DNA of 64,000 nucleotides from Pseudomonas sp. ACM7 (lineage in GTDB: Bacteria > Pseudomonadota > Gammaproteobacteria > Pseudomonadales > Pseudomonadaceae). Below, piece by piece: positions 1 through 64,000 of the stretch. Position 1 is the stretch's first letter; every line of letters starts with the position of its first letter. The notes below the pieces were generated by a model, which worked only from the letters and a program-made list of their open reading frames with translations, ran no database searches and was not told the origin of the DNA. Made by a program: the position numbers and the translations under genes. The DNA lies in contig NZ_CP024866.1 in assembly GCF_004136015.1 (NCBI RefSeq), positions 2,134,460-2,198,459 of the forward strand, read 5' to 3'.

Positions 1-416
1 ACTTCGTGGTGAACGTGAACGCGGTAGAACTTGCCGGGTGTACCGGTGAACGTTCCCTTGCCGTTTTTATCGAGGGTGACCGACGTCTTTTCGCCGCTAT
101 CGCTGGCAATCACATCGACCTGAATATTCCCCACGGGAATGTCATAAACCGATTCAAACTTGCTCTCGATCTCTAGCTCTCCACCCTTCGGGCATTGCAC
201 CACGGAGGAGAAAAAATCGTCGTCGCCACTGCTCACCGCAGTGCTGGCATTGCCGAAACTTATGATTCGCTCCATACCCATCAACGAAGGCAAATCAGCG
301 GCGTGACTGGCCTTGTCCGCCGCTTGGCTGAACCAGTGCTTGAGCTGTTCACGGTAGAGGGTGAGGGTGTCTTTGAAACCGTCGAGCTCCTGCTCGATCC
401 GTATGATCTGATCCAT
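1..416 (-). CDS. Probable T6SS cargo effector, N-terminal part (cut by window edge)
   Basis: The first 138 codons are present; the gene runs off the left edge. The product starts MDQIIRIEQELDGFKDTL and has a charged, helical N-terminus, then a stretch resembling a small beta domain (around residues 80-138). I recognise no catalytic motif and no family. The ATG overlaps the stop of the DUF4123 gene by one base (TGATG), so it is translationally coupled as third gene of a vgrG-adaptor-effector unit. In such units the gene after the DUF4123 adaptor normally encodes the toxin loaded on the VgrG spike. That role is inferred from position only, and the toxic domain would lie outside the window. Confidence 0.6.
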   Translation of the reverse strand, partial: MDQIIRIEQELDGFKDTLTLYREQLKHWFSQAADKASHAADLPSLMGMERIISFGNASTAVSSGDDDFFSSVVQCPKGGELEIESKFESVYDIPVGNIQVDVIASDSGEKTSVTLDKNGKGTFTGTPGKFYRVHVHHE

Positions 417-1153
417 CAGTTCAGCTCCGCCATCAGGTAGTCCACCAAAGCTGTTTTGGGTGCTTGAGGCAGGTCCGGTGTTTCAAGAAAGATCGCGACC
501 TTGTGGCGCAAAACGCTGTCGGAAAACGCCTCAAAAAGATCAGGGCGCTCCTCGCTCAGCCACTTGAGCAAGTTGCTGATTCGGGTGGTTGCGAACTCGG
601 TACCGAGGTGTTTGACCAGCGATTCGGAAACTTCCCACCACGGAAAAACCCGGGAGCTGCTCAGCGCTTGTCCACCGATTTCGAGCGATTGGCCGTTGAT
701 CAAACAGCGCCCGATCACCGGCATCAGCTGCGTAGCGTTAACCTCGGCCGACCGAAGAATCGGCAGCAAATAACGCCCATCCCAGAAGCGGAAAAACACC
801 GCATTACCGTTGGGCAAAAGGACTTGAGTGAGGCTGCGAAGATGCTCGACCAGCACTTCTTGAGAGGCCGAAGAAACCGCCAGCCAACCCCAATCGCGAG
901 ACTCGGTGTTGGCGACCCACTCCAGAAACTCACTGCCTGCAGCGACGATTCCGACATAGGGCATCACCGGTTCCCACTCGGCGTAAGTGGTGTCGGCCCA
1001 GATCGGACTGGGTGCTTGAGCGGAGATCGAACGCTGCCACGCTTTGAACGGTTCAGCGCCGCTCGCATTGCTGAAAACCGCGAACAACTGCTCGGAAGGT
1101 TTGAGCGGTTGGCGATCCAGCCAGTTGTGGGGTGACAAGACATCAGGCTGCAC
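416..1153 (-). CDS. DUF4123 T6SS effector adaptor/chaperone
   Basis: About 245 residues with the DUF4123 pattern: a mixed alpha/beta N-terminal part containing WADTTYAEWEPVMPYVG, then FRFWDGRYLLPIL near the middle. DUF4123 proteins (Tap/Tec) load a specific effector onto the cognate VgrG tip and are not secreted themselves. The gene lies directly between vgrG and the probable effector. Its start overlaps the vgrG end: an AGGAGG at 1160-1165 (minus strand) lies six bases before a GTG at 1153, so I chose that GTG over the GTG at 1159, which abuts the AGGAGG, and over an ATG at 1186. The family is confident; the effector partner is inferred from adjacency. Confidence 0.85.
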   Translation of the reverse strand: MQPDVLSPHNWLDRQPLKPSEQLFAVFSNASGAEPFKAWQRSISAQAPSPIWADTTYAEWEPVMPYVGIVAAGSEFLEWVANTESRDWGWLAVSSASQEVLVEHLRSLTQVLLPNGNAVFFRFWDGRYLLPILRSAEVNATQLMPVIGRCLINGQSLEIGGQALSSSRVFPWWEVSESLVKHLGTEFATTRISNLLKWLSEERPDLFEAFSDSVLRHKVAIFLETPDLPQAPKTALVDYLMAELN

Positions 1154-3161
1154 AGACACCCTCCTTGCAGCGCTCACATTCCTCACAGAACGGCGCGTCG
1201 CTTTTCAGGCTCAGAATCTGTGCGGCACTTAGCAGCGCCGCCGGGGCGGCGACGAGTTTCAATGGGGTATCCGGCAAGGCTGGCGAAGCCGCCATGGCCG
1301 GCATTAACGCACCGCCAACCTGAATCGGCACACTGCTGAAGATGCCGCCGGGACCGATGTTGATCCACTGCCCGCCCGCCTGAATCGTCGCGCTGGCCCC
1401 GCCGTCGATCACCACTTGCTGGCCGGCGCTGACATGGAATTGCTGACTGGCATTCAGCGCCTGGCTGGTCACGCGAATGTGTCGGTCACCGACCACCACC
1501 AGGTGATCATCCAGTTTCACTTCGGTCTGGCGCTGGCCGTGGGTGATGCGTTGCTCGTCGGCCTTCAGCTCATGGCGAGCGGTGCCGGTGACGACAATGC
1601 TGCGGGCGTTATCAACCTGCACTTGTTGATCATTCAGCACGTGCTGAGTCCAGTTTCGCTGGGCGCGCAGGTAGATTTCCTCGGCGCCTTTGCGATCCTC
1701 GATGCGCAATTCGTTGTAACCGCCGCCACCGGGACTACTCTGGCTGCGGAAAATGCTGCGGGTTTTGTCAGCGGGAAGATCGAGCGGCACCGGGGTTGCG
1801 GCGTTTGGCAGGCAACCCATCACCAGCGGTTTGTCGGCATCGGCGTCGACGAATCCCACCAGCACTTCCATGCCGACTCGCGGGATCATCACGCTGCCAT
1901 AACGGTCGTGCGCCCAGCCGGTGGCGACGCGCAGCCAGCAACTGGCGTGTTCATCGAGCTGACCGTCACGGTCCCAGGCCAGCTGAACCTTGACCCGACC
2001 GAACTCGTCGCAATGGATTTCGCTGTCGGCCGGGCCGGTCACCACGGCGGGTTGATAGCCGAGCATGCGTGGTTTTTCCGGCCCGAGCGGAGGGCGAAAC
2101 GAAACGTCCCACGGTGTTGCCAGAAAGGTATTGCGATAGCCCTGGAAATCATCCGGATTGTCGCTGGTGACTGACTCTTCCAGCACTTGCGGCTGGCGGC
2201 CACGGTGCTCGATTTCGGTGATCAACCACAGGTCATTCCATGCCTGACGCGGATGCTCGGCCAGGTGTAGGAAGTGGCCACTGACCAACGCCGATTCGTC
2301 GCCACGACCTTCGGCCTGACGGAAGTCGGCGTTGTGGCGTTCGAGTGCTCGTTGGGCCAGATGCCTGCCGTGTTCGCGATCGGTGAATTGACCAGGAAAG
2401 TGGTAATCCTCGAGCACCGGTCGCAGCTCACTGTCGAGGCGGCTTTCAAGTTGCAGGCGAGGTTTCTGGAAGTCGTAGTCGCGACGGGTTACGGCTGTCG
2501 TCCGGGTTTCCAGTCGCACGTTGAAACGCTTGATGGCCGGCGCATCCGCCGCCATTCCGCTGCCCGGCAGGTATAGCGTCGGCTCGGGCAGACGAGGAAA
2601 AACCGTCTGATCATCACCAAATACCAGCAGGTGCCCGTCGATGCTGTGCTGAAAGTGGTAGTGAATGCCGATCTCGGCACACAGCCGCTGGATGAACGCC
2701 AGATCGCTTTCGGCGTATTGCACGCAGTACTCACGAGGGGAGTAGTCGCTGCCGAGCCGAAACTCGAAAGCATCGCGCTGGATGCCGTGGTCCTTGAGGA
2801 TCTGCGCGATGATCGCCGGCACGCTTTTGTGCTGAAAGATCCGCTGATTGATGCGCTGACCGAGGTAAGCCAATCGCGGTACGAGACTGACTTGATAACC
2901 CGTCAGACGTTTCCCGGAATCACTTTGCCCGACCCGAAAAATCTGACCATGAATACCGGAACCTTGTGCATCGAAACTCAGAAACGCCTGACGATGCAGC
3001 AGGTTTTCGAGTTCGATGTCCGGTCGCTCGCTGACCAGTTCCAGGTCAAAACGGTAGGGTTGGCTGACGGCTTCCGAGCCCGAGAACTCAAGCACCTTGA
3101 GCTCATTCTGGACGCCGGCGATCGTCAGCGTGAAACGCGGTTGATTGGCTGGAGCGAACAT
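1143..3161 (-). CDS. vgrG: Type VI secretion tip protein VgrG
   Basis: 672 residues with the usual VgrG order: gp27-like N-terminal part (about 1-370), gp5 OB fold with GRVKVQLAWDRDG and SCWLRVATGWA (about 385-470), then repetitive beta-helix sequence. VgrG trimers form the puncturing spike of the type VI secretion system. The gene leads a vgrG-DUF4123-effector unit with no tube or sheath genes nearby, so it is an orphan cargo island using a T6SS encoded elsewhere. The C-terminal extension after the spike ends in a cysteine cluster (CEECERCKEGVC), which is not part of the core fold. It may bind metal or the adaptor. The start is an ATG with only a weak ribosome site. Confidence 0.95.
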   Translation of the reverse strand: MFAPANQPRFTLTIAGVQNELKVLEFSGSEAVSQPYRFDLELVSERPDIELENLLHRQAFLSFDAQGSGIHGQIFRVGQSDSGKRLTGYQVSLVPRLAYLGQRINQRIFQHKSVPAIIAQILKDHGIQRDAFEFRLGSDYSPREYCVQYAESDLAFIQRLCAEIGIHYHFQHSIDGHLLVFGDDQTVFPRLPEPTLYLPGSGMAADAPAIKRFNVRLETRTTAVTRRDYDFQKPRLQLESRLDSELRPVLEDYHFPGQFTDREHGRHLAQRALERHNADFRQAEGRGDESALVSGHFLHLAEHPRQAWNDLWLITEIEHRGRQPQVLEESVTSDNPDDFQGYRNTFLATPWDVSFRPPLGPEKPRMLGYQPAVVTGPADSEIHCDEFGRVKVQLAWDRDGQLDEHASCWLRVATGWAHDRYGSVMIPRVGMEVLVGFVDADADKPLVMGCLPNAATPVPLDLPADKTRSIFRSQSSPGGGGYNELRIEDRKGAEEIYLRAQRNWTQHVLNDQQVQVDNARSIVVTGTARHELKADEQRITHGQRQTEVKLDDHLVVVGDRHIRVTSQALNASQQFHVSAGQQVVIDGGASATIQAGGQWINIGPGGIFSSVPIQVGGALMPAMAASPALPDTPLKLVAAPAALLSAAQILSLKSDAPFCEECERCKEGVCAA

Positions 3162-3325
3162 CCGATGTGTCTCTGCAGAATGAAGGCGGGCGATTCTGCA
3201 TGAGCAACAAGGGGTGTTGAGGTAGGGACAGGGAAATCAGATTTGCCCTACTTTTTTAGAGATTTATCCTTCAACAATTAGTGTGTTTGGCTACAGACAA
3301 TTCCTTCAAAAGCACCACTAACCAC

Positions 3326-3429
3326 TGTGGGAGCGAGCTTGCTCGCGATGGCGTCGGGTCAGTCGACCTAATTATTGAATGATCGACCGCTATCGTCGGA
3401 ACGCCGCCCGGAGCAAGCTCGCTCCCACA
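3326..3429. repeat. REP doublet (REPIN-like), vgrG/putP gap
   Basis: Two inverted copies of a 28-base REP hairpin unit, TGTGGGAGCGAGCTTGCTCG at 3326 and its complement ending at 3429, separated by an AT-richer spacer. The right copy carries an internal change (CCGCCCGGAGC). It fills most of the 380-base gap 3162-3541. The remainder holds the putP terminator and, at 3162-3270, presumably the vgrG promoter, where I see no convincing -35/-10 pair. Confidence 0.9.
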
Positions 3430-3463
3430 GGGAATAGATAGGGATTCGAGATTTGCGTAAGCC

Positions 3464-3503
3464 AAAAAAAACGACCCGCCTCCAAAAGGAAGCGGGCCGT
3501 TTT
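3464..3503 (-). terminator. Rho-independent terminator of putP
   Basis: On the minus strand a 13-base, nearly perfect GC-rich stem (ACGGCCCGCTTCC paired with GGAGGCGGGTCGT) with a TTTT loop is followed by eight T residues. It lies about 40 bases beyond the putP stop, in the right orientation to end putP transcription. Confidence 0.9.
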
Positions 3504-3541
3504 CATGTTCGGCGAAAGGTCAGAGCATCAGCTCTTCCCCA

Positions 3542-5026
3542 TCACTTATTCAGGCGGAAATCTGCCTCGGCAGCGGCGAAGCGATGAAGCATGCCGTGAG
3601 TCGGCTCACCCAGTTTGCTGACGATGTAGATCGCCAGGCTGGCGAAGATGAAACCAGGGATGATTTCGTACAGGCCCAGCAGCTCGAAGTGCTTCCAGAC
3701 GATTACGGTGATCGCGCCAACCAGAATGCCGGCCAGTGCGCCGTTGCGAGTCATGTCTTTCCAGATCACGGAGATCAAGACCACCGGACCAAACGCTGCA
3801 CCGAAACCGGCCCAGGCGTAGCTGACCAGACCCAAAACGCGGTTTTCCGGGTTAGCGGCAAGACCGATAGCGATCAGGGCAACCAGCAGCACCATGGCGC
3901 GGCCGACCCAGACCAGCTCAACCTGGGAAGCGGTTTTACGCAGGAAGGTTTTGTAGAAGTCTTCGGTCAGGGCGCTCGAGCACACCAGCAACTGGCAGCT
4001 CAGGGTGCTCATCACGGCAGCCAGAATGGCCGACAGCAGTACACCGGCAACCCAAGGATTGAAGAGGATTTTCGCCAGTTCGATAAACACGCGTTCGTGG
4101 TTTTCGGTCACCGGTGCGGCCAATTCAGGGTGCGCCGAGAAGTAAGCAATACCGAAGAAACCTACAGCGACGGTGCCGCCCAGGCACAGGATCATCCAGG
4201 TCATGGAGATGCGACGCGCTTTAGCGATCGACTTGACCGAATCCGCCGCCATGAAACGCGCCAGGATGTGCGGCTGGCCGAAGTAGCCCAGGCCCCAGCC
4301 CATCAGCGAAATCACGCCGATGAAGGTGGTGTTTTTCAGCATGTCGAAGTTGCTTGCGTCTTGCGCTTCGATGGCCAGGAACGTGGTGTCGACGCCGCCG
4401 GTGGCCAGCAGCACGATGATAGGCGTCAGCAACAGGGCGAAGATCATCAGGGTGGCTTGTACGGTGTCAGTCCAGCTCACGGCCAGGAAACCGCCAACAA
4501 AGGTGTAGGCAATCGTCGCCGCAGCACCGGCCCACAGCGCCGTCTCGTAGGACATGCCGAAGGTGCTTTCAAACAGACGGGCGCCAGCCACGATGCCGGA
4601 AGCGCAGTAGATGGTGAAGAACACCAGGATCACGACCGCGGAGATGATCCGCAGCAGACCGCTTTTGTCTTCGAAACGGCTGGAGAAGTAATCCGGCAGG
4701 GTCAGCGCATCGCCGTTGTGCTCGGTCTGCACGCGCAGACGGCCGGCGACGAACAGCCAGTTCAGGTAAGCACCGATGATCAGGCCGATGGCGATCCAGC
4801 TTTCGGACAGACCGGACATGTAGATAGCGCCCGGCAAGCCCATCAACAACCAGCCGCTCATGTCGGAGGCGCCGGCGGACAATGCAGTCACGACGCTGCC
4901 CAGGCTGCGACCGCCCAGAATGTAGTCAGAAAGATTGTTGGTGGAGCGATAGGCCATGAAGCCGATCAGCACCATTGCTGCGATGTAGATCACGAACGTG
5001 ATCAGTGTTGGATTGCTTACGCTCAT
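3542..5026 (-). CDS. putP: Sodium/proline symporter PutP
   Basis: 494 residues of the sodium:solute symporter (SSF) family with about 13 membrane helices, starting MSVSNPTLITFVIYIAAM. The family signature region, with GGRSLG near residue 38 and the GASDMSGWL segment near 55, is intact. It couples sodium entry to L-proline uptake across the inner membrane, feeding the divergently encoded PutA. I chose the ATG at 5026 because it gives the standard PutP N-terminus; an upstream ATG at 5089 would add 21 non-hydrophobic residues. Regulation is probably by PutA binding in the shared control region. Confidence 0.95.
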   Translation of the reverse strand: MSVSNPTLITFVIYIAAMVLIGFMAYRSTNNLSDYILGGRSLGSVVTALSAGASDMSGWLLMGLPGAIYMSGLSESWIAIGLIIGAYLNWLFVAGRLRVQTEHNGDALTLPDYFSSRFEDKSGLLRIISAVVILVFFTIYCASGIVAGARLFESTFGMSYETALWAGAAATIAYTFVGGFLAVSWTDTVQATLMIFALLLTPIIVLLATGGVDTTFLAIEAQDASNFDMLKNTTFIGVISLMGWGLGYFGQPHILARFMAADSVKSIAKARRISMTWMILCLGGTVAVGFFGIAYFSAHPELAAPVTENHERVFIELAKILFNPWVAGVLLSAILAAVMSTLSCQLLVCSSALTEDFYKTFLRKTASQVELVWVGRAMVLLVALIAIGLAANPENRVLGLVSYAWAGFGAAFGPVVLISVIWKDMTRNGALAGILVGAITVIVWKHFELLGLYEIIPGFIFASLAIYIVSKLGEPTHGMLHRFAAAEADFRLNK

Positions 5027-5179
5027 TAAGTGATGCCCTGGCTTTGTTTTTATGTAGCGGCAGAGTGTGAAACCGCCGACAAACGACAACGTTTGTTCAG
5101 ACGATTTCGGGGCCCGCGCATTTATGACTGATGTTTCCCCAGGAAAGCCATCAGCCGGTGCACCTGTCTTTTTTGACCG

Positions 5180-5432
5180 GTTGCACCTTGGGCGCGAATG
5201 CTATTCAACAAAGCAAATAAGGTGCAACCAGTTTCGCGAGAATAAGTTGCACCCAGTCGGATTTATCCGGAAAAACCCTGTTTTTGCTCCCTTTTAGCGC
5301 AGTCCTGGCAGTTTACTAGAAGCAAAAGCACCAAGCAGGAGCGGTACGTTCGTACCGGAATTTATTTCCTGACGAGCTGCGTATTATTCCGACAAAAAAA
5401 GGGTTGCACCCGGTTGCACCTCGACGGTTGCA
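5180..5432. promoter_or_regulatory. Array of six GTTGCA put-control boxes
   Basis: The 464-base putP-putA gap (5027-5490) holds GTTGCA at 5180, 5246, 5403, 5413 and 5427 on the plus strand and at 5223-5228 on the minus strand, five of the six followed by CC. A degenerate GGTGCACC lies near 5157. GTTGCA is the consensus bound by the ribbon-helix-helix domain of E. coli PutA, which represses put genes when proline is absent. Clusters lie near each gene: three boxes within 90 bases of the putA start, three about 155-225 bases before putP. The count and spacing are read directly; operator function is by analogy. Confidence 0.75.
5342..5357. promoter_or_regulatory. Perfect palindrome in the put control region
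   Basis: CGGTACG-TT-CGTACCG is a perfect 7+7 inverted repeat between the two groups of GTTGCA boxes, about 135 bases before putA. It could be the site of another regulator or a small hairpin. I do not recognise the binding protein. Confidence 0.4.
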
Positions 5433-5490
5433 CGGCTAATCTTGCCGCCAGCTGATGCCACGCGGTTGTGGCAAACATGAGGATAAAAAT

Positions 5491-8400
5491 ATGGCTACCA
5501 CCACCCTTGGGGTCAAACTTGACGACCCGACCCGCGAGCGCCTCAAGGCTGCCGCGACCTCGATTGATCGCACGCCGCACTGGCTGATCAAGCAGGCAAT
5601 TTTCAATTACCTGGAAAAACTCGAGGGTGGTGCAACCCTGACCGAGCTGAGCGGTTTGATCAGCAAAGACGCTGACGACGCCGGCGAAGTCCATGCCGAC
5701 CACGCGCACCAGTGCTTCCTGGAATTCGCCGAAAGCATCCTGCCGCAATCGGTGCTGCGCGCTTCGATCACCGCCGCTTACCGTCGCCCGGAACCTGAAG
5801 TGGTGCCGATGCTGATCGAACAGGCTCGCCTGCCGGCAGCGATGGCCGAAGCCACCAACAAGCTCGCTTCCTCGATTGCCGAGAAGCTGCGCAATCAGAA
5901 GAGCGCTGGCGGCCGTGCCGGGATTGTTCAGGGCCTGTTGCAGGAATTTTCCCTGTCGTCCCAGGAAGGCGTGGCACTGATGTGCCTGGCCGAAGCGCTG
6001 CTGCGCATCCCGGACAAAGGCACCCGTGACGCGCTGATCCGCGACAAGATCAGCACCGGCAACTGGCACCCGCACTTGGGCAACAGCCCGTCACTGTTCG
6101 TCAACGCCGCCACCTGGGGCTTGTTGCTGACCGGCAAACTGGTCGCCACCCACAACGAAGCCGGCCTGACTTCGTCCTTGAGCCGCATCATCGGCAAGAG
6201 TGGCGAGCCGATGATCCGCAAGGGCGTCGACATGGCCATGCGCCTGATGGGCGAGCAGTTCGTGACCGGCGAAACCATCGCCGAAGCCCTGGCCAACGCC
6301 AGCAAGTTCGAAGCCAAAGGCTTCCGCTACTCCTACGACATGCTGGGTGAAGCCGCACTCACCGAGCACGACGCCCAGAAATACCTGGCCTCGTACGAAC
6401 AAGCCATCCACTCGATCGGCAAAGCATCCCACGGTCGTGGGATTTATGAAGGCCCGGGCATTTCCATCAAGCTGTCGGCACTGCACCCGCGTTACAGCCG
6501 TGCGCAGTACGAGCGCGTGATGGACGAGTTGTACCCGCGCCTGCTGTCGCTGACCCTGCTGGCCAAGCAATACGACATCGGCCTGAACATCGACGCCGAA
6601 GAAGCCGACCGCCTCGAGCTGTCGCTGGATCTGCTGGAGCGCCTGTGCTTCGAGCCGCAACTGACCGGCTGGAACGGCATCGGTTTCGTGATCCAGGCTT
6701 ATCAAAAGCGTTGCCCGTACGTAATCGACTACGTGATCGACCTGGCTCGTCGCAGCCGTCATCGCCTGATGATCCGCCTGGTGAAAGGCGCGTACTGGGA
6801 CAGCGAAATCAAGCGCGCCCAGGTCGAAGGCCTGGAAGGCTATCCGGTCTACACCCGCAAGGTGTACACCGACGTGTCCTACATCGCCTGCGCCCGCAAA
6901 CTGCTGTCGGTACCGGAAGTCATCTACCCGCAGTTCGCCACGCACAACGCCCACACCTTGTCGGCCATTTATCACATTGCCGGTCAGAACTATTACCCCG
7001 GCCAGTACGAGTTCCAGTGCCTGCACGGCATGGGCGAACCGTTGTACGAACAAGTTGTAGGTAAAGTTCCCGAAGGCAAGCTGAACCGTCCGTGCCGCGT
7101 GTACGCACCGGTCGGTACTCACGAAACACTGCTGGCGTACCTGGTACGTCGTCTGCTGGAAAACGGTGCGAACACCTCGTTCGTCAACCGCATCGCCGAC
7201 CAATCTATTTCGATCCAGGAGCTGGTGGCCGATCCAGTGGCCAGCATCGAGCAGATGGCGACGCTGGAAGGCGGCTTCGGCCTGCCGCACCCGCGTATCC
7301 CACTGCCGCGTGATCTTTATGGTGCCGAGCGCGCCAACTCCAGCGGCATCGACATGGCCAACGAACATCGTCTGGCTTCCCTGTCCTGCGCCTTGCTGGC
7401 AACCGCTCATAACAACTGGAAAGCCGCGCCGATGCTCGGTTGCGCCTCCAGTACCGAAACACCTGCGCCAGTCCTGAACCCGTCCGATCTGCGTGACGTG
7501 GTCGGCCATGTGCAGGAAGCCACCGTCGAAGACGTCGACAACGCGATCCAGTGCGCCCTGAACGCTGCACCAATCTGGCAGGCCACGCCGCCCGCCGAAC
7601 GTGCTGCGATTCTGGAACGTGCCGCCGATTTGATGGAAGGCGAGATCCAGCCGCTGATGGGCCTGCTGGCTCGCGAAGCCGGCAAGACCTTCGCCAACGC
7701 CATCGCCGAAGTACGTGAAGCTGTGGACTTCCTGCGTTATTACGCAGTGCAGGCTCGCAACGATTTCACCAACGACGCCCACCGTCCATTGGGTCCGGTG
7801 GTGTGCATCAGCCCGTGGAACTTCCCGCTGGCGATTTTCAGTGGCCAAGTCGCTGCTGCATTGGCCGCCGGTAACCCGGTACTGGCCAAGCCTGCGGAAC
7901 AAACCCCGCTGGTGGCTGCTCAAGCCGTGCGCTTGCTGCTCGAAGCCGGGATTCCGGAAGGCGTGCTGCAACTGCTGCCGGGCCGTGGCGAAACCGTTGG
8001 CGCGCGTCTGGTCGGCGACGATCGGGTCAAAGGTGTGATGTTCACCGGTTCCACCGAAGTCGCTCGTTTGCTGCAACGCAACGTCGCGGGTCGTCTGGAT
8101 GCTCAAGGTCGCCCGATTCCGCTGATCGCCGAAACCGGCGGCCAGAACGCGATGATCGTCGACTCCTCGGCACTGACTGAACAAGTTGTGATCGACGTGG
8201 TGTCTTCGGCCTTCGACAGCGCCGGTCAACGTTGCTCGGCGCTGCGTGTGCTGTGCCTGCAGGAAGATTCCGCTGACCGTGTCATCGAAATGCTTAAAGG
8301 TGCCATGGCTGAATGCCGACTCGGCAACCCTGAGCGGCTGTCCGTGGACATCGGCCCGGTGATCGACGCCGAAGCCAAGGCCGGCATCGAGAAGCACATC

Positions 8401-9444
8401 CAGGGCATGCGTGACAAAGGTCGCAGCGTGTATCAGGTAGCCATTGCCAACACCGAAGAAGTCAAACGCGGCACCTTCGTGATGCCGACGCTGATCGAAC
8501 TGGAAAGCTTCGACGAGCTGCAACGGGAGATCTTCGGCCCGGTGCTGCACGTGGTTCGCTACAAGCGCAAAGAGATTGATCAGCTGATTGGTCAGATCAA
8601 CGCTTCCGGCTACGGCCTGACCTTGGGCGTGCACACTCGCATCGACGAGACCATCGCCAAGGTGATCGACAACGTCAACGCCGGTAACGTCTACGTGAAC
8701 CGCAACATTGTGGGTGCTGTGGTTGGCGTGCAGCCGTTCGGTGGCGAAGGTCTGTCGGGCACCGGTCCGAAGGCCGGTGGTCCGTTGTACTTGTACCGCC
8801 TGCTGTCGACGCGTCCTACCGATGCAATCGAACAATCCTTCGCTCGCGGTGATGCCATCGCGGCACCGGATGTTCGTCTGCGTGATGCCATGAGCAAACC
8901 GTTGAAGGCCCTGCAAGCCTGGGCTGACAGCAACAAGTTTGCCGACCTGAGCACCCTGTGCGTGCAGTTCGCGGCGCAATCGCAAAGCGGGATCACCCGT
9001 GTTCTGGCGGGCCCGACCGGCGAGCGCAACAGCTACGCCATCCTGCCGCGCGAACACGTGCTGTGCCTGGCGGAAGTCGAAGGTGATCTGCTGACGCAAC
9101 TGGCGGCGGTATTGGCAGTCGGCGGTTCGGCGGTATGGCCGGAAGCTGAATTGACCAAGGCATTGTTCGCACGTCTGCCGAAGGAAGTTCAGGCGAAGAT
9201 CAAGCTGGTTTCCGACTGGAGCAAGGACGAAGTACTGTTTGATGCGGTTCTGCATCACGGCCATTCCGATCAGTTGCGTGCGGTGTGCCAGCAAGTGGCC
9301 AAGCGTGCCGGTGCGATCGTTGGGGTTCATGGGTTGTCCCAGGGCGAGACCAACATTGCGCTGGAGCGTCTGGTGATTGAGCGGGCGTTGAGCGTTAACA
9401 CTGCTGCGGCGGGTGGTAATGCGAGCTTGATGACTATCGGCTAA
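5491..9444 (+). CDS. putA: Trifunctional proline utilisation protein PutA
   Basis: 1317 residues, matching the usual length of trifunctional PutA. In order: ribbon-helix-helix DNA-binding domain (residues 1-45, MATTTLGVKLDDPTRERLK), FAD proline dehydrogenase barrel (about 260-610, with NIDAEEADRLELSL and RLVKGAYWDSEIKRA), then an aldehyde dehydrogenase giving glutamate from glutamate semialdehyde (about 650-1110, Glu881 in AETGGQNAM and catalytic Cys915 in GQRCSALR), and a C-terminal domain. It oxidises proline to glutamate at the inner membrane and acts as repressor when unbound. The start at 5491 has AGGA eight bases upstream; an ATG at 5455 lacks one. Confidence 0.97.
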   Translation: MATTTLGVKLDDPTRERLKAAATSIDRTPHWLIKQAIFNYLEKLEGGATLTELSGLISKDADDAGEVHADHAHQCFLEFAESILPQSVLRASITAAYRRPEPEVVPMLIEQARLPAAMAEATNKLASSIAEKLRNQKSAGGRAGIVQGLLQEFSLSSQEGVALMCLAEALLRIPDKGTRDALIRDKISTGNWHPHLGNSPSLFVNAATWGLLLTGKLVATHNEAGLTSSLSRIIGKSGEPMIRKGVDMAMRLMGEQFVTGETIAEALANASKFEAKGFRYSYDMLGEAALTEHDAQKYLASYEQAIHSIGKASHGRGIYEGPGISIKLSALHPRYSRAQYERVMDELYPRLLSLTLLAKQYDIGLNIDAEEADRLELSLDLLERLCFEPQLTGWNGIGFVIQAYQKRCPYVIDYVIDLARRSRHRLMIRLVKGAYWDSEIKRAQVEGLEGYPVYTRKVYTDVSYIACARKLLSVPEVIYPQFATHNAHTLSAIYHIAGQNYYPGQYEFQCLHGMGEPLYEQVVGKVPEGKLNRPCRVYAPVGTHETLLAYLVRRLLENGANTSFVNRIADQSISIQELVADPVASIEQMATLEGGFGLPHPRIPLPRDLYGAERANSSGIDMANEHRLASLSCALLATAHNNWKAAPMLGCASSTETPAPVLNPSDLRDVVGHVQEATVEDVDNAIQCALNAAPIWQATPPAERAAILERAADLMEGEIQPLMGLLAREAGKTFANAIAEVREAVDFLRYYAVQARNDFTNDAHRPLGPVVCISPWNFPLAIFSGQVAAALAAGNPVLAKPAEQTPLVAAQAVRLLLEAGIPEGVLQLLPGRGETVGARLVGDDRVKGVMFTGSTEVARLLQRNVAGRLDAQGRPIPLIAETGGQNAMIVDSSALTEQVVIDVVSSAFDSAGQRCSALRVLCLQEDSADRVIEMLKGAMAECRLGNPERLSVDIGPVIDAEAKAGIEKHIQGMRDKGRSVYQVAIANTEEVKRGTFVMPTLIELESFDELQREIFGPVLHVVRYKRKEIDQLIGQINASGYGLTLGVHTRIDETIAKVIDNVNAGNVYVNRNIVGAVVGVQPFGGEGLSGTGPKAGGPLYLYRLLSTRPTDAIEQSFARGDAIAAPDVRLRDAMSKPLKALQAWADSNKFADLSTLCVQFAAQSQSGITRVLAGPTGERNSYAILPREHVLCLAEVEGDLLTQLAAVLAVGGSAVWPEAELTKALFARLPKEVQAKIKLVSDWSKDEVLFDAVLHHGHSDQLRAVCQQVAKRAGAIVGVHGLSQGETNIALERLVIERALSVNTAAAGGNASLMTIG

Positions 9445-9495
9445 ACCGCAACAAGACCGGGCGCCCGCTATGGACGCCTGGAATGCAAAACCCCT

Positions 9496-9585
9496 TGTGG
9501 GAGCGGGCTTGCTCGCGAAGGCGGTCGATCATTCAACATTGATGTTGAATGTAATGGCCTCTTCGCGAGCAAGCCCGCTCCCACA
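9496..9585. repeat. REP doublet after putA
   Basis: Two inverted copies of TGTGGGAGCGGGCTTGCTCG (9496 and complement ending 9585) flank a spacer that itself contains ATTCAACATTGATGTTGAAT, another inverted repeat. It is the only structure seen in the 246-base gap between putA and the acyl-CoA dehydrogenase, and may also serve as transcript end for putA. Confidence 0.9.
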
Positions 9586-9690
9586 TTTGATTAGCGGTGC
9601 CCGGACTCCACCATCACGCTCATCAATCATCCTGTTCAGCCTCTATTCCCACGCCTAGACTCGGCCCATTCCAAAAAAAGGTAGGCCGCC

Positions 9691-11493
9691 ATGTCCGAGA
9701 CGTTGCTCAGTTCCCGCAATCTGGCTTTCGAGCTGTATGAAGTCCTCGATGCCGAAGGCCTGACCCAGCGTGAGCGTTTCGCCGAGCACAACCGCGAGAC
9801 CTTCGATGCTGCCATCGGCACCGCCCGCACCATCGCCGAGAAGTTCTTCGCGCCGCATAACCGCAAGGGCGACGAGAACGAACCGCGCTATGAGGACGGT
9901 CAGGCGATTCTGATTCCGGAAGTGAAACCGGCGGTGGATGCCTTCCTTGAAGCCGGTTTCCTCAACGCGGCACGCAGTTTCGATGCAGGCGGCATGCAAC
10001 TTCCTACGCTGTTGTCCCAGGCCTGTTTTGCGCATTTCCAATCAGCCAACGCGGCGTCGACCTCTTATCCGTTCCTGACCATGGGCGCGGCGAATCTGAT
10101 CGAGAGTTTCGGCACCGAAGAGCAGAAACAGCGCTTCCTGCAACCAATGATCGACGGACGCTTCTTCGGCACCATGGCGCTGACCGAACCGCATGCCGGC
10201 TCGTCGCTATCGGATATTCGTACCCGTGCAGAGCCGGCGTCTGACGGCACGTACCGACTCAAGGGCAACAAGATCTTTATCTCTGGCGGTGATCACCCGC
10301 TGTCGGAAAACATCGTGCACATGGTGCTGGCCAAGCTGCCGGATGCACCAGCTGGCGTGAAAGGGATTTCGCTGTTCATCGTGCCCAAGTTTCTGGTCAA
10401 CGATGACGGCAGTCTGGGCAAACGTAACGACGTACTGCTGGCCGGGTTGTTCCACAAGATGGGCTGGCGCGGCACTACGTCCACCGCGCTGAACTTCGGC
10501 GATAACGGCGAGTGTGTCGGCTACCTCGTGGGCAAGCCTCATCATGGCTTGAGCTACATGTTCCAGATGATGAACGAGGCGCGAATCGGCGTCGGCATGG
10601 GCGCGGTGATGCTCGGTTACGCCGGTTATCTGTATTCCCTGGAGTACGCACGCGAGCGCCCGCAAGGTCGCGTGCCGGACAGCAAGGACCCGAATACCGC
10701 GCCAGTGGCGATCATTCAGCACGCCGACGTCAAACGCATGTTGCTGACCCAGAAAGCGTACGTCGAAGGCTCGTTCGACCTCGGGTTATACGCGGCGCGA
10801 CTGTTTGACGACACCACGACGCTTGAGACTGAAGCTGAGCGCAAACAGGCCCATGAACTGCTGGATTTGCTGACGCCGATCGTCAAATCCTGGCCATCGG
10901 AGTTTTGCCTGAAGGCCAACGAACTGGCGATCCAGATACTCGGCGGCCACGGCTACACCCGCGAATACCCGGTGGAGCAGTATTACCGCGACAACCGTCT
11001 GAACCCGATCCACGAAGGGACTCACGGCATTCAATCGCTGGACTTGCTGGGCCGCAAACTGGCACAGAACGGTGGTGCGGGGCTCAAGCAATTGATCCGT
11101 CTGATTGCTGATACCGCCGAGCGCGCTCAAGCGTATGAATCGTTGACCGCGCTGCGTGAGCCGCTGGAAAAATTGGTGGCGCGTCTGCAAACCGTGACCA
11201 TTGGTTTGCTGACGGATTTGGGGCAAGGCAAGGTTAATAGCAGCCTGGCGAACTCGGCGCTGTACCTGAAAGTGTTCGGGCATACGGTGATTGGCTGGCG
11301 CTGGCTGGAGCAGGCGATTCGCGCTGAGGAAGGGTTGGCCAAAGGGAATGTGGCGGATGTGAGCTTCTATAAAGGCAAGTTGCAGGCGGCGCGGTATTTT
11401 CTGACGTGGGAAGTGCCGGGTTGCCATCATGAATTGGCGATTCTTGAGGCTCGGGATGATGTGTGCCTTGGGATGCAGGATGAGTGGTTCTAA
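9691..11493 (+). CDS. Acyl-CoA dehydrogenase
   Basis: 600 residues, the long form of the acyl-CoA dehydrogenase family, with N-terminal helical domain, FAD-binding beta domain (MALTEPHAGSSLSDI near 160-175) and C-terminal helical domain. The segment NPIHEGTHGIQSLDLLGRK (about 435-452) carries the Glu in the place of the catalytic base. It should introduce a trans-2 double bond into an acyl-CoA and pass electrons to ETF. The substrate cannot be read from sequence; some long family members act on branched or sulfur-containing acyl-CoAs. An AAAGG ribosome site lies before the ATG. Both flanks carry REP doublets, so it is probably monocistronic. Confidence 0.9.
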   Translation: MSETLLSSRNLAFELYEVLDAEGLTQRERFAEHNRETFDAAIGTARTIAEKFFAPHNRKGDENEPRYEDGQAILIPEVKPAVDAFLEAGFLNAARSFDAGGMQLPTLLSQACFAHFQSANAASTSYPFLTMGAANLIESFGTEEQKQRFLQPMIDGRFFGTMALTEPHAGSSLSDIRTRAEPASDGTYRLKGNKIFISGGDHPLSENIVHMVLAKLPDAPAGVKGISLFIVPKFLVNDDGSLGKRNDVLLAGLFHKMGWRGTTSTALNFGDNGECVGYLVGKPHHGLSYMFQMMNEARIGVGMGAVMLGYAGYLYSLEYARERPQGRVPDSKDPNTAPVAIIQHADVKRMLLTQKAYVEGSFDLGLYAARLFDDTTTLETEAERKQAHELLDLLTPIVKSWPSEFCLKANELAIQILGGHGYTREYPVEQYYRDNRLNPIHEGTHGIQSLDLLGRKLAQNGGAGLKQLIRLIADTAERAQAYESLTALREPLEKLVARLQTVTIGLLTDLGQGKVNSSLANSALYLKVFGHTVIGWRWLEQAIRAEEGLAKGNVADVSFYKGKLQAARYFLTWEVPGCHHELAILEARDDVCLGMQDEWF

Positions 11494-11520
11494 CCAGAGC
11501 CCTTTTGTGCTGCTGAAATC

Positions 11521-11607
11521 CCTTCGCGAGCAAGCCCGCTCCCACAGTTGACCGCGTTGCCTGATGCATCGCGGATCAAATGTGGGAGCGGGCTTGCTCG
11601 CGAAGGG
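11521..11607. repeat. REP doublet, acyl-CoA dehydrogenase/chemoreceptor junction
   Basis: Inverted copies at 11521-11546 and 11581-11606 in the opposite (outward-facing) arrangement to the doublet after putA. It lies between two convergent genes, where it may act as a bidirectional transcript end. Confidence 0.9.
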
Positions 11608-11625
11608 GCCCGCACTGACTACACA

Positions 11626-13563
11626 TCAACTCAGCTTGAAACTGCCCATCTGCCGCGCCAAATCATCCGCCAACCGCTGCAACGTCTGACAGTCTTCACG
11701 GCAAGCCCTGACTTCCCCTGCCGTCGCCCGGGCCAAATCAGAAATCCCCTGCACGTTCCGGTTAATCTCTTCCGTCACCGCCGACTGCTCTTCCGTCGCC
11801 GCCGCCACCTGATGGTTCATGTCGCTGATGCGCTCGACCTGTCCGGTAATCGCCGTCAACGACGCCCCGGTGCGCTGGCTCGACTCAACCCCCGTGCCCG
11901 TCGCCGCTTGCCCGGAATGCATCGACGACACCGCGTTCTCCGCGCCTTGCTTGAGGCTGCCAATCATCTGCTGAATCTCATCAGTCGACGACTGCGTCCG
12001 CCGCGCCAACGTCCGCACTTCATCCGCGACTACCGCAAACCCACGCCCCATGTCCCCGGCCCGCGCCGCTTCGATGGCCGCGTTGAGCGCCAACAAGTTG
12101 GTCTGCTCGGAAATCCCGCGAATCACTGCCAGCACCTGATCGATGGATGCCACCTGATGGGCCAACTCGCCCACCGCACTGGCAGCGAGGCCGATTTCAT
12201 CGGACATGCTTTCAATATGCCGGATCGACCCGCCCACCACTTCCCGCGCCTGCATCGCCTCATCCCGGGCGGTTTGCGAAGCCACGGCTGCATTACCGGC
12301 GTTCTGGGCGATTTCCTGTACGGTCAGGCCCATTTCGTGGACGGCGGTGGCGACCATGTCGGTCATTTCCTGCTGCCGGCCGGAACGCTCTGCGGTGTTG
12401 TCCACCACCCGCGCCACTTGGCCGACTGCCGTGCGTAAACGCTCGCTGGTGGTCAGCACTTCGCCGATCATGTCGCGCTGACTTTCCAGGAATCGATTGA
12501 AGCCACGCGCCAGGTCGCCCAGTTCATCGGCGCGACTGGAATCTAACCTGTGGGTCAAATCTCCCCCACCGCTACCGATGGCTACCAGCGCTGCTGTTAC
12601 CTGACGGATCGGCCGCACCAATCCCCGGGCCAGCAACACCACCAGCAACAGGCACACCAGCGCCACCGCCAGGCCGATGCCGCTGCTCATCCACATGGCG
12701 CGACGGGCTTCAGCGTAGATTTGCGACTGTGGCACTTCGGCCACCAGCGTCCAGCCCAGATCACGCAACGGCAGGCTCAACGCCAGATAATCTTCGCCGT
12801 CGCGGACAAAGCTACTGTTGGTGGCAACTTTTTGACCCATCACCGCTTGTGCGGCAGTTGCACCAATTTGTTCGGCCAACGTGCGTTTGCCGCTGAATTG
12901 CGCCTCGGGATGAACCTGGATCAAACCGTCGGAACGCACGAGATAGACCTTGCCGCGCTCGCCGAAGTTGAAATTGTGGATCAGCTCCGACAGCTCTTTC
13001 ATGCTCAGGCCAAGCCCGGCAACGCCCACGACTTTGCCGGCCTGCTCGACTTTGAGGTCGATGAACAGCGCCAATTCTCCAGTCGCGGTGTCATTGTCGA
13101 TATTGAGGGTGCGCGGCTGGTTGCTGTCGAGGAACGAATAGAACCAGGCGTCTTTGGGGTTGGAGCGGCTGAGGGTCCGGTCCAGGCCTTTTTCGGTGAA
13201 GTAGTGGTTTGAAGCAGTGCCTATCATCAGCGCGGTAAAGGCTTTGTGCTCGGCACGGATGCCTTCCAGATAGGTAACGAAGGTGTTGGTCTGGGCACTG
13301 TTTTCACCCCCGGCCAACCAGTCGCGCACCATGCTATTGCTGGCGATGTCCTTGGCGGCGGTGAGGGGTTGAACGAGGATTCGCTCGATGTCGTTGCGCA
13401 TCGCTTCGATGCTCGACGGCAGCGCTTGTTCGACCAGATAGCGCTCGGCGAGGCGGTTGACCACGAGGGTATAAATGCCAACCACGATCAGAATACTGAC
13501 CAGCAGGGCGGTGCCCATGCTCAGGATCAACTGCCATTGAATACTGCGTCGCCAGAACTGCAT
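11626..13563 (-). CDS. Methyl-accepting chemotaxis protein with Cache-type sensor
   Basis: 645 residues. A first membrane helix (about 12-33, [20 protein letters not shown]) is followed by a large periplasmic domain of about 270 residues of the double-Cache kind (with [19 protein letters not shown]), a second helix near 300-320, a HAMP domain, and the signalling hairpin with the conserved tip [15 protein letters not shown] and [12 protein letters not shown]. It senses a periplasmic small molecule and controls CheA. The ligand is unknown; Cache receptors often bind amino or organic acids. The start at 13563 is chosen because GGGGGTGC precedes it and it places the membrane helix near the N-terminus. 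No sigma-28 motif was seen upstream. Confidence 0.93.
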
Positions 13564-13613
13564 GGAGCACCCCCAAAGAATAAGAGGCTGAAACACTGCA
13601 ACAGCCGTGCCGA

Positions 13614-13623
13614 TTGTATACAA
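13614..13623. promoter_or_regulatory. Palindrome TTGTATACAA before the Cache chemoreceptor
   Basis: A perfect 10-base palindrome about 50 bases upstream of the chemoreceptor start and just downstream of zapA. Its size and symmetry resemble GntR-family operators, but the regulator is not identified. It could also overlap a -10 element (TACAAT on the minus strand). Confidence 0.35.
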
Positions 13624-13663
13624 CGCAAACGACAATTTATTCTTTGGTTGTGCGCAAAGCCGA

Positions 13664-13966
13664 TCAGGCCTGATTGATCGTCTTGGAGATCACTTCAACC
13701 GTGGCGCTGACTTGCTCTTGGTAACGGTCGAGTTCCTGCTTGTGCTGTTTCTGCATTTCGATCTGCTGGGAGCACAGATTCATTGCCGCCAGCACCAACA
13801 AGCGGTCACCGATCAGTGTCGGGTACTTCTTTTTGGTGTCAGCCAGGGCAGCCTTCAGCATTAACGCGGCGTCCAGCAGGGTTTGTTCTTCCCCGGCCGG
13901 CGCCTTGATCGAATAGTCCTCCCCCAGGATCGAGACGACTTTTACCCCTGCGGCGCCGTGATTCAT
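13664..13966 (-). CDS. zapA: Cell division protein ZapA
   Basis: 100 residues with the ZapA pattern: small N-terminal globular part ([20 protein letters not shown]), then a long amphipathic helix ([19 protein letters not shown] onward) that forms the dimer and tetramer coiled coil. ZapA bundles FtsZ filaments at the cytoplasmic Z ring. Its ATG overlaps the stop of the upstream coiled-coil gene by four bases (ATGA), so the two are co-translated. The usual neighbours in Pseudomonas, 6S RNA and 5-formyltetrahydrofolate cyclo-ligase, are not downstream here; only about 100 bases separate it from a chemoreceptor. Confidence 0.93.
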
Positions 13967-14193
13967 GCGCTGACTGGGCCGGCGCTGACGCGCTCAACCA
14001 GGGCCTGGATGCGTGCAGCGGTGGCACCTTGTTTCTCTTCCTGTTCCATCAGGCTCAGCTGCAGGCTTTCGTTTTCATCCTTGGCCTGGGCCAGTTCTGC
14101 GCTCAGGGTTTGGTTAGTGCCGAGCAGGGTCTGGTTCTGTTGCACCAGGTCGCTGACCAGCTGTTCCAATTGGCTTAGGGATGCTTCCAACAT
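13963..14193 (-). CDS. TIGR02449-type small coiled-coil protein (ZapA partner gene)
   Basis: 76 residues, almost wholly predicted coiled coil with heptad-like Leu spacing (MLEASLSQLEQLVSDLVQQN). It matches the small family that precedes zapA in gamma-proteobacteria and resembles ZapB in size and composition, so a role in Z-ring organisation is likely but unproven. I chose the ATG at 14193, preceded by TTGGAA, over an upstream ATG at 14271 that would add a non-coiled-coil leader. Confidence 0.85.
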   Translation of the reverse strand: MLEASLSQLEQLVSDLVQQNQTLLGTNQTLSAELAQAKDENESLQLSLMEQEEKQGATAARIQALVERVSAGPVSA

Positions 14194-14386
14194 TTTGATT
14201 TTCCAAGCATTTTCAAAGGGCGCGTACGATAAAGAAAAGTCACCACGGATGCCAGGGTTATTGGGGCGCAAGGCCTTGATTTTCCTGGCGGGTGACCTTC
14301 CTCGCGAACTTTAAAGACTGTGATTGGCGGATCTGGTTCCTGCACTTCGTCGCCGGAGCCTTTGTGCGACAAAAACGCGCAGGGCC

Positions 14387-14413
14387 TCAAGACTTTAGTC
14401 GTATGACCGATAA
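14387..14413 (+). promoter_or_regulatory. Sigma-28 (FliA) promoter for the downstream chemoreceptor
   Basis: TCAAGACT at 14387-14394, an 11-base spacer, then ACCGATAA at 14406-14413. This fits the flagellar sigma-28 consensus TAAAGTTT-N11-GCCGATAA, with a perfect CCGATAA core. It lies 55 bases before the chosen chemoreceptor start. Its -10 overlaps an alternative ATG at 14403, which argues against that start. Confidence 0.8.
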
Positions 14414-14468
14414 GTCACCCATACGTCAGTCTCAGCGCCGCACGGATGCGCTCTTTTCGGTAAACACC

Positions 14469-16094
14469 ATGTCCCTTCGTAATATGAATATCGCGCCACG
14501 GGCGTTCCTCGGTTTTGCCCTGATTGGCGGTTTGATGCTGGTTTTGGGGGTATTTGCCTTGAACCAGATGAGCAAGATTCGCGACGCCGGTGAAGACATC
14601 GCCTCCATGAGTGTGCCGAGCATCAAGAGCCTCGACGAATTCACTCAGCTGACACTGCGCCTGCGGGTGCTGTCCTACCGTTTGCTGGTGAACCGCGAAC
14701 CGGACGTGCAGCAGAAAACCTTCGAGCTGTTTGACTTGCGTAATCAGCAGATCCGCGACGCTCAACGAGTCTACGAACCGCTGATCGACGGCCCGCAGGA
14801 ACGCGCTGCTTACGATCAATACGTGCAGTTGCTGGCGCAGTATCGCCAACTCGAAGATCGGATGAAGACGCTGTCGCGCAACAACCAGGTCGACGAACTG
14901 CGCACCATGCTCAACAGCGAATTGCTCTCCAACTCCGAAGCGGTCAACTCGGCCCTGGCAAAGTTGCTTGAGATCAACACCCGACAGATCGAAGCAACCG
15001 ACACCCTTGCCGGTGAGCAATATTCGACGTCTCTCAATCTGGTGATCATTTTGCTGGTCATCGCCAGCGGCCTGACCCTGCTTTTCGCCTGGTTGCTGAC
15101 CAACAGCATCACCAAGCCAATCGCCAACGCCCTGAGCGCTGCCGAAGAAATTGCTGAAGGCAACCTGACTCGCCCGATCACAGTAGACGGTGAGGACGAA
15201 GCCGGCCGCTTGCTGCTGGCCATGTCGAAGATGCAGGACAAGCTGCGCGACACCCTGCAACGGATTTCCGGTTCCGCCACGCAACTGGCGTCGGCCGCTG
15301 AAGAGCTCAACAGTGTCACTGACGAAAGCGCTCGTGGCCTGACCCAGCAGAACAACGAAATCGAACAGGCCGCCACCGCGGTCAACGAAATGACCAGCGC
15401 CGTGGAAGAAGTCGCGCGCAATGCCGTCAGCACGTCCGAAGCCTCGAAAAATGCCACCACTTCCGCCGGTGATGGTCGTGACCTGGTGCAGGAAACCGTC
15501 AGCGCCATCGAACGCATGAGCGCCGATGTGCAGAGCACCGCGACCCTGATTGGCGATCTGGCCAATGAGTCCCGTGACATCGGCAAAGTGCTGGACGTGA
15601 TTCGCGGCCTGGCTGACCAGACCAACTTGCTGGCATTGAACGCAGCCATCGAAGCAGCCCGTGCCGGTGAGGCCGGTCGTGGTTTTGCCGTAGTAGCAGA
15701 TGAGGTCCGTGCCCTGGCGCATCGCACCCAGCAGTCGACCAGCGAAATCGAACGCATGATCGGCAGTATCCAGAGCGGTACCGAACACGCGGTGGATTCG
15801 ATGCGCAACAGCACCGAGCGTGCTGAATCGACCTTGAACATCGCCCGTGGTGCAGGCATGTCGCTGGACACTATTAATAGCGCGATCGTCGAAATCAACG
15901 AACGCAACCTGGTGATCGCCAGCGCCGCCGAAGAGCAGGCACAGGTGGCCCGCGAAGTGGATCGCAACCTGGTGAATATTCGTGATCTGTCGGTGCAGTC
16001 GGCGACCGGGGCTAACCAGACCAGTGCTGCGAGCAATGAGCTGTCGCGATTGGCGCTGGACCTGAACAACATGGTTGGGCGGTTTAGCCTCTAA
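14469..16094 (+). CDS. Methyl-accepting chemotaxis protein with four-helix-bundle sensor
   Basis: 541 residues. The N-terminus [20 protein letters not shown] leads into the first membrane helix, then a short periplasmic helical-bundle domain of about 150 residues (4HB type, [14 protein letters not shown]), a second helix ([20 protein letters not shown]), HAMP ([20 protein letters not shown]) and the signalling hairpin with [15 protein letters not shown]. It acts in chemotaxis through CheW and CheA. The ligand is unknown. The start is set by the typical N-terminus of this subfamily and by the sigma-28 promoter just upstream, implying expression with the flagellar late genes. Confidence 0.93.
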
Positions 16095-16115
16095 ACGAAG
16101 ATCGCGTCACTGCCG

Positions 16116-16208
16116 AAAAGATCGCAGCCTCGTTTCACTCGACAGCTCCTACAGGTTTACGCGGATCCTTTGTAGGAGCTGTCGAGTGAAGCGAGGCTGC
16201 GATCTTTT
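16116..16208. repeat. 38-base near-perfect inverted repeat (second REP family)
   Basis: Arms 16116-16153 and 16171-16208 pair over 38 bases with one mismatch, around a 17-base loop. The core GTAGGAGCTGTCGAGTGAAG differs from the GTGGGAGC-type REPs elsewhere in the window but has the same doublet design. It lies just after the chemoreceptor stop and may protect or terminate that transcript. Confidence 0.85.
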
Positions 16209-16317
16209 GATCTGCAAAACCTTTTTGACAGCATCACATTTCAACAGGTTAGAATCGCTGGCACGCAGACTGCATGGTCAGTTTGCGCCCGCCTTTCAGC
16301 TTTCTGGAGTACTGCCT

Positions 16318-18060
16318 TTGAATGCGACGACCATCAACAGCCTGTTCTTGATCGGCGCGTTGCTGGTAGGTGCAAGCATTCTGGTGAGCTCACTTTCGTC
16401 GCGCCTCGGTATCCCGATTCTGGTGATCATCCTCGCGGTGGGCATGTCGGCCGGCGTCGATGGCGCCGGCATTATTTTCGATAACTACCCAACAGCTTAT
16501 CTGGTCGGCAACCTCGCCCTGGCCGTCATCCTGCTCGACGGCGGCTTGCGCACCCGGGTTTCCAGCTTCCGCGTGGCGTTATGGCCGGCGCTGTCGCTGG
16601 CGACGGTCGGGGTGTTGATCACCACCGGGCTGACCGGCATGGCCGCCGCGTGGCTGTTCAACCTGAACCTGATCCAGGGCCTGCTGATCGGCGCTATCGT
16701 CGGCTCCACCGACGCCGCGGCGGTGTTCTCGCTGCTCGGCGGCAAAGGCCTGAACGAACGGGTCACCGCCAGCCTCGAGATCGAGTCGGGCAGCAACGAC
16801 CCGATGGCGGTGTTCCTCACCGTGACCCTGATCGACATGCTCGCCAGCGGCCAGACCGGTCTGCATTGGAGCCTGCTCGGGCACTTGATGCGTGAGTTCG
16901 GTATCGGTGCCGTCATCGGCCTGGGCGGCGGCTGGGTCATGTTGCAGCTGGTCAACCGTATCCACTTGGCCACCGGCCTTTATCCGATTCTGGTCATTGC
17001 TGGCGGACTGGTCGTGTTTGCCCTGACCAACGCCTTGCACGGCAGCGGCTTTTTGGCGGTTTACCTGTGCGGCCTGGTCATCGGCAACCGCCCGGTGCGC
17101 AGCCGCCACGGCATTTTGCACATGCTCGATGGCATGGCCTGGCTGGCGCAAATCGGCATGTTCCTGGTACTGGGGTTGCTGGTGACGCCCCACGACTTGC
17201 TGCCGATTGCCCTGCCCGCTCTGGGCCTGGCGCTGTGGATGATTCTGTTTGCGCGGCCGTTGTCGGTGATCGTTGGCCTGCTGCCCTTCAGGGCGTTCCA
17301 TGGGCGCGAGAAGGCGTTCATTTCCTGGGTCGGGTTACGTGGCGCGGTCCCGATCATTCTGGCGGTGTTCCCGCTGATGGCCGGCCTGCCCAACGCCCAG
17401 CTCTATTTCAACCTCGCGTTCTTTATCGTCTTGGTGTCACTGCTGGTGCAGGGCACGAGCCTGCCGTGGGTGGCGAAGCTTTTGAAAGTGACCGTTCCGC
17501 CGGAGCCTGCGCCGATCTCCCGCGCAGCTCTGGAAGTGCACGTCACCAGTGAGTGGGAGCTGTTCGTTTATCGCCTCGGTGCCGAGAAATGGTGCATCGG
17601 CTCGCCCCTTCGCGAGCTGAAAATGCCCGAAGGCACCCGGATTGCGGCACTGTTTCGTGGCCAGCAACTGCTCCATCCGTCGGGTAGTACGGTGCTCGAA
17701 GTCGACGATTTACTGTGCGTAATCGGCCATGAACACAACCTTCCGGCCCTCGGAAAACTCTTCAGTCAGGCACCGCAACGGGGCCTCGATTTGCGCTTCT
17801 TCGGCGACTTCGTACTCGAAGGAGACGCCCAGTTGGCCGCGGTTGCGGCGCTGTACGGGTTGAAAGTGGATGGCATCGATCCGGACATGTCGCTCGGCCA
17901 CTTCATTGCCCATAAAGTGGGCGGTGCACCCGTAGTCGGCGACCAGGTGGAGTGGAACAACACCATTTGGACCGTCGCGGTCATGGAAGGGAACAAGATC
18001 GGTAAAGTGGGCGTCAGATTCCCCGAAGGAAGTCGCCCCGGTCCGGGCTTGTTCCTCTAA
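16318..18060 (+). CDS. nhaP2: Potassium/proton antiporter NhaP2 (CvrA)
   Basis: 580 residues: about 12 membrane helices of the CPA1 exchanger fold with the [14 protein letters not shown] and [13 protein letters not shown] motifs (ion-binding Asp), followed by a TrkA-C (RCK) domain (about 400-485) and a C-terminal CorC/HlyC-type domain. It exports potassium in exchange for protons at the inner membrane, with regulation through the cytosolic domains. The start is a TTG at 16318 with GGAG eight bases before it; the resulting N-terminus (M)[15 protein letters not shown] matches the conserved family start, and no in-frame ATG is better placed. Confidence 0.93.
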
Positions 18061-18094
18061 ACTCCACACTTCGTCTCGTTTTCGATCGGTCTCT

Positions 18095-21000
18095 ATGTCA
18101 ACCCTGCGCACCTTTTTCATCATGGCCCTGCTGGGCTTGAGTCTTTCTGTCGGTACATTGCAAGCGGCCGAACCGCCGTCCAGCGAAGCCGTGCAGGCGA
18201 ACCTGGACAAGATCGCCGACCGCAAACTGCCGGAAGTCGATCAGAAAGCCCTGCAGAGCATCCTGCAAAGCACGCTGACACAGCTCAACAACCAGCGTGA
18301 TTACGAGCAGAAACTGGCCGATCTCAAGCAGCAACTGGCCAGCGCCCCGAAGCAAAACATCGAGAACCAGCGGGAACTGACCAAGCTCAAAGCCTCCAAA
18401 GTGCTGCCAGTACCGCAGCGCTATGCCAAAGAGCCTATTCAGCAACTGGAGCAAATGCTCACCGAGCGCTCCACCCAGCAAAGCGATCTGCAGAAAGCCT
18501 TGGCTGACGCCAACAGTCTGGTGATTACTGCCCAGACCCGCCCCGAGCGCGCACAGGCCGAAATTTCCACCAGCCAGACACGCATCCAGCAGATCAACAA
18601 CATCCTCAAGGCCGGCAAGGACGCCGGCAAGACCTTGACCCCTGAGCAACGCGACCTGCTCAACGCCGAACTCGCGGCACTGAATGCCCTGATCCCGTTG
18701 CGTCGCCAGGAACTGGCTGGCAACAGCCAGTTGCAGGACTTGGGCAAAAGCCAACATGACTTGCTCTCGGAAAAATCCGATCGTCTGGATCAGGAAATCC
18801 AGGAGCTGCAAAACCTGATCAACCAGAAGCGCCTGGCCCAGTCCCAGGAAACGGTGACGCAGCAATCCATCGAAGCGCAGAAGTCCGGCGGCAGCAGCCT
18901 GCTGGCTACCGAAAGCGCGGCCAACCTGAAGCTTTCGGACTACCTGCTCAAAAGTACTGACCGCCTCAACGAAGTCACCCAGCAGAACCTGCAGACCAAG
19001 CAGCAACTGGACAACGTGACCCAGAGCGATTCGGCGCTGGACGAGCAGATCAACGTGCTCAAGGGCAGCCTGCTGCTCTCCAAGATTCTCTACAAACAGA
19101 AACAGGCCCTGCCACTCCTCAAGCTCGACCGCGACCTGGCCGACCAGATCGCCGACATTCGCCTCTATCAATTCGAAGTCAGCCAGCAACGGGAACTGCT
19201 CAGCAACCCGGCGACCTACGTCGACAACCTGCTGTCGACTCAGCCTCCCGAGCAAGTCACCCCGCAGCTGCGCAAGAGCCTGCTGGAACTGGCCACGACC
19301 CGCGCCGACCTGCTGGAGCGGCTGAACCGCGAACTCAGCGCGGTGCTCAACGAATCCATCACGTTGCAACTCAATCAGAAGCAACTGCTGAGCACCGCGC
19401 AAAGCCTGCGGGCGACCCTCGATGAGCAAATGTTCTGGATTCCCAGCAACAAGCCGCTGGACCTGGAATGGATGCGCGCCGTACCGGAGCGCCTGGAACG
19501 TCAGGTCACCACGCTGCCATGGGCTTCCAGCCTGAGCGAATTAAGTGACGGCCTGACCCAACGGCCTCTGCTGTTCCTGCCCTTGGCACTGTTGATCGGT
19601 GCCCTGCTGTGGCGGCGCAAAAGCCTGTATGCCCGACTGAGCAAGGTTCACCAGGACATCGGCCACTTCAAGCGCGACAGCCAGTGGCACACGCCGCAGG
19701 CAATCCTGATCAACATTCTGCTGGCGATGCCGGTCTCCCTGGGCCTGGCCTTGTGTGGCCTGGCCTTGCAAATCGACGCCCGCGGACAGAACGCGAACAT
19801 GGGCGCGGCACTGTTGCAAATGGCCCAGGCCTGGCTAGTGTTCTACACCGCTTACCGGGTCCTCGCGCCGGGCGGCGTGGCCGAACTGCATTTCCGCTGG
19901 GAAAAACCTCAGGTCGAATTCCTGCAGGGCTGGGTCCGTCGACTCGGACTGGTGGTTATGGCGTTGGTCGCGGTGGTGGCAGTCGCCGAGCTGCAACCCG
20001 CGACCCTGGCCGATGACGTACTCGGCATGCCGGTGGTGCTGACCTGCTACGCGTTGATGGCCTGGCTGCTCAGCCGCCTGCTGATCAGCAGCCCGACTCA
20101 CCAGAACGCTTCGCTGTTCCGCAAGGCCGTGGGGATCATGTTCACCATCCTGCCTGTCGCGCTGTTCGTGGCGGTGTGCTTTGGCTACTACTACACCGCG
20201 CTGAAGCTCAGCGACCGGTTGATCAACACCCTTTACCTGCTGATGTTCTGGCTGGTGATCGAGGCCACCTTCGTGCGCGGCCTCAGCGTTGCGGCACGAC
20301 GCTTGGCCTACCAGCGCGCCCTGGCCAAACGCCAGGCCGCGAAAGAGGCCGGTGACGGTGAAGCGGTCATCGAAGAGCCAACCCTGGATATCGAGAAGGT
20401 CAACGAACAGTCCCTGCGCCTGATCCGCCTGGCACTGCTTGGTGGTTTCATCGCGGCGTTGTACTGGGTCTGGTCGGACCTGATCTCTGTGTTCTCGTAC
20501 CTGGATAACGTCACCCTCTACGAATACACCAGCGGCACCGGCGCCAACATGAGCATGGTGCCGATCAGCATTGGCGACATGCTCGGCGCTCTGATCATCA
20601 TCGGCATCACCTTCGCCCTCGCGCGCAACTTGCCGGGGTTGCTGGAAGTGTTGGTGCTGTCGAAGCTGAACCTGGCTCAGGGCAGTGCCTATGCCACCAC
20701 CACCTTGCTGTCTTACGTGATCGCTGGCGTCGGTTTCGTCTCGACCCTGTCGACACTCGGCGTGAGTTGGGACAAGTTGCAATGGCTGGTGGCGGCGCTG
20801 TCGGTGGGGCTCGGCTTCGGGATGCAGGAAATCTTCGCGAACTTCATCTCCGGGATCATGATCCTGTTCGAACGTCCGGTGCGGATTGGCGACACCATCA
20901 CCATCGGCAACCTGTCCGGCACCGTGAGCAAGATCCGCATCCGCGCCACGACCATCACCGACTTCGACCGCAAGGACATCATCGTCCCGAACAAGACGTT

Positions 21001-21445
21001 CATCACCGGGCAACTGATCAACTGGTCCCTGACCGACACCATCACCCGAGTGACCCTCAAGCTCGGTGTCGATTACGGCTCGGACCTGGACCTGGTCAAG
21101 GAGTTGCTGCTCAAGGCTGCCCGTGAAAACCCACGTGTGCTGAAGGATCCCGAGCCTCATGTGTACTTCCTGAACTTCGGCGAAAGCACCCTCGACCATG
21201 AGTTGCGCATGCATGTGCGCGACCTCGGCGACCGTAACCCGGTGCTTGATGAGGTCAACCGCTTCATCAACCGCGAGTTCAAGAAACATCACATCAACAT
21301 CTCGTTCCGGCAGATGGAGGTTTACCTCAAGAACATCCAGGGTCAGGAATACAGGATGGTGCCCGTCGATCCGGAAGCCAAAACCATCGTGCCGCTGGTT
21401 GATGGCAAATCGCCGCAAGAGCCACCACCGGCCAAGCTCGACTAA
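18095..21445 (+). CDS. mscK: Mechanosensitive channel MscK/KefA type
   Basis: 1116 residues, the large MscS-family form. A signal peptide (cleavage after LQA, about residue 24) precedes a long periplasmic coiled-coil region (about 30-450). About eight membrane helices follow, then the MscS core: pore helix region GLGFGMQEIFANFISGIMIL, then the beta domain with ERPVRIGDTITIGNLSGTV and a C-terminal alpha/beta domain. It gates under membrane tension to release ions during osmotic downshock; MscK is also potassium-sensitive in E. coli. It lies 34 bases after nhaP2 on the same strand, so the two potassium/osmotic genes may be co-transcribed. Confidence 0.9.
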   Translation: MSTLRTFFIMALLGLSLSVGTLQAAEPPSSEAVQANLDKIADRKLPEVDQKALQSILQSTLTQLNNQRDYEQKLADLKQQLASAPKQNIENQRELTKLKASKVLPVPQRYAKEPIQQLEQMLTERSTQQSDLQKALADANSLVITAQTRPERAQAEISTSQTRIQQINNILKAGKDAGKTLTPEQRDLLNAELAALNALIPLRRQELAGNSQLQDLGKSQHDLLSEKSDRLDQEIQELQNLINQKRLAQSQETVTQQSIEAQKSGGSSLLATESAANLKLSDYLLKSTDRLNEVTQQNLQTKQQLDNVTQSDSALDEQINVLKGSLLLSKILYKQKQALPLLKLDRDLADQIADIRLYQFEVSQQRELLSNPATYVDNLLSTQPPEQVTPQLRKSLLELATTRADLLERLNRELSAVLNESITLQLNQKQLLSTAQSLRATLDEQMFWIPSNKPLDLEWMRAVPERLERQVTTLPWASSLSELSDGLTQRPLLFLPLALLIGALLWRRKSLYARLSKVHQDIGHFKRDSQWHTPQAILINILLAMPVSLGLALCGLALQIDARGQNANMGAALLQMAQAWLVFYTAYRVLAPGGVAELHFRWEKPQVEFLQGWVRRLGLVVMALVAVVAVAELQPATLADDVLGMPVVLTCYALMAWLLSRLLISSPTHQNASLFRKAVGIMFTILPVALFVAVCFGYYYTALKLSDRLINTLYLLMFWLVIEATFVRGLSVAARRLAYQRALAKRQAAKEAGDGEAVIEEPTLDIEKVNEQSLRLIRLALLGGFIAALYWVWSDLISVFSYLDNVTLYEYTSGTGANMSMVPISIGDMLGALIIIGITFALARNLPGLLEVLVLSKLNLAQGSAYATTTLLSYVIAGVGFVSTLSTLGVSWDKLQWLVAALSVGLGFGMQEIFANFISGIMILFERPVRIGDTITIGNLSGTVSKIRIRATTITDFDRKDIIVPNKTFITGQLINWSLTDTITRVTLKLGVDYGSDLDLVKELLLKAARENPRVLKDPEPHVYFLNFGESTLDHELRMHVRDLGDRNPVLDEVNRFINREFKKHHINISFRQMEVYLKNIQGQEYRMVPVDPEAKTIVPLVDGKSPQEPPPAKLD

Positions 21446-21458
21446 GCGGCTTATCCCT

Positions 21459-22957
<1,499 letters not shown>

Positions 22958-22976
22958 GGGTAGAACACTGAAAAAT

Positions 22977-23198
22977 TCAGATTGGCATTGATCGGTGCGC
23001 ACGGTCATAGGCTTCGACATGGTCGCCTATGATCGACACCAAACCCTCCAGCGGATGAAATTCATCGCTGCCCATCATTCCCAGTAACTCATCCCGAGAC
23101 TCGACCAACCGATCGTATTCAGCTTCGGATTCAGGACGTTTCAACAACCATGACACGGATGGCCAATGTTCAATGGCTTGCTTGACGAGTTCACTCAT
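22977..23198 (-). CDS. Small protein resembling an isolated HigA-type antitoxin N-terminal domain
   Basis: 73 residues: MSELVKQAIEHWPSVSWLLK, then ESEAEYDRLVESRDELL and a C-terminal HVEAYDRAHRSMP. The EYD..L...ELL spacing and the final helix ending in VEAYD..H resemble the dimerisation region that precedes the helix-turn-helix in HigA-like antitoxins. No helix-turn-helix follows, and the gene stops 19 bases after the selO end. An AGG precedes the ATG. No toxin is adjacent. It may be a truncated remnant or a free-standing small protein; the resemblance is by eye only. Confidence 0.6.
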   Translation of the reverse strand: MSELVKQAIEHWPSVSWLLKRPESEAEYDRLVESRDELLGMMGSDEFHPLEGLVSIIGDHVEAYDRAHRSMPI

Positions 23199-23401
23199 TT
23201 TCGTACCTGTTTGGTTGCTATCGGAAAGTGCGAGTGAAGATTAAGAGTTGAATCAATCGCTATCTAGCAGACCGAGTCACCCTGACCTGTAGGTCACCTC
23301 TCTAATTGCAGAAGGCTCCTGCCTACATATCTCTGACTTGATAAACAGGGGCTTTGCCTCCAGATCCATCGCATCGACTGCCAACTTTCGAAGAGCCAAC
23401 C

Positions 23402-23836
23402 ATGACCGACCCACTCCTCATCCCCTGCCCCCACTGCAACGGCCTCAACCGCATCCCCGCCGAACGCCTCAACGACCATCCAAAATGCGGTCGCTGCAAA
23501 GCCGAAGTTCTGCTGAATAAACCCTTTGAGTTAAAGCAAAGCGATTACCCCAGCCAGATCAAAGGTGATCTGCCGTTGCTGGTGGACGTTTGGGCGGACT
23601 GGTGTGGACCGTGCAAGTCGTTTGCGCCAGTGTTCGAGCAGGCGGCGGTGCAATTGGCGGGTAAGTGTCGACTGGCCAAACTGGACAGCGAGGTGAACCA
23701 GCAGTTGTCGGCGCAGTTGGGGATTCGCTCGATTCCGAGTCTGATTTTGTTCAAGAACGGCCGGGAAGTGGCGCGTCAGAGCGGCGCCTTCCCGTTACCG
23801 CAATTGATGAGCTGGTTGCGTAGCCAAGGGATTTAG
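23402..23836 (+). CDS. trxC: Thioredoxin 2 (TrxC)
   Basis: 144 residues. The N-terminal zinc motif has two CxxC pairs (PCPHCNG and PKCGRCKAE), then a thioredoxin fold with active site WADWCGPCKSFAP (usual WCGPC) and cis-Pro region RSIPSLILF. TrxC is a cytosolic thiol reductant, often induced by oxidative stress in enterics. I chose the ATG at 23402; an upstream ATG at 23354 lacks homology to the family start. A plausible OxyR site was not identified by eye. Confidence 0.93.
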   Translation: MTDPLLIPCPHCNGLNRIPAERLNDHPKCGRCKAEVLLNKPFELKQSDYPSQIKGDLPLLVDVWADWCGPCKSFAPVFEQAAVQLAGKCRLAKLDSEVNQQLSAQLGIRSIPSLILFKNGREVARQSGAFPLPQLMSWLRSQGI

Positions 23837-23870
23837 AACTACCACAGTGGTTCGGTGTTGTTTGCAGGAA

Positions 23871-24641
23871 TCAGGTGTTTTCGAGGAGGTTGTGCAGATC
23901 GACGAATTGCTGCGTCAGTTTATGCCGAGGATCGAGGTGAATCAGCGGCGTGTTGGCCTGGTGGGATTCGCGCATGCGCACCGAGCTGCCCAAATACACC
24001 GGTAATACCGGCAGGCCTTCGGCGATCAATTCATCGAGGATTTGCTGAGGCAGACTGGCGCGAGCCTGGAACTGGTTGACGACAATCCCTTCGACTTCCA
24101 GCCCTTCGTTGTGGTCGTCCTTCAATTCTTCGATTTCCGCCAACAGGCCGTACAGCGCCTGACGCGAAAAGCTGTCGCAGTCGAAGGGGATCAGCACACG
24201 ATCAGCGGCAATCAACGCAGATACCGCATAGAAATTCAGCGCTGGCGGGGTATCGAGGTAGATCCGATCGTAATCGCCGTCCAGTTCCTCGAGCAATTTG
24301 CGCAGCTTGTTGATCTTGTGTTTGGCCTCAAGCTTGGGCTGCAAGTCAGCCAGCTCGGAAGTGGCAGTGATAACGTGGAGGTTGTCGAACGGGGTTTCGT
24401 AGATATCGACCTGGTTTTTCTTGGAGAACGGTCCGGATGACAGGGTCTGTTTGAAAAAATCGGCGATCCCCATCGGAATGTCACCACCGGTGAGGCCCGT
24501 CAGGTACTGAGTGGAGTTGGCCTGGGCATCGAGATCCACCAACAGCGTGCGATAACCCTCGCTGGCACTGACCGCAGCCAGATTGCAGGCAATGCTGGAT
24601 TTGCCTACGCCACCTTTCTGATTGAATACCACGCGCCGCAT
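23871..24641 (-). CDS. Orphan ParA-family ATPase
   Basis: 256 residues with the deviant Walker A motif KGGVGKSS near the N-terminus ([16 protein letters not shown]), Walker A' DLDAQANST and Walker B YLDTPPAL. ParA/MinD ATPases position DNA or protein cargo by gradient formation. No parB, replication gene or flagellar partner is adjacent, so the cargo is unknown. A strong GGAGG lies seven bases before the ATG at 24641, favouring it over the ATG at 24662. It is divergent from the aryl polyene genes. Confidence 0.88.
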
Positions 24642-24995
24642 GTCAAAACCTCCGTGTATCAAAGAATGATCGAGTGTAGTAGTCCACCGCGCTGCTTAGC
24701 TACCTCGCCGGCATAGGGACTACACAGTCATCGGCAATCTCTCAATAAAAAAGCCGCTAACTCTGCCGTTGACCACTGACAGAGCCGACAGACATGCCCA
24801 CCACGATGTGGATAATGGCCAAACGACAGCCATGCACGAACCAACCGGTACATTTCATTGAGCAAAATGTAACCATCATTTGCTACGCGCCCGCCGCAAC
24901 GGGATAATGCGCGCCACTCGGCGCTAAGCGCTACGTCAGGTAGTTCGCGTTTTTTGCGACTCTCCGCGTCAAGGAAGCCCGCAAGGGCGGGATGA
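24642..24995. promoter_or_regulatory. Divergent gap between parA-like gene and aryl polyene operon
   Basis: This 354-base gap must contain the promoter of the 20-gene operon and of the ParA gene. I see a loose inverted repeat (GTGTAGTAGTCC at 24674-24685 against GGGACTACAC ending near 24725), an A-rich tract near 24745, and a small hairpin GCCCGC-AAG-GGCGGG directly before the first gene. No convincing sigma-70 pair was found. The GC content around 24740-24880 is lower than in the flanking genes. Confidence 0.35.
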
Positions 24996-25721
24996 ATGTC
25001 TGTGATCAATTTCAACATCGCCCAATGGCGCGCGTGGGCCCCTGGGCTCGAAAGCGTGGACGATTGGCAGGCCTGGAGCCGACAACCGGTCGTGCTTGCG
25101 AGCAGCGATGCCGCACCCGACGTCTCGTTTCTGCCGGCCATGCAGCGCCGGCGACTCAGTCGTCTCGCGCGGATGGCGTTCAGTGTCGGCTGGCCCTTGG
25201 CCGATGGCCGCCAGGACCTACCGTTGGTCTTTATTTCTCGCCACGGCGAAACCCCGCGCACCTTCGATATCCTCAGCGATCTGGCTGCCGATCAGCCGCT
25301 GTCGCCGACTCAATTCAGCCTGTCCGTGCACAACGCGATCATAGGCCTGTGGTCGATCATGCGCGGCGAAACCAGCGAAATGACTGCCCTCGCTGCAGCC
25401 GGCGATGGCCTTGAACACGGCATGCTAGAGGCCGCGGCTTTGCTTTCCGAGGGCGCTCCCGCGGTACTGCTGATCGTCACCGAAGAGCAACCGCCCGAGG
25501 CCTACTCGACCTGGATCGACGACGTGCCGTTCCCTTACGCGGTCGGCCTGCTGATCACCCCCGGAAACGACTGGCAGTTGTCCCTGAACAGCGCCTCGGA
25601 TGAGTTGTCCAAAGCCCACTGGCCCCATGCCCTGAACCTATTGAGTACCCTGCTCGGCCAGCAGACAACCTGCCAACATGCCTGGAAAAATCGTGTATGG
25701 ACCTGGCAACGCAACCTGTAA
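24996..25721 (+). CDS. Ketosynthase-like chain-length factor (aryl polyene, ApeC type)
   Basis: 241 residues of the short beta-ketoacyl synthase-like family (PF13723). It has FSLSVHNAIIGLWSI where a catalytic ketosynthase has TACTSS, so the active-site Cys is absent. In aryl polyene pathways such a protein pairs with a catalytic ketosynthase (here 39775-40971) and sets chain length; the pairing is inferred from the described ApeO-ApeC complex. It is the first gene of the operon. The ATG at 24996 follows GGGCGGGATGA. Confidence 0.85.
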   Translation: MSVINFNIAQWRAWAPGLESVDDWQAWSRQPVVLASSDAAPDVSFLPAMQRRRLSRLARMAFSVGWPLADGRQDLPLVFISRHGETPRTFDILSDLAADQPLSPTQFSLSVHNAIIGLWSIMRGETSEMTALAAAGDGLEHGMLEAAALLSEGAPAVLLIVTEEQPPEAYSTWIDDVPFPYAVGLLITPGNDWQLSLNSASDELSKAHWPHALNLLSTLLGQQTTCQHAWKNRVWTWQRNL

Positions 25722-26509
25722 CCGAAAAAAACCGCGACGCCTATTACTGGCGCCTGCTGGCTACCGCCGCAAGCTTCACCCTGTTCGGGTTGGGCGGGCT
25801 GTGCCTGCGGCTTGTGGTTTTCCCGCTACTGAACTGCCTGCCCGGCGATGCCCGGACCCACCGGCGGCGAGCGCGGCACACCGTCGCCCGCCTGTTCTGG
25901 TTTTTTGTGCGGTTCATGGCTCGCACCGGTGTGCTGACTTACGACATCCAGGGCGCCGAAAAACTCGGTCGACCGGGGCAAATGATCATTGCCAATCACC
26001 CGTCGCTGATTGATGTGGTGTTCCTGATCGGCCTGGTGCGCCACGCCAACTGCGTGGTCAAGAAAAGCCTCTGGGAGAACCCTTTTACCCGCGGCCCGCT
26101 GCGCTGCATCGAATACATCAGCAACGACGGCAGTATGGACATGCTCGATGCCGCTGCCGACGCGCTGAAAAGCGGCCAGACCCTGATCATCTTTCCTGAA
26201 GGCACCCGCACTCGGCCCGGTCAGGCGCCAGCCTTCCATCGGGGTGCTGCGGCAATCGCTCTGCGGGGTGCGAAAATCCTCACCCCGGTGATTATCAAGG
26301 TCAGCCCGACCACGTTGACCAAGGCCGAGCCCTGGTATCGGATCCCCAAACGCCGTGTGCACTTCAGTTTCCGTGTCGGGGCCGATATAGACCCACAAGC
26401 CTTCGCCTCGCAGGGCCCTGCTCCTCAGGCCTCGCGTAAGCTCAATGACTATTTGCATCATTACTACATTAAGGAGCTCGCCGAAGATGAGCGATCTGCA
26501 CACTCTTAG
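25697..26509 (+). CDS. PlsC-type lysophospholipid acyltransferase
   Basis: 270 residues with one N-terminal hydrophobic helix (about 20-45) and the acyltransferase motifs NHPSLID (catalytic His-x4-Asp) and FPEGTRTRPG. It should move an acyl chain from ACP or CoA to a lipid or glycolipid acceptor at the inner membrane. In this setting the acyl chain is likely the polyene or a fatty acid of its lipid anchor. The gene overlaps the previous one by 25 bases. Confidence 0.88.
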   Translation: MDLATQPVTEKNRDAYYWRLLATAASFTLFGLGGLCLRLVVFPLLNCLPGDARTHRRRARHTVARLFWFFVRFMARTGVLTYDIQGAEKLGRPGQMIIANHPSLIDVVFLIGLVRHANCVVKKSLWENPFTRGPLRCIEYISNDGSMDMLDAAADALKSGQTLIIFPEGTRTRPGQAPAFHRGAAAIALRGAKILTPVIIKVSPTTLTKAEPWYRIPKRRVHFSFRVGADIDPQAFASQGPAPQASRKLNDYLHHYYIKELAEDERSAHS

Positions 26510-26762
26510 TCTCAAGCAGGAAATCAAAGAACTGATCATCGACGCCCTGGGCCTTGAAGACATCAGCGCACAAGACATCGGCGACGACCAGACGCTGTTC
26601 GGCGAAGGCTTGGGCCTGGATTCGGTAGACGCTCTGGAACTCGGCCTGGCAATCCAGAAAAAGTACGGCATCAAAATCGACGCCGACGCCAAAGACACCC
26701 GCAATCACTTCAGCAACGTGGCGAGCCTTGCGGCGTTCGTCACTGCAAAACAGGCAGCTTGA
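26487..26762 (+). CDS. Acyl carrier protein 1 of the aryl polyene pathway
   Basis: 91 residues, acidic four-helix ACP. The phosphopantetheine site is Ser46 in GLGLDSVDALEL. The chosen ATG at 26487 has AAGGAG upstream and begins inside the end of the acyltransferase gene (overlap 23 bases). Aryl polyene clusters carry two ACPs that probably serve different steps (starter loading and extension); which is which cannot be told here. Confidence 0.9.
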   Translation: MSDLHTLSLKQEIKELIIDALGLEDISAQDIGDDQTLFGEGLGLDSVDALELGLAIQKKYGIKIDADAKDTRNHFSNVASLAAFVTAKQAA

Positions 26763-26771
26763 GACCGGACC

Positions 26772-27026
26772 ATGCAAACTCGTGACGACATTTTCAACAC
26801 CCTGCGCGATGCTCTGGTCGAACTCTTCGAGCTGGACCCCGAGCGCGTGAGCCTCGAATCCAACCTGTATCAGGACCTGGAAATCGACAGCATTGACGCG
26901 GTCGACCTGATCGATCACATCAAACGCCAGACTGGCAAGAAAATCGCTGCCGAAGAGTTCAAATCGGTGCGTACCGTCAGCGACGTGGTCGAGGCGGTCT
27001 ACCGTCTGGTTCAGCCGGCCGCATGA
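26772..27026 (+). CDS. Acyl carrier protein 2 of the aryl polyene pathway
   Basis: 84 residues, ACP fold with phosphopantetheine site Ser40 in LEIDSIDAVDLI. It follows the first ACP by nine bases. The helix II sequence differs clearly from ACP1 (DSVDALELGL against DSIDAVDLID), so the two are not a recent duplication. Confidence 0.9.
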   Translation: MQTRDDIFNTLRDALVELFELDPERVSLESNLYQDLEIDSIDAVDLIDHIKRQTGKKIAAEEFKSVRTVSDVVEAVYRLVQPAA

Positions 27027-27568
27027 GCCGACTGATCGGCCTCGGCCTGCTGCTGGCGGGCCTGCTGTACCCCTTTGCGGTGTATTTCGGCATGGAGCAC
27101 TTTGCCCCGTGGCAGTTCGGTCTGCTGCTGGGCAGCCTGTGGCTGGCCCGGGCACTGCTCGGTACGCGCAAGCCCGGCAGTCTGTGGATGGCGATCACCG
27201 CGATCACTTTTTGCCTGTTGCTGGCGTTGTTCGACAGCCCGCTGCTGCTGCGCTGGTACCCGGTGCTGATCAGCGCGTTCATGCTCGGGCTGTTTGGCCT
27301 GAGCTTGATCGTTGGCCCGCCAATCATCGAACGCCTGGCGCGTTTGCGCGAACCGCAACTGCCGGCCAAGGCGATTGTTTATACCCGCCAGGTGACGATC
27401 GTCTGGTGCGTGTTTTTCTTCTGTAACGGTTTGCTCGCCGCCGCCCTGACCCTCTGGGCGCCGCTGAGTTGGTGGATGTTGTACACCGGCCTGATTTCCT
27501 ACGGATTGATGGGCCTGCTATTTGCCATTGAATGGCTTATACGACAACGGGTACGAGGCCACCCATGA
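27023..27568 (+). CDS. COG4648-type inner membrane protein
   Basis: 181 residues with about five or six hydrophobic helices (LGLLLAGLLYPFAVYFG, MAITAITFCLLLALF, WYPVLISAFMLGLFGLSLIVG, VWCVFFFCNGLLAAALTLW). It belongs to the conserved membrane protein family found next to the ACP and ligase genes in aryl polyene clusters. The biochemical role is unknown. It overlaps both neighbours by four bases (ATGA type), so it is coupled to ACP2 and the ligase. Confidence 0.8.
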   Translation: MSRLIGLGLLLAGLLYPFAVYFGMEHFAPWQFGLLLGSLWLARALLGTRKPGSLWMAITAITFCLLLALFDSPLLLRWYPVLISAFMLGLFGLSLIVGPPIIERLARLREPQLPAKAIVYTRQVTIVWCVFFFCNGLLAAALTLWAPLSWWMLYTGLISYGLMGLLFAIEWLIRQRVRGHP

Positions 27569-29247
27569 ATTGGATAAAACTTGAGCAATTGTTGCTCAAG
27601 GCACAACCGGAACGTGCCGTGACGGCCGAACCGGCACTGAATCACGCACAGCTTTGCGAACAGGCTTTAAGCCTCGCCGCGGGCCTGCAAGCCCAGGGTG
27701 CACGGCGTATTGCCGTGCACCTTGAGGACGCCGCTGACCTGACGATTGCCCTGCTGGGTGCCTGGCGTGCCGGGGTCAGCGTGCTGCTGCCCGCAGACCT
27801 GCAAGCCCAGACTCGCCAGCGCTGGTCGACCGAAGTCGATCTGTGGCTGACCGATCAGGCCGATGACGCACACCTGAGCGATTACCGGCATCCGCCGTTG
27901 ATGGCGGCCGCACTGGATCTGGATCGCTGTTCGCTGAGCCTGTGCACGTCCGGCTCCAGTGGCGAGCCCAAGCGCATCGACAAAACCCTGCGCCAACTGG
28001 CCAATGAAGTCGAAGCGCTGGAACTGCTCTGGGGCGCCGATCTTGGTACGGCTTGCATCATCGGCAGCGTCGCCACTCAGCATATTTACGGATTGTTGTT
28101 TCGAGTGCTGTGGCCGCTGTGCGCCGGGCGCTCGTTTGTGCGCAAGCAGCTGGCATTCCCTGAAGATCTGCAGCGCGCCAGCCGCGAACACCCGGTATTC
28201 GCCTGGGTCGCCAGCCCGGCGCTGCTCAAGCGCATGGGCGACAACCTCGACTGGCCCGCATTAAGTGCGGTTCGCCGGGTATTTTCCTCCGGCGGCGCCT
28301 TGCCGGCCGAGGCCGCACAAAGCCTGCATCAACGCCTGCAGCAGTGGCCGACGGAAATCCTCGGCAGCTCGGAAACCGGCGGCATCGCCTGGCGTCAGGG
28401 CGACGATCTCTGGCAGCCCTTTGCTGACATTGAATTGAGCCAGGACAGCGACGGCGCCCTGCTCATTGCTTCGCCGTACTTGGCGCCCGGGCATATCGAA
28501 CACACCGCGGATGCCGCGCGAATCGCTGCCGACGGCCGATTCGAACTGCTCGGACGGCTGGACCGGATCGTCAAACTGGAAGAAAAACGTATCTCACTAC
28601 CGATGCTGGAACAGGCCCTGATGGCCCACGACTGGGTCGCCGAAGCGCGTCTTGGCGTGGTTCAGGAAAACCGCGCTTCATTGGGTGCGCTGCTGGTGCT
28701 GACCGAGTCAGGCCTGCATGCGTTGCGCAATCAGGGTCGACGCACCCTCACGCAAGAATTGCGTCAGCATTTGAGCCAGCATTGCGAAGCCCTGGCGCTG
28801 CCACGACGCTGGCGCCTGCTGCGGCAACTACCGCTGAACGCACAGGGCAAACTGCCCCAGGCCATCGTTGAAGCCCTGCTGCTGGCGCCGCGCCCAAAGG
28901 CGCCGGAAGTGCTGGATCAGGTCGAAGTCGATGGCGAGTGGAGCCTGCAACTGGCGGTACCACCCGACCTCGCCTACTTCAGCGGCCACTTCCCCCAAAC
29001 GCCGGTATTGCCCGGCGTGGTGCAAGTGGAGTGGGCGTTAATGCTGGGCCAGCAATTGATGGACCTGCCGGAAAAATTCGCTGGCATGGAAGTGCTGAAA
29101 TTCCAGCAACTGGTGCGCCCCGGCGATGAAGTCCAGCTGCACCTGCGCTTCGATCCGACGCGCAGCAAGTTGTATTTCGCCTATCGCAACGAGACCGCGA
29201 CCTGCTCCAGTGGGCGGATCTTGCTGGAGGCCTCAAGCGATGCATAA
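27565..29247 (+). CDS. AMP-ligase fused to ApeI-type hot-dog dehydratase
   Basis: 560 residues in two parts. Residues 1 to about 440 form an ANL-superfamily adenylating enzyme (TSGSSGEPK at 128-136, [11 protein letters not shown] near 270, and a C-terminal lobe with [14 protein letters not shown]). Residues about 455-560 form a single hot-dog dehydratase domain with [13 protein letters not shown] (His475). It should activate the aryl starter acid and load it onto ACP, while the fused domain dehydrates 3-hydroxyacyl-ACP. In described systems these are ApeH and ApeI, as I recall separate proteins. The stop at 29247 overlaps a first copy of ATGCATAAC (see REP element). Confidence 0.88.
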
Positions 29248-29271
29248 CTTTGGTGAGTGCTGCGCACTCAA

Positions 29272-29344
29272 TCGCGAGCAAGCTCGCTCCCACAGGGGAT
29301 TCGTGGTTAACAGAGATCCAATGTGGGAGCGAGCTTGCTCGCGA
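29272..29344. repeat. REP doublet inside the aryl polyene operon, with flanking 9-bp repeat
   Basis: Inverted REP arms 29272-29294 and 29322-29344 lie in the only large gap of the operon. ATGCATAAC occurs at 29240-29248, overlapping the ligase stop, and again at 29379-29387, where it is the start of the glycosyltransferase gene. The 130-base segment between the copies holds the REP doublet. This looks like an insertion that duplicated the overlapping stop/start junction. Confidence 0.85.
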
Positions 29345-29378
29345 TGCAGGCACCTCGGTCCTTCAGGTGAACACCAAC

Positions 29379-30113
29379 ATGCATAACCCCTGCGCAATCA
29401 TCCCGGTCTACAACCACGAAACCGCCATCACCACGGTGGTTGATGCGGTACTCGCCAGCAGCCTGCCATGCATTCTCGTGGACGACGCCAGTAGCCCGGC
29501 CTGTGCAAAGGTCCTCGATCAACTGGCCCAGCGCGACAAGGTGTTCCTGATCCGGCTCGCCGCCAACCAGGGCAAGGGTGGCGCGGTCATGACCGGTTTT
29601 CGCGAAGCCTCGCGCCTGGGCTTCAGCCATGCCTTGCAGGTGGACGCCGACGGTCAGCATGATCTGCAAGACGTCCGGACCTTCATCGAACTGTCACGCG
29701 CCCATCCCGAGGCGGTGATCTGCGGCTATCCGCGATACGACGCCAGCGTGCCGAAAGGTCGCTTGTACGCCCGTTACCTGACTCACGTCATGGTCTGGAT
29801 CAACACCCTGTCGTTGCAGATTCGCGATTCCATGTGCGGCTTCCGTGTCTATCCGTTGCCACCGACCCTGGCGCTGATCGATTCGGCGAAGATCGGCAAG
29901 CGCATGGACTTCGACTCGGACATTCTCGTACGACTGGCCTGGCGCAATCTCCCCATGCAATGGCTGCAAACCAAAGTCCATTACCCGCTGGATGGCGTCT
30001 CGCATTTCCGCCTGTTCTACGACAACGTACTGATTACGAGCATGCACACCCGGTTGTTCTTCGGCATGTTGCTGCGGGCGCCAGTGATTCTCTGGCGACG
30101 GTGGCGGGCATGA
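29379..30113 (+). CDS. Family-2 glycosyltransferase
   Basis: 244 residues: GT-A fold start CAIIPVYNHE, nucleotide-sugar motif VDADGQHDLQD (DxD-like DAD) and QIRDSMCGFRVY. A C-terminal hydrophobic stretch is weak, so it is probably membrane-associated. It resembles dolichol-phosphate mannosyltransferase-like enzymes. In an aryl polyene pathway it may add a sugar to the lipid anchor or head. The start at 29379 has AGGTGA eight bases before it, downstream of the REP doublet. Reading upstream in frame enters REP sequence. Confidence 0.85.
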   Translation: MHNPCAIIPVYNHETAITTVVDAVLASSLPCILVDDASSPACAKVLDQLAQRDKVFLIRLAANQGKGGAVMTGFREASRLGFSHALQVDADGQHDLQDVRTFIELSRAHPEAVICGYPRYDASVPKGRLYARYLTHVMVWINTLSLQIRDSMCGFRVYPLPPTLALIDSAKIGKRMDFDSDILVRLAWRNLPMQWLQTKVHYPLDGVSHFRLFYDNVLITSMHTRLFFGMLLRAPVILWRRWRA

Positions 30114-31057
30114 GCACTGACGCGGATAAAAAGCACTGGGCTGACCGCGAAGAGCGCGGCAGCTTCTGGCTGATGAAATTCACCGCACTCTGCGCCAAAG
30201 TGCTGGGCCGGCGGCTGCTGAGCCCGCTGCTGTACGGCATCGTTCTGTACTTTTTCCTGTTCGGGCGCAGCGCCCGTCACAGCGCCTGGCAATACCAGCA
30301 ACGGCTCGCCGACTGGAGTGGTCGCAACGAATTGCGCCCGACCCATTGGCGAGTGTTCGGCCAGTTCATGGCCTTCGCCGACTCCATGCTCGACAAGCTC
30401 GACGTATGGAACGGCAAGTTGAGCATCGAGCAGATTGAAATCATCGACCCGGCCTTACTGCGCAATCAACTGCGCGGCACCCGCGGGCAGATGCTGGTGG
30501 GCGCCCATTTGGGCAATCTTGAGGTCTGCCGTGCTTTGGCGGAGATCGGCGAAAAAGTCACGATGAACGTGCTGGTACACACCAAGCACGCCGAACACTT
30601 CAACCGCTTGCTCGGCGAAGCCGGCGCGACCAATCTGCGGCTGATTCAGGTCAGCGAGCTGGACCCGCTGATCATGCTGCAACTCCATGAACGCCTGGAG
30701 CGCGGCGAGTGGCTGGCGATTGCCGGCGACCGCGTGCCGCTGCACGGTGGACGCAGCGTGACCGTGGATTTCCTCGGCCATCAAGCCGCGTTCCCTCAGG
30801 GGCCATGGTTGCTGGCCGGTCTGCTGAAATGCCCGATCAACCTGATGCTGTGCCTGAAGAAGCCGACGGGCGACTATCGACTGACCCTCGAACCGTTCGC
30901 CGAGGCCGTGGTGTGGAAGCGCAGCGACCGCGAGCAGGTCATTCATCAGTGGGCCTCCCGCTATGCCGAACGCTTGGGTCACTATTGCCTTGAAGCGCCC
31001 CAACAATGGTTCAACTTTTACCCTTTCTGGAAGACCGATGACGACGCCAACGCTTGA
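30110..31057 (+). CDS. LpxL/HtrB-type lipid acyltransferase
   Basis: 315 residues with one N-terminal membrane helix (LLYGIVLYFFLFG) and the lysophospholipid acyltransferase superfamily layout of lipid A acyltransferases: GAHLGNLEVCRAL (the HxxxxE/D-like catalytic site, here H-L-G-N-L-E), later GDRVPLHGGRSVTVDFLG. It should transfer an acyl group from ACP to a glycolipid. With the PlsC-type enzyme it gives the cluster two acyltransferases. Its ATG overlaps the glycosyltransferase stop by four bases. Confidence 0.88.
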   Translation: MSTDADKKHWADREERGSFWLMKFTALCAKVLGRRLLSPLLYGIVLYFFLFGRSARHSAWQYQQRLADWSGRNELRPTHWRVFGQFMAFADSMLDKLDVWNGKLSIEQIEIIDPALLRNQLRGTRGQMLVGAHLGNLEVCRALAEIGEKVTMNVLVHTKHAEHFNRLLGEAGATNLRLIQVSELDPLIMLQLHERLERGEWLAIAGDRVPLHGGRSVTVDFLGHQAAFPQGPWLLAGLLKCPINLMLCLKKPTGDYRLTLEPFAEAVVWKRSDREQVIHQWASRYAERLGHYCLEAPQQWFNFYPFWKTDDDANA

Positions 31058-32582
31058 GCCGGTAACCTTCGGCGAACTCCCTTTGCGCATCGAAGACGTG
31101 CTGGCCCTGGCCAACCGTCAGGTGCCGACGCAGTTGCAAGGCGACCCTGCGTACCGCGAGCGTATCGCCAAGGGTGCGCGATTCCTGGACTCCCTGCTGG
31201 ACAAGGAAGGCGTGATCTACGGCGTGACCACCGGTTACGGCGATTCTTGCGTGGTCGCGGTGCCGCTGCATCACGTCGAGGCGTTGCCCCGTCATTTGTA
31301 TACGTTCCACGGCTGCGGTCTGGGCAAACTGCTCGATGCACAAGCCACTCGTGCGGTACTGGCGGCGCGTTTGCAGTCGCTGTGCCACGGCGTGTCCGGG
31401 GTGCGTGTGGAACTGCTGGAACGCCTGCAAGCCTTCCTCGAACACGACATTCTGCCGCTGATCCCGGAAGAAGGTTCGGTGGGTGCCAGCGGTGATCTGA
31501 CGCCGTTGTCTTACGTCGCCGCGACCTTGTCCGGCGAGCGTGAAGTGATGTTCCGTGGTGAACGCTGGCAAGCTGCCGACGTACACCGCGAACTGGGTTG
31601 GGAACCGCTGGTACTGCGCCCGAAAGAAGCGCTGGCGCTGATGAACGGCACCGCTGTCATGACCGGTCTCGCGTGCCTGGCCTACGCCCGCGCCGATTAC
31701 CTGCTGCAACTGGCCACGCGCATCACCGCGTTGAACGTGGTCGCCCTGCAAGGCAACCCCGAGCACTTCGACGAGCGCCTGTTCGCCACCAAACCGCATC
31801 CGGGGCAGATGCAAGTCGCCGCGTGGTTGCGCAAGGATCTGGCGATCGACGCGCCGACCGCGCCGCTGCATCGCCTGCAAGACCGCTATTCCCTGCGTTG
31901 TGCACCCCACGTCCTCGGCGTATTGGCCGACAGCCTGAACTGGCTGCGCTCGTTCATCGAGATCGAGCTCAACAGTGCCAACGACAACCCGATTATCGAC
32001 GCCGAAGCCGAGCGCGTGCTGCACGGCGGGCACTTCTACGGCGGCCACATTGCGTTCGCCATGGACAGCCTGAAAAACCTGGTAGCCAACGTCGCCGATC
32101 TGCTCGATCGTCAACTCGCCCTGCTGGTGGACGAGCGTTACAACCATGGCCTGCCAAGCAACCTGTCCGGCGCCACCGCTGACCGGGCGATGCTCAATCA
32201 CGGCTTCAAAGCCGTGCAGATCGGCACCAGTGCCTGGACCGCCGAAGCGCTGAAAAACACCATGCCGGCCAGCGTCTTTTCGCGTTCCACCGAGTGCCAC
32301 AACCAGGACAAAGTGAGCATGGGCACCATCGCCGCCCGCGATGCGATCCGTGTGCTGGAACTGACCGAACAGGTTGCCGCTGCCACCCTGCTGGCCGCCA
32401 ACCAAGGCGTCTGGCTGCGCAGCAAGGCCGAGGATGCCCGTCCATTGCCGCCCGCCCTGGCCGCCATGCACGAGGAGTTGGCCAAGGACTTCCCGCCGGT
32501 CATCGAAGACCGCGCGCTGGAAGGCGAACTGCGCCTGTGCCTGAAGCGTATTGCCGAGCAACACTGGAGGCTGCATGCGTAG
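31038..32582 (+). CDS. Aromatic amino acid ammonia-lyase (HAL/PAL/TAL family)
   Basis: 514 residues, full length. The MIO cofactor triad is Ala150-Ser151-Gly152 in GSVGASGDLTPL, with catalytic Tyr61 in YGVTTGYGD, and SNDNPI-like segment SANDNPIID later. The enzyme removes ammonia from His, Phe or Tyr to give an aryl-acrylate. At the selectivity position, where histidase has Ser-His, this protein has Phe-His (YTFHGCGLG), so it is probably not a plain histidase. No other hut gene is present. It most likely supplies the pathway starter acid. The ATG at 31038 overlaps the previous gene by 20 bases. Confidence 0.9.
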   Translation: MTTPTLEPVTFGELPLRIEDVLALANRQVPTQLQGDPAYRERIAKGARFLDSLLDKEGVIYGVTTGYGDSCVVAVPLHHVEALPRHLYTFHGCGLGKLLDAQATRAVLAARLQSLCHGVSGVRVELLERLQAFLEHDILPLIPEEGSVGASGDLTPLSYVAATLSGEREVMFRGERWQAADVHRELGWEPLVLRPKEALALMNGTAVMTGLACLAYARADYLLQLATRITALNVVALQGNPEHFDERLFATKPHPGQMQVAAWLRKDLAIDAPTAPLHRLQDRYSLRCAPHVLGVLADSLNWLRSFIEIELNSANDNPIIDAEAERVLHGGHFYGGHIAFAMDSLKNLVANVADLLDRQLALLVDERYNHGLPSNLSGATADRAMLNHGFKAVQIGTSAWTAEALKNTMPASVFSRSTECHNQDKVSMGTIAARDAIRVLELTEQVAAATLLAANQGVWLRSKAEDARPLPPALAAMHEELAKDFPPVIEDRALEGELRLCLKRIAEQHWRLHA

Positions 32583-33000
32583 CAAGGGAGTGCTTCACAC
32601 CGATACGGAAATCCTCGTGCCGTTCTTTGATGTCGACACCATGAACGTTGTCTGGCACGGCCATTACATCAAATACCTGGAAGTCGCCCGCTGCGCGCTG
32701 CTGGACAAGATCGGCCACAACTACACGGCCATGGTCGAGTCGGGTTACGCGTGGCCAGTGATCGATCTGCAATTGCGTTATGTGCGCGGCGCCGTGTTCG
32801 GCCAAAAGCTGAACGTGCGCGCCAATCTGGTGGAATGGGAGAACCGTCTGAAGATCAGCTACCTGATCAGCGATTTGGAAACCGGCGAACGCTTGACCCG
32901 CGCCAGTTCCGTGCAGGTCGCCGTCGACATGAGCAGCCGCGAAATGCAGTTGGCCTCACCCAAGGTTTTCAGCGACGCTGTTGAAAGGATGCTCGCATGA
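32575..33000 (+). CDS. Hot-dog acyl-CoA/ACP thioesterase (4HBT family)
   Basis: 141 residues of the 4-hydroxybenzoyl-CoA thioesterase type: FFDVDTMNVVWHGHYIKYLE with the catalytic Asp in the usual place. It probably releases or edits acyl chains on ACP or CoA in the pathway. GGAGG lies just before the ATG at 32575, which overlaps the ammonia-lyase end by eight bases. Confidence 0.88.
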   Translation: MRSKGVLHTDTEILVPFFDVDTMNVVWHGHYIKYLEVARCALLDKIGHNYTAMVESGYAWPVIDLQLRYVRGAVFGQKLNVRANLVEWENRLKISYLISDLETGERLTRASSVQVAVDMSSREMQLASPKVFSDAVERMLA

Positions 33001-33737
33001 ACCTGCTGAAAACCCTCTGTAGCAGCTGCCGAGCCCGCGAGGCTGCGTTCGGCGGCGAAGCCGTCGCAAAACCTGCACATGCGGTACATCAGAAGAAACC
33101 CAGGGCGACTGCTGCGCAGCCGAACGCAGGCTTCGCCAGCTGCTACAGGATCGTGGCGGCGCTGGTATTAGCGCTGGGGTTTTCTTCGCTGGCGCAGGCT
33201 TTTGACTTGCAGCAGTTGAGCGATCAACTGGCCAAGCCAGACGTGATCCACGGCAATTTCATTCAGGAAAAACGCCTGCGCGCCCTGCCTCAGCCGCTGA
33301 CCAGCAAGGGCACTTTCGTCCTCGCTAAAGACCACGGTTTGCTCTGGCTGTTGAAAACCCCGCTGCAACAGGACTACCGCATCAGCGCCAAAGGCATTGC
33401 CCGGCGTGACGCCAACGGTTGGCAAATGCTGCCGAGCAAGAGTGCCGGCGCCGAGCAGAACCGTTTGTTCCTCGCCGTACTGCAAGGCGACAGCAGTGGG
33501 CTGCAACGGGATTTCGAGCTTTCACTGAGCGGCGATGCCCAGAACTGGAAGCTGACGCTGACCCCGCGCTCCATGCTGCTCAAGCAGGTGTTCACTCAGA
33601 TCAACATTGCCGGCGGCGAACTGGTGCACAGCATCGAGCTGCTCGAAACCCAAGGCGACAGCACGCTTTTGCGCATGCAGGACAGCACCCGCTTCCAACC
33701 GTTGAGCGACGCGGAGCAACACGACTTTGCCGAGTGA
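32997..33737 (+). CDS. LolA-like periplasmic carrier with REP-derived N-terminal extension
   Basis: 246 residues. After an unusual leader of about 50 residues comes a signal peptide core (RIVAALVLALGFSSLAQA), then a LolA-like domain (GNFIQEKRLRALPQPL, SKGTFVLAKDHGLLWLLKTP). LolA-like proteins in aryl polyene clusters probably carry the lipid product across the periplasm. The start overlaps the thioesterase stop (ATGA) and has AAGGA before it. Codons 8-50 are almost exactly a REP doublet (33018-33147) read in frame, so the peptide n-region is REP-encoded. An internal GTG at 33153 would skip it but would leave no positive n-region. Confidence 0.82.
   Translation: MNLLKTLCSSCRAREAAFGGEAVAKPAHAVHQKKPRATAAQPNAGFASCYRIVAALVLALGFSSLAQAFDLQQLSDQLAKPDVIHGNFIQEKRLRALPQPLTSKGTFVLAKDHGLLWLLKTPLQQDYRISAKGIARRDANGWQMLPSKSAGAEQNRLFLAVLQGDSSGLQRDFELSLSGDAQNWKLTLTPRSMLLKQVFTQINIAGGELVHSIELLETQGDSTLLRMQDSTRFQPLSDAEQHDFAE
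33018..33147. repeat. REP doublet inside the lolA-like coding region
   Basis: Left arm starts TGTAGCAGCTGCC at 33018; the right arm ends GCCAGCTGCTACA at 33147. The ends pair over 11 bases and again at CTGCGTTCGG/CCGAACGCAG. This is a third REP sequence family in the window. It has no stop codon in the lolA-like frame. Confidence 0.8.
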
Positions 33738-36060
33738 ACGGAGTCTTCCGCGGCTGTTTCTGATCCTGCTGCTGGCGGTGTTCGCGCTCGCCGGTTGGCA
33801 ATGGCGTGACGGCGCCCCGCTGTCGGCCAACCTGATGGAACTGGTGCCAGGCACGGCGCCGGACGCGCTGGAACTGCGCGCCGAACAACGCATGCAAGAA
33901 CCGCTGAACCGCGAAATGCTGGTGCTGGTCGGCCACACCGATCGCCAGCAAGCCGTCGCGATGGCGCAGAAACTGGGTGAGCAATGGCAGGCGAGCGGCT
34001 TGTTCGAAAAGGTCCAGTGGAACCTGCAAGCCGACCTGCCGGCGCTGCGCACTCAATTGCTCAATGGCCGACTGGCAATGCTCTCAGCGGCCGACCGACA
34101 GCAACTGATCGAGCATCCCGATACCTTTATCCAGCAGCGAGTACAAGCGCTGTTCGACCCCTTCACCGGTTTCAGTCTGGTGCCGAGCCAGGATGACTGG
34201 CTGGGCCTGACCGGACGTATCCAGAATAGCCAGCCGCAGCACGGTTCGGTGCAACTGGACATCGGCAGCGGTGCGCTGGTCGCCGATGCCGACGGCAAGA
34301 GTTGGGTGTTGCTGCGCACGCGCACCACGGGCAACGCCTTCGACATGAACCTGCCGCTGCAAGTGGCCGACCTGCTCCAGCACAGCCGTGAACAAGCCGC
34401 TCAGGCAGACGTTCAACTGCTTGCCGCCAGCGGCTTGCTCTATGCGGCCAGTGGGCAAAAGCAAGCCACTCGGGAAATGACCTGGGTCGGGGGCGGCGCC
34501 ACGGCGGGCATTCTATTGCTGTTGCTGCTGGCCTTCCGGCGCTGGCGGGTGTTGCTGGCCTTCGTTCCGGTGCTGGTCGGCATGCTCTTCGGTGCGGTGG
34601 CCTGTGTGGCGGTGTTCGGCCATATGCATGTGATGACGCTGGTGCTCGGTTCGAGTCTGATCGGCGTGGCGGTCGATTACCCGCTGCATTACCTGTCCAA
34701 GAGCTGGAGCCTGAAACCCTGGCACAGCTGGCCGGCCCTGCGCCTGACGTTGCCGGGCCTGACGCTGAGCCTGATCACCAGTTGCATCGGTTACCTGGCC
34801 CTGGCCTGGACACCGTTCCCGGCGCTGACCCAAATTGCCGTGTTCTCTGCCGCCGGTTTGCTCGGCGCTTATTTGTCCGCGGTGTGCCTGCTGCCGGCGC
34901 TGCTCAAGGGCACAGATTTGCGGCCAGCGCAGTGGCCGCTGCGGGTGTCCGAGTTTTTGCTGGGGCGCCGTGAAGCGTTGCTCAAACTCGCGAGTACGCC
35001 GGTGCTGCTGGCGCTGCTGATTGCCTTTTGTGTGGGCGGCCTGTTGCAGCTCGACACCAAAAACGACATTCGCCAGTGGGTCGGTGCACCGCAGCACCTG
35101 ACTGACGAAGCACAAACCATTGCACGCATCACCGGCTATCAACCCACCAGCCAGTTCTTCCTGGTGCGCGCCGCCAATCAACAGCAACTGCTGGAACGCC
35201 AAACCGCGCTGAACGAGCGGCTGGATCAGTTGGTCAACCTGGAAAAACTCCAGGGTTATCTGTCGCTCAATCAATTGGTCAGCCAACCCACCGAACAGCG
35301 GCAAGTGCGCGAAGCGTTGAACAAGTTGCCGCAATTCTGGCAACCGCTACTCGATGTCGGCGTGCCGGCCGAGGCGCTGCAAGCAGAGCTCACGAAGTTG
35401 CAGGCACTGCCCACCGAAGACATCGACGCGGCGCTGGTCGGTCCGTTGGCGGAACCCTACCGCGCGCTGTGGCTGGGACCGACCGATGACGGCGTAGCGG
35501 CGATGGTCAGTCTGCAAGGCCTGAACAACCCCTCTCTGCTACGCGTCCAGGCGCTGGATTTGCCGGGCGTGGAACTGGTGGATCGCCTTGGTGAGTTGAA
35601 CAAAGTGTTCGCCGACACCCAGATCAGTGCCGCAGAGTTGAAACTCGCTTCCAGTGTGCTGATCGTGCTGGTGCTGATCCTGCCGTTCGGCTTCGGCGGC
35701 GCGCTGCGGATCGTCGCCCTACCGCTGCTGGCTGCGCTGTGCAGCCTGGCCAGTCTCGGCTGGATGGGGCAACCGCTGACGCTGTTCAGTCTGTTCGGCC
35801 TGCTGCTGGTGACGGCCATCAGCGTCGATTACGCGATCCTCATGCGTGAACAGGTCGGCGGCGCTGCCGTGAGCCTGCTGGGCACCTTGCTGGCGGCGCT
35901 GACCACGTGGCTGTCGTTCGGCTTGCTGGCGGTGTCCAGCACGCCGGCGGTGAGCAATTTCGGTCTGTCGGTGAGCCTGGGTCTGGCCTTCAGCTTCATT
36001 CTTGCGCCGTGGGCCGGACGCCAGGTTCACGCCGCCCCGGTCACGGAGTCAGCCACATGA
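33727..36060 (+). CDS. MMPL/RND-type lipid exporter
   Basis: 777 residues with RND topology: one N-terminal helix, a large periplasmic loop (about 40-245), five helices (about 252-385), a second periplasmic loop (about 430-630), and five C-terminal helices (about 635-765). Conserved GVAVDYPLHYL and AISVDYAILMRE lie in the two proton-relay helices (Asp in each). MMPL exporters flip lipids; here it should move the polyene lipid from the inner membrane toward the LolA-like carrier. The start is TTG at 33727, overlapping the previous gene by 11 bases. Confidence 0.88.
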   Translation: MPSERSLPRLFLILLLAVFALAGWQWRDGAPLSANLMELVPGTAPDALELRAEQRMQEPLNREMLVLVGHTDRQQAVAMAQKLGEQWQASGLFEKVQWNLQADLPALRTQLLNGRLAMLSAADRQQLIEHPDTFIQQRVQALFDPFTGFSLVPSQDDWLGLTGRIQNSQPQHGSVQLDIGSGALVADADGKSWVLLRTRTTGNAFDMNLPLQVADLLQHSREQAAQADVQLLAASGLLYAASGQKQATREMTWVGGGATAGILLLLLLAFRRWRVLLAFVPVLVGMLFGAVACVAVFGHMHVMTLVLGSSLIGVAVDYPLHYLSKSWSLKPWHSWPALRLTLPGLTLSLITSCIGYLALAWTPFPALTQIAVFSAAGLLGAYLSAVCLLPALLKGTDLRPAQWPLRVSEFLLGRREALLKLASTPVLLALLIAFCVGGLLQLDTKNDIRQWVGAPQHLTDEAQTIARITGYQPTSQFFLVRAANQQQLLERQTALNERLDQLVNLEKLQGYLSLNQLVSQPTEQRQVREALNKLPQFWQPLLDVGVPAEALQAELTKLQALPTEDIDAALVGPLAEPYRALWLGPTDDGVAAMVSLQGLNNPSLLRVQALDLPGVELVDRLGELNKVFADTQISAAELKLASSVLIVLVLILPFGFGGALRIVALPLLAALCSLASLGWMGQPLTLFSLFGLLLVTAISVDYAILMREQVGGAAVSLLGTLLAALTTWLSFGLLAVSSTPAVSNFGLSVSLGLAFSFILAPWAGRQVHAAPVTESAT

Positions 36061-37217
36061 TGATCGCCGTGTTCTGGGTCATGGCCCTGGCGCTGTTCGC
36101 CGTGGCCACCCGTGTCGGTCGTCACTTCGGCGTAATCCCGATCGTCAGCCAGTTGCTGCTGGCCACCTTCGGCCTGCCGCTGCTGATGTACTTCTGGATC
36201 GAACCCCAGTGGCAATTGAGCGGCGCCGCACTGGTCGCGCCGGCCTGGCTGAAAAACCTCTACAGCCTGAGCTTTGCGTTGTTGCTGGGGCACATTCTCA
36301 GTGACGTGATTGACCTGCGACTCGACCGTCAGAGCCTGAAAATCGCCCTGCCGAGTTTCTCCCTTCCGTTTGCCTGCGGCCTCGCGACAGCGGTCTGGCT
36401 GTTACCGCCGCAACCGTGGATCAGTTCACTGGCGGTCGGTCTGGTGTTCGCCATCACCGCGATCCCGGTGTTGTATCTGTACCTGCGGCACATCAAGTAC
36501 CCGCCTGCCGCTACCCGGCGACTGGTGCAGACCGCGATCCTCATCGACCTCACTTGCTGGACCCTGTTCGCCATCGCCCAGGGCAGCCTGCACCTGAGCA
36601 GCCTCTTGCTGCCGCTGGCCGGCGCCTGCCTGCCGTTGCTGCTGCGTCTGCTCCGATTGCGCCAACCGTTGCTGCACAGCGGTTGCTTCTTCGCACTGCT
36701 GGTCGTGGCGGAACACTTCAAGCTCAATGCGCTGATTTTCGGCATCGGTTACCTGCTGTGGATGGCCGCGCTCAAAGTGCCGCTGGTGCTGCCGTTGCCG
36801 GTGATCTGGATGAGTCATTTGCAGACGTATATCGCGATCCCGCTGATCCTCACGTTCGGCATCGTGCAAATCAACGTCCACGCGGCCATGGCCAGCCTTG
36901 GCTGGGTCCAACTGAGCGCACTGCTGCTGTTCCCGATTGCCAGTAAACTGCTGGGCAACTGGCTGGGCCTCGGCTGGGCCGGCGCCTCGTTTGAAGGCGC
37001 CAGTCGCTGGCGGGAAAGTGTCTTGCTGAATATTCGTGGCTTGAGCGAGATCGTCTTTCTCAACCTGCTGCTGCAACAACAACTCATCAGCCCGGCGCTG
37101 TACTTCGCGCTGATGGTGATGGGCCTGATCGCGACACTGCTGCCGGCACTCGCCGGCATGCACCGACCCCCTCTGAACATCGCCATCCCGGCAAGGAGCC
37201 CCCGTGCCAACAGTTGA
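36057..37217 (+). CDS. CPA2-like (Na+/H+ exchanger fold) membrane protein
   Basis: 386 residues with about 11 membrane helices and no cytosolic regulatory domain. Two CPA2 exchanger signatures are visible: AITAIPVLYLYLRHI with ILIDLTCW (place of the ion-binding Asp-Asp pair, here Asp164-Leu) and NIRGLSEIVFLNLLLQQ near residue 325. Losing one Asp of the pair suggests altered or electroneutral transport, or a non-exchanger role. It overlaps MMPL (ATGATG start) and the flavoprotein gene, so it is an integral member of the operon. I do not know a function for it in aryl polyene synthesis. Confidence 0.72.
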   Translation: MMIAVFWVMALALFAVATRVGRHFGVIPIVSQLLLATFGLPLLMYFWIEPQWQLSGAALVAPAWLKNLYSLSFALLLGHILSDVIDLRLDRQSLKIALPSFSLPFACGLATAVWLLPPQPWISSLAVGLVFAITAIPVLYLYLRHIKYPPAATRRLVQTAILIDLTCWTLFAIAQGSLHLSSLLLPLAGACLPLLLRLLRLRQPLLHSGCFFALLVVAEHFKLNALIFGIGYLLWMAALKVPLVLPLPVIWMSHLQTYIAIPLILTFGIVQINVHAAMASLGWVQLSALLLFPIASKLLGNWLGLGWAGASFEGASRWRESVLLNIRGLSEIVFLNLLLQQQLISPALYFALMVMGLIATLLPALAGMHRPPLNIAIPARSPRANS

Positions 37218-38451
37218 AATGGAACATCGCCAGGTCGTGGTGATCGGTGCAGGTCCATCGGGCGCCATCGCCGCCGCGCTGCTCAAGCGCAAGGGTCACG
37301 ACGTATTGATGATCGAACGCCAGCATTTCCCACGGTTTTCCATCGGTGAAAGCCTGTTGTCCCACTGCCTGGATTTTGTCGAAGAAGCCGGCATGCTCGA
37401 GGCGGTGAACGCCGCCGGATTCCAGTTGAAAAACGGTGCGGCATTCGCCTGGGGCGAGCAATACAGCGCCTTTGATTTCGGCGAGACTTTCAGCAACGGC
37501 AAGCCGACCACCTTCCAGGTCCTGCGCGCCGATTTCGACAAGCTGCTGGCCGATCAGGCCGCGCTGCAAGGCGTCGACGTTCGTTACGGCGAAGCCATCG
37601 TCAGCGTCGATTTCACCCTGCCGAAACCGCAGCTCGACGTGCTTCGCGAAGACGGCAGCCAGTACCGCGTCGAAGCCGATTTCGTGCTGGATGCCAGCGG
37701 CTACGGGCGTGTGCTGCCACGCTTGCTCGACCTTGAAGCACCGTCGGATTTCCCGGTGCGCCAGGCCGTGTTCACCCACGTCGAAGACCACATCGACAAC
37801 CCGGCCTTCGAGCGGGAAAAAATCCTCATCACCACTCATCCGATCCACCGCGACATCTGGTTCTGGACCATCCCGTTCAGCAACGGCCGTTGTTCGGTGG
37901 GCGTGGTTGCGGCAGCCGAACACTTCGAAGGCCGCATGGAGAATCTGGACGATTGCCTGCGAGGGTTTATCGCTGAAACCCCAAGCCTGGCCGGCGTGTT
38001 GAACAACGCCGTGTGGGATACGCCGGCTCGAACCATCGGCGGCTACTCGGCCAACGTCAAAACGCTCCACGGGCCAGGCTTTGCCTTGCTTGGCAACGCG
38101 GCGGAATTTCTCGACCCGGTGTTCTCCTCTGGCGTGACCATCGCCATGCGCTCGGCGAGCATGGCCGCCGCGGTTCTGCATCGCCAACTGCAAGGCGAAC
38201 GTGTCGATTGGCAGACTGAGTTCGCCATCCCGCTCAAGCGCGGCGTCGACACGTTCCGTTGCTACGTTGAAGGCTGGTACGCCGGGACGTTCCAGGATGT
38301 GATTTACCATGAGGGCGGCTCGCCCGATATTCGCCGCATGATCAGCTCGATCCTCGCCGGTTATGCCTGGGACGAGCGTAATCCGTTCGTCGCCGAACCC
38401 AAGCGCCGGCTGCGGATGCTCTCGGAGCTCTGTGCAAGGGACGCCACATGA
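37204..38451 (+). CDS. FAD-dependent oxidoreductase, tryptophan-halogenase-like
   Basis: 415 residues. The N-terminal FAD motif is GAGPSG (15-20); the family motif WxWxIP is WFWTIP (219-224), and Lys76 in GFQLKNGAAFAWG lies where flavin halogenases have their catalytic Lys, as far as I recall. The second FAD motif GFALLGNAAEFLDPV is present. Flavin-dependent halogenases carry these marks, but so do related hydroxylases and reductases. In a polyene cluster it could halogenate or hydroxylate the aryl head or desaturate the chain. The start is GTG with AAGGAG five bases upstream. Confidence 0.8.
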   Translation: MPTVEMEHRQVVVIGAGPSGAIAAALLKRKGHDVLMIERQHFPRFSIGESLLSHCLDFVEEAGMLEAVNAAGFQLKNGAAFAWGEQYSAFDFGETFSNGKPTTFQVLRADFDKLLADQAALQGVDVRYGEAIVSVDFTLPKPQLDVLREDGSQYRVEADFVLDASGYGRVLPRLLDLEAPSDFPVRQAVFTHVEDHIDNPAFEREKILITTHPIHRDIWFWTIPFSNGRCSVGVVAAAEHFEGRMENLDDCLRGFIAETPSLAGVLNNAVWDTPARTIGGYSANVKTLHGPGFALLGNAAEFLDPVFSSGVTIAMRSASMAAAVLHRQLQGERVDWQTEFAIPLKRGVDTFRCYVEGWYAGTFQDVIYHEGGSPDIRRMISSILAGYAWDERNPFVAEPKRRLRMLSELCARDAT

Positions 38452-39173
38452 GCTACTTGAGCGACACCTACGTCGAAGAAACCCGTTTCGGTTTCTGGTT
38501 CCTGCGCAGCCACACCTGGCAGCACCATGTACTGCGAGTGGCAATCACCGATTTGCGTAGCCTGTTCAGCGAAACCCCGCCGAGCAACCCGGTGCTGCTG
38601 GATGCCGGTTGCGGTCAGGGCAAATCGTTCCAGTACCTGCGCCAGACCTTTGCCCCCCAGCGCCTGATCGGTCTGGACGCCGACCCTCACAGCCTGAACC
38701 TGGCCGGCGAAGAAGCCGTCCGTCAGGGCATGGCGGTGGAGTTGACCGGCAGCGACTGCGCGAGCATCAACGTCCCGGACGCCAGCGTCGACCTGCTGTT
38801 CTGTCACCAGACCTTCCACCATCTGGTGCAGCAGGAACAGGCTCTGGCCGAGTTCTACCGCGTGCTCAAGCCCGGTGGCTATCTGCTGTTCGCCGAATCG
38901 ACCGAGGCTTACATTGATACCTGGGTGATCCGCTGGTTGTTCCGTCATCCGATGCACGTGCAGAAGAGCGCCGCCGGGTATCTGGACATGATTCGTCAGC
39001 AGGGTTTCGAACTCGGCCCGGAAAACGTGTCTTATCCATACTTGTGGTGGAGCCGCGCCAAGGATTTCGGCCTGTTTGAACGCTTGGGTCTGCGCCAGCC
39101 AAAGCCCTTCGGCCAACGGGAAGAAACCTTGGTCAATGTGGTCGCGCGCAAACCTCTTGAAGGTGCTGTTTGA
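38448..39173 (+). CDS. Class I SAM-dependent methyltransferase
   Basis: 241 residues; Rossmann SAM site LLDAGCGQGKSFQYL (about 50-64), acidic residue GLDADPHS, and motif LVQQEQALAEFYRVLKPGGYLLF. It probably methylates the aryl ring, as in aryl polyenes with a methylated phenol head; the target is inferred. Its ATG overlaps the flavoprotein stop by four bases. Confidence 0.87.
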   Translation: MSYLSDTYVEETRFGFWFLRSHTWQHHVLRVAITDLRSLFSETPPSNPVLLDAGCGQGKSFQYLRQTFAPQRLIGLDADPHSLNLAGEEAVRQGMAVELTGSDCASINVPDASVDLLFCHQTFHHLVQQEQALAEFYRVLKPGGYLLFAESTEAYIDTWVIRWLFRHPMHVQKSAAGYLDMIRQQGFELGPENVSYPYLWWSRAKDFGLFERLGLRQPKPFGQREETLVNVVARKPLEGAV

Positions 39174-39778
39174 TGTCTAGCGTAATTCAAACCTGTGGGA
39201 GCGGGCTTGCTCGCGAATGCGATGGGCCAGCCACCTCCAATGCTGGATGTGCCAACGCCATCGCGAGCAAGCTCGCTCCCACAGGGTGTGCGGTGGTGCT
39301 GCGCTTCCTGCTTTTGGGTTGCGTCCTGTTGCTGAGCGCCTGCGCCAGTCGGGCGCCGCTGCCCGAGCAAACCCCGAACCTGTCGTTGCCGCTGCAATTG
39401 CACATCCAGCGTCTGGTGGCCGATCAACGGCAGGACTGGGTGCTGGTGATACAGCGTGAAGGCCTAGGCATTCGCTGGTCGATGATGGACTTGCTGGGCA
39501 TTCCACAGGCACGTCAGAAACTGGTCGACGGCGAGTGGCAGGCTGACGGTCTGCTGCCGCCCAATCCGGAAGCGCGAGAGCTGTTCGCCGCGCTGCTGTT
39601 TGTGCTGACCCCCAAAGATGAACTGTCGGGCAACTATCCCGCCGCGTGGCAGCATGGCTCGCAACGATCCTTGCCAGCGCACTGGGAAGTCCGCTACTCA
39701 CAACCCATGAGCTTTGAATTGAACCTGCCCAAAGGCCCGAAATATCAAGTCACGCCGCTCAGCGGGGACGCGCCATGA
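39173..39778 (+). CDS. DUF3261 lipoprotein with REP-derived N-terminus
   Basis: The mature part matches DUF3261 proteins of aryl polyene clusters: signal FLLLGCVLLLSAC with a lipobox (LSAC), then a small beta-rich domain (LQLHIQRLVADQRQDW). It is probably an outer membrane lipoprotein that receives the polyene lipid. The ATG at 39173 overlaps the methyltransferase stop and has GAAGG upstream, but codons 8-37 are REP sequence (39194-39283) read in frame. Two adjacent GTG codons at 39293 and 39296, six bases after an AGGG, could instead start a normal lipoprotein. I cannot decide between these starts. Confidence 0.75.
   Translation: MSSVIQTCGSGLARECDGPATSNAGCANAIASKLAPTGCAVVLRFLLLGCVLLLSACASRAPLPEQTPNLSLPLQLHIQRLVADQRQDWVLVIQREGLGIRWSMMDLLGIPQARQKLVDGEWQADGLLPPNPEARELFAALLFVLTPKDELSGNYPAAWQHGSQRSLPAHWEVRYSQPMSFELNLPKGPKYQVTPLSGDAP
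39194..39283. repeat. REP doublet at the 5' end of the DUF3261 gene
   Basis: TGTGGGAGCGGGCTTGCTCG at 39194 and the inverted GAGCAAGCTCGCTCCCACA ending 39283. It lies between the overlapping ATG and the lipoprotein signal core, with no stop codon in the gene's frame. Confidence 0.88.
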
Positions 39779-40971
39779 CGGCCTACCTGAATGCCCTCGG
39801 GGTGATCTGCGCCCTGGGCCGTGACAAGTCCGAAGTCGCTCGCAACCTGTTTGCCGGTGACTGTTCGGGCATGCGCAATGAGGCTGGCTGGGTGGCGGAA
39901 CGGTCGTTGCCCGTGGCCGCGGTCCGCGGCGAACTGGCGCCGATCCCGGCTGAGCTTGCGCCGCAAGACACTCGTAATAATCAATTGCTGCTGGAAGCCG
40001 CGCTGCAAATTCGCGAAGACATCGACCAGGCGATCCAGACCTACGGCCGCGACCGCATCGGTATCGTTCTGGGCACCAGCACCTCGGGCATCGACGAAGC
40101 CAGTCGCGGCCTGGCCCATTACATCCGCGAGCATCAGTTCCCGGCCGATTACGACTATCAGCAACAGGAGCTCGGCGCTCCGGCGAACTTCCTTGCCGAC
40201 TGGCTGCAACTGAGCGGCCCGGCCTATGTGATCTCCACGGCCTGCACCTCCAGCGCCCGAGCGCTGATGAGTGCTCAGCGACTGCTGGACCTGGGCATTT
40301 GCGATGCGGTGCTGTGCGGCGGTGTCGACAGCCTGTGCAAGCTGACCCTCAATGGGTTCTCGGCGCTGGAAGCGGTGTCCGGGCAACGCTGCAACCCGTT
40401 TTCTGTGAACCGTAACGGCATCAACATTGGCGAAGCGGCGGTGCTGTTTTTGATGAGCAAAAATGTCGGCGACAGCCAGCCGATTGCCCTGCTCGGCAGT
40501 GGCGCCAGCTCCGATGCGCATCACATTTCTGCGCCGGAACCGACCGGCCGTGGCGCCCTGCAAGCGATGCGCAAAGCCTTGAGCCGAGCACAACTGCAAC
40601 CGCAACAGATCGATTACCTGAACCTGCACGGCACCGCCACCCAACACAACGACGCCATGGAAAGCCTGGCGGTGGCGACGTTGTTCCCGACGGGTGTGCC
40701 GTGTTCGTCGACCAAACCCATGACCGGCCACACCCTCGGTGCGGCCGGCGCTCTGGAAGCGGCGTTCTGCTGGTTGAGCCTGAGTGCAGGCAATCGCGAG
40801 CACGCCCTGCCGCCTCACGTCTGGGACGGCCAACCGGATCCCAAATTGCCAGCTCTGAATTGGGTGACCCCGGCCGATCGCCTGACGTCCATTGCACCTC
40901 GCTATCTGATGAGCAATTCCTTTGCCTTCGGTGGTAACAACGTCAGCCTGATTATCGGAGACGCCCCATGA
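39775..40971 (+). CDS. Beta-ketoacyl-ACP synthase (aryl polyene, ApeO type)
   Basis: 398 residues, KAS II fold. Catalytic Cys is in ISTACTSSARA, His in LHGTATQHND and His in TGHTLGAAGA, so it is catalytically complete. With the Cys-less partner encoded at 24996-25721 it should form the chain-extending ketosynthase heterodimer; this pairing is inferred from described aryl polyene enzymes. ATGA overlap with the DUF3261 stop. Confidence 0.9.
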   Translation: MTAYLNALGVICALGRDKSEVARNLFAGDCSGMRNEAGWVAERSLPVAAVRGELAPIPAELAPQDTRNNQLLLEAALQIREDIDQAIQTYGRDRIGIVLGTSTSGIDEASRGLAHYIREHQFPADYDYQQQELGAPANFLADWLQLSGPAYVISTACTSSARALMSAQRLLDLGICDAVLCGGVDSLCKLTLNGFSALEAVSGQRCNPFSVNRNGINIGEAAVLFLMSKNVGDSQPIALLGSGASSDAHHISAPEPTGRGALQAMRKALSRAQLQPQQIDYLNLHGTATQHNDAMESLAVATLFPTGVPCSSTKPMTGHTLGAAGALEAAFCWLSLSAGNREHALPPHVWDGQPDPKLPALNWVTPADRLTSIAPRYLMSNSFAFGGNNVSLIIGDAP

Positions 40972-41429
40972 TTGACTGGCCGATCGCCGAACTGCTGCCG
41001 CACGCTGGCGACATGATCTTTATCGAGCAGATCCTGTCGTTCGATGACGAGCAGATTTACACCCGCCTCACGGTCAAACCCGATGGCCTGTTCAACCGCC
41101 CGGACGGCAGCCTGCCGGCCTGGGTCGGCATCGAACTGATGGCCCAGAGCGTCGCCGCCTACGCCGGTTGCCATGCGCGCCAGCGTGGCGATGCGGTGGA
41201 GCTGGGGTTTCTGCTCGGCACCCGCAAATTCGAATGCAACGTCGAGCACTTCCCTGCTGGCACCGAGCTGACCATCCACGGCATCCGCTCGCTGGAAGAC
41301 GACAACGGCATGGGCGTGTTCGAATGCCACATCACCGCGCCCGGCATTCACGCCACCGCTCGTCTGAACGTGTTCCGTCCGCCTCAGGCTGCTCAATACC
41401 TTCATGAAACCCAAGGAACCCAGCCATGA
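40968..41429 (+). CDS. Hot-dog 3-hydroxyacyl-ACP dehydratase (ApeP type)
   Basis: 153 residues, single hot-dog fold with LLPHAGDMIFIEQI (catalytic His13) and GIELMAQSVAAYAG in the central helix. It should dehydrate 3-hydroxyacyl-ACP to the conjugated enoyl product, probably together with the hot-dog domain fused to the AMP-ligase. The gene overlaps both neighbours by four bases. Confidence 0.9.
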   Translation: MIDWPIAELLPHAGDMIFIEQILSFDDEQIYTRLTVKPDGLFNRPDGSLPAWVGIELMAQSVAAYAGCHARQRGDAVELGFLLGTRKFECNVEHFPAGTELTIHGIRSLEDDNGMGVFECHITAPGIHATARLNVFRPPQAAQYLHETQGTQP

Positions 41430-42154
41430 CTGAATCCGTACTGATCACCGGTTCCAGCCGTGGCATCGGCCGCGCCATCGCTTTGCGTCTGGCCCAGGCC
41501 GGGCATGACATCGTGCTGCATTGCCGCAGCGGCCTGGCGGACGCTGAAGCCGTGAAGGCCGAAATCGAAGCCTTGGGGCGCAACGTGCGCATTCTGCAAT
41601 TCGACGTGTCCGATCGCGCCAACTGCAAAGCCATTCTCGAAGCCGACGTGGAAACCCACGGCGCCTATTACGGCGTGGTGCTGAACGCCGGCCTGACGCG
41701 CGACGGTGCTTTTCCGGCCTTGAGCGAAGATGATTGGGACGTGGTGATGCGCACCAACCTCGACGGTTTCTACAACGTGCTGCACCCGGTGATGATGCCG
41801 ATGATTCGTCGTCGCGCGGCCGGGCGGATTGTTTGCATCACCTCGGTTTCCGGGTTGATCGGCAACCGTGGCCAGGTCAACTACAGCGCTTCCAAGGCCG
41901 GTTTGATCGGCGCGGCGAAGGCGTTGGCGATCGAGTTGGGCAAGCGCAAAATTACCGTTAACTGTGTCGCACCCGGCTTGATCGACACCGCGATGCTCGA
42001 TGAAAACGTGCCGGTGGAAGAAATGATGAAAATGATCCCCGCACAACGCATGGGCACCCCGGAAGAGGTGGCCAGCGCGGTGAATTTCCTGATGTCGGCG
42101 GAAGCGTCGTACATCACCCGGCAGGTTCTGGCCGTCAACGGAGGCCTGTGCTGA
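41426..42154 (+). CDS. 3-oxoacyl-ACP reductase (FabG-like, ApeQ type)
   Basis: 242 residues, classical short-chain dehydrogenase: NADP motif TGSSRGIG (about 8-15), NAG segment (VLNAGLTRDG), catalytic Ser and YSASKAG. It reduces the 3-keto group after each extension. No enoyl reductase gene exists in the block, consistent with a fully conjugated polyene product. Confidence 0.92.
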   Translation: MTESVLITGSSRGIGRAIALRLAQAGHDIVLHCRSGLADAEAVKAEIEALGRNVRILQFDVSDRANCKAILEADVETHGAYYGVVLNAGLTRDGAFPALSEDDWDVVMRTNLDGFYNVLHPVMMPMIRRRAAGRIVCITSVSGLIGNRGQVNYSASKAGLIGAAKALAIELGKRKITVNCVAPGLIDTAMLDENVPVEEMMKMIPAQRMGTPEEVASAVNFLMSAEASYITRQVLAVNGGLC

Positions 42155-43380
42155 TGAAGCGCGTCGTCGTCACCGGCATGGCCGGCATCACCTCGCTGGG
42201 TAGCGATTGGGACACCATCGCCGCTAACTTTGCGGCCCACCGCAGCGGCATACGCCGCATGGACGAGTGGGATCGTTTCACCGAACTCAACACGCGCCTC
42301 GCGGGGCCGATCGACGACTTCAAAGTGCCGAGCCACTGGACCCGCAAGCAATTGCGCAGCATGGGCCGCGTCTCGCGCCTGGCGGTCGGCGCGGCAGAAC
42401 AGGCATTGGCCGATGCCGGGCTGTTGGGTGACCCGTCGATCAAGGACGGGCGCATGGGCGTTTCCTGCGGCTCATCCACCGGCAGCACCGACGAGATCAA
42501 GGCGTTCGGCAACATGCTGCTCAACTCGGTGGCCGAGGGCCTGAACGCCAACTCCTATGTGCGCATGATGCCGCACACCACGGCGGCGAATATCAGCATC
42601 TTCTTCGGCATTACCGGCCGATTGATCCCGACCTCCAGCGCTTGCACCAGCGGCAGTCAGGGCATCGGTTATGCCTACGAGTCGGTCAAGTTTGGTCGCC
42701 TGCCATTGATGCTCGCCGGCGGTGCCGAAGAACTGTGCCCCACCGAAGCCATGGTCTTCGATGCGCTCTACGCCACCAGCCTGAAAAACGATGCGCCGCA
42801 AACTTCCCCACGCCCCTACGACAGCGGCCGCGATGGCCTGGTGATCGGCGAAGGCAGCGGCATGCTGGTGCTCGAAGAACTCGAACACGCATTGGCTCGC
42901 GGTGCGCACATCCACGCCGAACTCGTCGGTTTCGGCAGCAACGCCGACGGCCAGCACGCCACCCGCCCAGAGCAGGTCACCATGCGCCGGGCCATGGAGC
43001 TGGCGCTGGAAGACGCCGGGCTGAAGCCTTCTGACATCGGCTACGTGAACGGTCACGGCACCGCGACTGAACAGGGCGACATTGCCGAAACACTGGCAAC
43101 GAGCGCGTTGTTCGGCGAGCACATGCCGATCAGCTCGCAAAAGAGCTTCCTTGGCCACACCCTCGGAGCCTGCGGTGCGCTGGAATCCTGGTTCAGCATC
43201 GAAATGATGAACCGCGACCTGTACGTCCACACCCTCAACCTCGACGACGTCGACCCGCACTGCGGCAAACTCGATTACCTGCGCGGCGAGTTCCGGCAGA
43301 TGAGCAACCAGTACGTGATGAACAATAATTTTGCGTTTGGTGGGGTTAATACTTCGCTGATCTTTCGGCGTTGGTCGTAA
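42154..43380 (+). CDS. Beta-ketoacyl-ACP synthase (FabF-like, ApeR type)
   Basis: 408 residues, complete KAS II: Cys in TSSACTSGSQG, His in VNGHGTATEQGD and His in FLGHTLGACGALE. It is the second catalytic ketosynthase of the cluster, probably a homodimer used for starter or early extension. The ATG at 42154 has GGAGG nine bases before it and overlaps the reductase stop by one base; a GTG at 42148 is too close to the GGAGG. It is the last gene of the operon; a gap of about 160 bases follows, with a degenerate REP fragment (CCCACGCAGGAGCGGGGG). Confidence 0.92.
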   Translation: MKRVVVTGMAGITSLGSDWDTIAANFAAHRSGIRRMDEWDRFTELNTRLAGPIDDFKVPSHWTRKQLRSMGRVSRLAVGAAEQALADAGLLGDPSIKDGRMGVSCGSSTGSTDEIKAFGNMLLNSVAEGLNANSYVRMMPHTTAANISIFFGITGRLIPTSSACTSGSQGIGYAYESVKFGRLPLMLAGGAEELCPTEAMVFDALYATSLKNDAPQTSPRPYDSGRDGLVIGEGSGMLVLEELEHALARGAHIHAELVGFGSNADGQHATRPEQVTMRRAMELALEDAGLKPSDIGYVNGHGTATEQGDIAETLATSALFGEHMPISSQKSFLGHTLGACGALESWFSIEMMNRDLYVHTLNLDDVDPHCGKLDYLRGEFRQMSNQYVMNNNFAFGGVNTSLIFRRWS

Positions 43381-43542
43381 CAGGGAAGTAGGTGATTGAT
43401 CATTCCCACGCAGGAGCGGGGGAAGGATCAGTCAATCCCATCTACACTCGCTGAATCAGACCGCATGCACCCAGCCTGCTCGAACCGAAAACGCTGATAC
43501 GTCGCATGACTCGCGGTTCTCTTTCACGTCAAGGAGATGACC

Positions 43543-43980
43543 ATGCAAGTGAAAGCCCTGATCGCCGCGTTACTGTTCGGCCTGCTGCCCAGTGCCAGCC
43601 AGGCGACCAATCTGATGTACATGCCTTTTGAGACAGTCCTGTCCAATGCGATCCGCGCCGGGCGGCTCGATGGCAGCGTGAGGTTCTACCTGGCCGGCAA
43701 CGGACCGACGGAGCACCTTCAAGTGTTGCGCACGAATGTCGTCAGCGACTGGCCCACCAATGCCTCCAACAAGAGCGATTTCGATGCCTGTGAGTGGGCA
43801 GTGCAATCGACGTTGATCGAGTTGCAAGCAGAGGCAAAGCGAGTCGGGGCGAATGCTGTGACCAACATCGTGAGTTATTACGATCAGCATGTGCGCCAAG
43901 ACCTGAACACCTATGAGTGCCGGGCCGGAGTGTTTGTGGCGCGAGTAGCGTTGCGCGGGGATTTGGTACAGGTGCAGTGA
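43543..43980 (+). CDS. Small exported protein of unknown function
   Basis: 145 residues with a signal peptide (MQVKALIAALLFGLLPSASQ, cleavage near A21). The body has two Cys residues (CEWAVQS and ECRAGVF) that may form a disulfide, and a segment QAEAKRVGANAVTNIVSYY resembling the YbjQ/YajI-like proteins often mislabelled excinuclease in Pseudomonas. AAGGAG is six bases before the ATG at 43543, preferred over the ATG at 43537 that touches it. Function unknown. Confidence 0.8.
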   Translation: MQVKALIAALLFGLLPSASQATNLMYMPFETVLSNAIRAGRLDGSVRFYLAGNGPTEHLQVLRTNVVSDWPTNASNKSDFDACEWAVQSTLIELQAEAKRVGANAVTNIVSYYDQHVRQDLNTYECRAGVFVARVALRGDLVQVQ

Positions 43981-44023
43981 ACGGGACCACCCCCGCGATT
44001 TACGCAGGGGGTCGCCCAGTCGC

Positions 44024-44467
44024 TTACTGAGCTTGAATCAATTTGCTTTCAGCGACGCCAGCGCGGCCTGTCTTGTCGTCGACGACTTGCAGGTTGTTGC
44101 GCGCCTTGATGAAGCCCACTTTCACTTCCTGCCAGACAAAGTAGTTCTTGCCGGCTTCTGCGGTGAGTTTCAGTTCAGAATCGTTTTCCGCCGAAGACAC
44201 CAGGGTCTGTTGACCGGCCGGGACGGATAACATCAGGTAAGACTTGGCGACGGTTTGCCCTACTGGCTTGCCATTGAGTGCCACCGGCATTTTCACGCCT
44301 GCACCCATACTCTCGTTGCGATAAACGTAGATATTGGCTTTGTCCGGGGTGACCTGAAAGGTCTTGGCCTGAGCGTCCTGGCTTTCATCCGCCATTTTTA
44401 CCGAAGCACAACCACCGGTCAGAGCGGTCAACGCCAGCAAAGCGGTGAAGGTTAACTGCTTGAACAT
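44024..44467 (-). CDS. DUF2846-type lipoprotein
   Basis: 147 residues. Signal MFKQLTFTALLALTALTGGC with lipobox TGGC, then a small beta domain typical of DUF2846 (ANIYVYRNESMGAGVKMPVALNG, QTLVSSAENDSELKL). It is an outer membrane lipoprotein of unknown role. The residue after the lipid-bearing Cys is Ala, so outer membrane sorting is expected. Confidence 0.88.
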   Translation of the reverse strand: MFKQLTFTALLALTALTGGCASVKMADESQDAQAKTFQVTPDKANIYVYRNESMGAGVKMPVALNGKPVGQTVAKSYLMLSVPAGQQTLVSSAENDSELKLTAEAGKNYFVWQEVKVGFIKARNNLQVVDDKTGRAGVAESKLIQAQ

Positions 44468-44588
44468 CCTGTATCTCCATTGTTTTGATGAGTCCCACGA
44501 CAGTTGTCGGCCGTACCCAACAAAACCTTGAAGCTCAATGGCATCGTAACCGCCCCTCTGATCTTCCTGCGCTGATCAGTTACGTCGC

Positions 44589-44855
44589 TCAGCGTGGATC
44601 GAGGTTATCCAGCACCCGGTTCACCGCCAGTTCTCCCAGCATGATCGACTGCTGAATCCCCAGCAGTGTGTTGCTTTGTGATCCTTTCAGGTACCTCGCG
44701 AAATCGCTCGCCATGACATTCGCTGATGCCAGCGATTCACAGGCGTATTCCAGAAGGGTTTGATTGTCGACTTCGGGGGCGATGAGGAAGATTGTACTGG
44801 GTTGGCGTGGAGCGTCCGGATCGGTGCCCGGTGGATTTTCTGTTGTATTGGTCAT
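44589..44855 (-). CDS. DUF6124 (formerly DUF3077) small protein
   Basis: 88 residues, acidic N-terminus (MTNTTENPPGTDPDAP) then a helical part with QTLLEYACESLASANVMASD and ending LDNLDPR. It matches the Pseudomonas-specific family of multiple small paralogues; function unknown. GGAGG precedes the ATG by seven bases. The upstream 200 bases form an elaborate set of hairpins (see 44909-45078), suggesting RNA-level control. Confidence 0.85.
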   Translation of the reverse strand: MTNTTENPPGTDPDAPRQPSTIFLIAPEVDNQTLLEYACESLASANVMASDFARYLKGSQSNTLLGIQQSIMLGELAVNRVLDNLDPR

Positions 44856-44908
44856 GCTTCGGCCTCCAAAAAAGTGGAGCCGTCACCGAGTGTTATTAAA
44901 CAAAAGGG

Positions 44909-45078
44909 TGGCAGCTGTACGCAGGTTAGTAGACCGGGGACACACGAAACCGGCGCGCCCGAAGGCGCCCTGCGCATAGCTGCCATCAAGGGCAGGTATA
45001 GAAATACCTGCCTATCTGGAGCGCAAATGCGCTTCGTATGACCACGGGCTACTAAACCCGATCACTGACAATCAGTGA
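44909..45078 (-). ncRNA. Candidate structured leader RNA of the DUF6124 gene
   Basis: The gap 44856-45201 holds several precise inverted repeats: TCACTGA/TCAGTGA (45062-45078), CGGG/CCCG (45045-45060), AGCGC/GCGCT (45020-45033), a perfect 9-base stem GGCAGGTAT/ATACCTGCC (44991-45012) and GGCGC/GCGCC (about 44952-44968). Two long-range helices also pair: 44909-44922 with 44972-44985 (14 bases, one mismatch, one wobble), and GGTTAGTAG at 44924-44932 with CTACTAAACC at 45049-45058. Their arms interleave, so they form a pseudoknot or exclude one another. Orientation toward DUF6124 (minus strand) is inferred. Confidence 0.55.
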
Positions 45079-45201
45079 CGCGAATCAAGTTACCGACGGC
45101 CCCCAAGGCGCACAAGCCGGCGGATTCTGGGCTAGTCGTAGGCCCTGCCGCAAGGCGCTGTAGCCTCCCGGAATATAGCTTCGGAAATGTCCGACAAGAC
45201 A

Positions 45202-46104
45202 TCACGATTTCAGCGGCTCAACCTTACGCGTCAACAACTCCACAAACGCCCTGGCCATTGGCGACTTCTGATCCTTACGCTGCACCAGCCACACTGCCGA
45301 CACCGCCTCTGGATCGAGCAGAGGCCGATAGACCACCCCTTCGATGCGCATCCGCTGATAGGACGCCGGCAGCACGGATACACCCAACCCCGCCGCCACC
45401 AGACCAATGATCGTCATCGCCTCGCCCGCCTCCTGTGCAAAGTGCGGACTAAACCCCGCATCCCGCGCCAGGCTGAGCAATTGCGCGTACAGACCACTGC
45501 CATAACTGCGTGGGAAAAATACGAAGGGTTCGAGCGCCAGAGCTGACAGAAACAAGCCTTCTTCGCTACCGGTCACCAACGGATGCTTCGAGCTGAGCAC
45601 CGCCACCAGCGGCTCACGCATCAACTCCACCACGCTGAGCGAGTCCGGCAACCCAAGCGGCCGCATGATCCCGACTTCAATCGACTCATCCACCAACGCA
45701 TCGGCGACCTGGGTGCTGCTCATCTCCCGCAGGTTCAGGTGCACCGCCGGAAATCGTTGGCGAAACGAAAAAATCGCCTGTGGAATGGTCGAGTTGAACG
45801 GCGCCGACGAGGTGAAGCCGATCTTCAGTTCGCCCAATTCACCCAACTGCGCACGCCGTGCAACATCCGCCGCCTTGTCGACCTGCGCCAACACCAGCCG
45901 CGCCTCTTCCAGAAACAGCCGACCGGCTTCACTGAGTTCGACCCGACGATTGGTCCGCTCGAACAACCGCGCGCCCACCTCTTGCTCCAGCGCCTGAATC
46001 TGCTGGCTCAGGGGTGGTTGCGAGATGCCCAGCACCTGGGCGGCGCGGCCGAAGTGCAGTTCTTCGGCAACAGCAATGAAGTAGCGCAGGTGACGCAATT
46101 CCAT
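45202..46104 (-). CDS. LysR-family transcriptional regulator
   Basis: 300 residues: N-terminal winged helix-turn-helix (MELRHLRYFIAVAEELHFGR, QPPLSQQIQALE) and C-terminal periplasmic-binding-like effector domain (GELKIGFTSSAPFN). It is divergent from the MFS transporter gene and probably controls it, the usual arrangement for LysR regulators. The effector is unknown. Confidence 0.93.
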   Translation of the reverse strand: MELRHLRYFIAVAEELHFGRAAQVLGISQPPLSQQIQALEQEVGARLFERTNRRVELSEAGRLFLEEARLVLAQVDKAADVARRAQLGELGELKIGFTSSAPFNSTIPQAIFSFRQRFPAVHLNLREMSSTQVADALVDESIEVGIMRPLGLPDSLSVVELMREPLVAVLSSKHPLVTGSEEGLFLSALALEPFVFFPRSYGSGLYAQLLSLARDAGFSPHFAQEAGEAMTIIGLVAAGLGVSVLPASYQRMRIEGVVYRPLLDPEAVSAVWLVQRKDQKSPMARAFVELLTRKVEPLKS

Positions 46105-46116
46105 GAAAACTCCATT

Positions 46117-46141
46117 AGGTCGTTAAACCTATCAAACAGGT
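46117..46141. promoter_or_regulatory. Candidate LysR operator between regulator and MFS gene
   Basis: Three alternating half-sites, AGGT-N6-ACCT-N7-AGGT, lie directly before the LysR start in the 118-base divergent gap. The symmetry and place fit a LysR autoregulatory/activator site. The binding protein is inferred. Confidence 0.45.
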
Positions 46142-46222
46142 CGAACAATATATTGGATTGAATCATTAGGCAGCTATATGCTTTTTTCATTGCCTGACCG
46201 GCTGCGTCCTCCGAGGTCCGAA

Positions 46223-47497
46223 GTGAAAACTGCTGTCGCTCCACTTGCCCATGAAGTTCCGCCCGCAGCGGTGGACGATGTTGTCGCCGAACTAAAGGAG
46301 ATCTACATCGAAAAAGGCACACCGATGTTCATGCGCACGGTGTTGGCGCTGTTCTCCGGCGGCTTCGCGACCTTCGCTCTGCTGTATTGCGTGCAGCCGA
46401 TGATGCCGCTGCTGTCCCATGAGTACTCCATCAACGCGGCGCAGAGCAGTCTGATCCTGTCGGTCGCCACCGGTATGCTCGCCATTGGTCTGCTGATCAC
46501 CGGCCCGATTTCTGATCGCATCGGGCGCAAACCGGTGATGGTCGCCGCGCTGTTCGCCGCCGCGCTCTGCACAATCGCCAGCTCAATGATGCCGAACTGG
46601 CACGGTGTATTGGTGATGCGCGCGCTGATAGGGTTGTCGTTGAGCGGTCTGGCAGCGGTCGCCATGACTTACTTGAGCGAAGAGATCCATCCACAGCACA
46701 TCGGTCTGGCCATGGGTTTGTACATCGGCGGCAACGCGATTGGCGGGATGTGCGGACGCTTGATCACTGGCGTGTTGATCGACTTCGTCAGCTGGCACAC
46801 GGCGATGCTGGTGATCGGCGGCCTGGCGCTGATCGCGGCGGCGGTGTTCTGGAAAATTCTTCCCGAGTCGCGCAACTTCCGCGCCCGTTCATTACACCCG
46901 CGCAGCTTGATTGACGGCTTCACCATGCACTTTCGCGACGCCGGCCTGCCGCTGCTGTTCCTTGAAGCTTTTGTGCTGATGGGCGCGTTCGTCACCCTCT
47001 TCAACTACATCGGTTATCGCCTGCTGGCCGAGCCGTACCACATGGATCAGGCCTTCGTCGGGCTGCTCTCGGTGGTGTATCTGTCGGGTATCTACAGCTC
47101 AGCGAAAATCGGCTCGTTGGCCGACAAACTAGGCCGGCGCAAAGTGCTTTGGGCGACGATCGTCCTGATGCTCGCAGGCCTTGCACTGACCATGTTGACG
47201 CCGCTGCCGGTGGTGATCATCGGGATGCTGATCTTCACCTTCGGCTTTTTCGGCGCCCATTCGGTGGCGAGTAGCTGGATTGGGCGTCGGGCGATCAAAG
47301 CCAAGGGGCAGGCGTCGTCGCTGTACTTGTTCAGCTACTACGCAGGGTCGAGCATCGCCGGGACGGCGGGCGGGGTGTTCTGGCACATGGGGGGGTGGAA
47401 CGGGATCGGGTTGTTCATTGGCGGGTTGCTGGTGATTGCGCTGCTGGTGGCGTTGAAACTGGCGAAGTTGCCACCGCTGGAAAATGTGAAGGCGTGA
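46223..47497 (+). CDS. Major facilitator superfamily transporter (YnfM-like)
   Basis: 424 residues with 12 membrane helices after a cytosolic N-terminal tail of about 45 residues. MFS loop motif GPISDRIGRKPVMV and LSGLAAVAMTYLSEEI fit the YnfM-like drug/metabolite exporter group. Substrate unknown. The start is placed at GTG 46223, with GAGG six bases before it; an ATG at 46178 would add 15 residues without a good ribosome site. Confidence 0.87.
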   Translation: MKTAVAPLAHEVPPAAVDDVVAELKEIYIEKGTPMFMRTVLALFSGGFATFALLYCVQPMMPLLSHEYSINAAQSSLILSVATGMLAIGLLITGPISDRIGRKPVMVAALFAAALCTIASSMMPNWHGVLVMRALIGLSLSGLAAVAMTYLSEEIHPQHIGLAMGLYIGGNAIGGMCGRLITGVLIDFVSWHTAMLVIGGLALIAAAVFWKILPESRNFRARSLHPRSLIDGFTMHFRDAGLPLLFLEAFVLMGAFVTLFNYIGYRLLAEPYHMDQAFVGLLSVVYLSGIYSSAKIGSLADKLGRRKVLWATIVLMLAGLALTMLTPLPVVIIGMLIFTFGFFGAHSVASSWIGRRAIKAKGQASSLYLFSYYAGSSIAGTAGGVFWHMGGWNGIGLFIGGLLVIALLVALKLAKLPPLENVKA

Positions 47498-47507
47498 CGC
47501 ACAACCC

Positions 47508-47604
47508 TGTGGTAGCGGCGGTGCGACTTGCTCGCGAAAGCGGTGGGTCAGTCGGCATCGATGTTGAATGATCAACCGCTTTCGCGAGCAAGCCCGCTCC
47601 CACA
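47508..47604. repeat. REP doublet with one degenerate arm
   Basis: The right arm (CGCGAGCAAGCCCGCTCCCACA, ending 47604) is intact; the left arm (TGTGGTAGCGGCGGTGCGAC at 47508) has several changes, so the doublet is decaying. It follows the MFS gene. Confidence 0.8.
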
Positions 47605-47634
47605 TTGACCGTGTACGATCTGGTACCTCATACA

Positions 47635-47662
47635 AAAACGCCCGGCACAAGCCGGGCGTTTT
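47635..47662. terminator. Bidirectional terminator between MFS gene and hemE
   Basis: A 12-base perfect stem AAAACGCCCGGC/GCCGGGCGTTTT with an ACAA loop, flanked by A and T runs on both sides. It can end both the MFS transcript (plus) and the hemE transcript (minus). Confidence 0.9.
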
Positions 47663-47676
47663 TTATTGGGCGACGA

Positions 47677-48744
47677 TCACTCGTGATACTGCGCCGACAG
47701 TTCATGCACCGCGCGCAGGAAGGCGCCGGCGTGTTCCGGGTCGACTTCAGGCGTAATGCCATGGCCGAGGTTGAACACGTGACCGCTGCCTTTGCCATAG
47801 CTGGCGAGGATGCGGCCGACTTCGGTACGAATCGCTTCCGGCTTGGCGTACAGCACGGTTGGGTCCATGTTGCCTTGCAGCGCGACTTTGCTGCCGACGC
47901 GATCACGGGCGTTGCCGATGTCGCAGGTCCAGTCCAGGCCGAGGGCATCAGCGCCAGCATCGGCGATGCTTTCGAGCCACAGGCCGCCGTTCTTGGTGAA
48001 CAGAATGACCGGCACCTTGCGCCCTTCGTGTTCGCGGATCAGGCCGCTGACGATTTTGCGCATGTAGGCCAGGGAGAATTCCTGGTACGCCGCCGCCGAA
48101 AGGCTGCCGCCCCAGCTGTCGAAGATCTGCACCGCTTGCGCGCCGGCCATGATCTGGCCGTTGAGGTAGCTGGTGACCGTCTGCGCGAGCTTGTCCAGCA
48201 GCAGGTGCAAGGCTTGCGGGTTGTCGTAGAGCATGGTTTTGGTCTTGCGGTAGTCTTTCGACGAGCCGCCTTCGACCATGTAGGTGGCCAGGGTCCATGG
48301 GCTGCCTGCGAAGCCGATCAGCGGCACGCGGCCGTTCAGTTCGCGGCGGATGGTGCTGACCGCGTCCATGACGTAGCCCAGGTCTTTGTGCGGATCAGGA
48401 ATCGGCAGCGCTTCGATGTCAGCCATCGTGCTGATGACTTTCTTGAAGCGCGGACCTTCACCGGTTTCGAAGTACAGGCCTTGGCCCATAGCGTCCGGGA
48501 TGGTCAGGATGTCGGAGAAAAGGATCGCCGCGTCCAGTTGTGGGTAGCGGTCGAGCGGCTGCATCGTGACTTCGCAAGCGAACTCCGGGTTCATGCACAG
48601 GCTCATGAAGTCACCGGCCTTGGCACGGCTGGCGCGGTATTCCGGCAGGTAGCGACCGGCCTGACGCATCATCCAGACAGGCGTGACGTCTACGGGTTGC
48701 TTGAGCAGGGCGCGAAGGAAACGGTCGTTCTTCAGGGCAGTCAT
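47677..48744 (-). CDS. hemE: Uroporphyrinogen decarboxylase HemE
   Basis: 355 residues, full length. N-terminal signature [16 protein letters not shown] (about 21-36) and [19 protein letters not shown] are intact, with the essential Asp in [16 protein letters not shown]. It decarboxylates the four acetate side chains of uroporphyrinogen III to give coproporphyrinogen III in haem synthesis (cytosolic homodimer). Confidence 0.97.
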
Positions 48745-48791
48745 GTCGGCATCCGGAAAAAAAGTGCGGGCATTTTCTCAGAGCGCGACGC

Positions 48792-48819
48792 AAAAGGCAC
48801 GGCAAGAGCCGTGCCTTTT
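48792..48819 (-). terminator. Terminator downstream of gltD
   Basis: A 12-base perfect stem AAAAGGCACGGC/GCCGTGCCTTTT with AAGA loop lies after the gltD stop and its REP doublet. The T tract works on the minus strand, to end gltBD transcription before hemE. Confidence 0.75.
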
Positions 48820-48875
48820 GTCTATCGGGTCAATTTGTCGCGGTGAATGCGGTCGTCCTGACATCCAGAAACCAA

Positions 48876-48965
48876 TGTGGGAGCGAGCTTGCTCGCGATG
48901 AGGGCTTCACATTCAACATCTCTGCTGACTGATCCACCGCTATCGCGAGCAAGCTCGCTCCCACA
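48876..48965. repeat. REP doublet after gltD
   Basis: Inverted copies TGTGGGAGCGAGCTTGCTCG at 48876 and the complement ending 48965, between gltD and its terminator. The spacer again contains the sequence ATTCAACAT seen in the doublet after putA. Confidence 0.9.
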
Positions 48966-48983
48966 GGGTTTTGCAGCGTTTGG

Positions 48984-50435
<1,452 letters not shown>

Positions 50436-53400
50436 TCACTGCGGGTTGGCACGGGTGCTGGAAAGCAACGATTTCAGGTTGGCAGCCTTGGGCTTGACCA
50501 GCCAGAAACGACGCAGATAGTCATCGAGGTTTTCAGCGAGGTTACGACCCCACTCGCTGTCGGTTTCCTCGACGTATTCGTTCAGCACGCGTTGCAGGTG
50601 GCTGCGATAGGCTTCCATCGCCTCACCGCTGATCCGCTGGATTTCCACCAGTTCGTGGTTGACCCGGTCAACGAAGGTGTTGTCCTGGTCGAGCACGTAG
50701 GCGAAACCGCCGGTCATGCCTGAGCCAAAGTTGTAACCGGTCTTGCCCAATACGCAGACGAAACCACCGGTCATGTACTCGCAGCAGTGATCGCCCGTGC
50801 CTTCCACTACGGTGTGAGCACCGGAGTTACGCACCGCAAAACGCTCGCCCGCGGTACCGGCGGCGAACAGCTTGCCGCCAGTGGCGCCGTACAGGCAGGT
50901 GTTGCCGATAATGGCGCTGTCCTGAGTCTTGTAGACGCTGCCCTTCGGCGGAACGATGACCAGTTTGCCGCCGGTCATGCCTTTGCCGACGTAGTCGTTG
51001 GCGTCGCCTTCCAGGTACATGTTCAGGCCGCCAGCGTTCCACACACCGAAGCTCTGACCGGCCGTCCCTTTGAAGCGGAAGGTGATCGGCGCATTCGCCA
51101 TGCCTTGGTTGCCGTGTTTGCGAGCGATTTCACCGGAGATCCGCGCGCCAATCGAACGGTCGCAGTTGCAGATATCCAGGGCGAAATCAGCGCCGCTCAT
51201 GTCGTTGATGGCCGAAGTGGCCATGTCGACCATTTTCTCGGCCAGCAGGCCTTTGTCGAACGGCGGGTTGCGGTCGACCTGGCAGAACTGAGGCTTGTCC
51301 GCCGGGATGTGATCGCTGCCCAGCAATGGCGTCAGGTCCAGGTGTTGCTGCTTGGCGGTCTGACCTTCGAGGATGTCCAGCAGATCGGTACGACCGATCA
51401 GCTCTTCGAGGGAGCGCACGCCCAGCTTGGCCAGCCACTCACGGGTTTCTTCGGCGACGTAGGTGAAGAAATTCACCACCATGTCGACGGTCCCGATGTA
51501 GTGATCCTTGCGCAGCTTCTCGTTCTGAGTCGCGACGCCGGTGGCGCAGTTGTTCAGGTGGCAGATACGCAGGTACTTGCAGCCCAGCGCGATCATTGGC
51601 GCGGTGCCGAAGCCGAAGCTTTCAGCGCCGAGGATGGCAGCCTTGATCACGTCGAGGCCGGTTTTCAGGCCGCCGTCGGTTTGTACCCGGACTTTGCCGC
51701 GCAGGTCGTTGCCGCGCAGAGTCTGGTGGGTTTCGGCCAGGCCGAGTTCCCACGGAGCGCCCGCGTATTTGATCGAGGTCAGCGGCGATGCACCCGTGCC
51801 GCCATCGTAGCCGGAGATGGTGATCAAGTCCGCGTAGGCCTTGGCCACACCGGCGGCGATGGTGCCGACGCCCGCTTCTGCAACCAGCTTCACCGAAACC
51901 AGCGCCTTCGGGTTGACTTGTTTCAGGTCGAAAATCAGCTGCGACAAGTCTTCGATCGAATAGATATCGTGGTGCGGTGGAGGCGAGATCAGGGTCACGC
52001 CCGGCACTGCGTAACGCAGTTTGGCGATCAGACCGTTGACCTTGCCGCCTGGCAGCTGACCACCTTCGCCGGGCTTGGCGCCCTGAGCGACTTTGATCTG
52101 CAACACTTCAGCGTTGACCAGGTATTCCGGGGTCACACCGAAACGGCCAGTCGCAACCTGTTTGATTTTCGAGCTCTTGATGGTGCCGTAACGCGCCGGG
52201 TCTTCGCCGCCTTCGCCGGAGTTGGAACGCGCACCGAGGCGGTTCATGGCTTCGGCCAGGGCTTCGTGAGCTTCCGGCGACAAGGCGCCGAGGGAGATGC
52301 CCGCGGAGTCAAAGCGCTTGAGCACCGACTCCAGCGGTTCGATCTCGCTGATGTCCAGAGGCGTGTCCAGGGTTTTGACCTTGAACATGTCACGGATCAT
52401 CGACACCGGGCGGTTGTCCACCAGCGCCGTGTATTCCTTGAACTTGCTGTAGTCGCCCTGCTGCACAGCGGCTTGCAGGGTGCTGACCACGTCCGGGTTG
52501 TACGCGTGATATTCGCCACCGTGGACGAATTTCAGCAAACCGCCCTGCTGGATTGGCTTGCGCGGGCTCCAGGCTTCGGCAGCCAGGGCTTTCTGCTCGG
52601 CTTCGATGTCGACGAAACGCGCGCCCTTGATGCGGCTTGGCACGCCACGGAAGCTCAGGTCGCAGACTTCTTCAGACAGGCCGATGGCTTCGAACAACTG
52701 CGCACCGCGGTACGACGTGATGGTCGAGATACCCATCTTCGACAGGATCTTCAGCAGACCTTTGGTGATGCCTTTGCGGTAGTTCTTGAACACCTCATAG
52801 AGGTCGCCCAGGACTTCACCGGTGCGGATCAGGTCGCCCAGCACTTCGTAGGCCAGGAACGGATAGACCGCCGAGGCGCCGAAACCGATCAACACTGCAA
52901 AGTGGTGTGGGTCGCGAGCGGTGGCGGTTTCCACGAGGATGTTGGAGTCGCAACGCAGGCCTTTTTCGGTCAAGCGGTGGTGCACCGCGCCGGTGGCCAG
53001 GGAAGCGTGGATCGGCAACTTGCCCGGGGCAATGTGACGGTCACTCAGCACGACCTGGGTACGACCGGAGCGCACGGCTTCTTCAGCCTGATCGGCGACG
53101 TTGCGGATCGCCGCTTCGAGGCCGACGCTTTCGTCGTAGTTGAGGTCGATGATCGCGCGCTCGAAGCCCGGACGATCGAGGTTCATCAGCGAGCGCCACT
53201 TGGCGGGGGAAATGACCGGCGAGCTGAGGATCACGCGCGAGGCGTGTTCCGGCGACTCCTGGAAAATGTTGCGCTCGGCACCGAGGCAGATCTCCAGCGA
53301 CATGACGATGGCTTCACGCAGCGGGTCGATCGGCGGGTTGGTGACCTGCGCGAACTGCTGACGGAAATAGTCGTACGGCGTGCGCACGCGCTGGGACAGC

Positions 53401-54881
53401 ACGGCCATCGGCGTGTCATCGCCCATCGAGCCAACGGCTTCGTAGCCTTGCTCGCCGAGCGGACGCAGCACCTGATCACGTTCTTCGAAAGTGACCTGGT
53501 ACATCTTCATGTACTGCTTGAGCTGATCGACGTCGTAGAACGCCGAACCGTGGTCGTTGTCTTCCATGGTCGCCTGAATGCGCAGGGCATTCTTGCGCAG
53601 CCATTGCTTGTACGGATGACGGGACTTCAAGCGGTTGTCGATGGCGTCGGTATCGAGGATCTGGCCGGTTTCAGTGTCCACGGCGAAGATCTGGCCCGGG
53701 CCAACGCGGCCCTTGGCGATCACGTCTTCAGGCTGGTAGTTCCAGACACCGATTTCCGAGGCCAGGGTGATGAAGCCGTTTTTGGTGGTGACCCAACGCG
53801 CCGGACGCAGACCGTTACGGTCGAGCAGGCACACTGCGTAGCGACCGTCGGTCATTACCACGCCGGCCGGGCCGTCCCACGGTTCCATGTGCATCGAGTT
53901 GTATTCATAGAACGCACGCAGGTCCGGGTCCATGGTTTCAACGTTCTGCCACGCAGGCGGAATGATCATCCGCACGCCACGGAACAGGTCGATACCACCG
54001 GTGACCATCAACTCGAGCATGTTGTCCATGCTGGAGGAGTCAGAACCGACACGGTTGACCAGCGGGCCGAGTTCTTCCAGATCCATCAGATCGTTGGTGA
54101 ACTTGGTGCGACGGGCCACGGCCCAGTTGCGGTTACCGGTGATGGTGTTGATCTCGCCGTTGTGGGCGAGGAAGCGGAACGGCTGAGCCAGCGGCCATTT
54201 CGGCAGGGTGTTGGTCGAGAAGCGCTGGTGGAACACGCAAATCGAGGTTTGCAGGCGCTGGTCGCTGAGGTCTGGATAGAAGGCGGTCAAATCCGCCGGC
54301 ATCATCAGGCCTTTATAAATGATGGTCTTGTGCGAAAAGCTGCAGACGTAGTGATCGGCGTCGGCGGCGTTGGCCACGGACGAGCGACGACGGGAGGTGA
54401 ACAGCTTGACGGCCATGTCCTGATCGCTCAGGCCATCACCGGCGATGAACACTTGCTCGATCTGCGGCAGGCGCTCAAGGGCTAGGCGACCGAGGACGCT
54501 GGTGTCGATCGGCACTTTGCGCCAGCCGACGAGGGTCAGGCCAGCAGCGAGGATCTCGCGGTTCATGTTCTCGCGAGCGGCTTCGGCTTTGACCGGGTCC
54601 TGGTTGAAGAAGACCATGCCCACCGCATATTGCTTGGGCAGTTCGACGCCGAAGGTTTCCTGGGCGATGGCTCGCAGGAACACATCCGGCTTTTGAATCA
54701 GCAGACCGCAACCGTCACCGGTCTTGCCGTCGGCGTTGATCCCACCGCGGTGGGTCATGCAGGTCAGGGCCTCGATGGCCGTTTGCAAAAGGGTATGACT
54801 GGGCTCGCCCTGCATATGGGCTATCAGGCCGAAACCGCAGTTATCCTTGAATTCATCTGGTTGGTACAGACCTGCTTTCAT
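50436..54881 (-). CDS. gltB: Glutamate synthase large subunit GltB
   Basis: 1481 residues. The start ATG at 54881 gives [19 protein letters not shown]; the first 14 residues are a propeptide exposing Cys15, the glutaminase nucleophile. Domains in order: class II amidotransferase (about 15-430), central linking domain, FMN/3Fe-4S synthase barrel with [11 protein letters not shown] (about 900) and [13 protein letters not shown] near 1165, and a C-terminal beta-helix domain. It converts glutamine and 2-oxoglutarate to two glutamates. A GTG at 54887 gives only two more residues. Confidence 0.97.
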
Positions 54882-55062
54882 AGACACTTTCTCACCAGGC
54901 TGCCTCTTGTCGAGGCAAATTTCTTTTCAATTCAACCACTTACCATCCGCGCCGAACGTACGCCAGCTTTGCGGGGGCAAAAGGGAGGTCATTGTACACA
55001 CCGACACAGAGGCTCACAAATTTGACGACGAAATGTCGCAAATCTATGTCGCATTTGTGAAA

Positions 55063-55091
55063 GGTTTAAAGCGATATGCTGTGCTAGTCAA
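55063..55091 (-). promoter_or_regulatory. Candidate gltB promoter
   Basis: On the minus strand TTGACT (55091-55086), a 17-base spacer, then TAAACC (55068-55063), about 180 bases before gltB. Just downstream, ATGTCGCA occurs twice in tandem (55033-55040 and 55046-55053), 13 bases apart, which may be a regulator site in the leader. The rest of the gap 54882-55233 holds a GGCGGCC/GGCCGCC hairpin near 55205-55225, a likely terminator for damX-aroBK-pil transcripts, although it lacks a T-run. Confidence 0.4.
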
Positions 55092-55233
55092 AACTTTTTT
55101 AATTTTGACCGCAACGACTCAAAGACTACTGTGACGCAGACACCACAAGGCACGCGGTCTGTAGAGACAGCATGCTACTTGCGGAAAATTTTGAGGTGCC
55201 GGGAGAGGCGGCCTGGGTAAGGCCGCCGAATCA

Positions 55234-56829
55234 TCAGCGAGCTGTAGCCAGTTCCTGTTGGACGCTGGCGACGGAGCGAGGCCAAGGTTTACCAGCCTGA
55301 ACCTTCGCTGGCAAGGCCTTGATGGCGGTAACGGCTGCATCGCGGTTGGCGAAGCTACCGTAAGTGATGACGTAAAGCGGCTTGCCGTTGAGGACTTTCT
55401 TGAAATAACGGTACTCGCCGCCCTGCTCCTTGACGAAGGATTGCGCGGCCGCTTCGGAACTGGTGCCGAGGATCTGCACCACGTAGTTACCCGGTGCTTG
55501 CCCTGCGTACCAGGTGCCGCCAGCGGCTTTGGCCACAGCGGCTGGTTTCTCGGCAGGCTTGGCAGCAGCAGCGGCGGCGGGCTTGGCTGGCGCTGGAGCT
55601 GGCTTCACGGCAGGCGCAACCGGGGCTGGCTTGGCAGTCGCGACCTGAGTCGGCGCAGGCACAGGTTTGGTGGCTGGCGTCGGTGCGGGACCGGCCGACA
55701 GACCTGCTGGAGGCGCGGTAGTGGTCACGGTCGGCGGCGTAGCGCTCGAACCTTCGACCGGCACGCCGTCGTCGCCTTCGGTGATGCCACCGGCGGCTTC
55801 GGCCAACGGACCACGCATGACCGGCTGCGAGTTGCCGACCAGCGGCAATGGCATCGGTTGCGAGTTACCGGCGAATTCGACGGCAGGCGCGCCGCCGCTG
55901 TTAGGTTGCGGCGTGCCCTGGCCGAGTGGCAGTTGCGCCTGTTCGTTGACAGGTGCGCCAGTGGTCGGTGCTTTGCTGCGACCCGGCATCAACCAGGCGG
56001 CGGCTACCGCGACCACGACAACGGCGGAAATCGCCAATACGTGTTTCTTCGGCATGTTGAACCCCATACTTGGACGCTTCACCGCTGAGCGGCTGGCAAT
56101 CATGGCTTCGATCATTGCATCGCGGGCAACCTGGTTGATGGTGCCAGGCCAACCGTCGGAGCTTTCGTGAATATCAGAGATCTGATCTGCGGTGAAAAGT
56201 TCGATACCCCGGCCGGCGCCTTCGAGCCGCTGGTCCAGATATTCGCGGGTTTCTTCTTCGGTGTAAGGCTGCAATTCGATGACGTGGAAACGCTCTTCCT
56301 CGAGGCTCAGCGCCTCCAGTTGAGCAATCAGCGACGACTCGCCGAACAGGAACACATGCGGGCGACCTTCCGGTGCACCGGCGGCCAGGGCCAGCAAGGC
56401 TTCCAGCGCGGATTCGTCGAGTTGCTCGGCGTCATCCACCAGCAAATAGACTTCCTGCCCCGTCAACGCAAGTTGCACCACTTGAGCCAGAATCGCGCCG
56501 ATCTCGGCCTGGGCAACGTTCAGCGCCTGAGCCACCTGACGCAGCACGCCGGCCGCATCACCGGCACCACGGGCGGAAACCACCACGCTCTGCACCGACT
56601 GCTTGTTGGTGCTGGCCACCAGGGCCTGACGCAACAGCGTCTTGCCACTGCCTTGCGGGCCGGTGACGACCAGCAGCAACTGACTGTAGCGTGCCAGGTG
56701 ATGCAGTTGCCCCAGCACCGGTTTGCGCTGGGCCGGGAAGAATTTGAAGCCAGGCACCCGTGGAGAAAAAGGGTCATGACTCAACTGGTAATGGCCGAGG
56801 AAAGCCTCGTCGGCGTGCAAACTAGTCAT
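55234..56829 (-). CDS. damX: DamX-like SPOR-domain ATPase protein
   Basis: 531 residues. Residues about 15-245 form an ExeA-like AAA ATPase (Walker A GPQGSGKT at 57-64, Walker B VYLLVDDAEQ at 127-136). One membrane helix (263-281) follows, then a long Ala/Pro-rich periplasmic linker, then a C-terminal SPOR domain (about 455-525, YVVQILGTSSEAAAQSF) that binds denuded septal peptidoglycan. It links division-site binding to a cytosolic ATPase. It follows aroB closely, as in many gamma-proteobacteria. Confidence 0.9.
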   Translation of the reverse strand: MTSLHADEAFLGHYQLSHDPFSPRVPGFKFFPAQRKPVLGQLHHLARYSQLLLVVTGPQGSGKTLLRQALVASTNKQSVQSVVVSARGAGDAAGVLRQVAQALNVAQAEIGAILAQVVQLALTGQEVYLLVDDAEQLDESALEALLALAAGAPEGRPHVFLFGESSLIAQLEALSLEEERFHVIELQPYTEEETREYLDQRLEGAGRGIELFTADQISDIHESSDGWPGTINQVARDAMIEAMIASRSAVKRPSMGFNMPKKHVLAISAVVVVAVAAAWLMPGRSKAPTTGAPVNEQAQLPLGQGTPQPNSGGAPAVEFAGNSQPMPLPLVGNSQPVMRGPLAEAAGGITEGDDGVPVEGSSATPPTVTTTAPPAGLSAGPAPTPATKPVPAPTQVATAKPAPVAPAVKPAPAPAKPAAAAAAKPAEKPAAVAKAAGGTWYAGQAPGNYVVQILGTSSEAAAQSFVKEQGGEYRYFKKVLNGKPLYVITYGSFANRDAAVTAIKALPAKVQAGKPWPRSVASVQQELATAR

Positions 56830-56839
56830 CGGGATCTTA

Positions 56840-57940
56840 TTAACCTTTAAGCTGAGCCAGAGCGCGGTAATCCGCTCCCAGCGTGGCCTGTAAAACCTCT
56901 TTCGGATAATCGTCGGTCACCACCGCTTCGCCCATGTGGCGCAACAGCACCAGGCGCAAACGACCGTCGATCACTTTCTTGTCAATTGCCATGTGTTCGA
57001 GAAAATCGGCTTCAGTCATCTCTTCAGGCGGGATGACCGGCAGGCCGGCACGCTGGAACAGACGAATGCCGCGATCGCGCTCTTGCTCGCTGATCCAGCC
57101 CAGGCGCGCGGACATTTCCAAGGCCATTACGGTGCCAGCAGCGACCGCCTCACCATGTAGCCAGACACCATAGCCCATGTGGGTTTCGATGGCGTGACCG
57201 AAGGTGTGACCCAGGTTGAGCGTGGCGCGAACACCGGTCTCCCGTTCGTCGGCACCCACCACCGCAGCCTTGGCCGCGCAAGAGCGCTCGATGGCATAAG
57301 TCAGGGCGACCTGGTCCAGGGCGCGCAGACGATCGACGTTGTCTTCAAGCCAGGTCAGGAACGGCTCGTCGCAGATCAGCCCGTACTTGATGACTTCAGC
57401 AAGCCCGGCGGACAGTTCGCGGGCCGGCAGGGTATTGAGGGTAGCGGTATCAATCAGCACCACGTTCGGCTGATAGAAAGCGCCAACCATGTTCTTGCCC
57501 AGCGGATGGTTGATCCCGGTCTTGCCGCCCACCGAAGAGTCGACTTGCGACAGCAGCGTGGTCGGGATCTGGATGAAATCGACACCACGCTGGTAGCAGG
57601 CGGCAGCAAAACCGGCCATGTCACCAATCACACCGCCACCGAGGGCGATGACCGTGGTACGGCGGTCGTGCCGCGCGGTCAGCAGACCGTCGAAAATCAG
57701 TTGCAGGGTTTCCCAGGTCTTGAAGGCTTCGCCGTCCGGCAGCACCACGGAAACCACCGAGAACTGTGCGAGGCTGCGGGTCAGACGCTCGAGATAGAGC
57801 GGCGCAACGGTCTCGTTGGAGATGATCGCCACTTGCCGTCCGCGTATATGCGGGGCCAGCAGCTCAGGCTGATCCAACAAACCTTCGCCAATATGAATCG
57901 GGTAGCTGCGCTCGCCTAGATCGACCTTGAGTGTCTGCAT
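56840..57940 (-). CDS. aroB: 3-dehydroquinate synthase AroB
   Basis: 366 residues with NAD and zinc sites: [30 protein letters not shown] and [11 protein letters not shown] (zinc-binding His). It makes 3-dehydroquinate from DAHP in the shikimate pathway. It sits 151 bases after aroK; that spacer shows no clear gene and one small stem (ACGGCGT/ACGCCGT around 57989-58020). Confidence 0.97.
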
Positions 57941-58091
57941 GTGTCCCCACAGTGAAGATGGAATCAGGCGTCCTGCCTTGAGTTAACGAATGTCCACGGC
58001 GTCTGCTGGTGTGACGCCGTTCGGTAGCCATCCGCCACAACCTTGAGCGGCCATGACAGGACGCCGAGGATAGCGCATTTCGCGCTGCGCT

Positions 58092-58610
58092 TTAACGGGG
58101 AGGTAGCTGCTGCAAGCGTTCGAGAATATCGAGTACGACCATTCGCGGCGGCCGCTCATCGGTTTCCACCACCAGATCGGCGATTTCCCGATAAAGCGGA
58201 TCGCGGATCGCCAGCAGATCCCGAAGGGTCTTGGCCGGATCGGCAGTACGCAACAGGGGTCGATTGCGATCACGGGAAGTGCGACCCACCTGCTGCTCGA
58301 CAGACGCATGCAGATAGACCACCCGCCCCCCGGCGTGCAGCGCCCGACGATTGGCCTCGCGCATCACCGCGCCGCCACCGGTCGCCAGCACCACGCCGTC
58401 GCAGCCGCACAGCTCGGCAATCATCGCCTGCTCGCGGTCACGAAAGCCCGGCTCGCCTTCCTTATCGAAAATCCACGGGATATTGGCGCCCGTGCGCAAT
58501 TCAATTTCCTTATCGGAATCTTTGAACGGCAGGCGCAGCTCTTTGGCCAGCAACCGGCCGATGGTGCTTTTTCCAGCCCCCATCGGTCCAACAAGAATCA
58601 AATTTCGCAC
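58092..58610 (-). CDS. aroK: Shikimate kinase AroK
   Basis: 172 residues, P-loop GPMGAGKST near the N-terminus, shikimate-binding [12 protein letters not shown]-region Arg residues and GGGAVM. It phosphorylates shikimate. The start is a GTG, four bases after the pilQ stop, so translation is probably coupled to pilQ. Confidence 0.96.
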
Positions 58611-58614
58611 AGAA

Positions 58615-60705
58615 TCAATGGCTCACAGCAATCGCCTGGTTATTCATGATACGCGGAGTGAGAAATACCAGCAGCTCGGATTTTTTCTCCGAAACCACGT
58701 CACGCCGGAAAAGGCGGCCAAGATACGGCACATCACCGAGAAATGGCACCTTATCTACAACCTTGCTCTGAGTATTTGAGAAAACCCCGCCAATCACGAT
58801 GGTCTCACCGTCGTTGACCAGGACCTTGGCATTGACCTCGTTTTTCTTGATCGGCGGTACATCCTGCACCTTGTTCAGGTAGTCCGGTTCGTCCTTGGTG
58901 ACCTTGACCTCCATGATGATCCGGTTGTCCGGGGTGATCTGCGGCGTCACCTCCAGAGACAGCGAAGCCTCCTTGAACGACACCGAGGTAGCGCCGCTGG
59001 AGCTGGCTTCCTGATAGGGAATCTCCGTGCCCTTGAGGATTTTCGCGGTTTCCTTGTCCGAGGTGACCACCTTGGGCTGCGAGACGATTTCGCCGTTGCC
59101 GGTCTTCTCCATCGCCGTCAGCTCAAGATCCAGCAGCACATTGTCGGTGATGAACGCGATGCCGAGCCCCGAGGTGTTGGCGGCGGTACCCAGGTCGACG
59201 AACGGCGAGTTGGTGCTGGTGCTGCCAGGCGTACCGATGGTCGACGAAGCATTAGCCCCATTATTGCTGACGCCCGAGGTGTTCCAGTTGCCCTTGTTCT
59301 GCAACGAACCACCCCAACGCACGCCGAGGCTTTTGTCATAGTCGACGTTGGCTTCGACGATGCGCGCCTCGATCATCACCTGACGCACCGGGATATCCAG
59401 TTGCGAGACGATACGGCGCAGTTCATCGAGGCGATCCTGGGTCTGGTAGGCAATGATGTTGTTGGTCCGCTCATCCACCGTGATCGAGCCCCGCTCGTCG
59501 GCTTTTGCCTCGGCACTGGTCACCGACTGGAACAGCTTGGCGATATCGGCAGCTTTGGCGTAGTTGACCTGCAACAGTTCGCGACGCAGGGGCGCCAGGT
59601 CAGCAATCTGCTTCTGCGACTCAAGCTCCTGGCGCTCGCGGGCAGCGATTTCATCGGCCGGCGCCACCAGCAAAACGTTGCCGATCTTGCGCTTGTCCAG
59701 GCCCTTGGTTTTCAACACCAGATCCAGCGCCTGATCCCACGGTACGTTCTGCAAACGCAGCGTGATGCCGCCCTGCACTGTGTCGCTGGCCACCAGATTG
59801 AGGTTGGTGAAATCGGCAATCAGTTGCAGCACCGAACGCACGTCGATGTCCTGGAAATTCAGCGAGAGCTTTTCGCCGGTGTAGGCGAAACGCTCGGTGT
59901 TGCGTTTCTGCAAGTCATCGACGGTCATCGGCCGGATGCTGACGGTCAGCTTGTTGTCGGTCTGGTAAGTCGAATAATCGAAGGCGCCGCTGGGCTCAAT
60001 GCTGATCGTGGCCCGATCGCCCGTGGCGCTGGCGTTGACGAACTGCACCGGCGTGGCGAAATCCTTGACGTCCAGACGTACACGCAACGGCTCAGGCAAT
60101 TGAGTCCTGGCGAAACCGAGGATGATCTTGCCGTCGCGCTCCTGAATGTCCGGGGCGATGGAGGGATCCGACAGATCGATGACCACATTGCCTTCGCCCT
60201 GAGTGCCGCGCTGGAAATCCACACCCCGGATGGCCTTGCCCACTGGCGTATAGGCTTTCGCCGGGGCTGGCGTTGCCGTCGCGGCGCGCGGTGTTTTGGG
60301 CGCCGGGCTGGAGGCCGTTTTGTTGGCACCTTGGCCGACCACCACGAACAGCGTGTTGCCTTCGACCCGTGCGTTATACGGCGTCAACTGGGTCAGATTG
60401 ATGATCAGTCGCGTACGGTCCTTGGCTTCCACCACCGTGGCGCTGCGGGCATTTCCGCCGCCCAGGTCACGATTTTTGCTTTTTAGCTGACTGACGACGC
60501 CAGGCAGATCCAGCGCGATCCGTGCAGGCGATTCCGTGGTGTAACCGTGGGGCGGCGGTGGCGGCCCATCGAACGACAACTTCAACTCGACGCGGTCCCC
60601 CGGCAGCGCGGCGACATCCAGCGCTTTGAGGTTGGCCGCTAGTACCATCGGCGACAGCAACGCTATCCATAGCGAAATACCGAAGGTTGAGAAAATCCTG
60701 TTCAT
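58615..60705 (-). CDS. pilQ: Type IV pilus secretin PilQ
   Basis: 696 residues. Signal peptide (cleavage after VLA, about 23), two AMIN domains (about 25-260) that bind peptidoglycan, secretin N domains, and the C-terminal secretin barrel with [23 protein letters not shown] and [16 protein letters not shown]. It forms the outer membrane pore for the pilus. It is last of pilMNOPQ and is followed by aroK. Confidence 0.96.
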
Positions 60706-60718
60706 TATTCGAGTTCCA

Positions 60719-61246
60719 CTATGAGTGCTCTTTCAAAGGGATGGTCCGCGGCCGCTCCAGCCAGGCGCCTTCGCCGTCGGGAACGATTTCGACCACATCG
60801 ACCTGCGAGCCACTGATGGCGACGATCCGCCCATCGTTACGCCCCAGGTAATCGCCGACTTTCAACCGATGCACCCCGCCCGCCCCGCGCAACAGCGCAA
60901 AGGAGCCGGTCGCATTGGCGATCGTTCCGACCATTTCAAACTGCTCGATGTTGAAACCTTCGAGGTACTGCTTGACCCGATTCGGATCAGGTTTGACGTT
61001 GCGCGAGCCGTGTTTCTGGCCGGCCAGATCGACTCTGATCTGTCGGGAAAACGGGCTTCGCAGGTTGGCGGCACTGTAGGTGAATGTTGGGTAAGACCGA
61101 AATGTCGGCGTTGGTTCAATCTTGCCGGGCGCACGTAAACGCATTTCGTTCATGTACGCGTCCAGGTCGCTGAAGTCATTGTCGCTGCCGCAACCAGCCA
61201 GGCCGGCGACCAACACAACCATCGAAAAACAACGAATCGGGCTCAT
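60719..61246 (-). CDS. pilP: Type IV pilus lipoprotein PilP
   Basis: 175 residues. Lipoprotein signal with LAGC lipobox (Cys19), then a proline-rich linker and the PilP HR-like beta domain (FEMVGTIANATGSFALLRG, VKVGDYLGRNDG-like). It bridges the inner membrane PilN/PilO complex and the PilQ secretin. It overlaps pilO by four bases. Confidence 0.95.
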   Translation of the reverse strand: MSPIRCFSMVVLVAGLAGCGSDNDFSDLDAYMNEMRLRAPGKIEPTPTFRSYPTFTYSAANLRSPFSRQIRVDLAGQKHGSRNVKPDPNRVKQYLEGFNIEQFEMVGTIANATGSFALLRGAGGVHRLKVGDYLGRNDGRIVAISGSQVDVVEIVPDGEGAWLERPRTIPLKEHS

Positions 61247-61866
61247 TTTTGCAGCCCCTTGTCGTTGTAGCGGTAGGTCTTGGCGAGGATGCTCATACGC
61301 AACTTCGGACCACCCTCCGGGTTGGCCGGCGCAAGGTCGAAGTCATGCAGGGTGACAATCCTTGGCAGCCCGGCGACGCCGCTGACGAAGGTGGCAAGGT
61401 CGTGATAGGCACCGGTGACGGTGATCTGGATCGGCAACTCGATGTAGAACTGCTGCGTGTTCTCCGACAGCAGTTTGATCTCTTCGAACTCCAGGCCACT
61501 GCCCAGGCCGGTGCGAGTGATGTCCTCCAGCAGACCGGGCACTTCGGTGTCACTGGGCAATTGCCGTAGCAGTACGCCAAAGGAGTTCTCCATTTCCTTC
61601 ATCTGCTGCGTATACAGCTCCAGATTCGCCGCCATATGGGCTTTGTTGGCGAATTGCTCCTTGAGGGTCGACTCTTCCTCGCGCTTGAGTTTGAGGTGGC
61701 TTTGAAGGTCGCTGATGGAAAAACTGTAGCCCAGCGAAAGCACCAGGATCATGAGCAGGACTCCCGCCAGTGCCTTGATGGCTGGCGGCCAGGAACCCAT
61801 GTTATTGGTGTCCAGGTCGTTGATGTCGATCTTGCGCAGGCCTTCGAACCAGTCAGACAGCCTCAT
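61243..61866 (-). CDS. pilO: Type IV pilus assembly protein PilO
   Basis: 207 residues: cytosolic N-terminus, one membrane helix (about 30-50, IKALAGVLLMILVLSLGYSF), coiled coil (about 55-95) and a periplasmic ferredoxin-like core. It pairs with PilN in the alignment complex. Overlaps pilN by four bases. Confidence 0.95.
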   Translation of the reverse strand: MRLSDWFEGLRKIDINDLDTNNMGSWPPAIKALAGVLLMILVLSLGYSFSISDLQSHLKLKREEESTLKEQFANKAHMAANLELYTQQMKEMENSFGVLLRQLPSDTEVPGLLEDITRTGLGSGLEFEEIKLLSENTQQFYIELPIQITVTGAYHDLATFVSGVAGLPRIVTLHDFDLAPANPEGGPKLRMSILAKTYRYNDKGLQK

Positions 61867-62428
61867 TTGCCGCCCTCCGCAGCGGCGGGCTGAGTCTGAC
61901 GAACGGTCAGCTGAAAGACGTTGGCCTGATCCAGCTGACCGGCGGTCGTCGCTTTGACTTCCGTGAGGGTGGGCGCATCAAACCAATCGGACGCATCCAG
62001 ATTGCGCATCAGGTCTGACACACGATTGTTGGACTCCGCCGCTCCGGTGATGGACAAGGACTTGCCGACCATTTTCACCTCGGTGAAATACACGCCGTCA
62101 GGCAGCGTACGTGCCAGTTGATCAAAAATACGCCCGCTGATCGGCCGGTTGCCTTGCAGGTCCTGGATGATGCGCATGCGCTCGACCAGTTGCTGGCGAC
62201 GGGCCTTCAAATCGCTGATCTGTTTAATCCGCTCATCGACCATGGCAATCTGTTTGCCGATGTAATCGTTACGAGCCACTTGCCGATCGATAGCGCCACT
62301 GATGGCCTGGTTCGCGATCAGCACCGCCCCCACTGACCCCACCAGCACACCGACCAACACCAGCAAAAAGCGTTTGCGGCGGACTTCACGCTGCTCTTCG
62401 CGCCAGGGTAAAAGATTGATCCGCGCCA

Positions 62429-62429
<1 letters not shown>
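61863..62429 (-). CDS. pilN: Type IV pilus assembly protein PilN
   Basis: 188 residues. The conserved cytosolic tail MARINLLPWREEQREVRR (INLLP binds PilM), then one membrane helix (about 23-43), coiled coil and a periplasmic domain. The ATG overlaps the pilM stop by one base (TGATG). Confidence 0.96.
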
Positions 62430-63520
<1,091 letters not shown>

Positions 63521-63601
63521 TTACGGACTCTGTAATATCCGTTGCGTTCAAACCACCCGTCTTGACAGCAGCGCAAATGACGCCCTCGACGGAAAAATGC
63601 T

Positions 63602-63607
63602 TATAAT
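63602..63607 (+). promoter_or_regulatory. Candidate -10 element for ponA
   Basis: A perfect TATAAT about 100 bases before the ponA start in the pilM/ponA divergent gap. The -35 region is poor (ATGACG or TGACGC at non-ideal spacing), so only the -10 is called. Confidence 0.4.
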
Positions 63608-63709
63608 GCCCAGCGTTTTTTTCCGGTTTTTACTTTCAAGCGCGGGTCGTTCCCTGTTTATCTGAACCCTGATGCCAAATTCATTCTTTGCCCTGGATGT
63701 CCAAAAGCC

Positions 63710-64000
63710 TTGATTCGTCTGCTGAAATTTTTCGGTTGGTCCATCGTCGCCGTTTTCTGCGGACTGCTCCTCGGTCTTAGCGGCGCCTTTCTCTACCTTA
63801 GTCCGGGTTTGCCATCCGTGGAGGCGCTGAGAAGCATCCAGTTGCAGATTCCTTTGCGGGTCTTCAGCAGCGACAACAAGCTGATCGCAGAATTTGGCGA
63901 AATGCGCCGCACACCGATCCGGTTCGCCGACATTCCCCCCAATTTCATTAATGCGTTACTAAGTGCTGAAGACGACAACTTCGCCAATCACTACGGTGTC
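63710..64000 (+). CDS. ponA: Penicillin-binding protein 1A, N-terminal part (cut by window edge)
   Basis: 97 codons are present: a short cytosolic start, one membrane helix (SIVAVFCGLLLGLSGAFLYL) and the beginning of the glycosyltransferase domain (RRTPIRFADIPPNFINALLSAEDDNF, catalytic Glu in SAEDDNF). It is a bifunctional peptidoglycan synthase. Start is TTG at 63710; the ribosome site is weak. The divergent arrangement with pilM is the usual Pseudomonas order. Confidence 0.92.
   Translation, partial: MIRLLKFFGWSIVAVFCGLLLGLSGAFLYLSPGLPSVEALRSIQLQIPLRVFSSDNKLIAEFGEMRRTPIRFADIPPNFINALLSAEDDNFANHYGV

Follow-up and report, generated by a model that had tools for sequence, protein, structure and literature searches.

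An ammonia-lyase-bearing aryl polyene operon in Pseudomonas sp. ACM7

By its gene content, the operon at positions 24996-43380 of the analysed window, a 64,000 nt stretch of DNA from Pseudomonas sp. ACM7, is of the well-known aryl polyene (APE) type. We consider it reasonably probable that it works as a lyase-bearing APE cluster whose enzymes extend an aromatic starter into a conjugated polyene and likely anchor this to outer-membrane lipid. In this reading the lyase is predicted to deaminate L-tyrosine, giving 4-coumarate as one source of the starter, a source that the operon could probably do without. A lyase-made starter is possible and is the reading we prefer; the lyase as sole starter source is doubtful.

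Gene content of the operon

The operon consists of 20 genes on one strand (+). An earlier note on this DNA had described nearly all junctions as overlapping, and indeed 17 of the 19 overlap by 1-25 bases, the other two being gaps of 9 and 131 bases. For genes 11 and 16 the start is in doubt; if the later starts are the true ones, their overlaps turn into gaps.

24996..25721, +: gene 1, ApeC-like chain length factor (CLF); PF13723 at 268 bits, 34% to CFT073 ApeC
25697..26509, +: gene 2, ApeD-like lysophospholipid acyltransferase; PF01553, 39% to CFT073
26487..26762, +: gene 3, ApeE-like ACP; PF00550, NF006617 above cut-off, LDSV site
26772..27026, +: gene 4, ApeF-like ACP; PF00550, NF003757 above cut-off, IDSI site
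27023..27568, +: gene 5, ApeG-like membrane protein; 48% to CFT073 ApeG over 121 residues, no Pfam family over its cut-off
27565..29247, +: gene 6, ApeH-ApeI fusion of aryl-ACP ligase and dehydratase; PF00501, PF22818 ApeI-like, [10 protein letters not shown] motif
29271..29345, no strand: inverted REP pair in the gap between genes 6 and 7
29379..30113, +: gene 7, GT2 glycosyltransferase, corresponding to the first ApeJ half; PF00535, 54% to the N-terminal half of CFT073 ApeJ
30110..31057, +: gene 8, LpxL-type acyltransferase, corresponding to the second ApeJ half; PF03279, 35% to the C-terminal half of CFT073 ApeJ
31038..32582, +: gene 9, aromatic amino acid ammonia-lyase; PF00221 at 537 bits, ASG triad, F-H and NQD
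32575..33000, +: gene 10, ApeK-like thioesterase; PF13279, 48% to CFT073
32997..33737, +: gene 11, LolA-like carrier (ApeL), start at ATG 32997 or GTG 33153; PF19574/PF03548
33727..36060, +: gene 12, MMPL/RND exporter (ApeM); PF03176, 29% to CFT073
36057..37217, +: gene 13, accessory membrane protein with an antiporter fold; AF2 pLDDT 85.9, best Foldseek matches NapA 5bz2/4bwz, matched in 52 of 80 loci, some of these matches partial
37204..38451, +: gene 14, accessory FAD enzyme from the flavin halogenase family; PF04820, WFWTIP, nearest solved chain 3nix, 77 of 80 loci
38448..39173, +: gene 15, accessory class I methyltransferase; PF08241, 72 of 80 loci
39192..39285, no strand: inverted REP pair, in the 5' part of the gene 16 frame or just upstream, depending on the start
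39173..39778, +: gene 16, lipoprotein in the DUF3261 (ApeN) position, start at ATG 39173 or GTG 39293; assigned by position and lipobox only
39775..40971, +: gene 17, ApeO-like ketosynthase; NF006618 at 556 bits, above cut-off, 50% to CFT073
40968..41429, +: gene 18, ApeP-like dehydratase; PF22817
41426..42154, +: gene 19, ApeQ-like ketoreductase; TIGR01831 FabG2 above cut-off, 59% to CFT073; it also matches a Pfam family named enoyl reductase, yet passes the FabG2 equivalog cut-off
42154..43380, +: gene 20, ApeR-like ketosynthase, GTG at 42148 also open; NF006587 at 725 bits (cut-off 470), 54% to CFT073

Pfam and NCBIfam bear out the enzymes that had been named for this operon, namely the CLF, two ACPs, two ketosynthases, a ketoreductase, two dehydratases, an AMP-ligase, two acyltransferases, GT2, LolA, MMPL and the aromatic lyase. 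Features by which we recognise an APE cluster are present: a KS-CLF pair (PF13723, NF006618), the second ketosynthase ApeR, the ApeH ligase with ApeI/ApeP dehydratases and a FabG-like ketoreductase. Both full ketosynthases (genes 17 and 20) carry Cys-His-His motifs and both ACPs (genes 3 and 4) a DS(V/I) site. The CLF had been called Cys-less, which holds for the active-site region, as by position its single Cys (residue 226, near the C-terminus) lies outside it. In line with the earlier reading, the Pfam and NCBIfam searches identified none of the 20 proteins as a separate enoyl reductase. For gene 16, position and lipobox agree with the proposed DUF3261 protein, but there is no DUF3261 match in Pfam. 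Genes 13, 14 and 15, encoding the antiporter-fold membrane protein, the halogenase-family FAD enzyme and the methyltransferase, go beyond what had been listed.

Comparison with known clusters

The operon had been proposed to be complete, and comparison with two known clusters agrees with this. In the APE Ec cluster of E. coli CFT073 (c1186-c1204), 15 of the 20 genes have a sequence match in the same order; in the Acinetobacter baumannii cluster (CP035931.1, 378278-394459) 17 of the 20 do, again with the order kept. The E. coli cluster differs in that the lyase and the FAD enzyme are unmatched, ApeH and ApeI are separate and ApeJ is a single gene, whereas in the ACM7 operon ApeH and ApeI are fused and the ApeJ halves are genes 7 and 8. 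Its annotated methyltransferase stands at the opposite cluster end and does not match gene 15. The A. baumannii cluster shares the lyase (61%), the FAD enzyme (55%) and the ligase-dehydratase fusion, which is spanned by one match; tblastn returned no match there to genes 13, 15 and 16, and a phosphopantetheinyl transferase gene follows the cluster directly.

With gene 9 inside the cluster, the operon is of the lyase-bearing, APE Vf-like kind. APE Vf of Aliivibrio fischeri ES114 (MIBiG BGC0000837), under which Pseudomonas APE clusters are filed, has an ammonia lyase in common with it, a likeness drawn from the descriptions in the available parts of two papers (PMC8719888, PMC5851621), the second of which reports ammonia lyase genes in both the P. 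donghuensis cluster and APE Vf. The flexirubin cluster of Chitinophaga pinensis (FlxA tyrosine ammonia-lyase, FlxY 4-coumarate-CoA ligase) likewise gives an aryl polyene from a KS/KR/DH system, according to excerpts of PMC3992019, and its lyase shares the motif pattern of gene 9. In contrast to that cluster, the operon proteins miss the FlxA and FlxB NCBIfam cut-offs, and no dialkylresorcinol gene was recognised among the 20 genes by Pfam and NCBIfam.

Distribution of the lyase

Among 249 sampled Pseudomonas genomes, the lyase accompanies the CLF in 197 of the 199 that carry a CLF, and none of the 249 has the lyase without it. The accessible text of PMC8719888 recognises Pseudomonas APE clusters by PKS genes, ammonia lyase and acyltransferase. 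The lyase is a usual part of APE operons in this genus, as already known, and no peculiarity of strain ACM7, which makes the finding an ordinary one. It occupies the same slot in the A. baumannii and Pseudoalteromonas clusters. In our class sample, 71 of 87 genomes with PF13723 have no such lyase, so APE-type operons commonly manage without one. Since it is found only together with the CLF and sits inside the operon, the lyase presumably serves the APE pathway in some way. The APE literature searched, in its available parts, holds no test of an ammonia-lyase in an APE cluster; further key APE papers may hold one.

Starter supply

The main competing explanation, which we regard as rather unlikely though the strongest of the alternatives, is that UbiC-supplied 4-hydroxybenzoate is the polyene starter and the lyase feeds some other use, such as 4-coumarate degraded to 4-hydroxybenzoate, tailoring or regulation. 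UbiC, the chorismate lyase, is present elsewhere in this genome, and the E. coli ape cluster table also has no chorismate lyase; for these two reasons, its absence from the operon says little. In the parts available of the respective papers, an A. baumannii APE pathway is reconstituted in vitro from 4-hydroxybenzoate, the acid that its ApeH uses (PMC8041823), and Xenorhabdus ApeH is said to use the same acid (PMC8253772).

A lyase-less lineage points the same way. The sister Pseudomonas genomes G093 and G191 share a deletion of the lyase, and in G093 the reading frames of 18 operon genes are still open, the lyase and gene 13 being the two of the 20 that it lacks. Between the two, 13 shared cluster genes have dN/dS values from 0.00 to 0.14 (median dS 0.11), i.e. 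purifying selection; seven of the 20 genes were omitted, the lyase and gene 13 because neither genome has a match, MMPL because G191 has a broken copy, and ApeO, P, Q and R because they are lost or truncated there. As for a lyase relic at the junction in G093, one frame there is similar to the C-terminal ends of lyases, but it scores only at about the maximum of shuffles and is no more than suggestive. Among 57 genomes drawn as possible close relatives of G093, no further one had the CLF without the lyase.

Against this competing explanation stand the confinement of the lyase to CLF-bearing genomes, its place inside the operon, and the fact that the loss in G093/G191 counts as one single evolutionary event. 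Taken together, the UbiC gene, the A. baumannii pathway and the selection maintained in G093/G191 make sole supply by the lyase doubtful, and we keep lyase-derived 4-coumarate as one probable starter source.

Family and substrate of the lyase

Gene 9 belongs to PF00221 and has an intact MIO triad, ASG at 151-153, and, with the catalytic Tyr, YGVTTGYG at 62 (numbered from 31035). Its residues are F-H in motif 1 and NQD in motif 2, a pattern that agrees with the description of FlxA, a tested tyrosine ammonia-lyase, in the excerpts of PMC3992019. Because these residues fit those reported for FlxA, 4-coumarate from tyrosine is the likely product, although the same paper, in that part, calls lyase specificity unpredictable from sequence. 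No substrate-specific NCBIfam model reaches its cut-off (bits/cut-off: HutH TIGR01225 380.6/539, PAL 314.5/519, FlxA 313/700, Tyr mutase 318/501, BagA/FevW 416/1000). As it falls below the TAL equivalog cut-offs (FlxA, BagA/FevW), we classify the protein no further than as an aromatic lyase of PF00221, and a substrate call from these models was dropped. For the sister-genus orthologue (L008), HutH models score slightly above BagA/FevW. In a structural ranking of the gene 9 model, tyrosine aminomutase came top, tied with an HAL and a PAL row.

We think it improbable that gene 9 deaminates histidine or phenylalanine, in which case the polyene would carry an imidazole or a plain phenyl cap. The motif 1 His is as in HAL, the first position of that motif is Phe as in A. 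variabilis PAL, and one HutH model reaches 396 bits, near the top score of 416; against this, motif 2 is NQD where HutH-like proteins of the same genome have QED, an ASG-bearing HutH (L001) is already encoded, and the operon has ape-type ligase and ketosynthases, reported with 4-hydroxybenzoate in the sources at hand.

Genomic site

23874..24662, -: ParA-like ATPase, upstream flank; PF13614
45205..46104, -: LysR regulator, downstream flank; PF00126/PF03466
46178..47497, +: MFS transporter, downstream flank; PF07690

The ParA flank and the LysR/MFS flanks are consistent with being the equivalents of PA5028 and PA5029-5030. The earlier note saw an inserted island between them; we rejected this, as the site is conserved across relatives. 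That the operon is a recently acquired island is very improbable. The CLF is absent from 50 of the 249 genomes, and ParA and MFS lie only 0.15-4.7 kb apart, like an empty site, in 21 of the 30 CLF-negative genomes examined. Against an island, the same ParA gene stands upstream of the operon at 78 of the 80 loci compared, all from named close relatives within Pseudomonas, 199 of 249 genomes of the genus have the CLF, GC is 0.59-0.63 within the operon versus 0.54-0.62 outside, a related genus (G410) has the operon beside TrxC, and no integrase was found among the 20 genes by Pfam. The conserved ParA neighbour together with the close-set flanks of CLF-negative genomes suggests instead an old resident that was lost repeatedly.

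Proposed pathway and implications

All steps of the pathway are inferred from homology to ape systems. ApeHI would load an aromatic acid onto ACP, ApeR would start the chain and ApeO-ApeC would extend it with malonyl units, with reduction by ApeQ and then dehydration by ApeI-ApeP in every round; the double bonds would remain conjugated because there is no enoyl reductase. The FAD enzyme and the methyltransferase possibly tailor the aryl head, ApeD, the GT2 and the LpxL-type enzymes may attach the acid to lipid, and LolA, MMPL and the lipoprotein may serve outward transport. The product is predicted to be a yellow polyene, bound to lipid in the outer membrane. Loading of 4-coumarate would spare the pathway one round of elongation; with UbiC-derived 4-hydroxybenzoate loaded instead, the lyase would be unneeded.

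The operon type is widespread and already described, and the main value of the analysis is negative, as neither lyase nor location is special to strain ACM7. The starter question is nevertheless testable, because the linkage of lyase and CLF is near-perfect in the genus and in one lineage the remaining genes stayed under selection although the lyase was lost. More tentatively, and with somewhat less than even confidence, lyase-bearing APE operons may be two-starter machines in which ApeHI takes either lyase-derived 4-coumarate or chorismate-derived 4-hydroxybenzoate; the lyase would then be a removable module, and one Pseudomonas lineage would have run its operon without it since before two species split.

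Composition of the aryl polyene operon

The source genome of the window is complete (6.6 Mb), and its nearest named matches are Pseudomonas. At 24996-43380, 20 genes are encoded on one strand, flanked by a ParA-like gene on one side and LysR/MFS genes on the other. With the chosen start codons, 17 of the 19 junctions show the overlap of 1-25 bases described in the earlier note, but the remaining two do not. Three of the genes are considered individually:

31038-32582 (+), gene 9, aromatic ammonia-lyase (PF00221)
36057-37217, gene 13, antiporter-fold membrane protein
37204-38451, gene 14, FAD enzyme

Aryl polyene (APE) operon parts were recognised among the 20 genes using Pfam and NCBIfam, and the catalytic motifs are present in both ketosynthases, both ACPs, the ketoreductase, the ApeI half of the ApeH-ApeI fusion and the lyase. 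Comparison of the gene content with the ape cluster of E. coli CFT073 (tblastn) matched 15 of the 20 proteins in the same order. The clusters of A. baumannii CP035931 and Pseudoalteromonas THAF3 each matched 17, with LolA and MMPL at only 26-28% identity, and their annotation places a lyase in the same slot. The methyltransferase (gene 15) was unmatched in all three clusters. Taken together, the recognised parts, the catalytic motifs and the ordered matches bear out the proposal of a complete APE operon.

Two inverted, REPIN-like REP pairs lie within the operon, one in the gap that separates gene 6 from gene 7 (29271-29345), the other at the 5' end of gene 16, the lipoprotein at the ApeN position (39192-39285). 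The start of the LolA gene is uncertain, because the N-terminal stretch ahead of the signal peptide (32997-33150) varies in length and sequence among relatives (L027, L034, L035, L040).

Accessory genes

Gene 14 aligned best with chain 3nix, followed by flavin halogenases, and contains the motif WFWTIP. As a member of the flavin halogenase family, it may modify the aryl head by halogenation or hydroxylation; a passage of PMC3691225 states that a halogenase occurs in xanthomonadin clusters. Gene 13 gave no match in the Pfam search. The fold of its product is that of NapA/NhaP-type antiporters (Foldseek E 6e-7, TM 0.62, 17% identity), with an invariant Asp (residue 165, counted in the stretch translated from 36054). 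This accessory gene, which adjoins that of the MMPL exporter, is not constant in the operon: it was matched, in some cases partially, in 52 of the best 80 of 592 candidate loci.

Distribution of the lyase

The ApeC-like CLF (PF13723) was present in 199 of 249 Pseudomonas genomes and the APE-type lyase (E <= 1e-100) in 197, one of them (G231) interrupted by a contig end; 45 genomes had HutH matches only (about 1e-60 to 1e-72) and seven had no match. Two genomes (G093 and G191) carry the CLF without the lyase, and none of the 249 carries the lyase without the CLF. The lyase is a standard part of APE operons in the genus Pseudomonas, and passages of PMC8719888 and PMC5851621 already count an ammonia lyase among the Pseudomonas APE cluster genes.

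In a class-level sample of 369 Gammaproteobacteria, PF13723 was found in 87 genomes, which include all 16 with the lyase. The two lie on the same contig, about 10 kb or less apart, in 12 of these and on separate contigs of fragmented assemblies in four. As the lyase was not found in 71 of all 87, most PF13723 genomes outside Pseudomonas show no such enzyme.

Substrate of the lyase

The lyase scored below every NCBIfam cut-off, with HutH model scores nearly equal to the best TAL model score. Its MIO triad and catalytic Tyr are both intact. All 16 aligned family members have F-H or Y-H at motif 1 and N-Q-D at motif 2, unlike the two HutH-like proteins of the source genome (S-H and Q-E-D). The meaning of the motifs follows passages of PMC3992019 and PMC9002059, the residues assigned to motif 2 being our own reading of them; FlxA is described there as a tyrosine lyase with a HAL-like motif 1 and a TAL/PAL-like motif 2. 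SgTAM, whose substrate is tyrosine, has S-H at motif 1 and N-Q-D at motif 2. Because the lyase motifs resemble those of FlxA, and motif 2 is as in SgTAM, the enzyme is most likely a tyrosine lyase, which would yield 4-coumarate.

Elsewhere in the genome, beyond the window, hutH is adjoined by a second HutH-like gene (L002, C1:2243622-2244995). Its product is otherwise full length, with the MIO-forming Ala-Ser-Gly(-Asp) stretch gone (GSVGYLTHMAH), and the same motif occurs in 10 of 10 further chosen Pseudomonas copies. Judged by sequence, it is a conserved MIO-less HutH paralogue. In P. fluorescens SBW25, one of two hutH copies is dispensable for histidine use.

Starter supply

The earlier note suggested that the operon makes its own starter with the lyase instead of a chorismate lyase. 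Such a role is possible and is the preferred reading here, but three results speak against the lyase as sole supply: UbiC is encoded in the source genome; an A. baumannii APE pathway, in a strain different from that compared here, gave APE-ACP in vitro from 4-hydroxybenzoate, according to passages of PMC8041823; and G093 and G191 have operons without the lyase. In G093, 18 of the 20 genes still have an open frame; gene 13 is missing and only a short stretch stands at the lyase position. The junction in G191 is almost identical. Pairwise estimates between the two genomes, which concern a single event and an operon now decaying in G191, gave dN/dS of 0.00-0.14 for 13 common cluster genes (median dS 0.11), similar to three flanking genes (0.02-0.05). 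If the loss of the lyase is common to both genomes, the low dN/dS indicates that the remaining genes were then kept by selection. In the decaying G191 operon (L107/L108), the lyase is gone, the MMPL frame is broken, ApeO/P/Q are missing and only the C-terminal end of ApeR is left.

Genomic site

An inserted island, as the operon had been interpreted, is not supported, since its site is conserved: among 80 named loci (the best 80 of 592 candidates, hence close relatives, with a single P. costantinii assembly supplying three), ParA is present in 78 and every core gene in 79 or 80. L039 and L031 are truncated where their contigs end, and no match to ParA was obtained in L095. Among 30 of the 50 CLF-negative genomes (19 listed as negative, 11 inferred from absence among the CLF-positive rows), ParA was present in all and an MFS match in 29. 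In 21 of the 30, an MFS match of 76-83% lies 0.15-4.7 kb from ParA, versus 21.5 kb in the window; the match is at most 48% in eight of the other nine and lacking in one. In G410, a genome of another genus in the same family, the operon adjoins TrxC. At 24996-43380 the genome holds an ordinary operon of a kind already known, located at a conserved site, and this site pattern suggests that it is an old resident which has been lost repeatedly.
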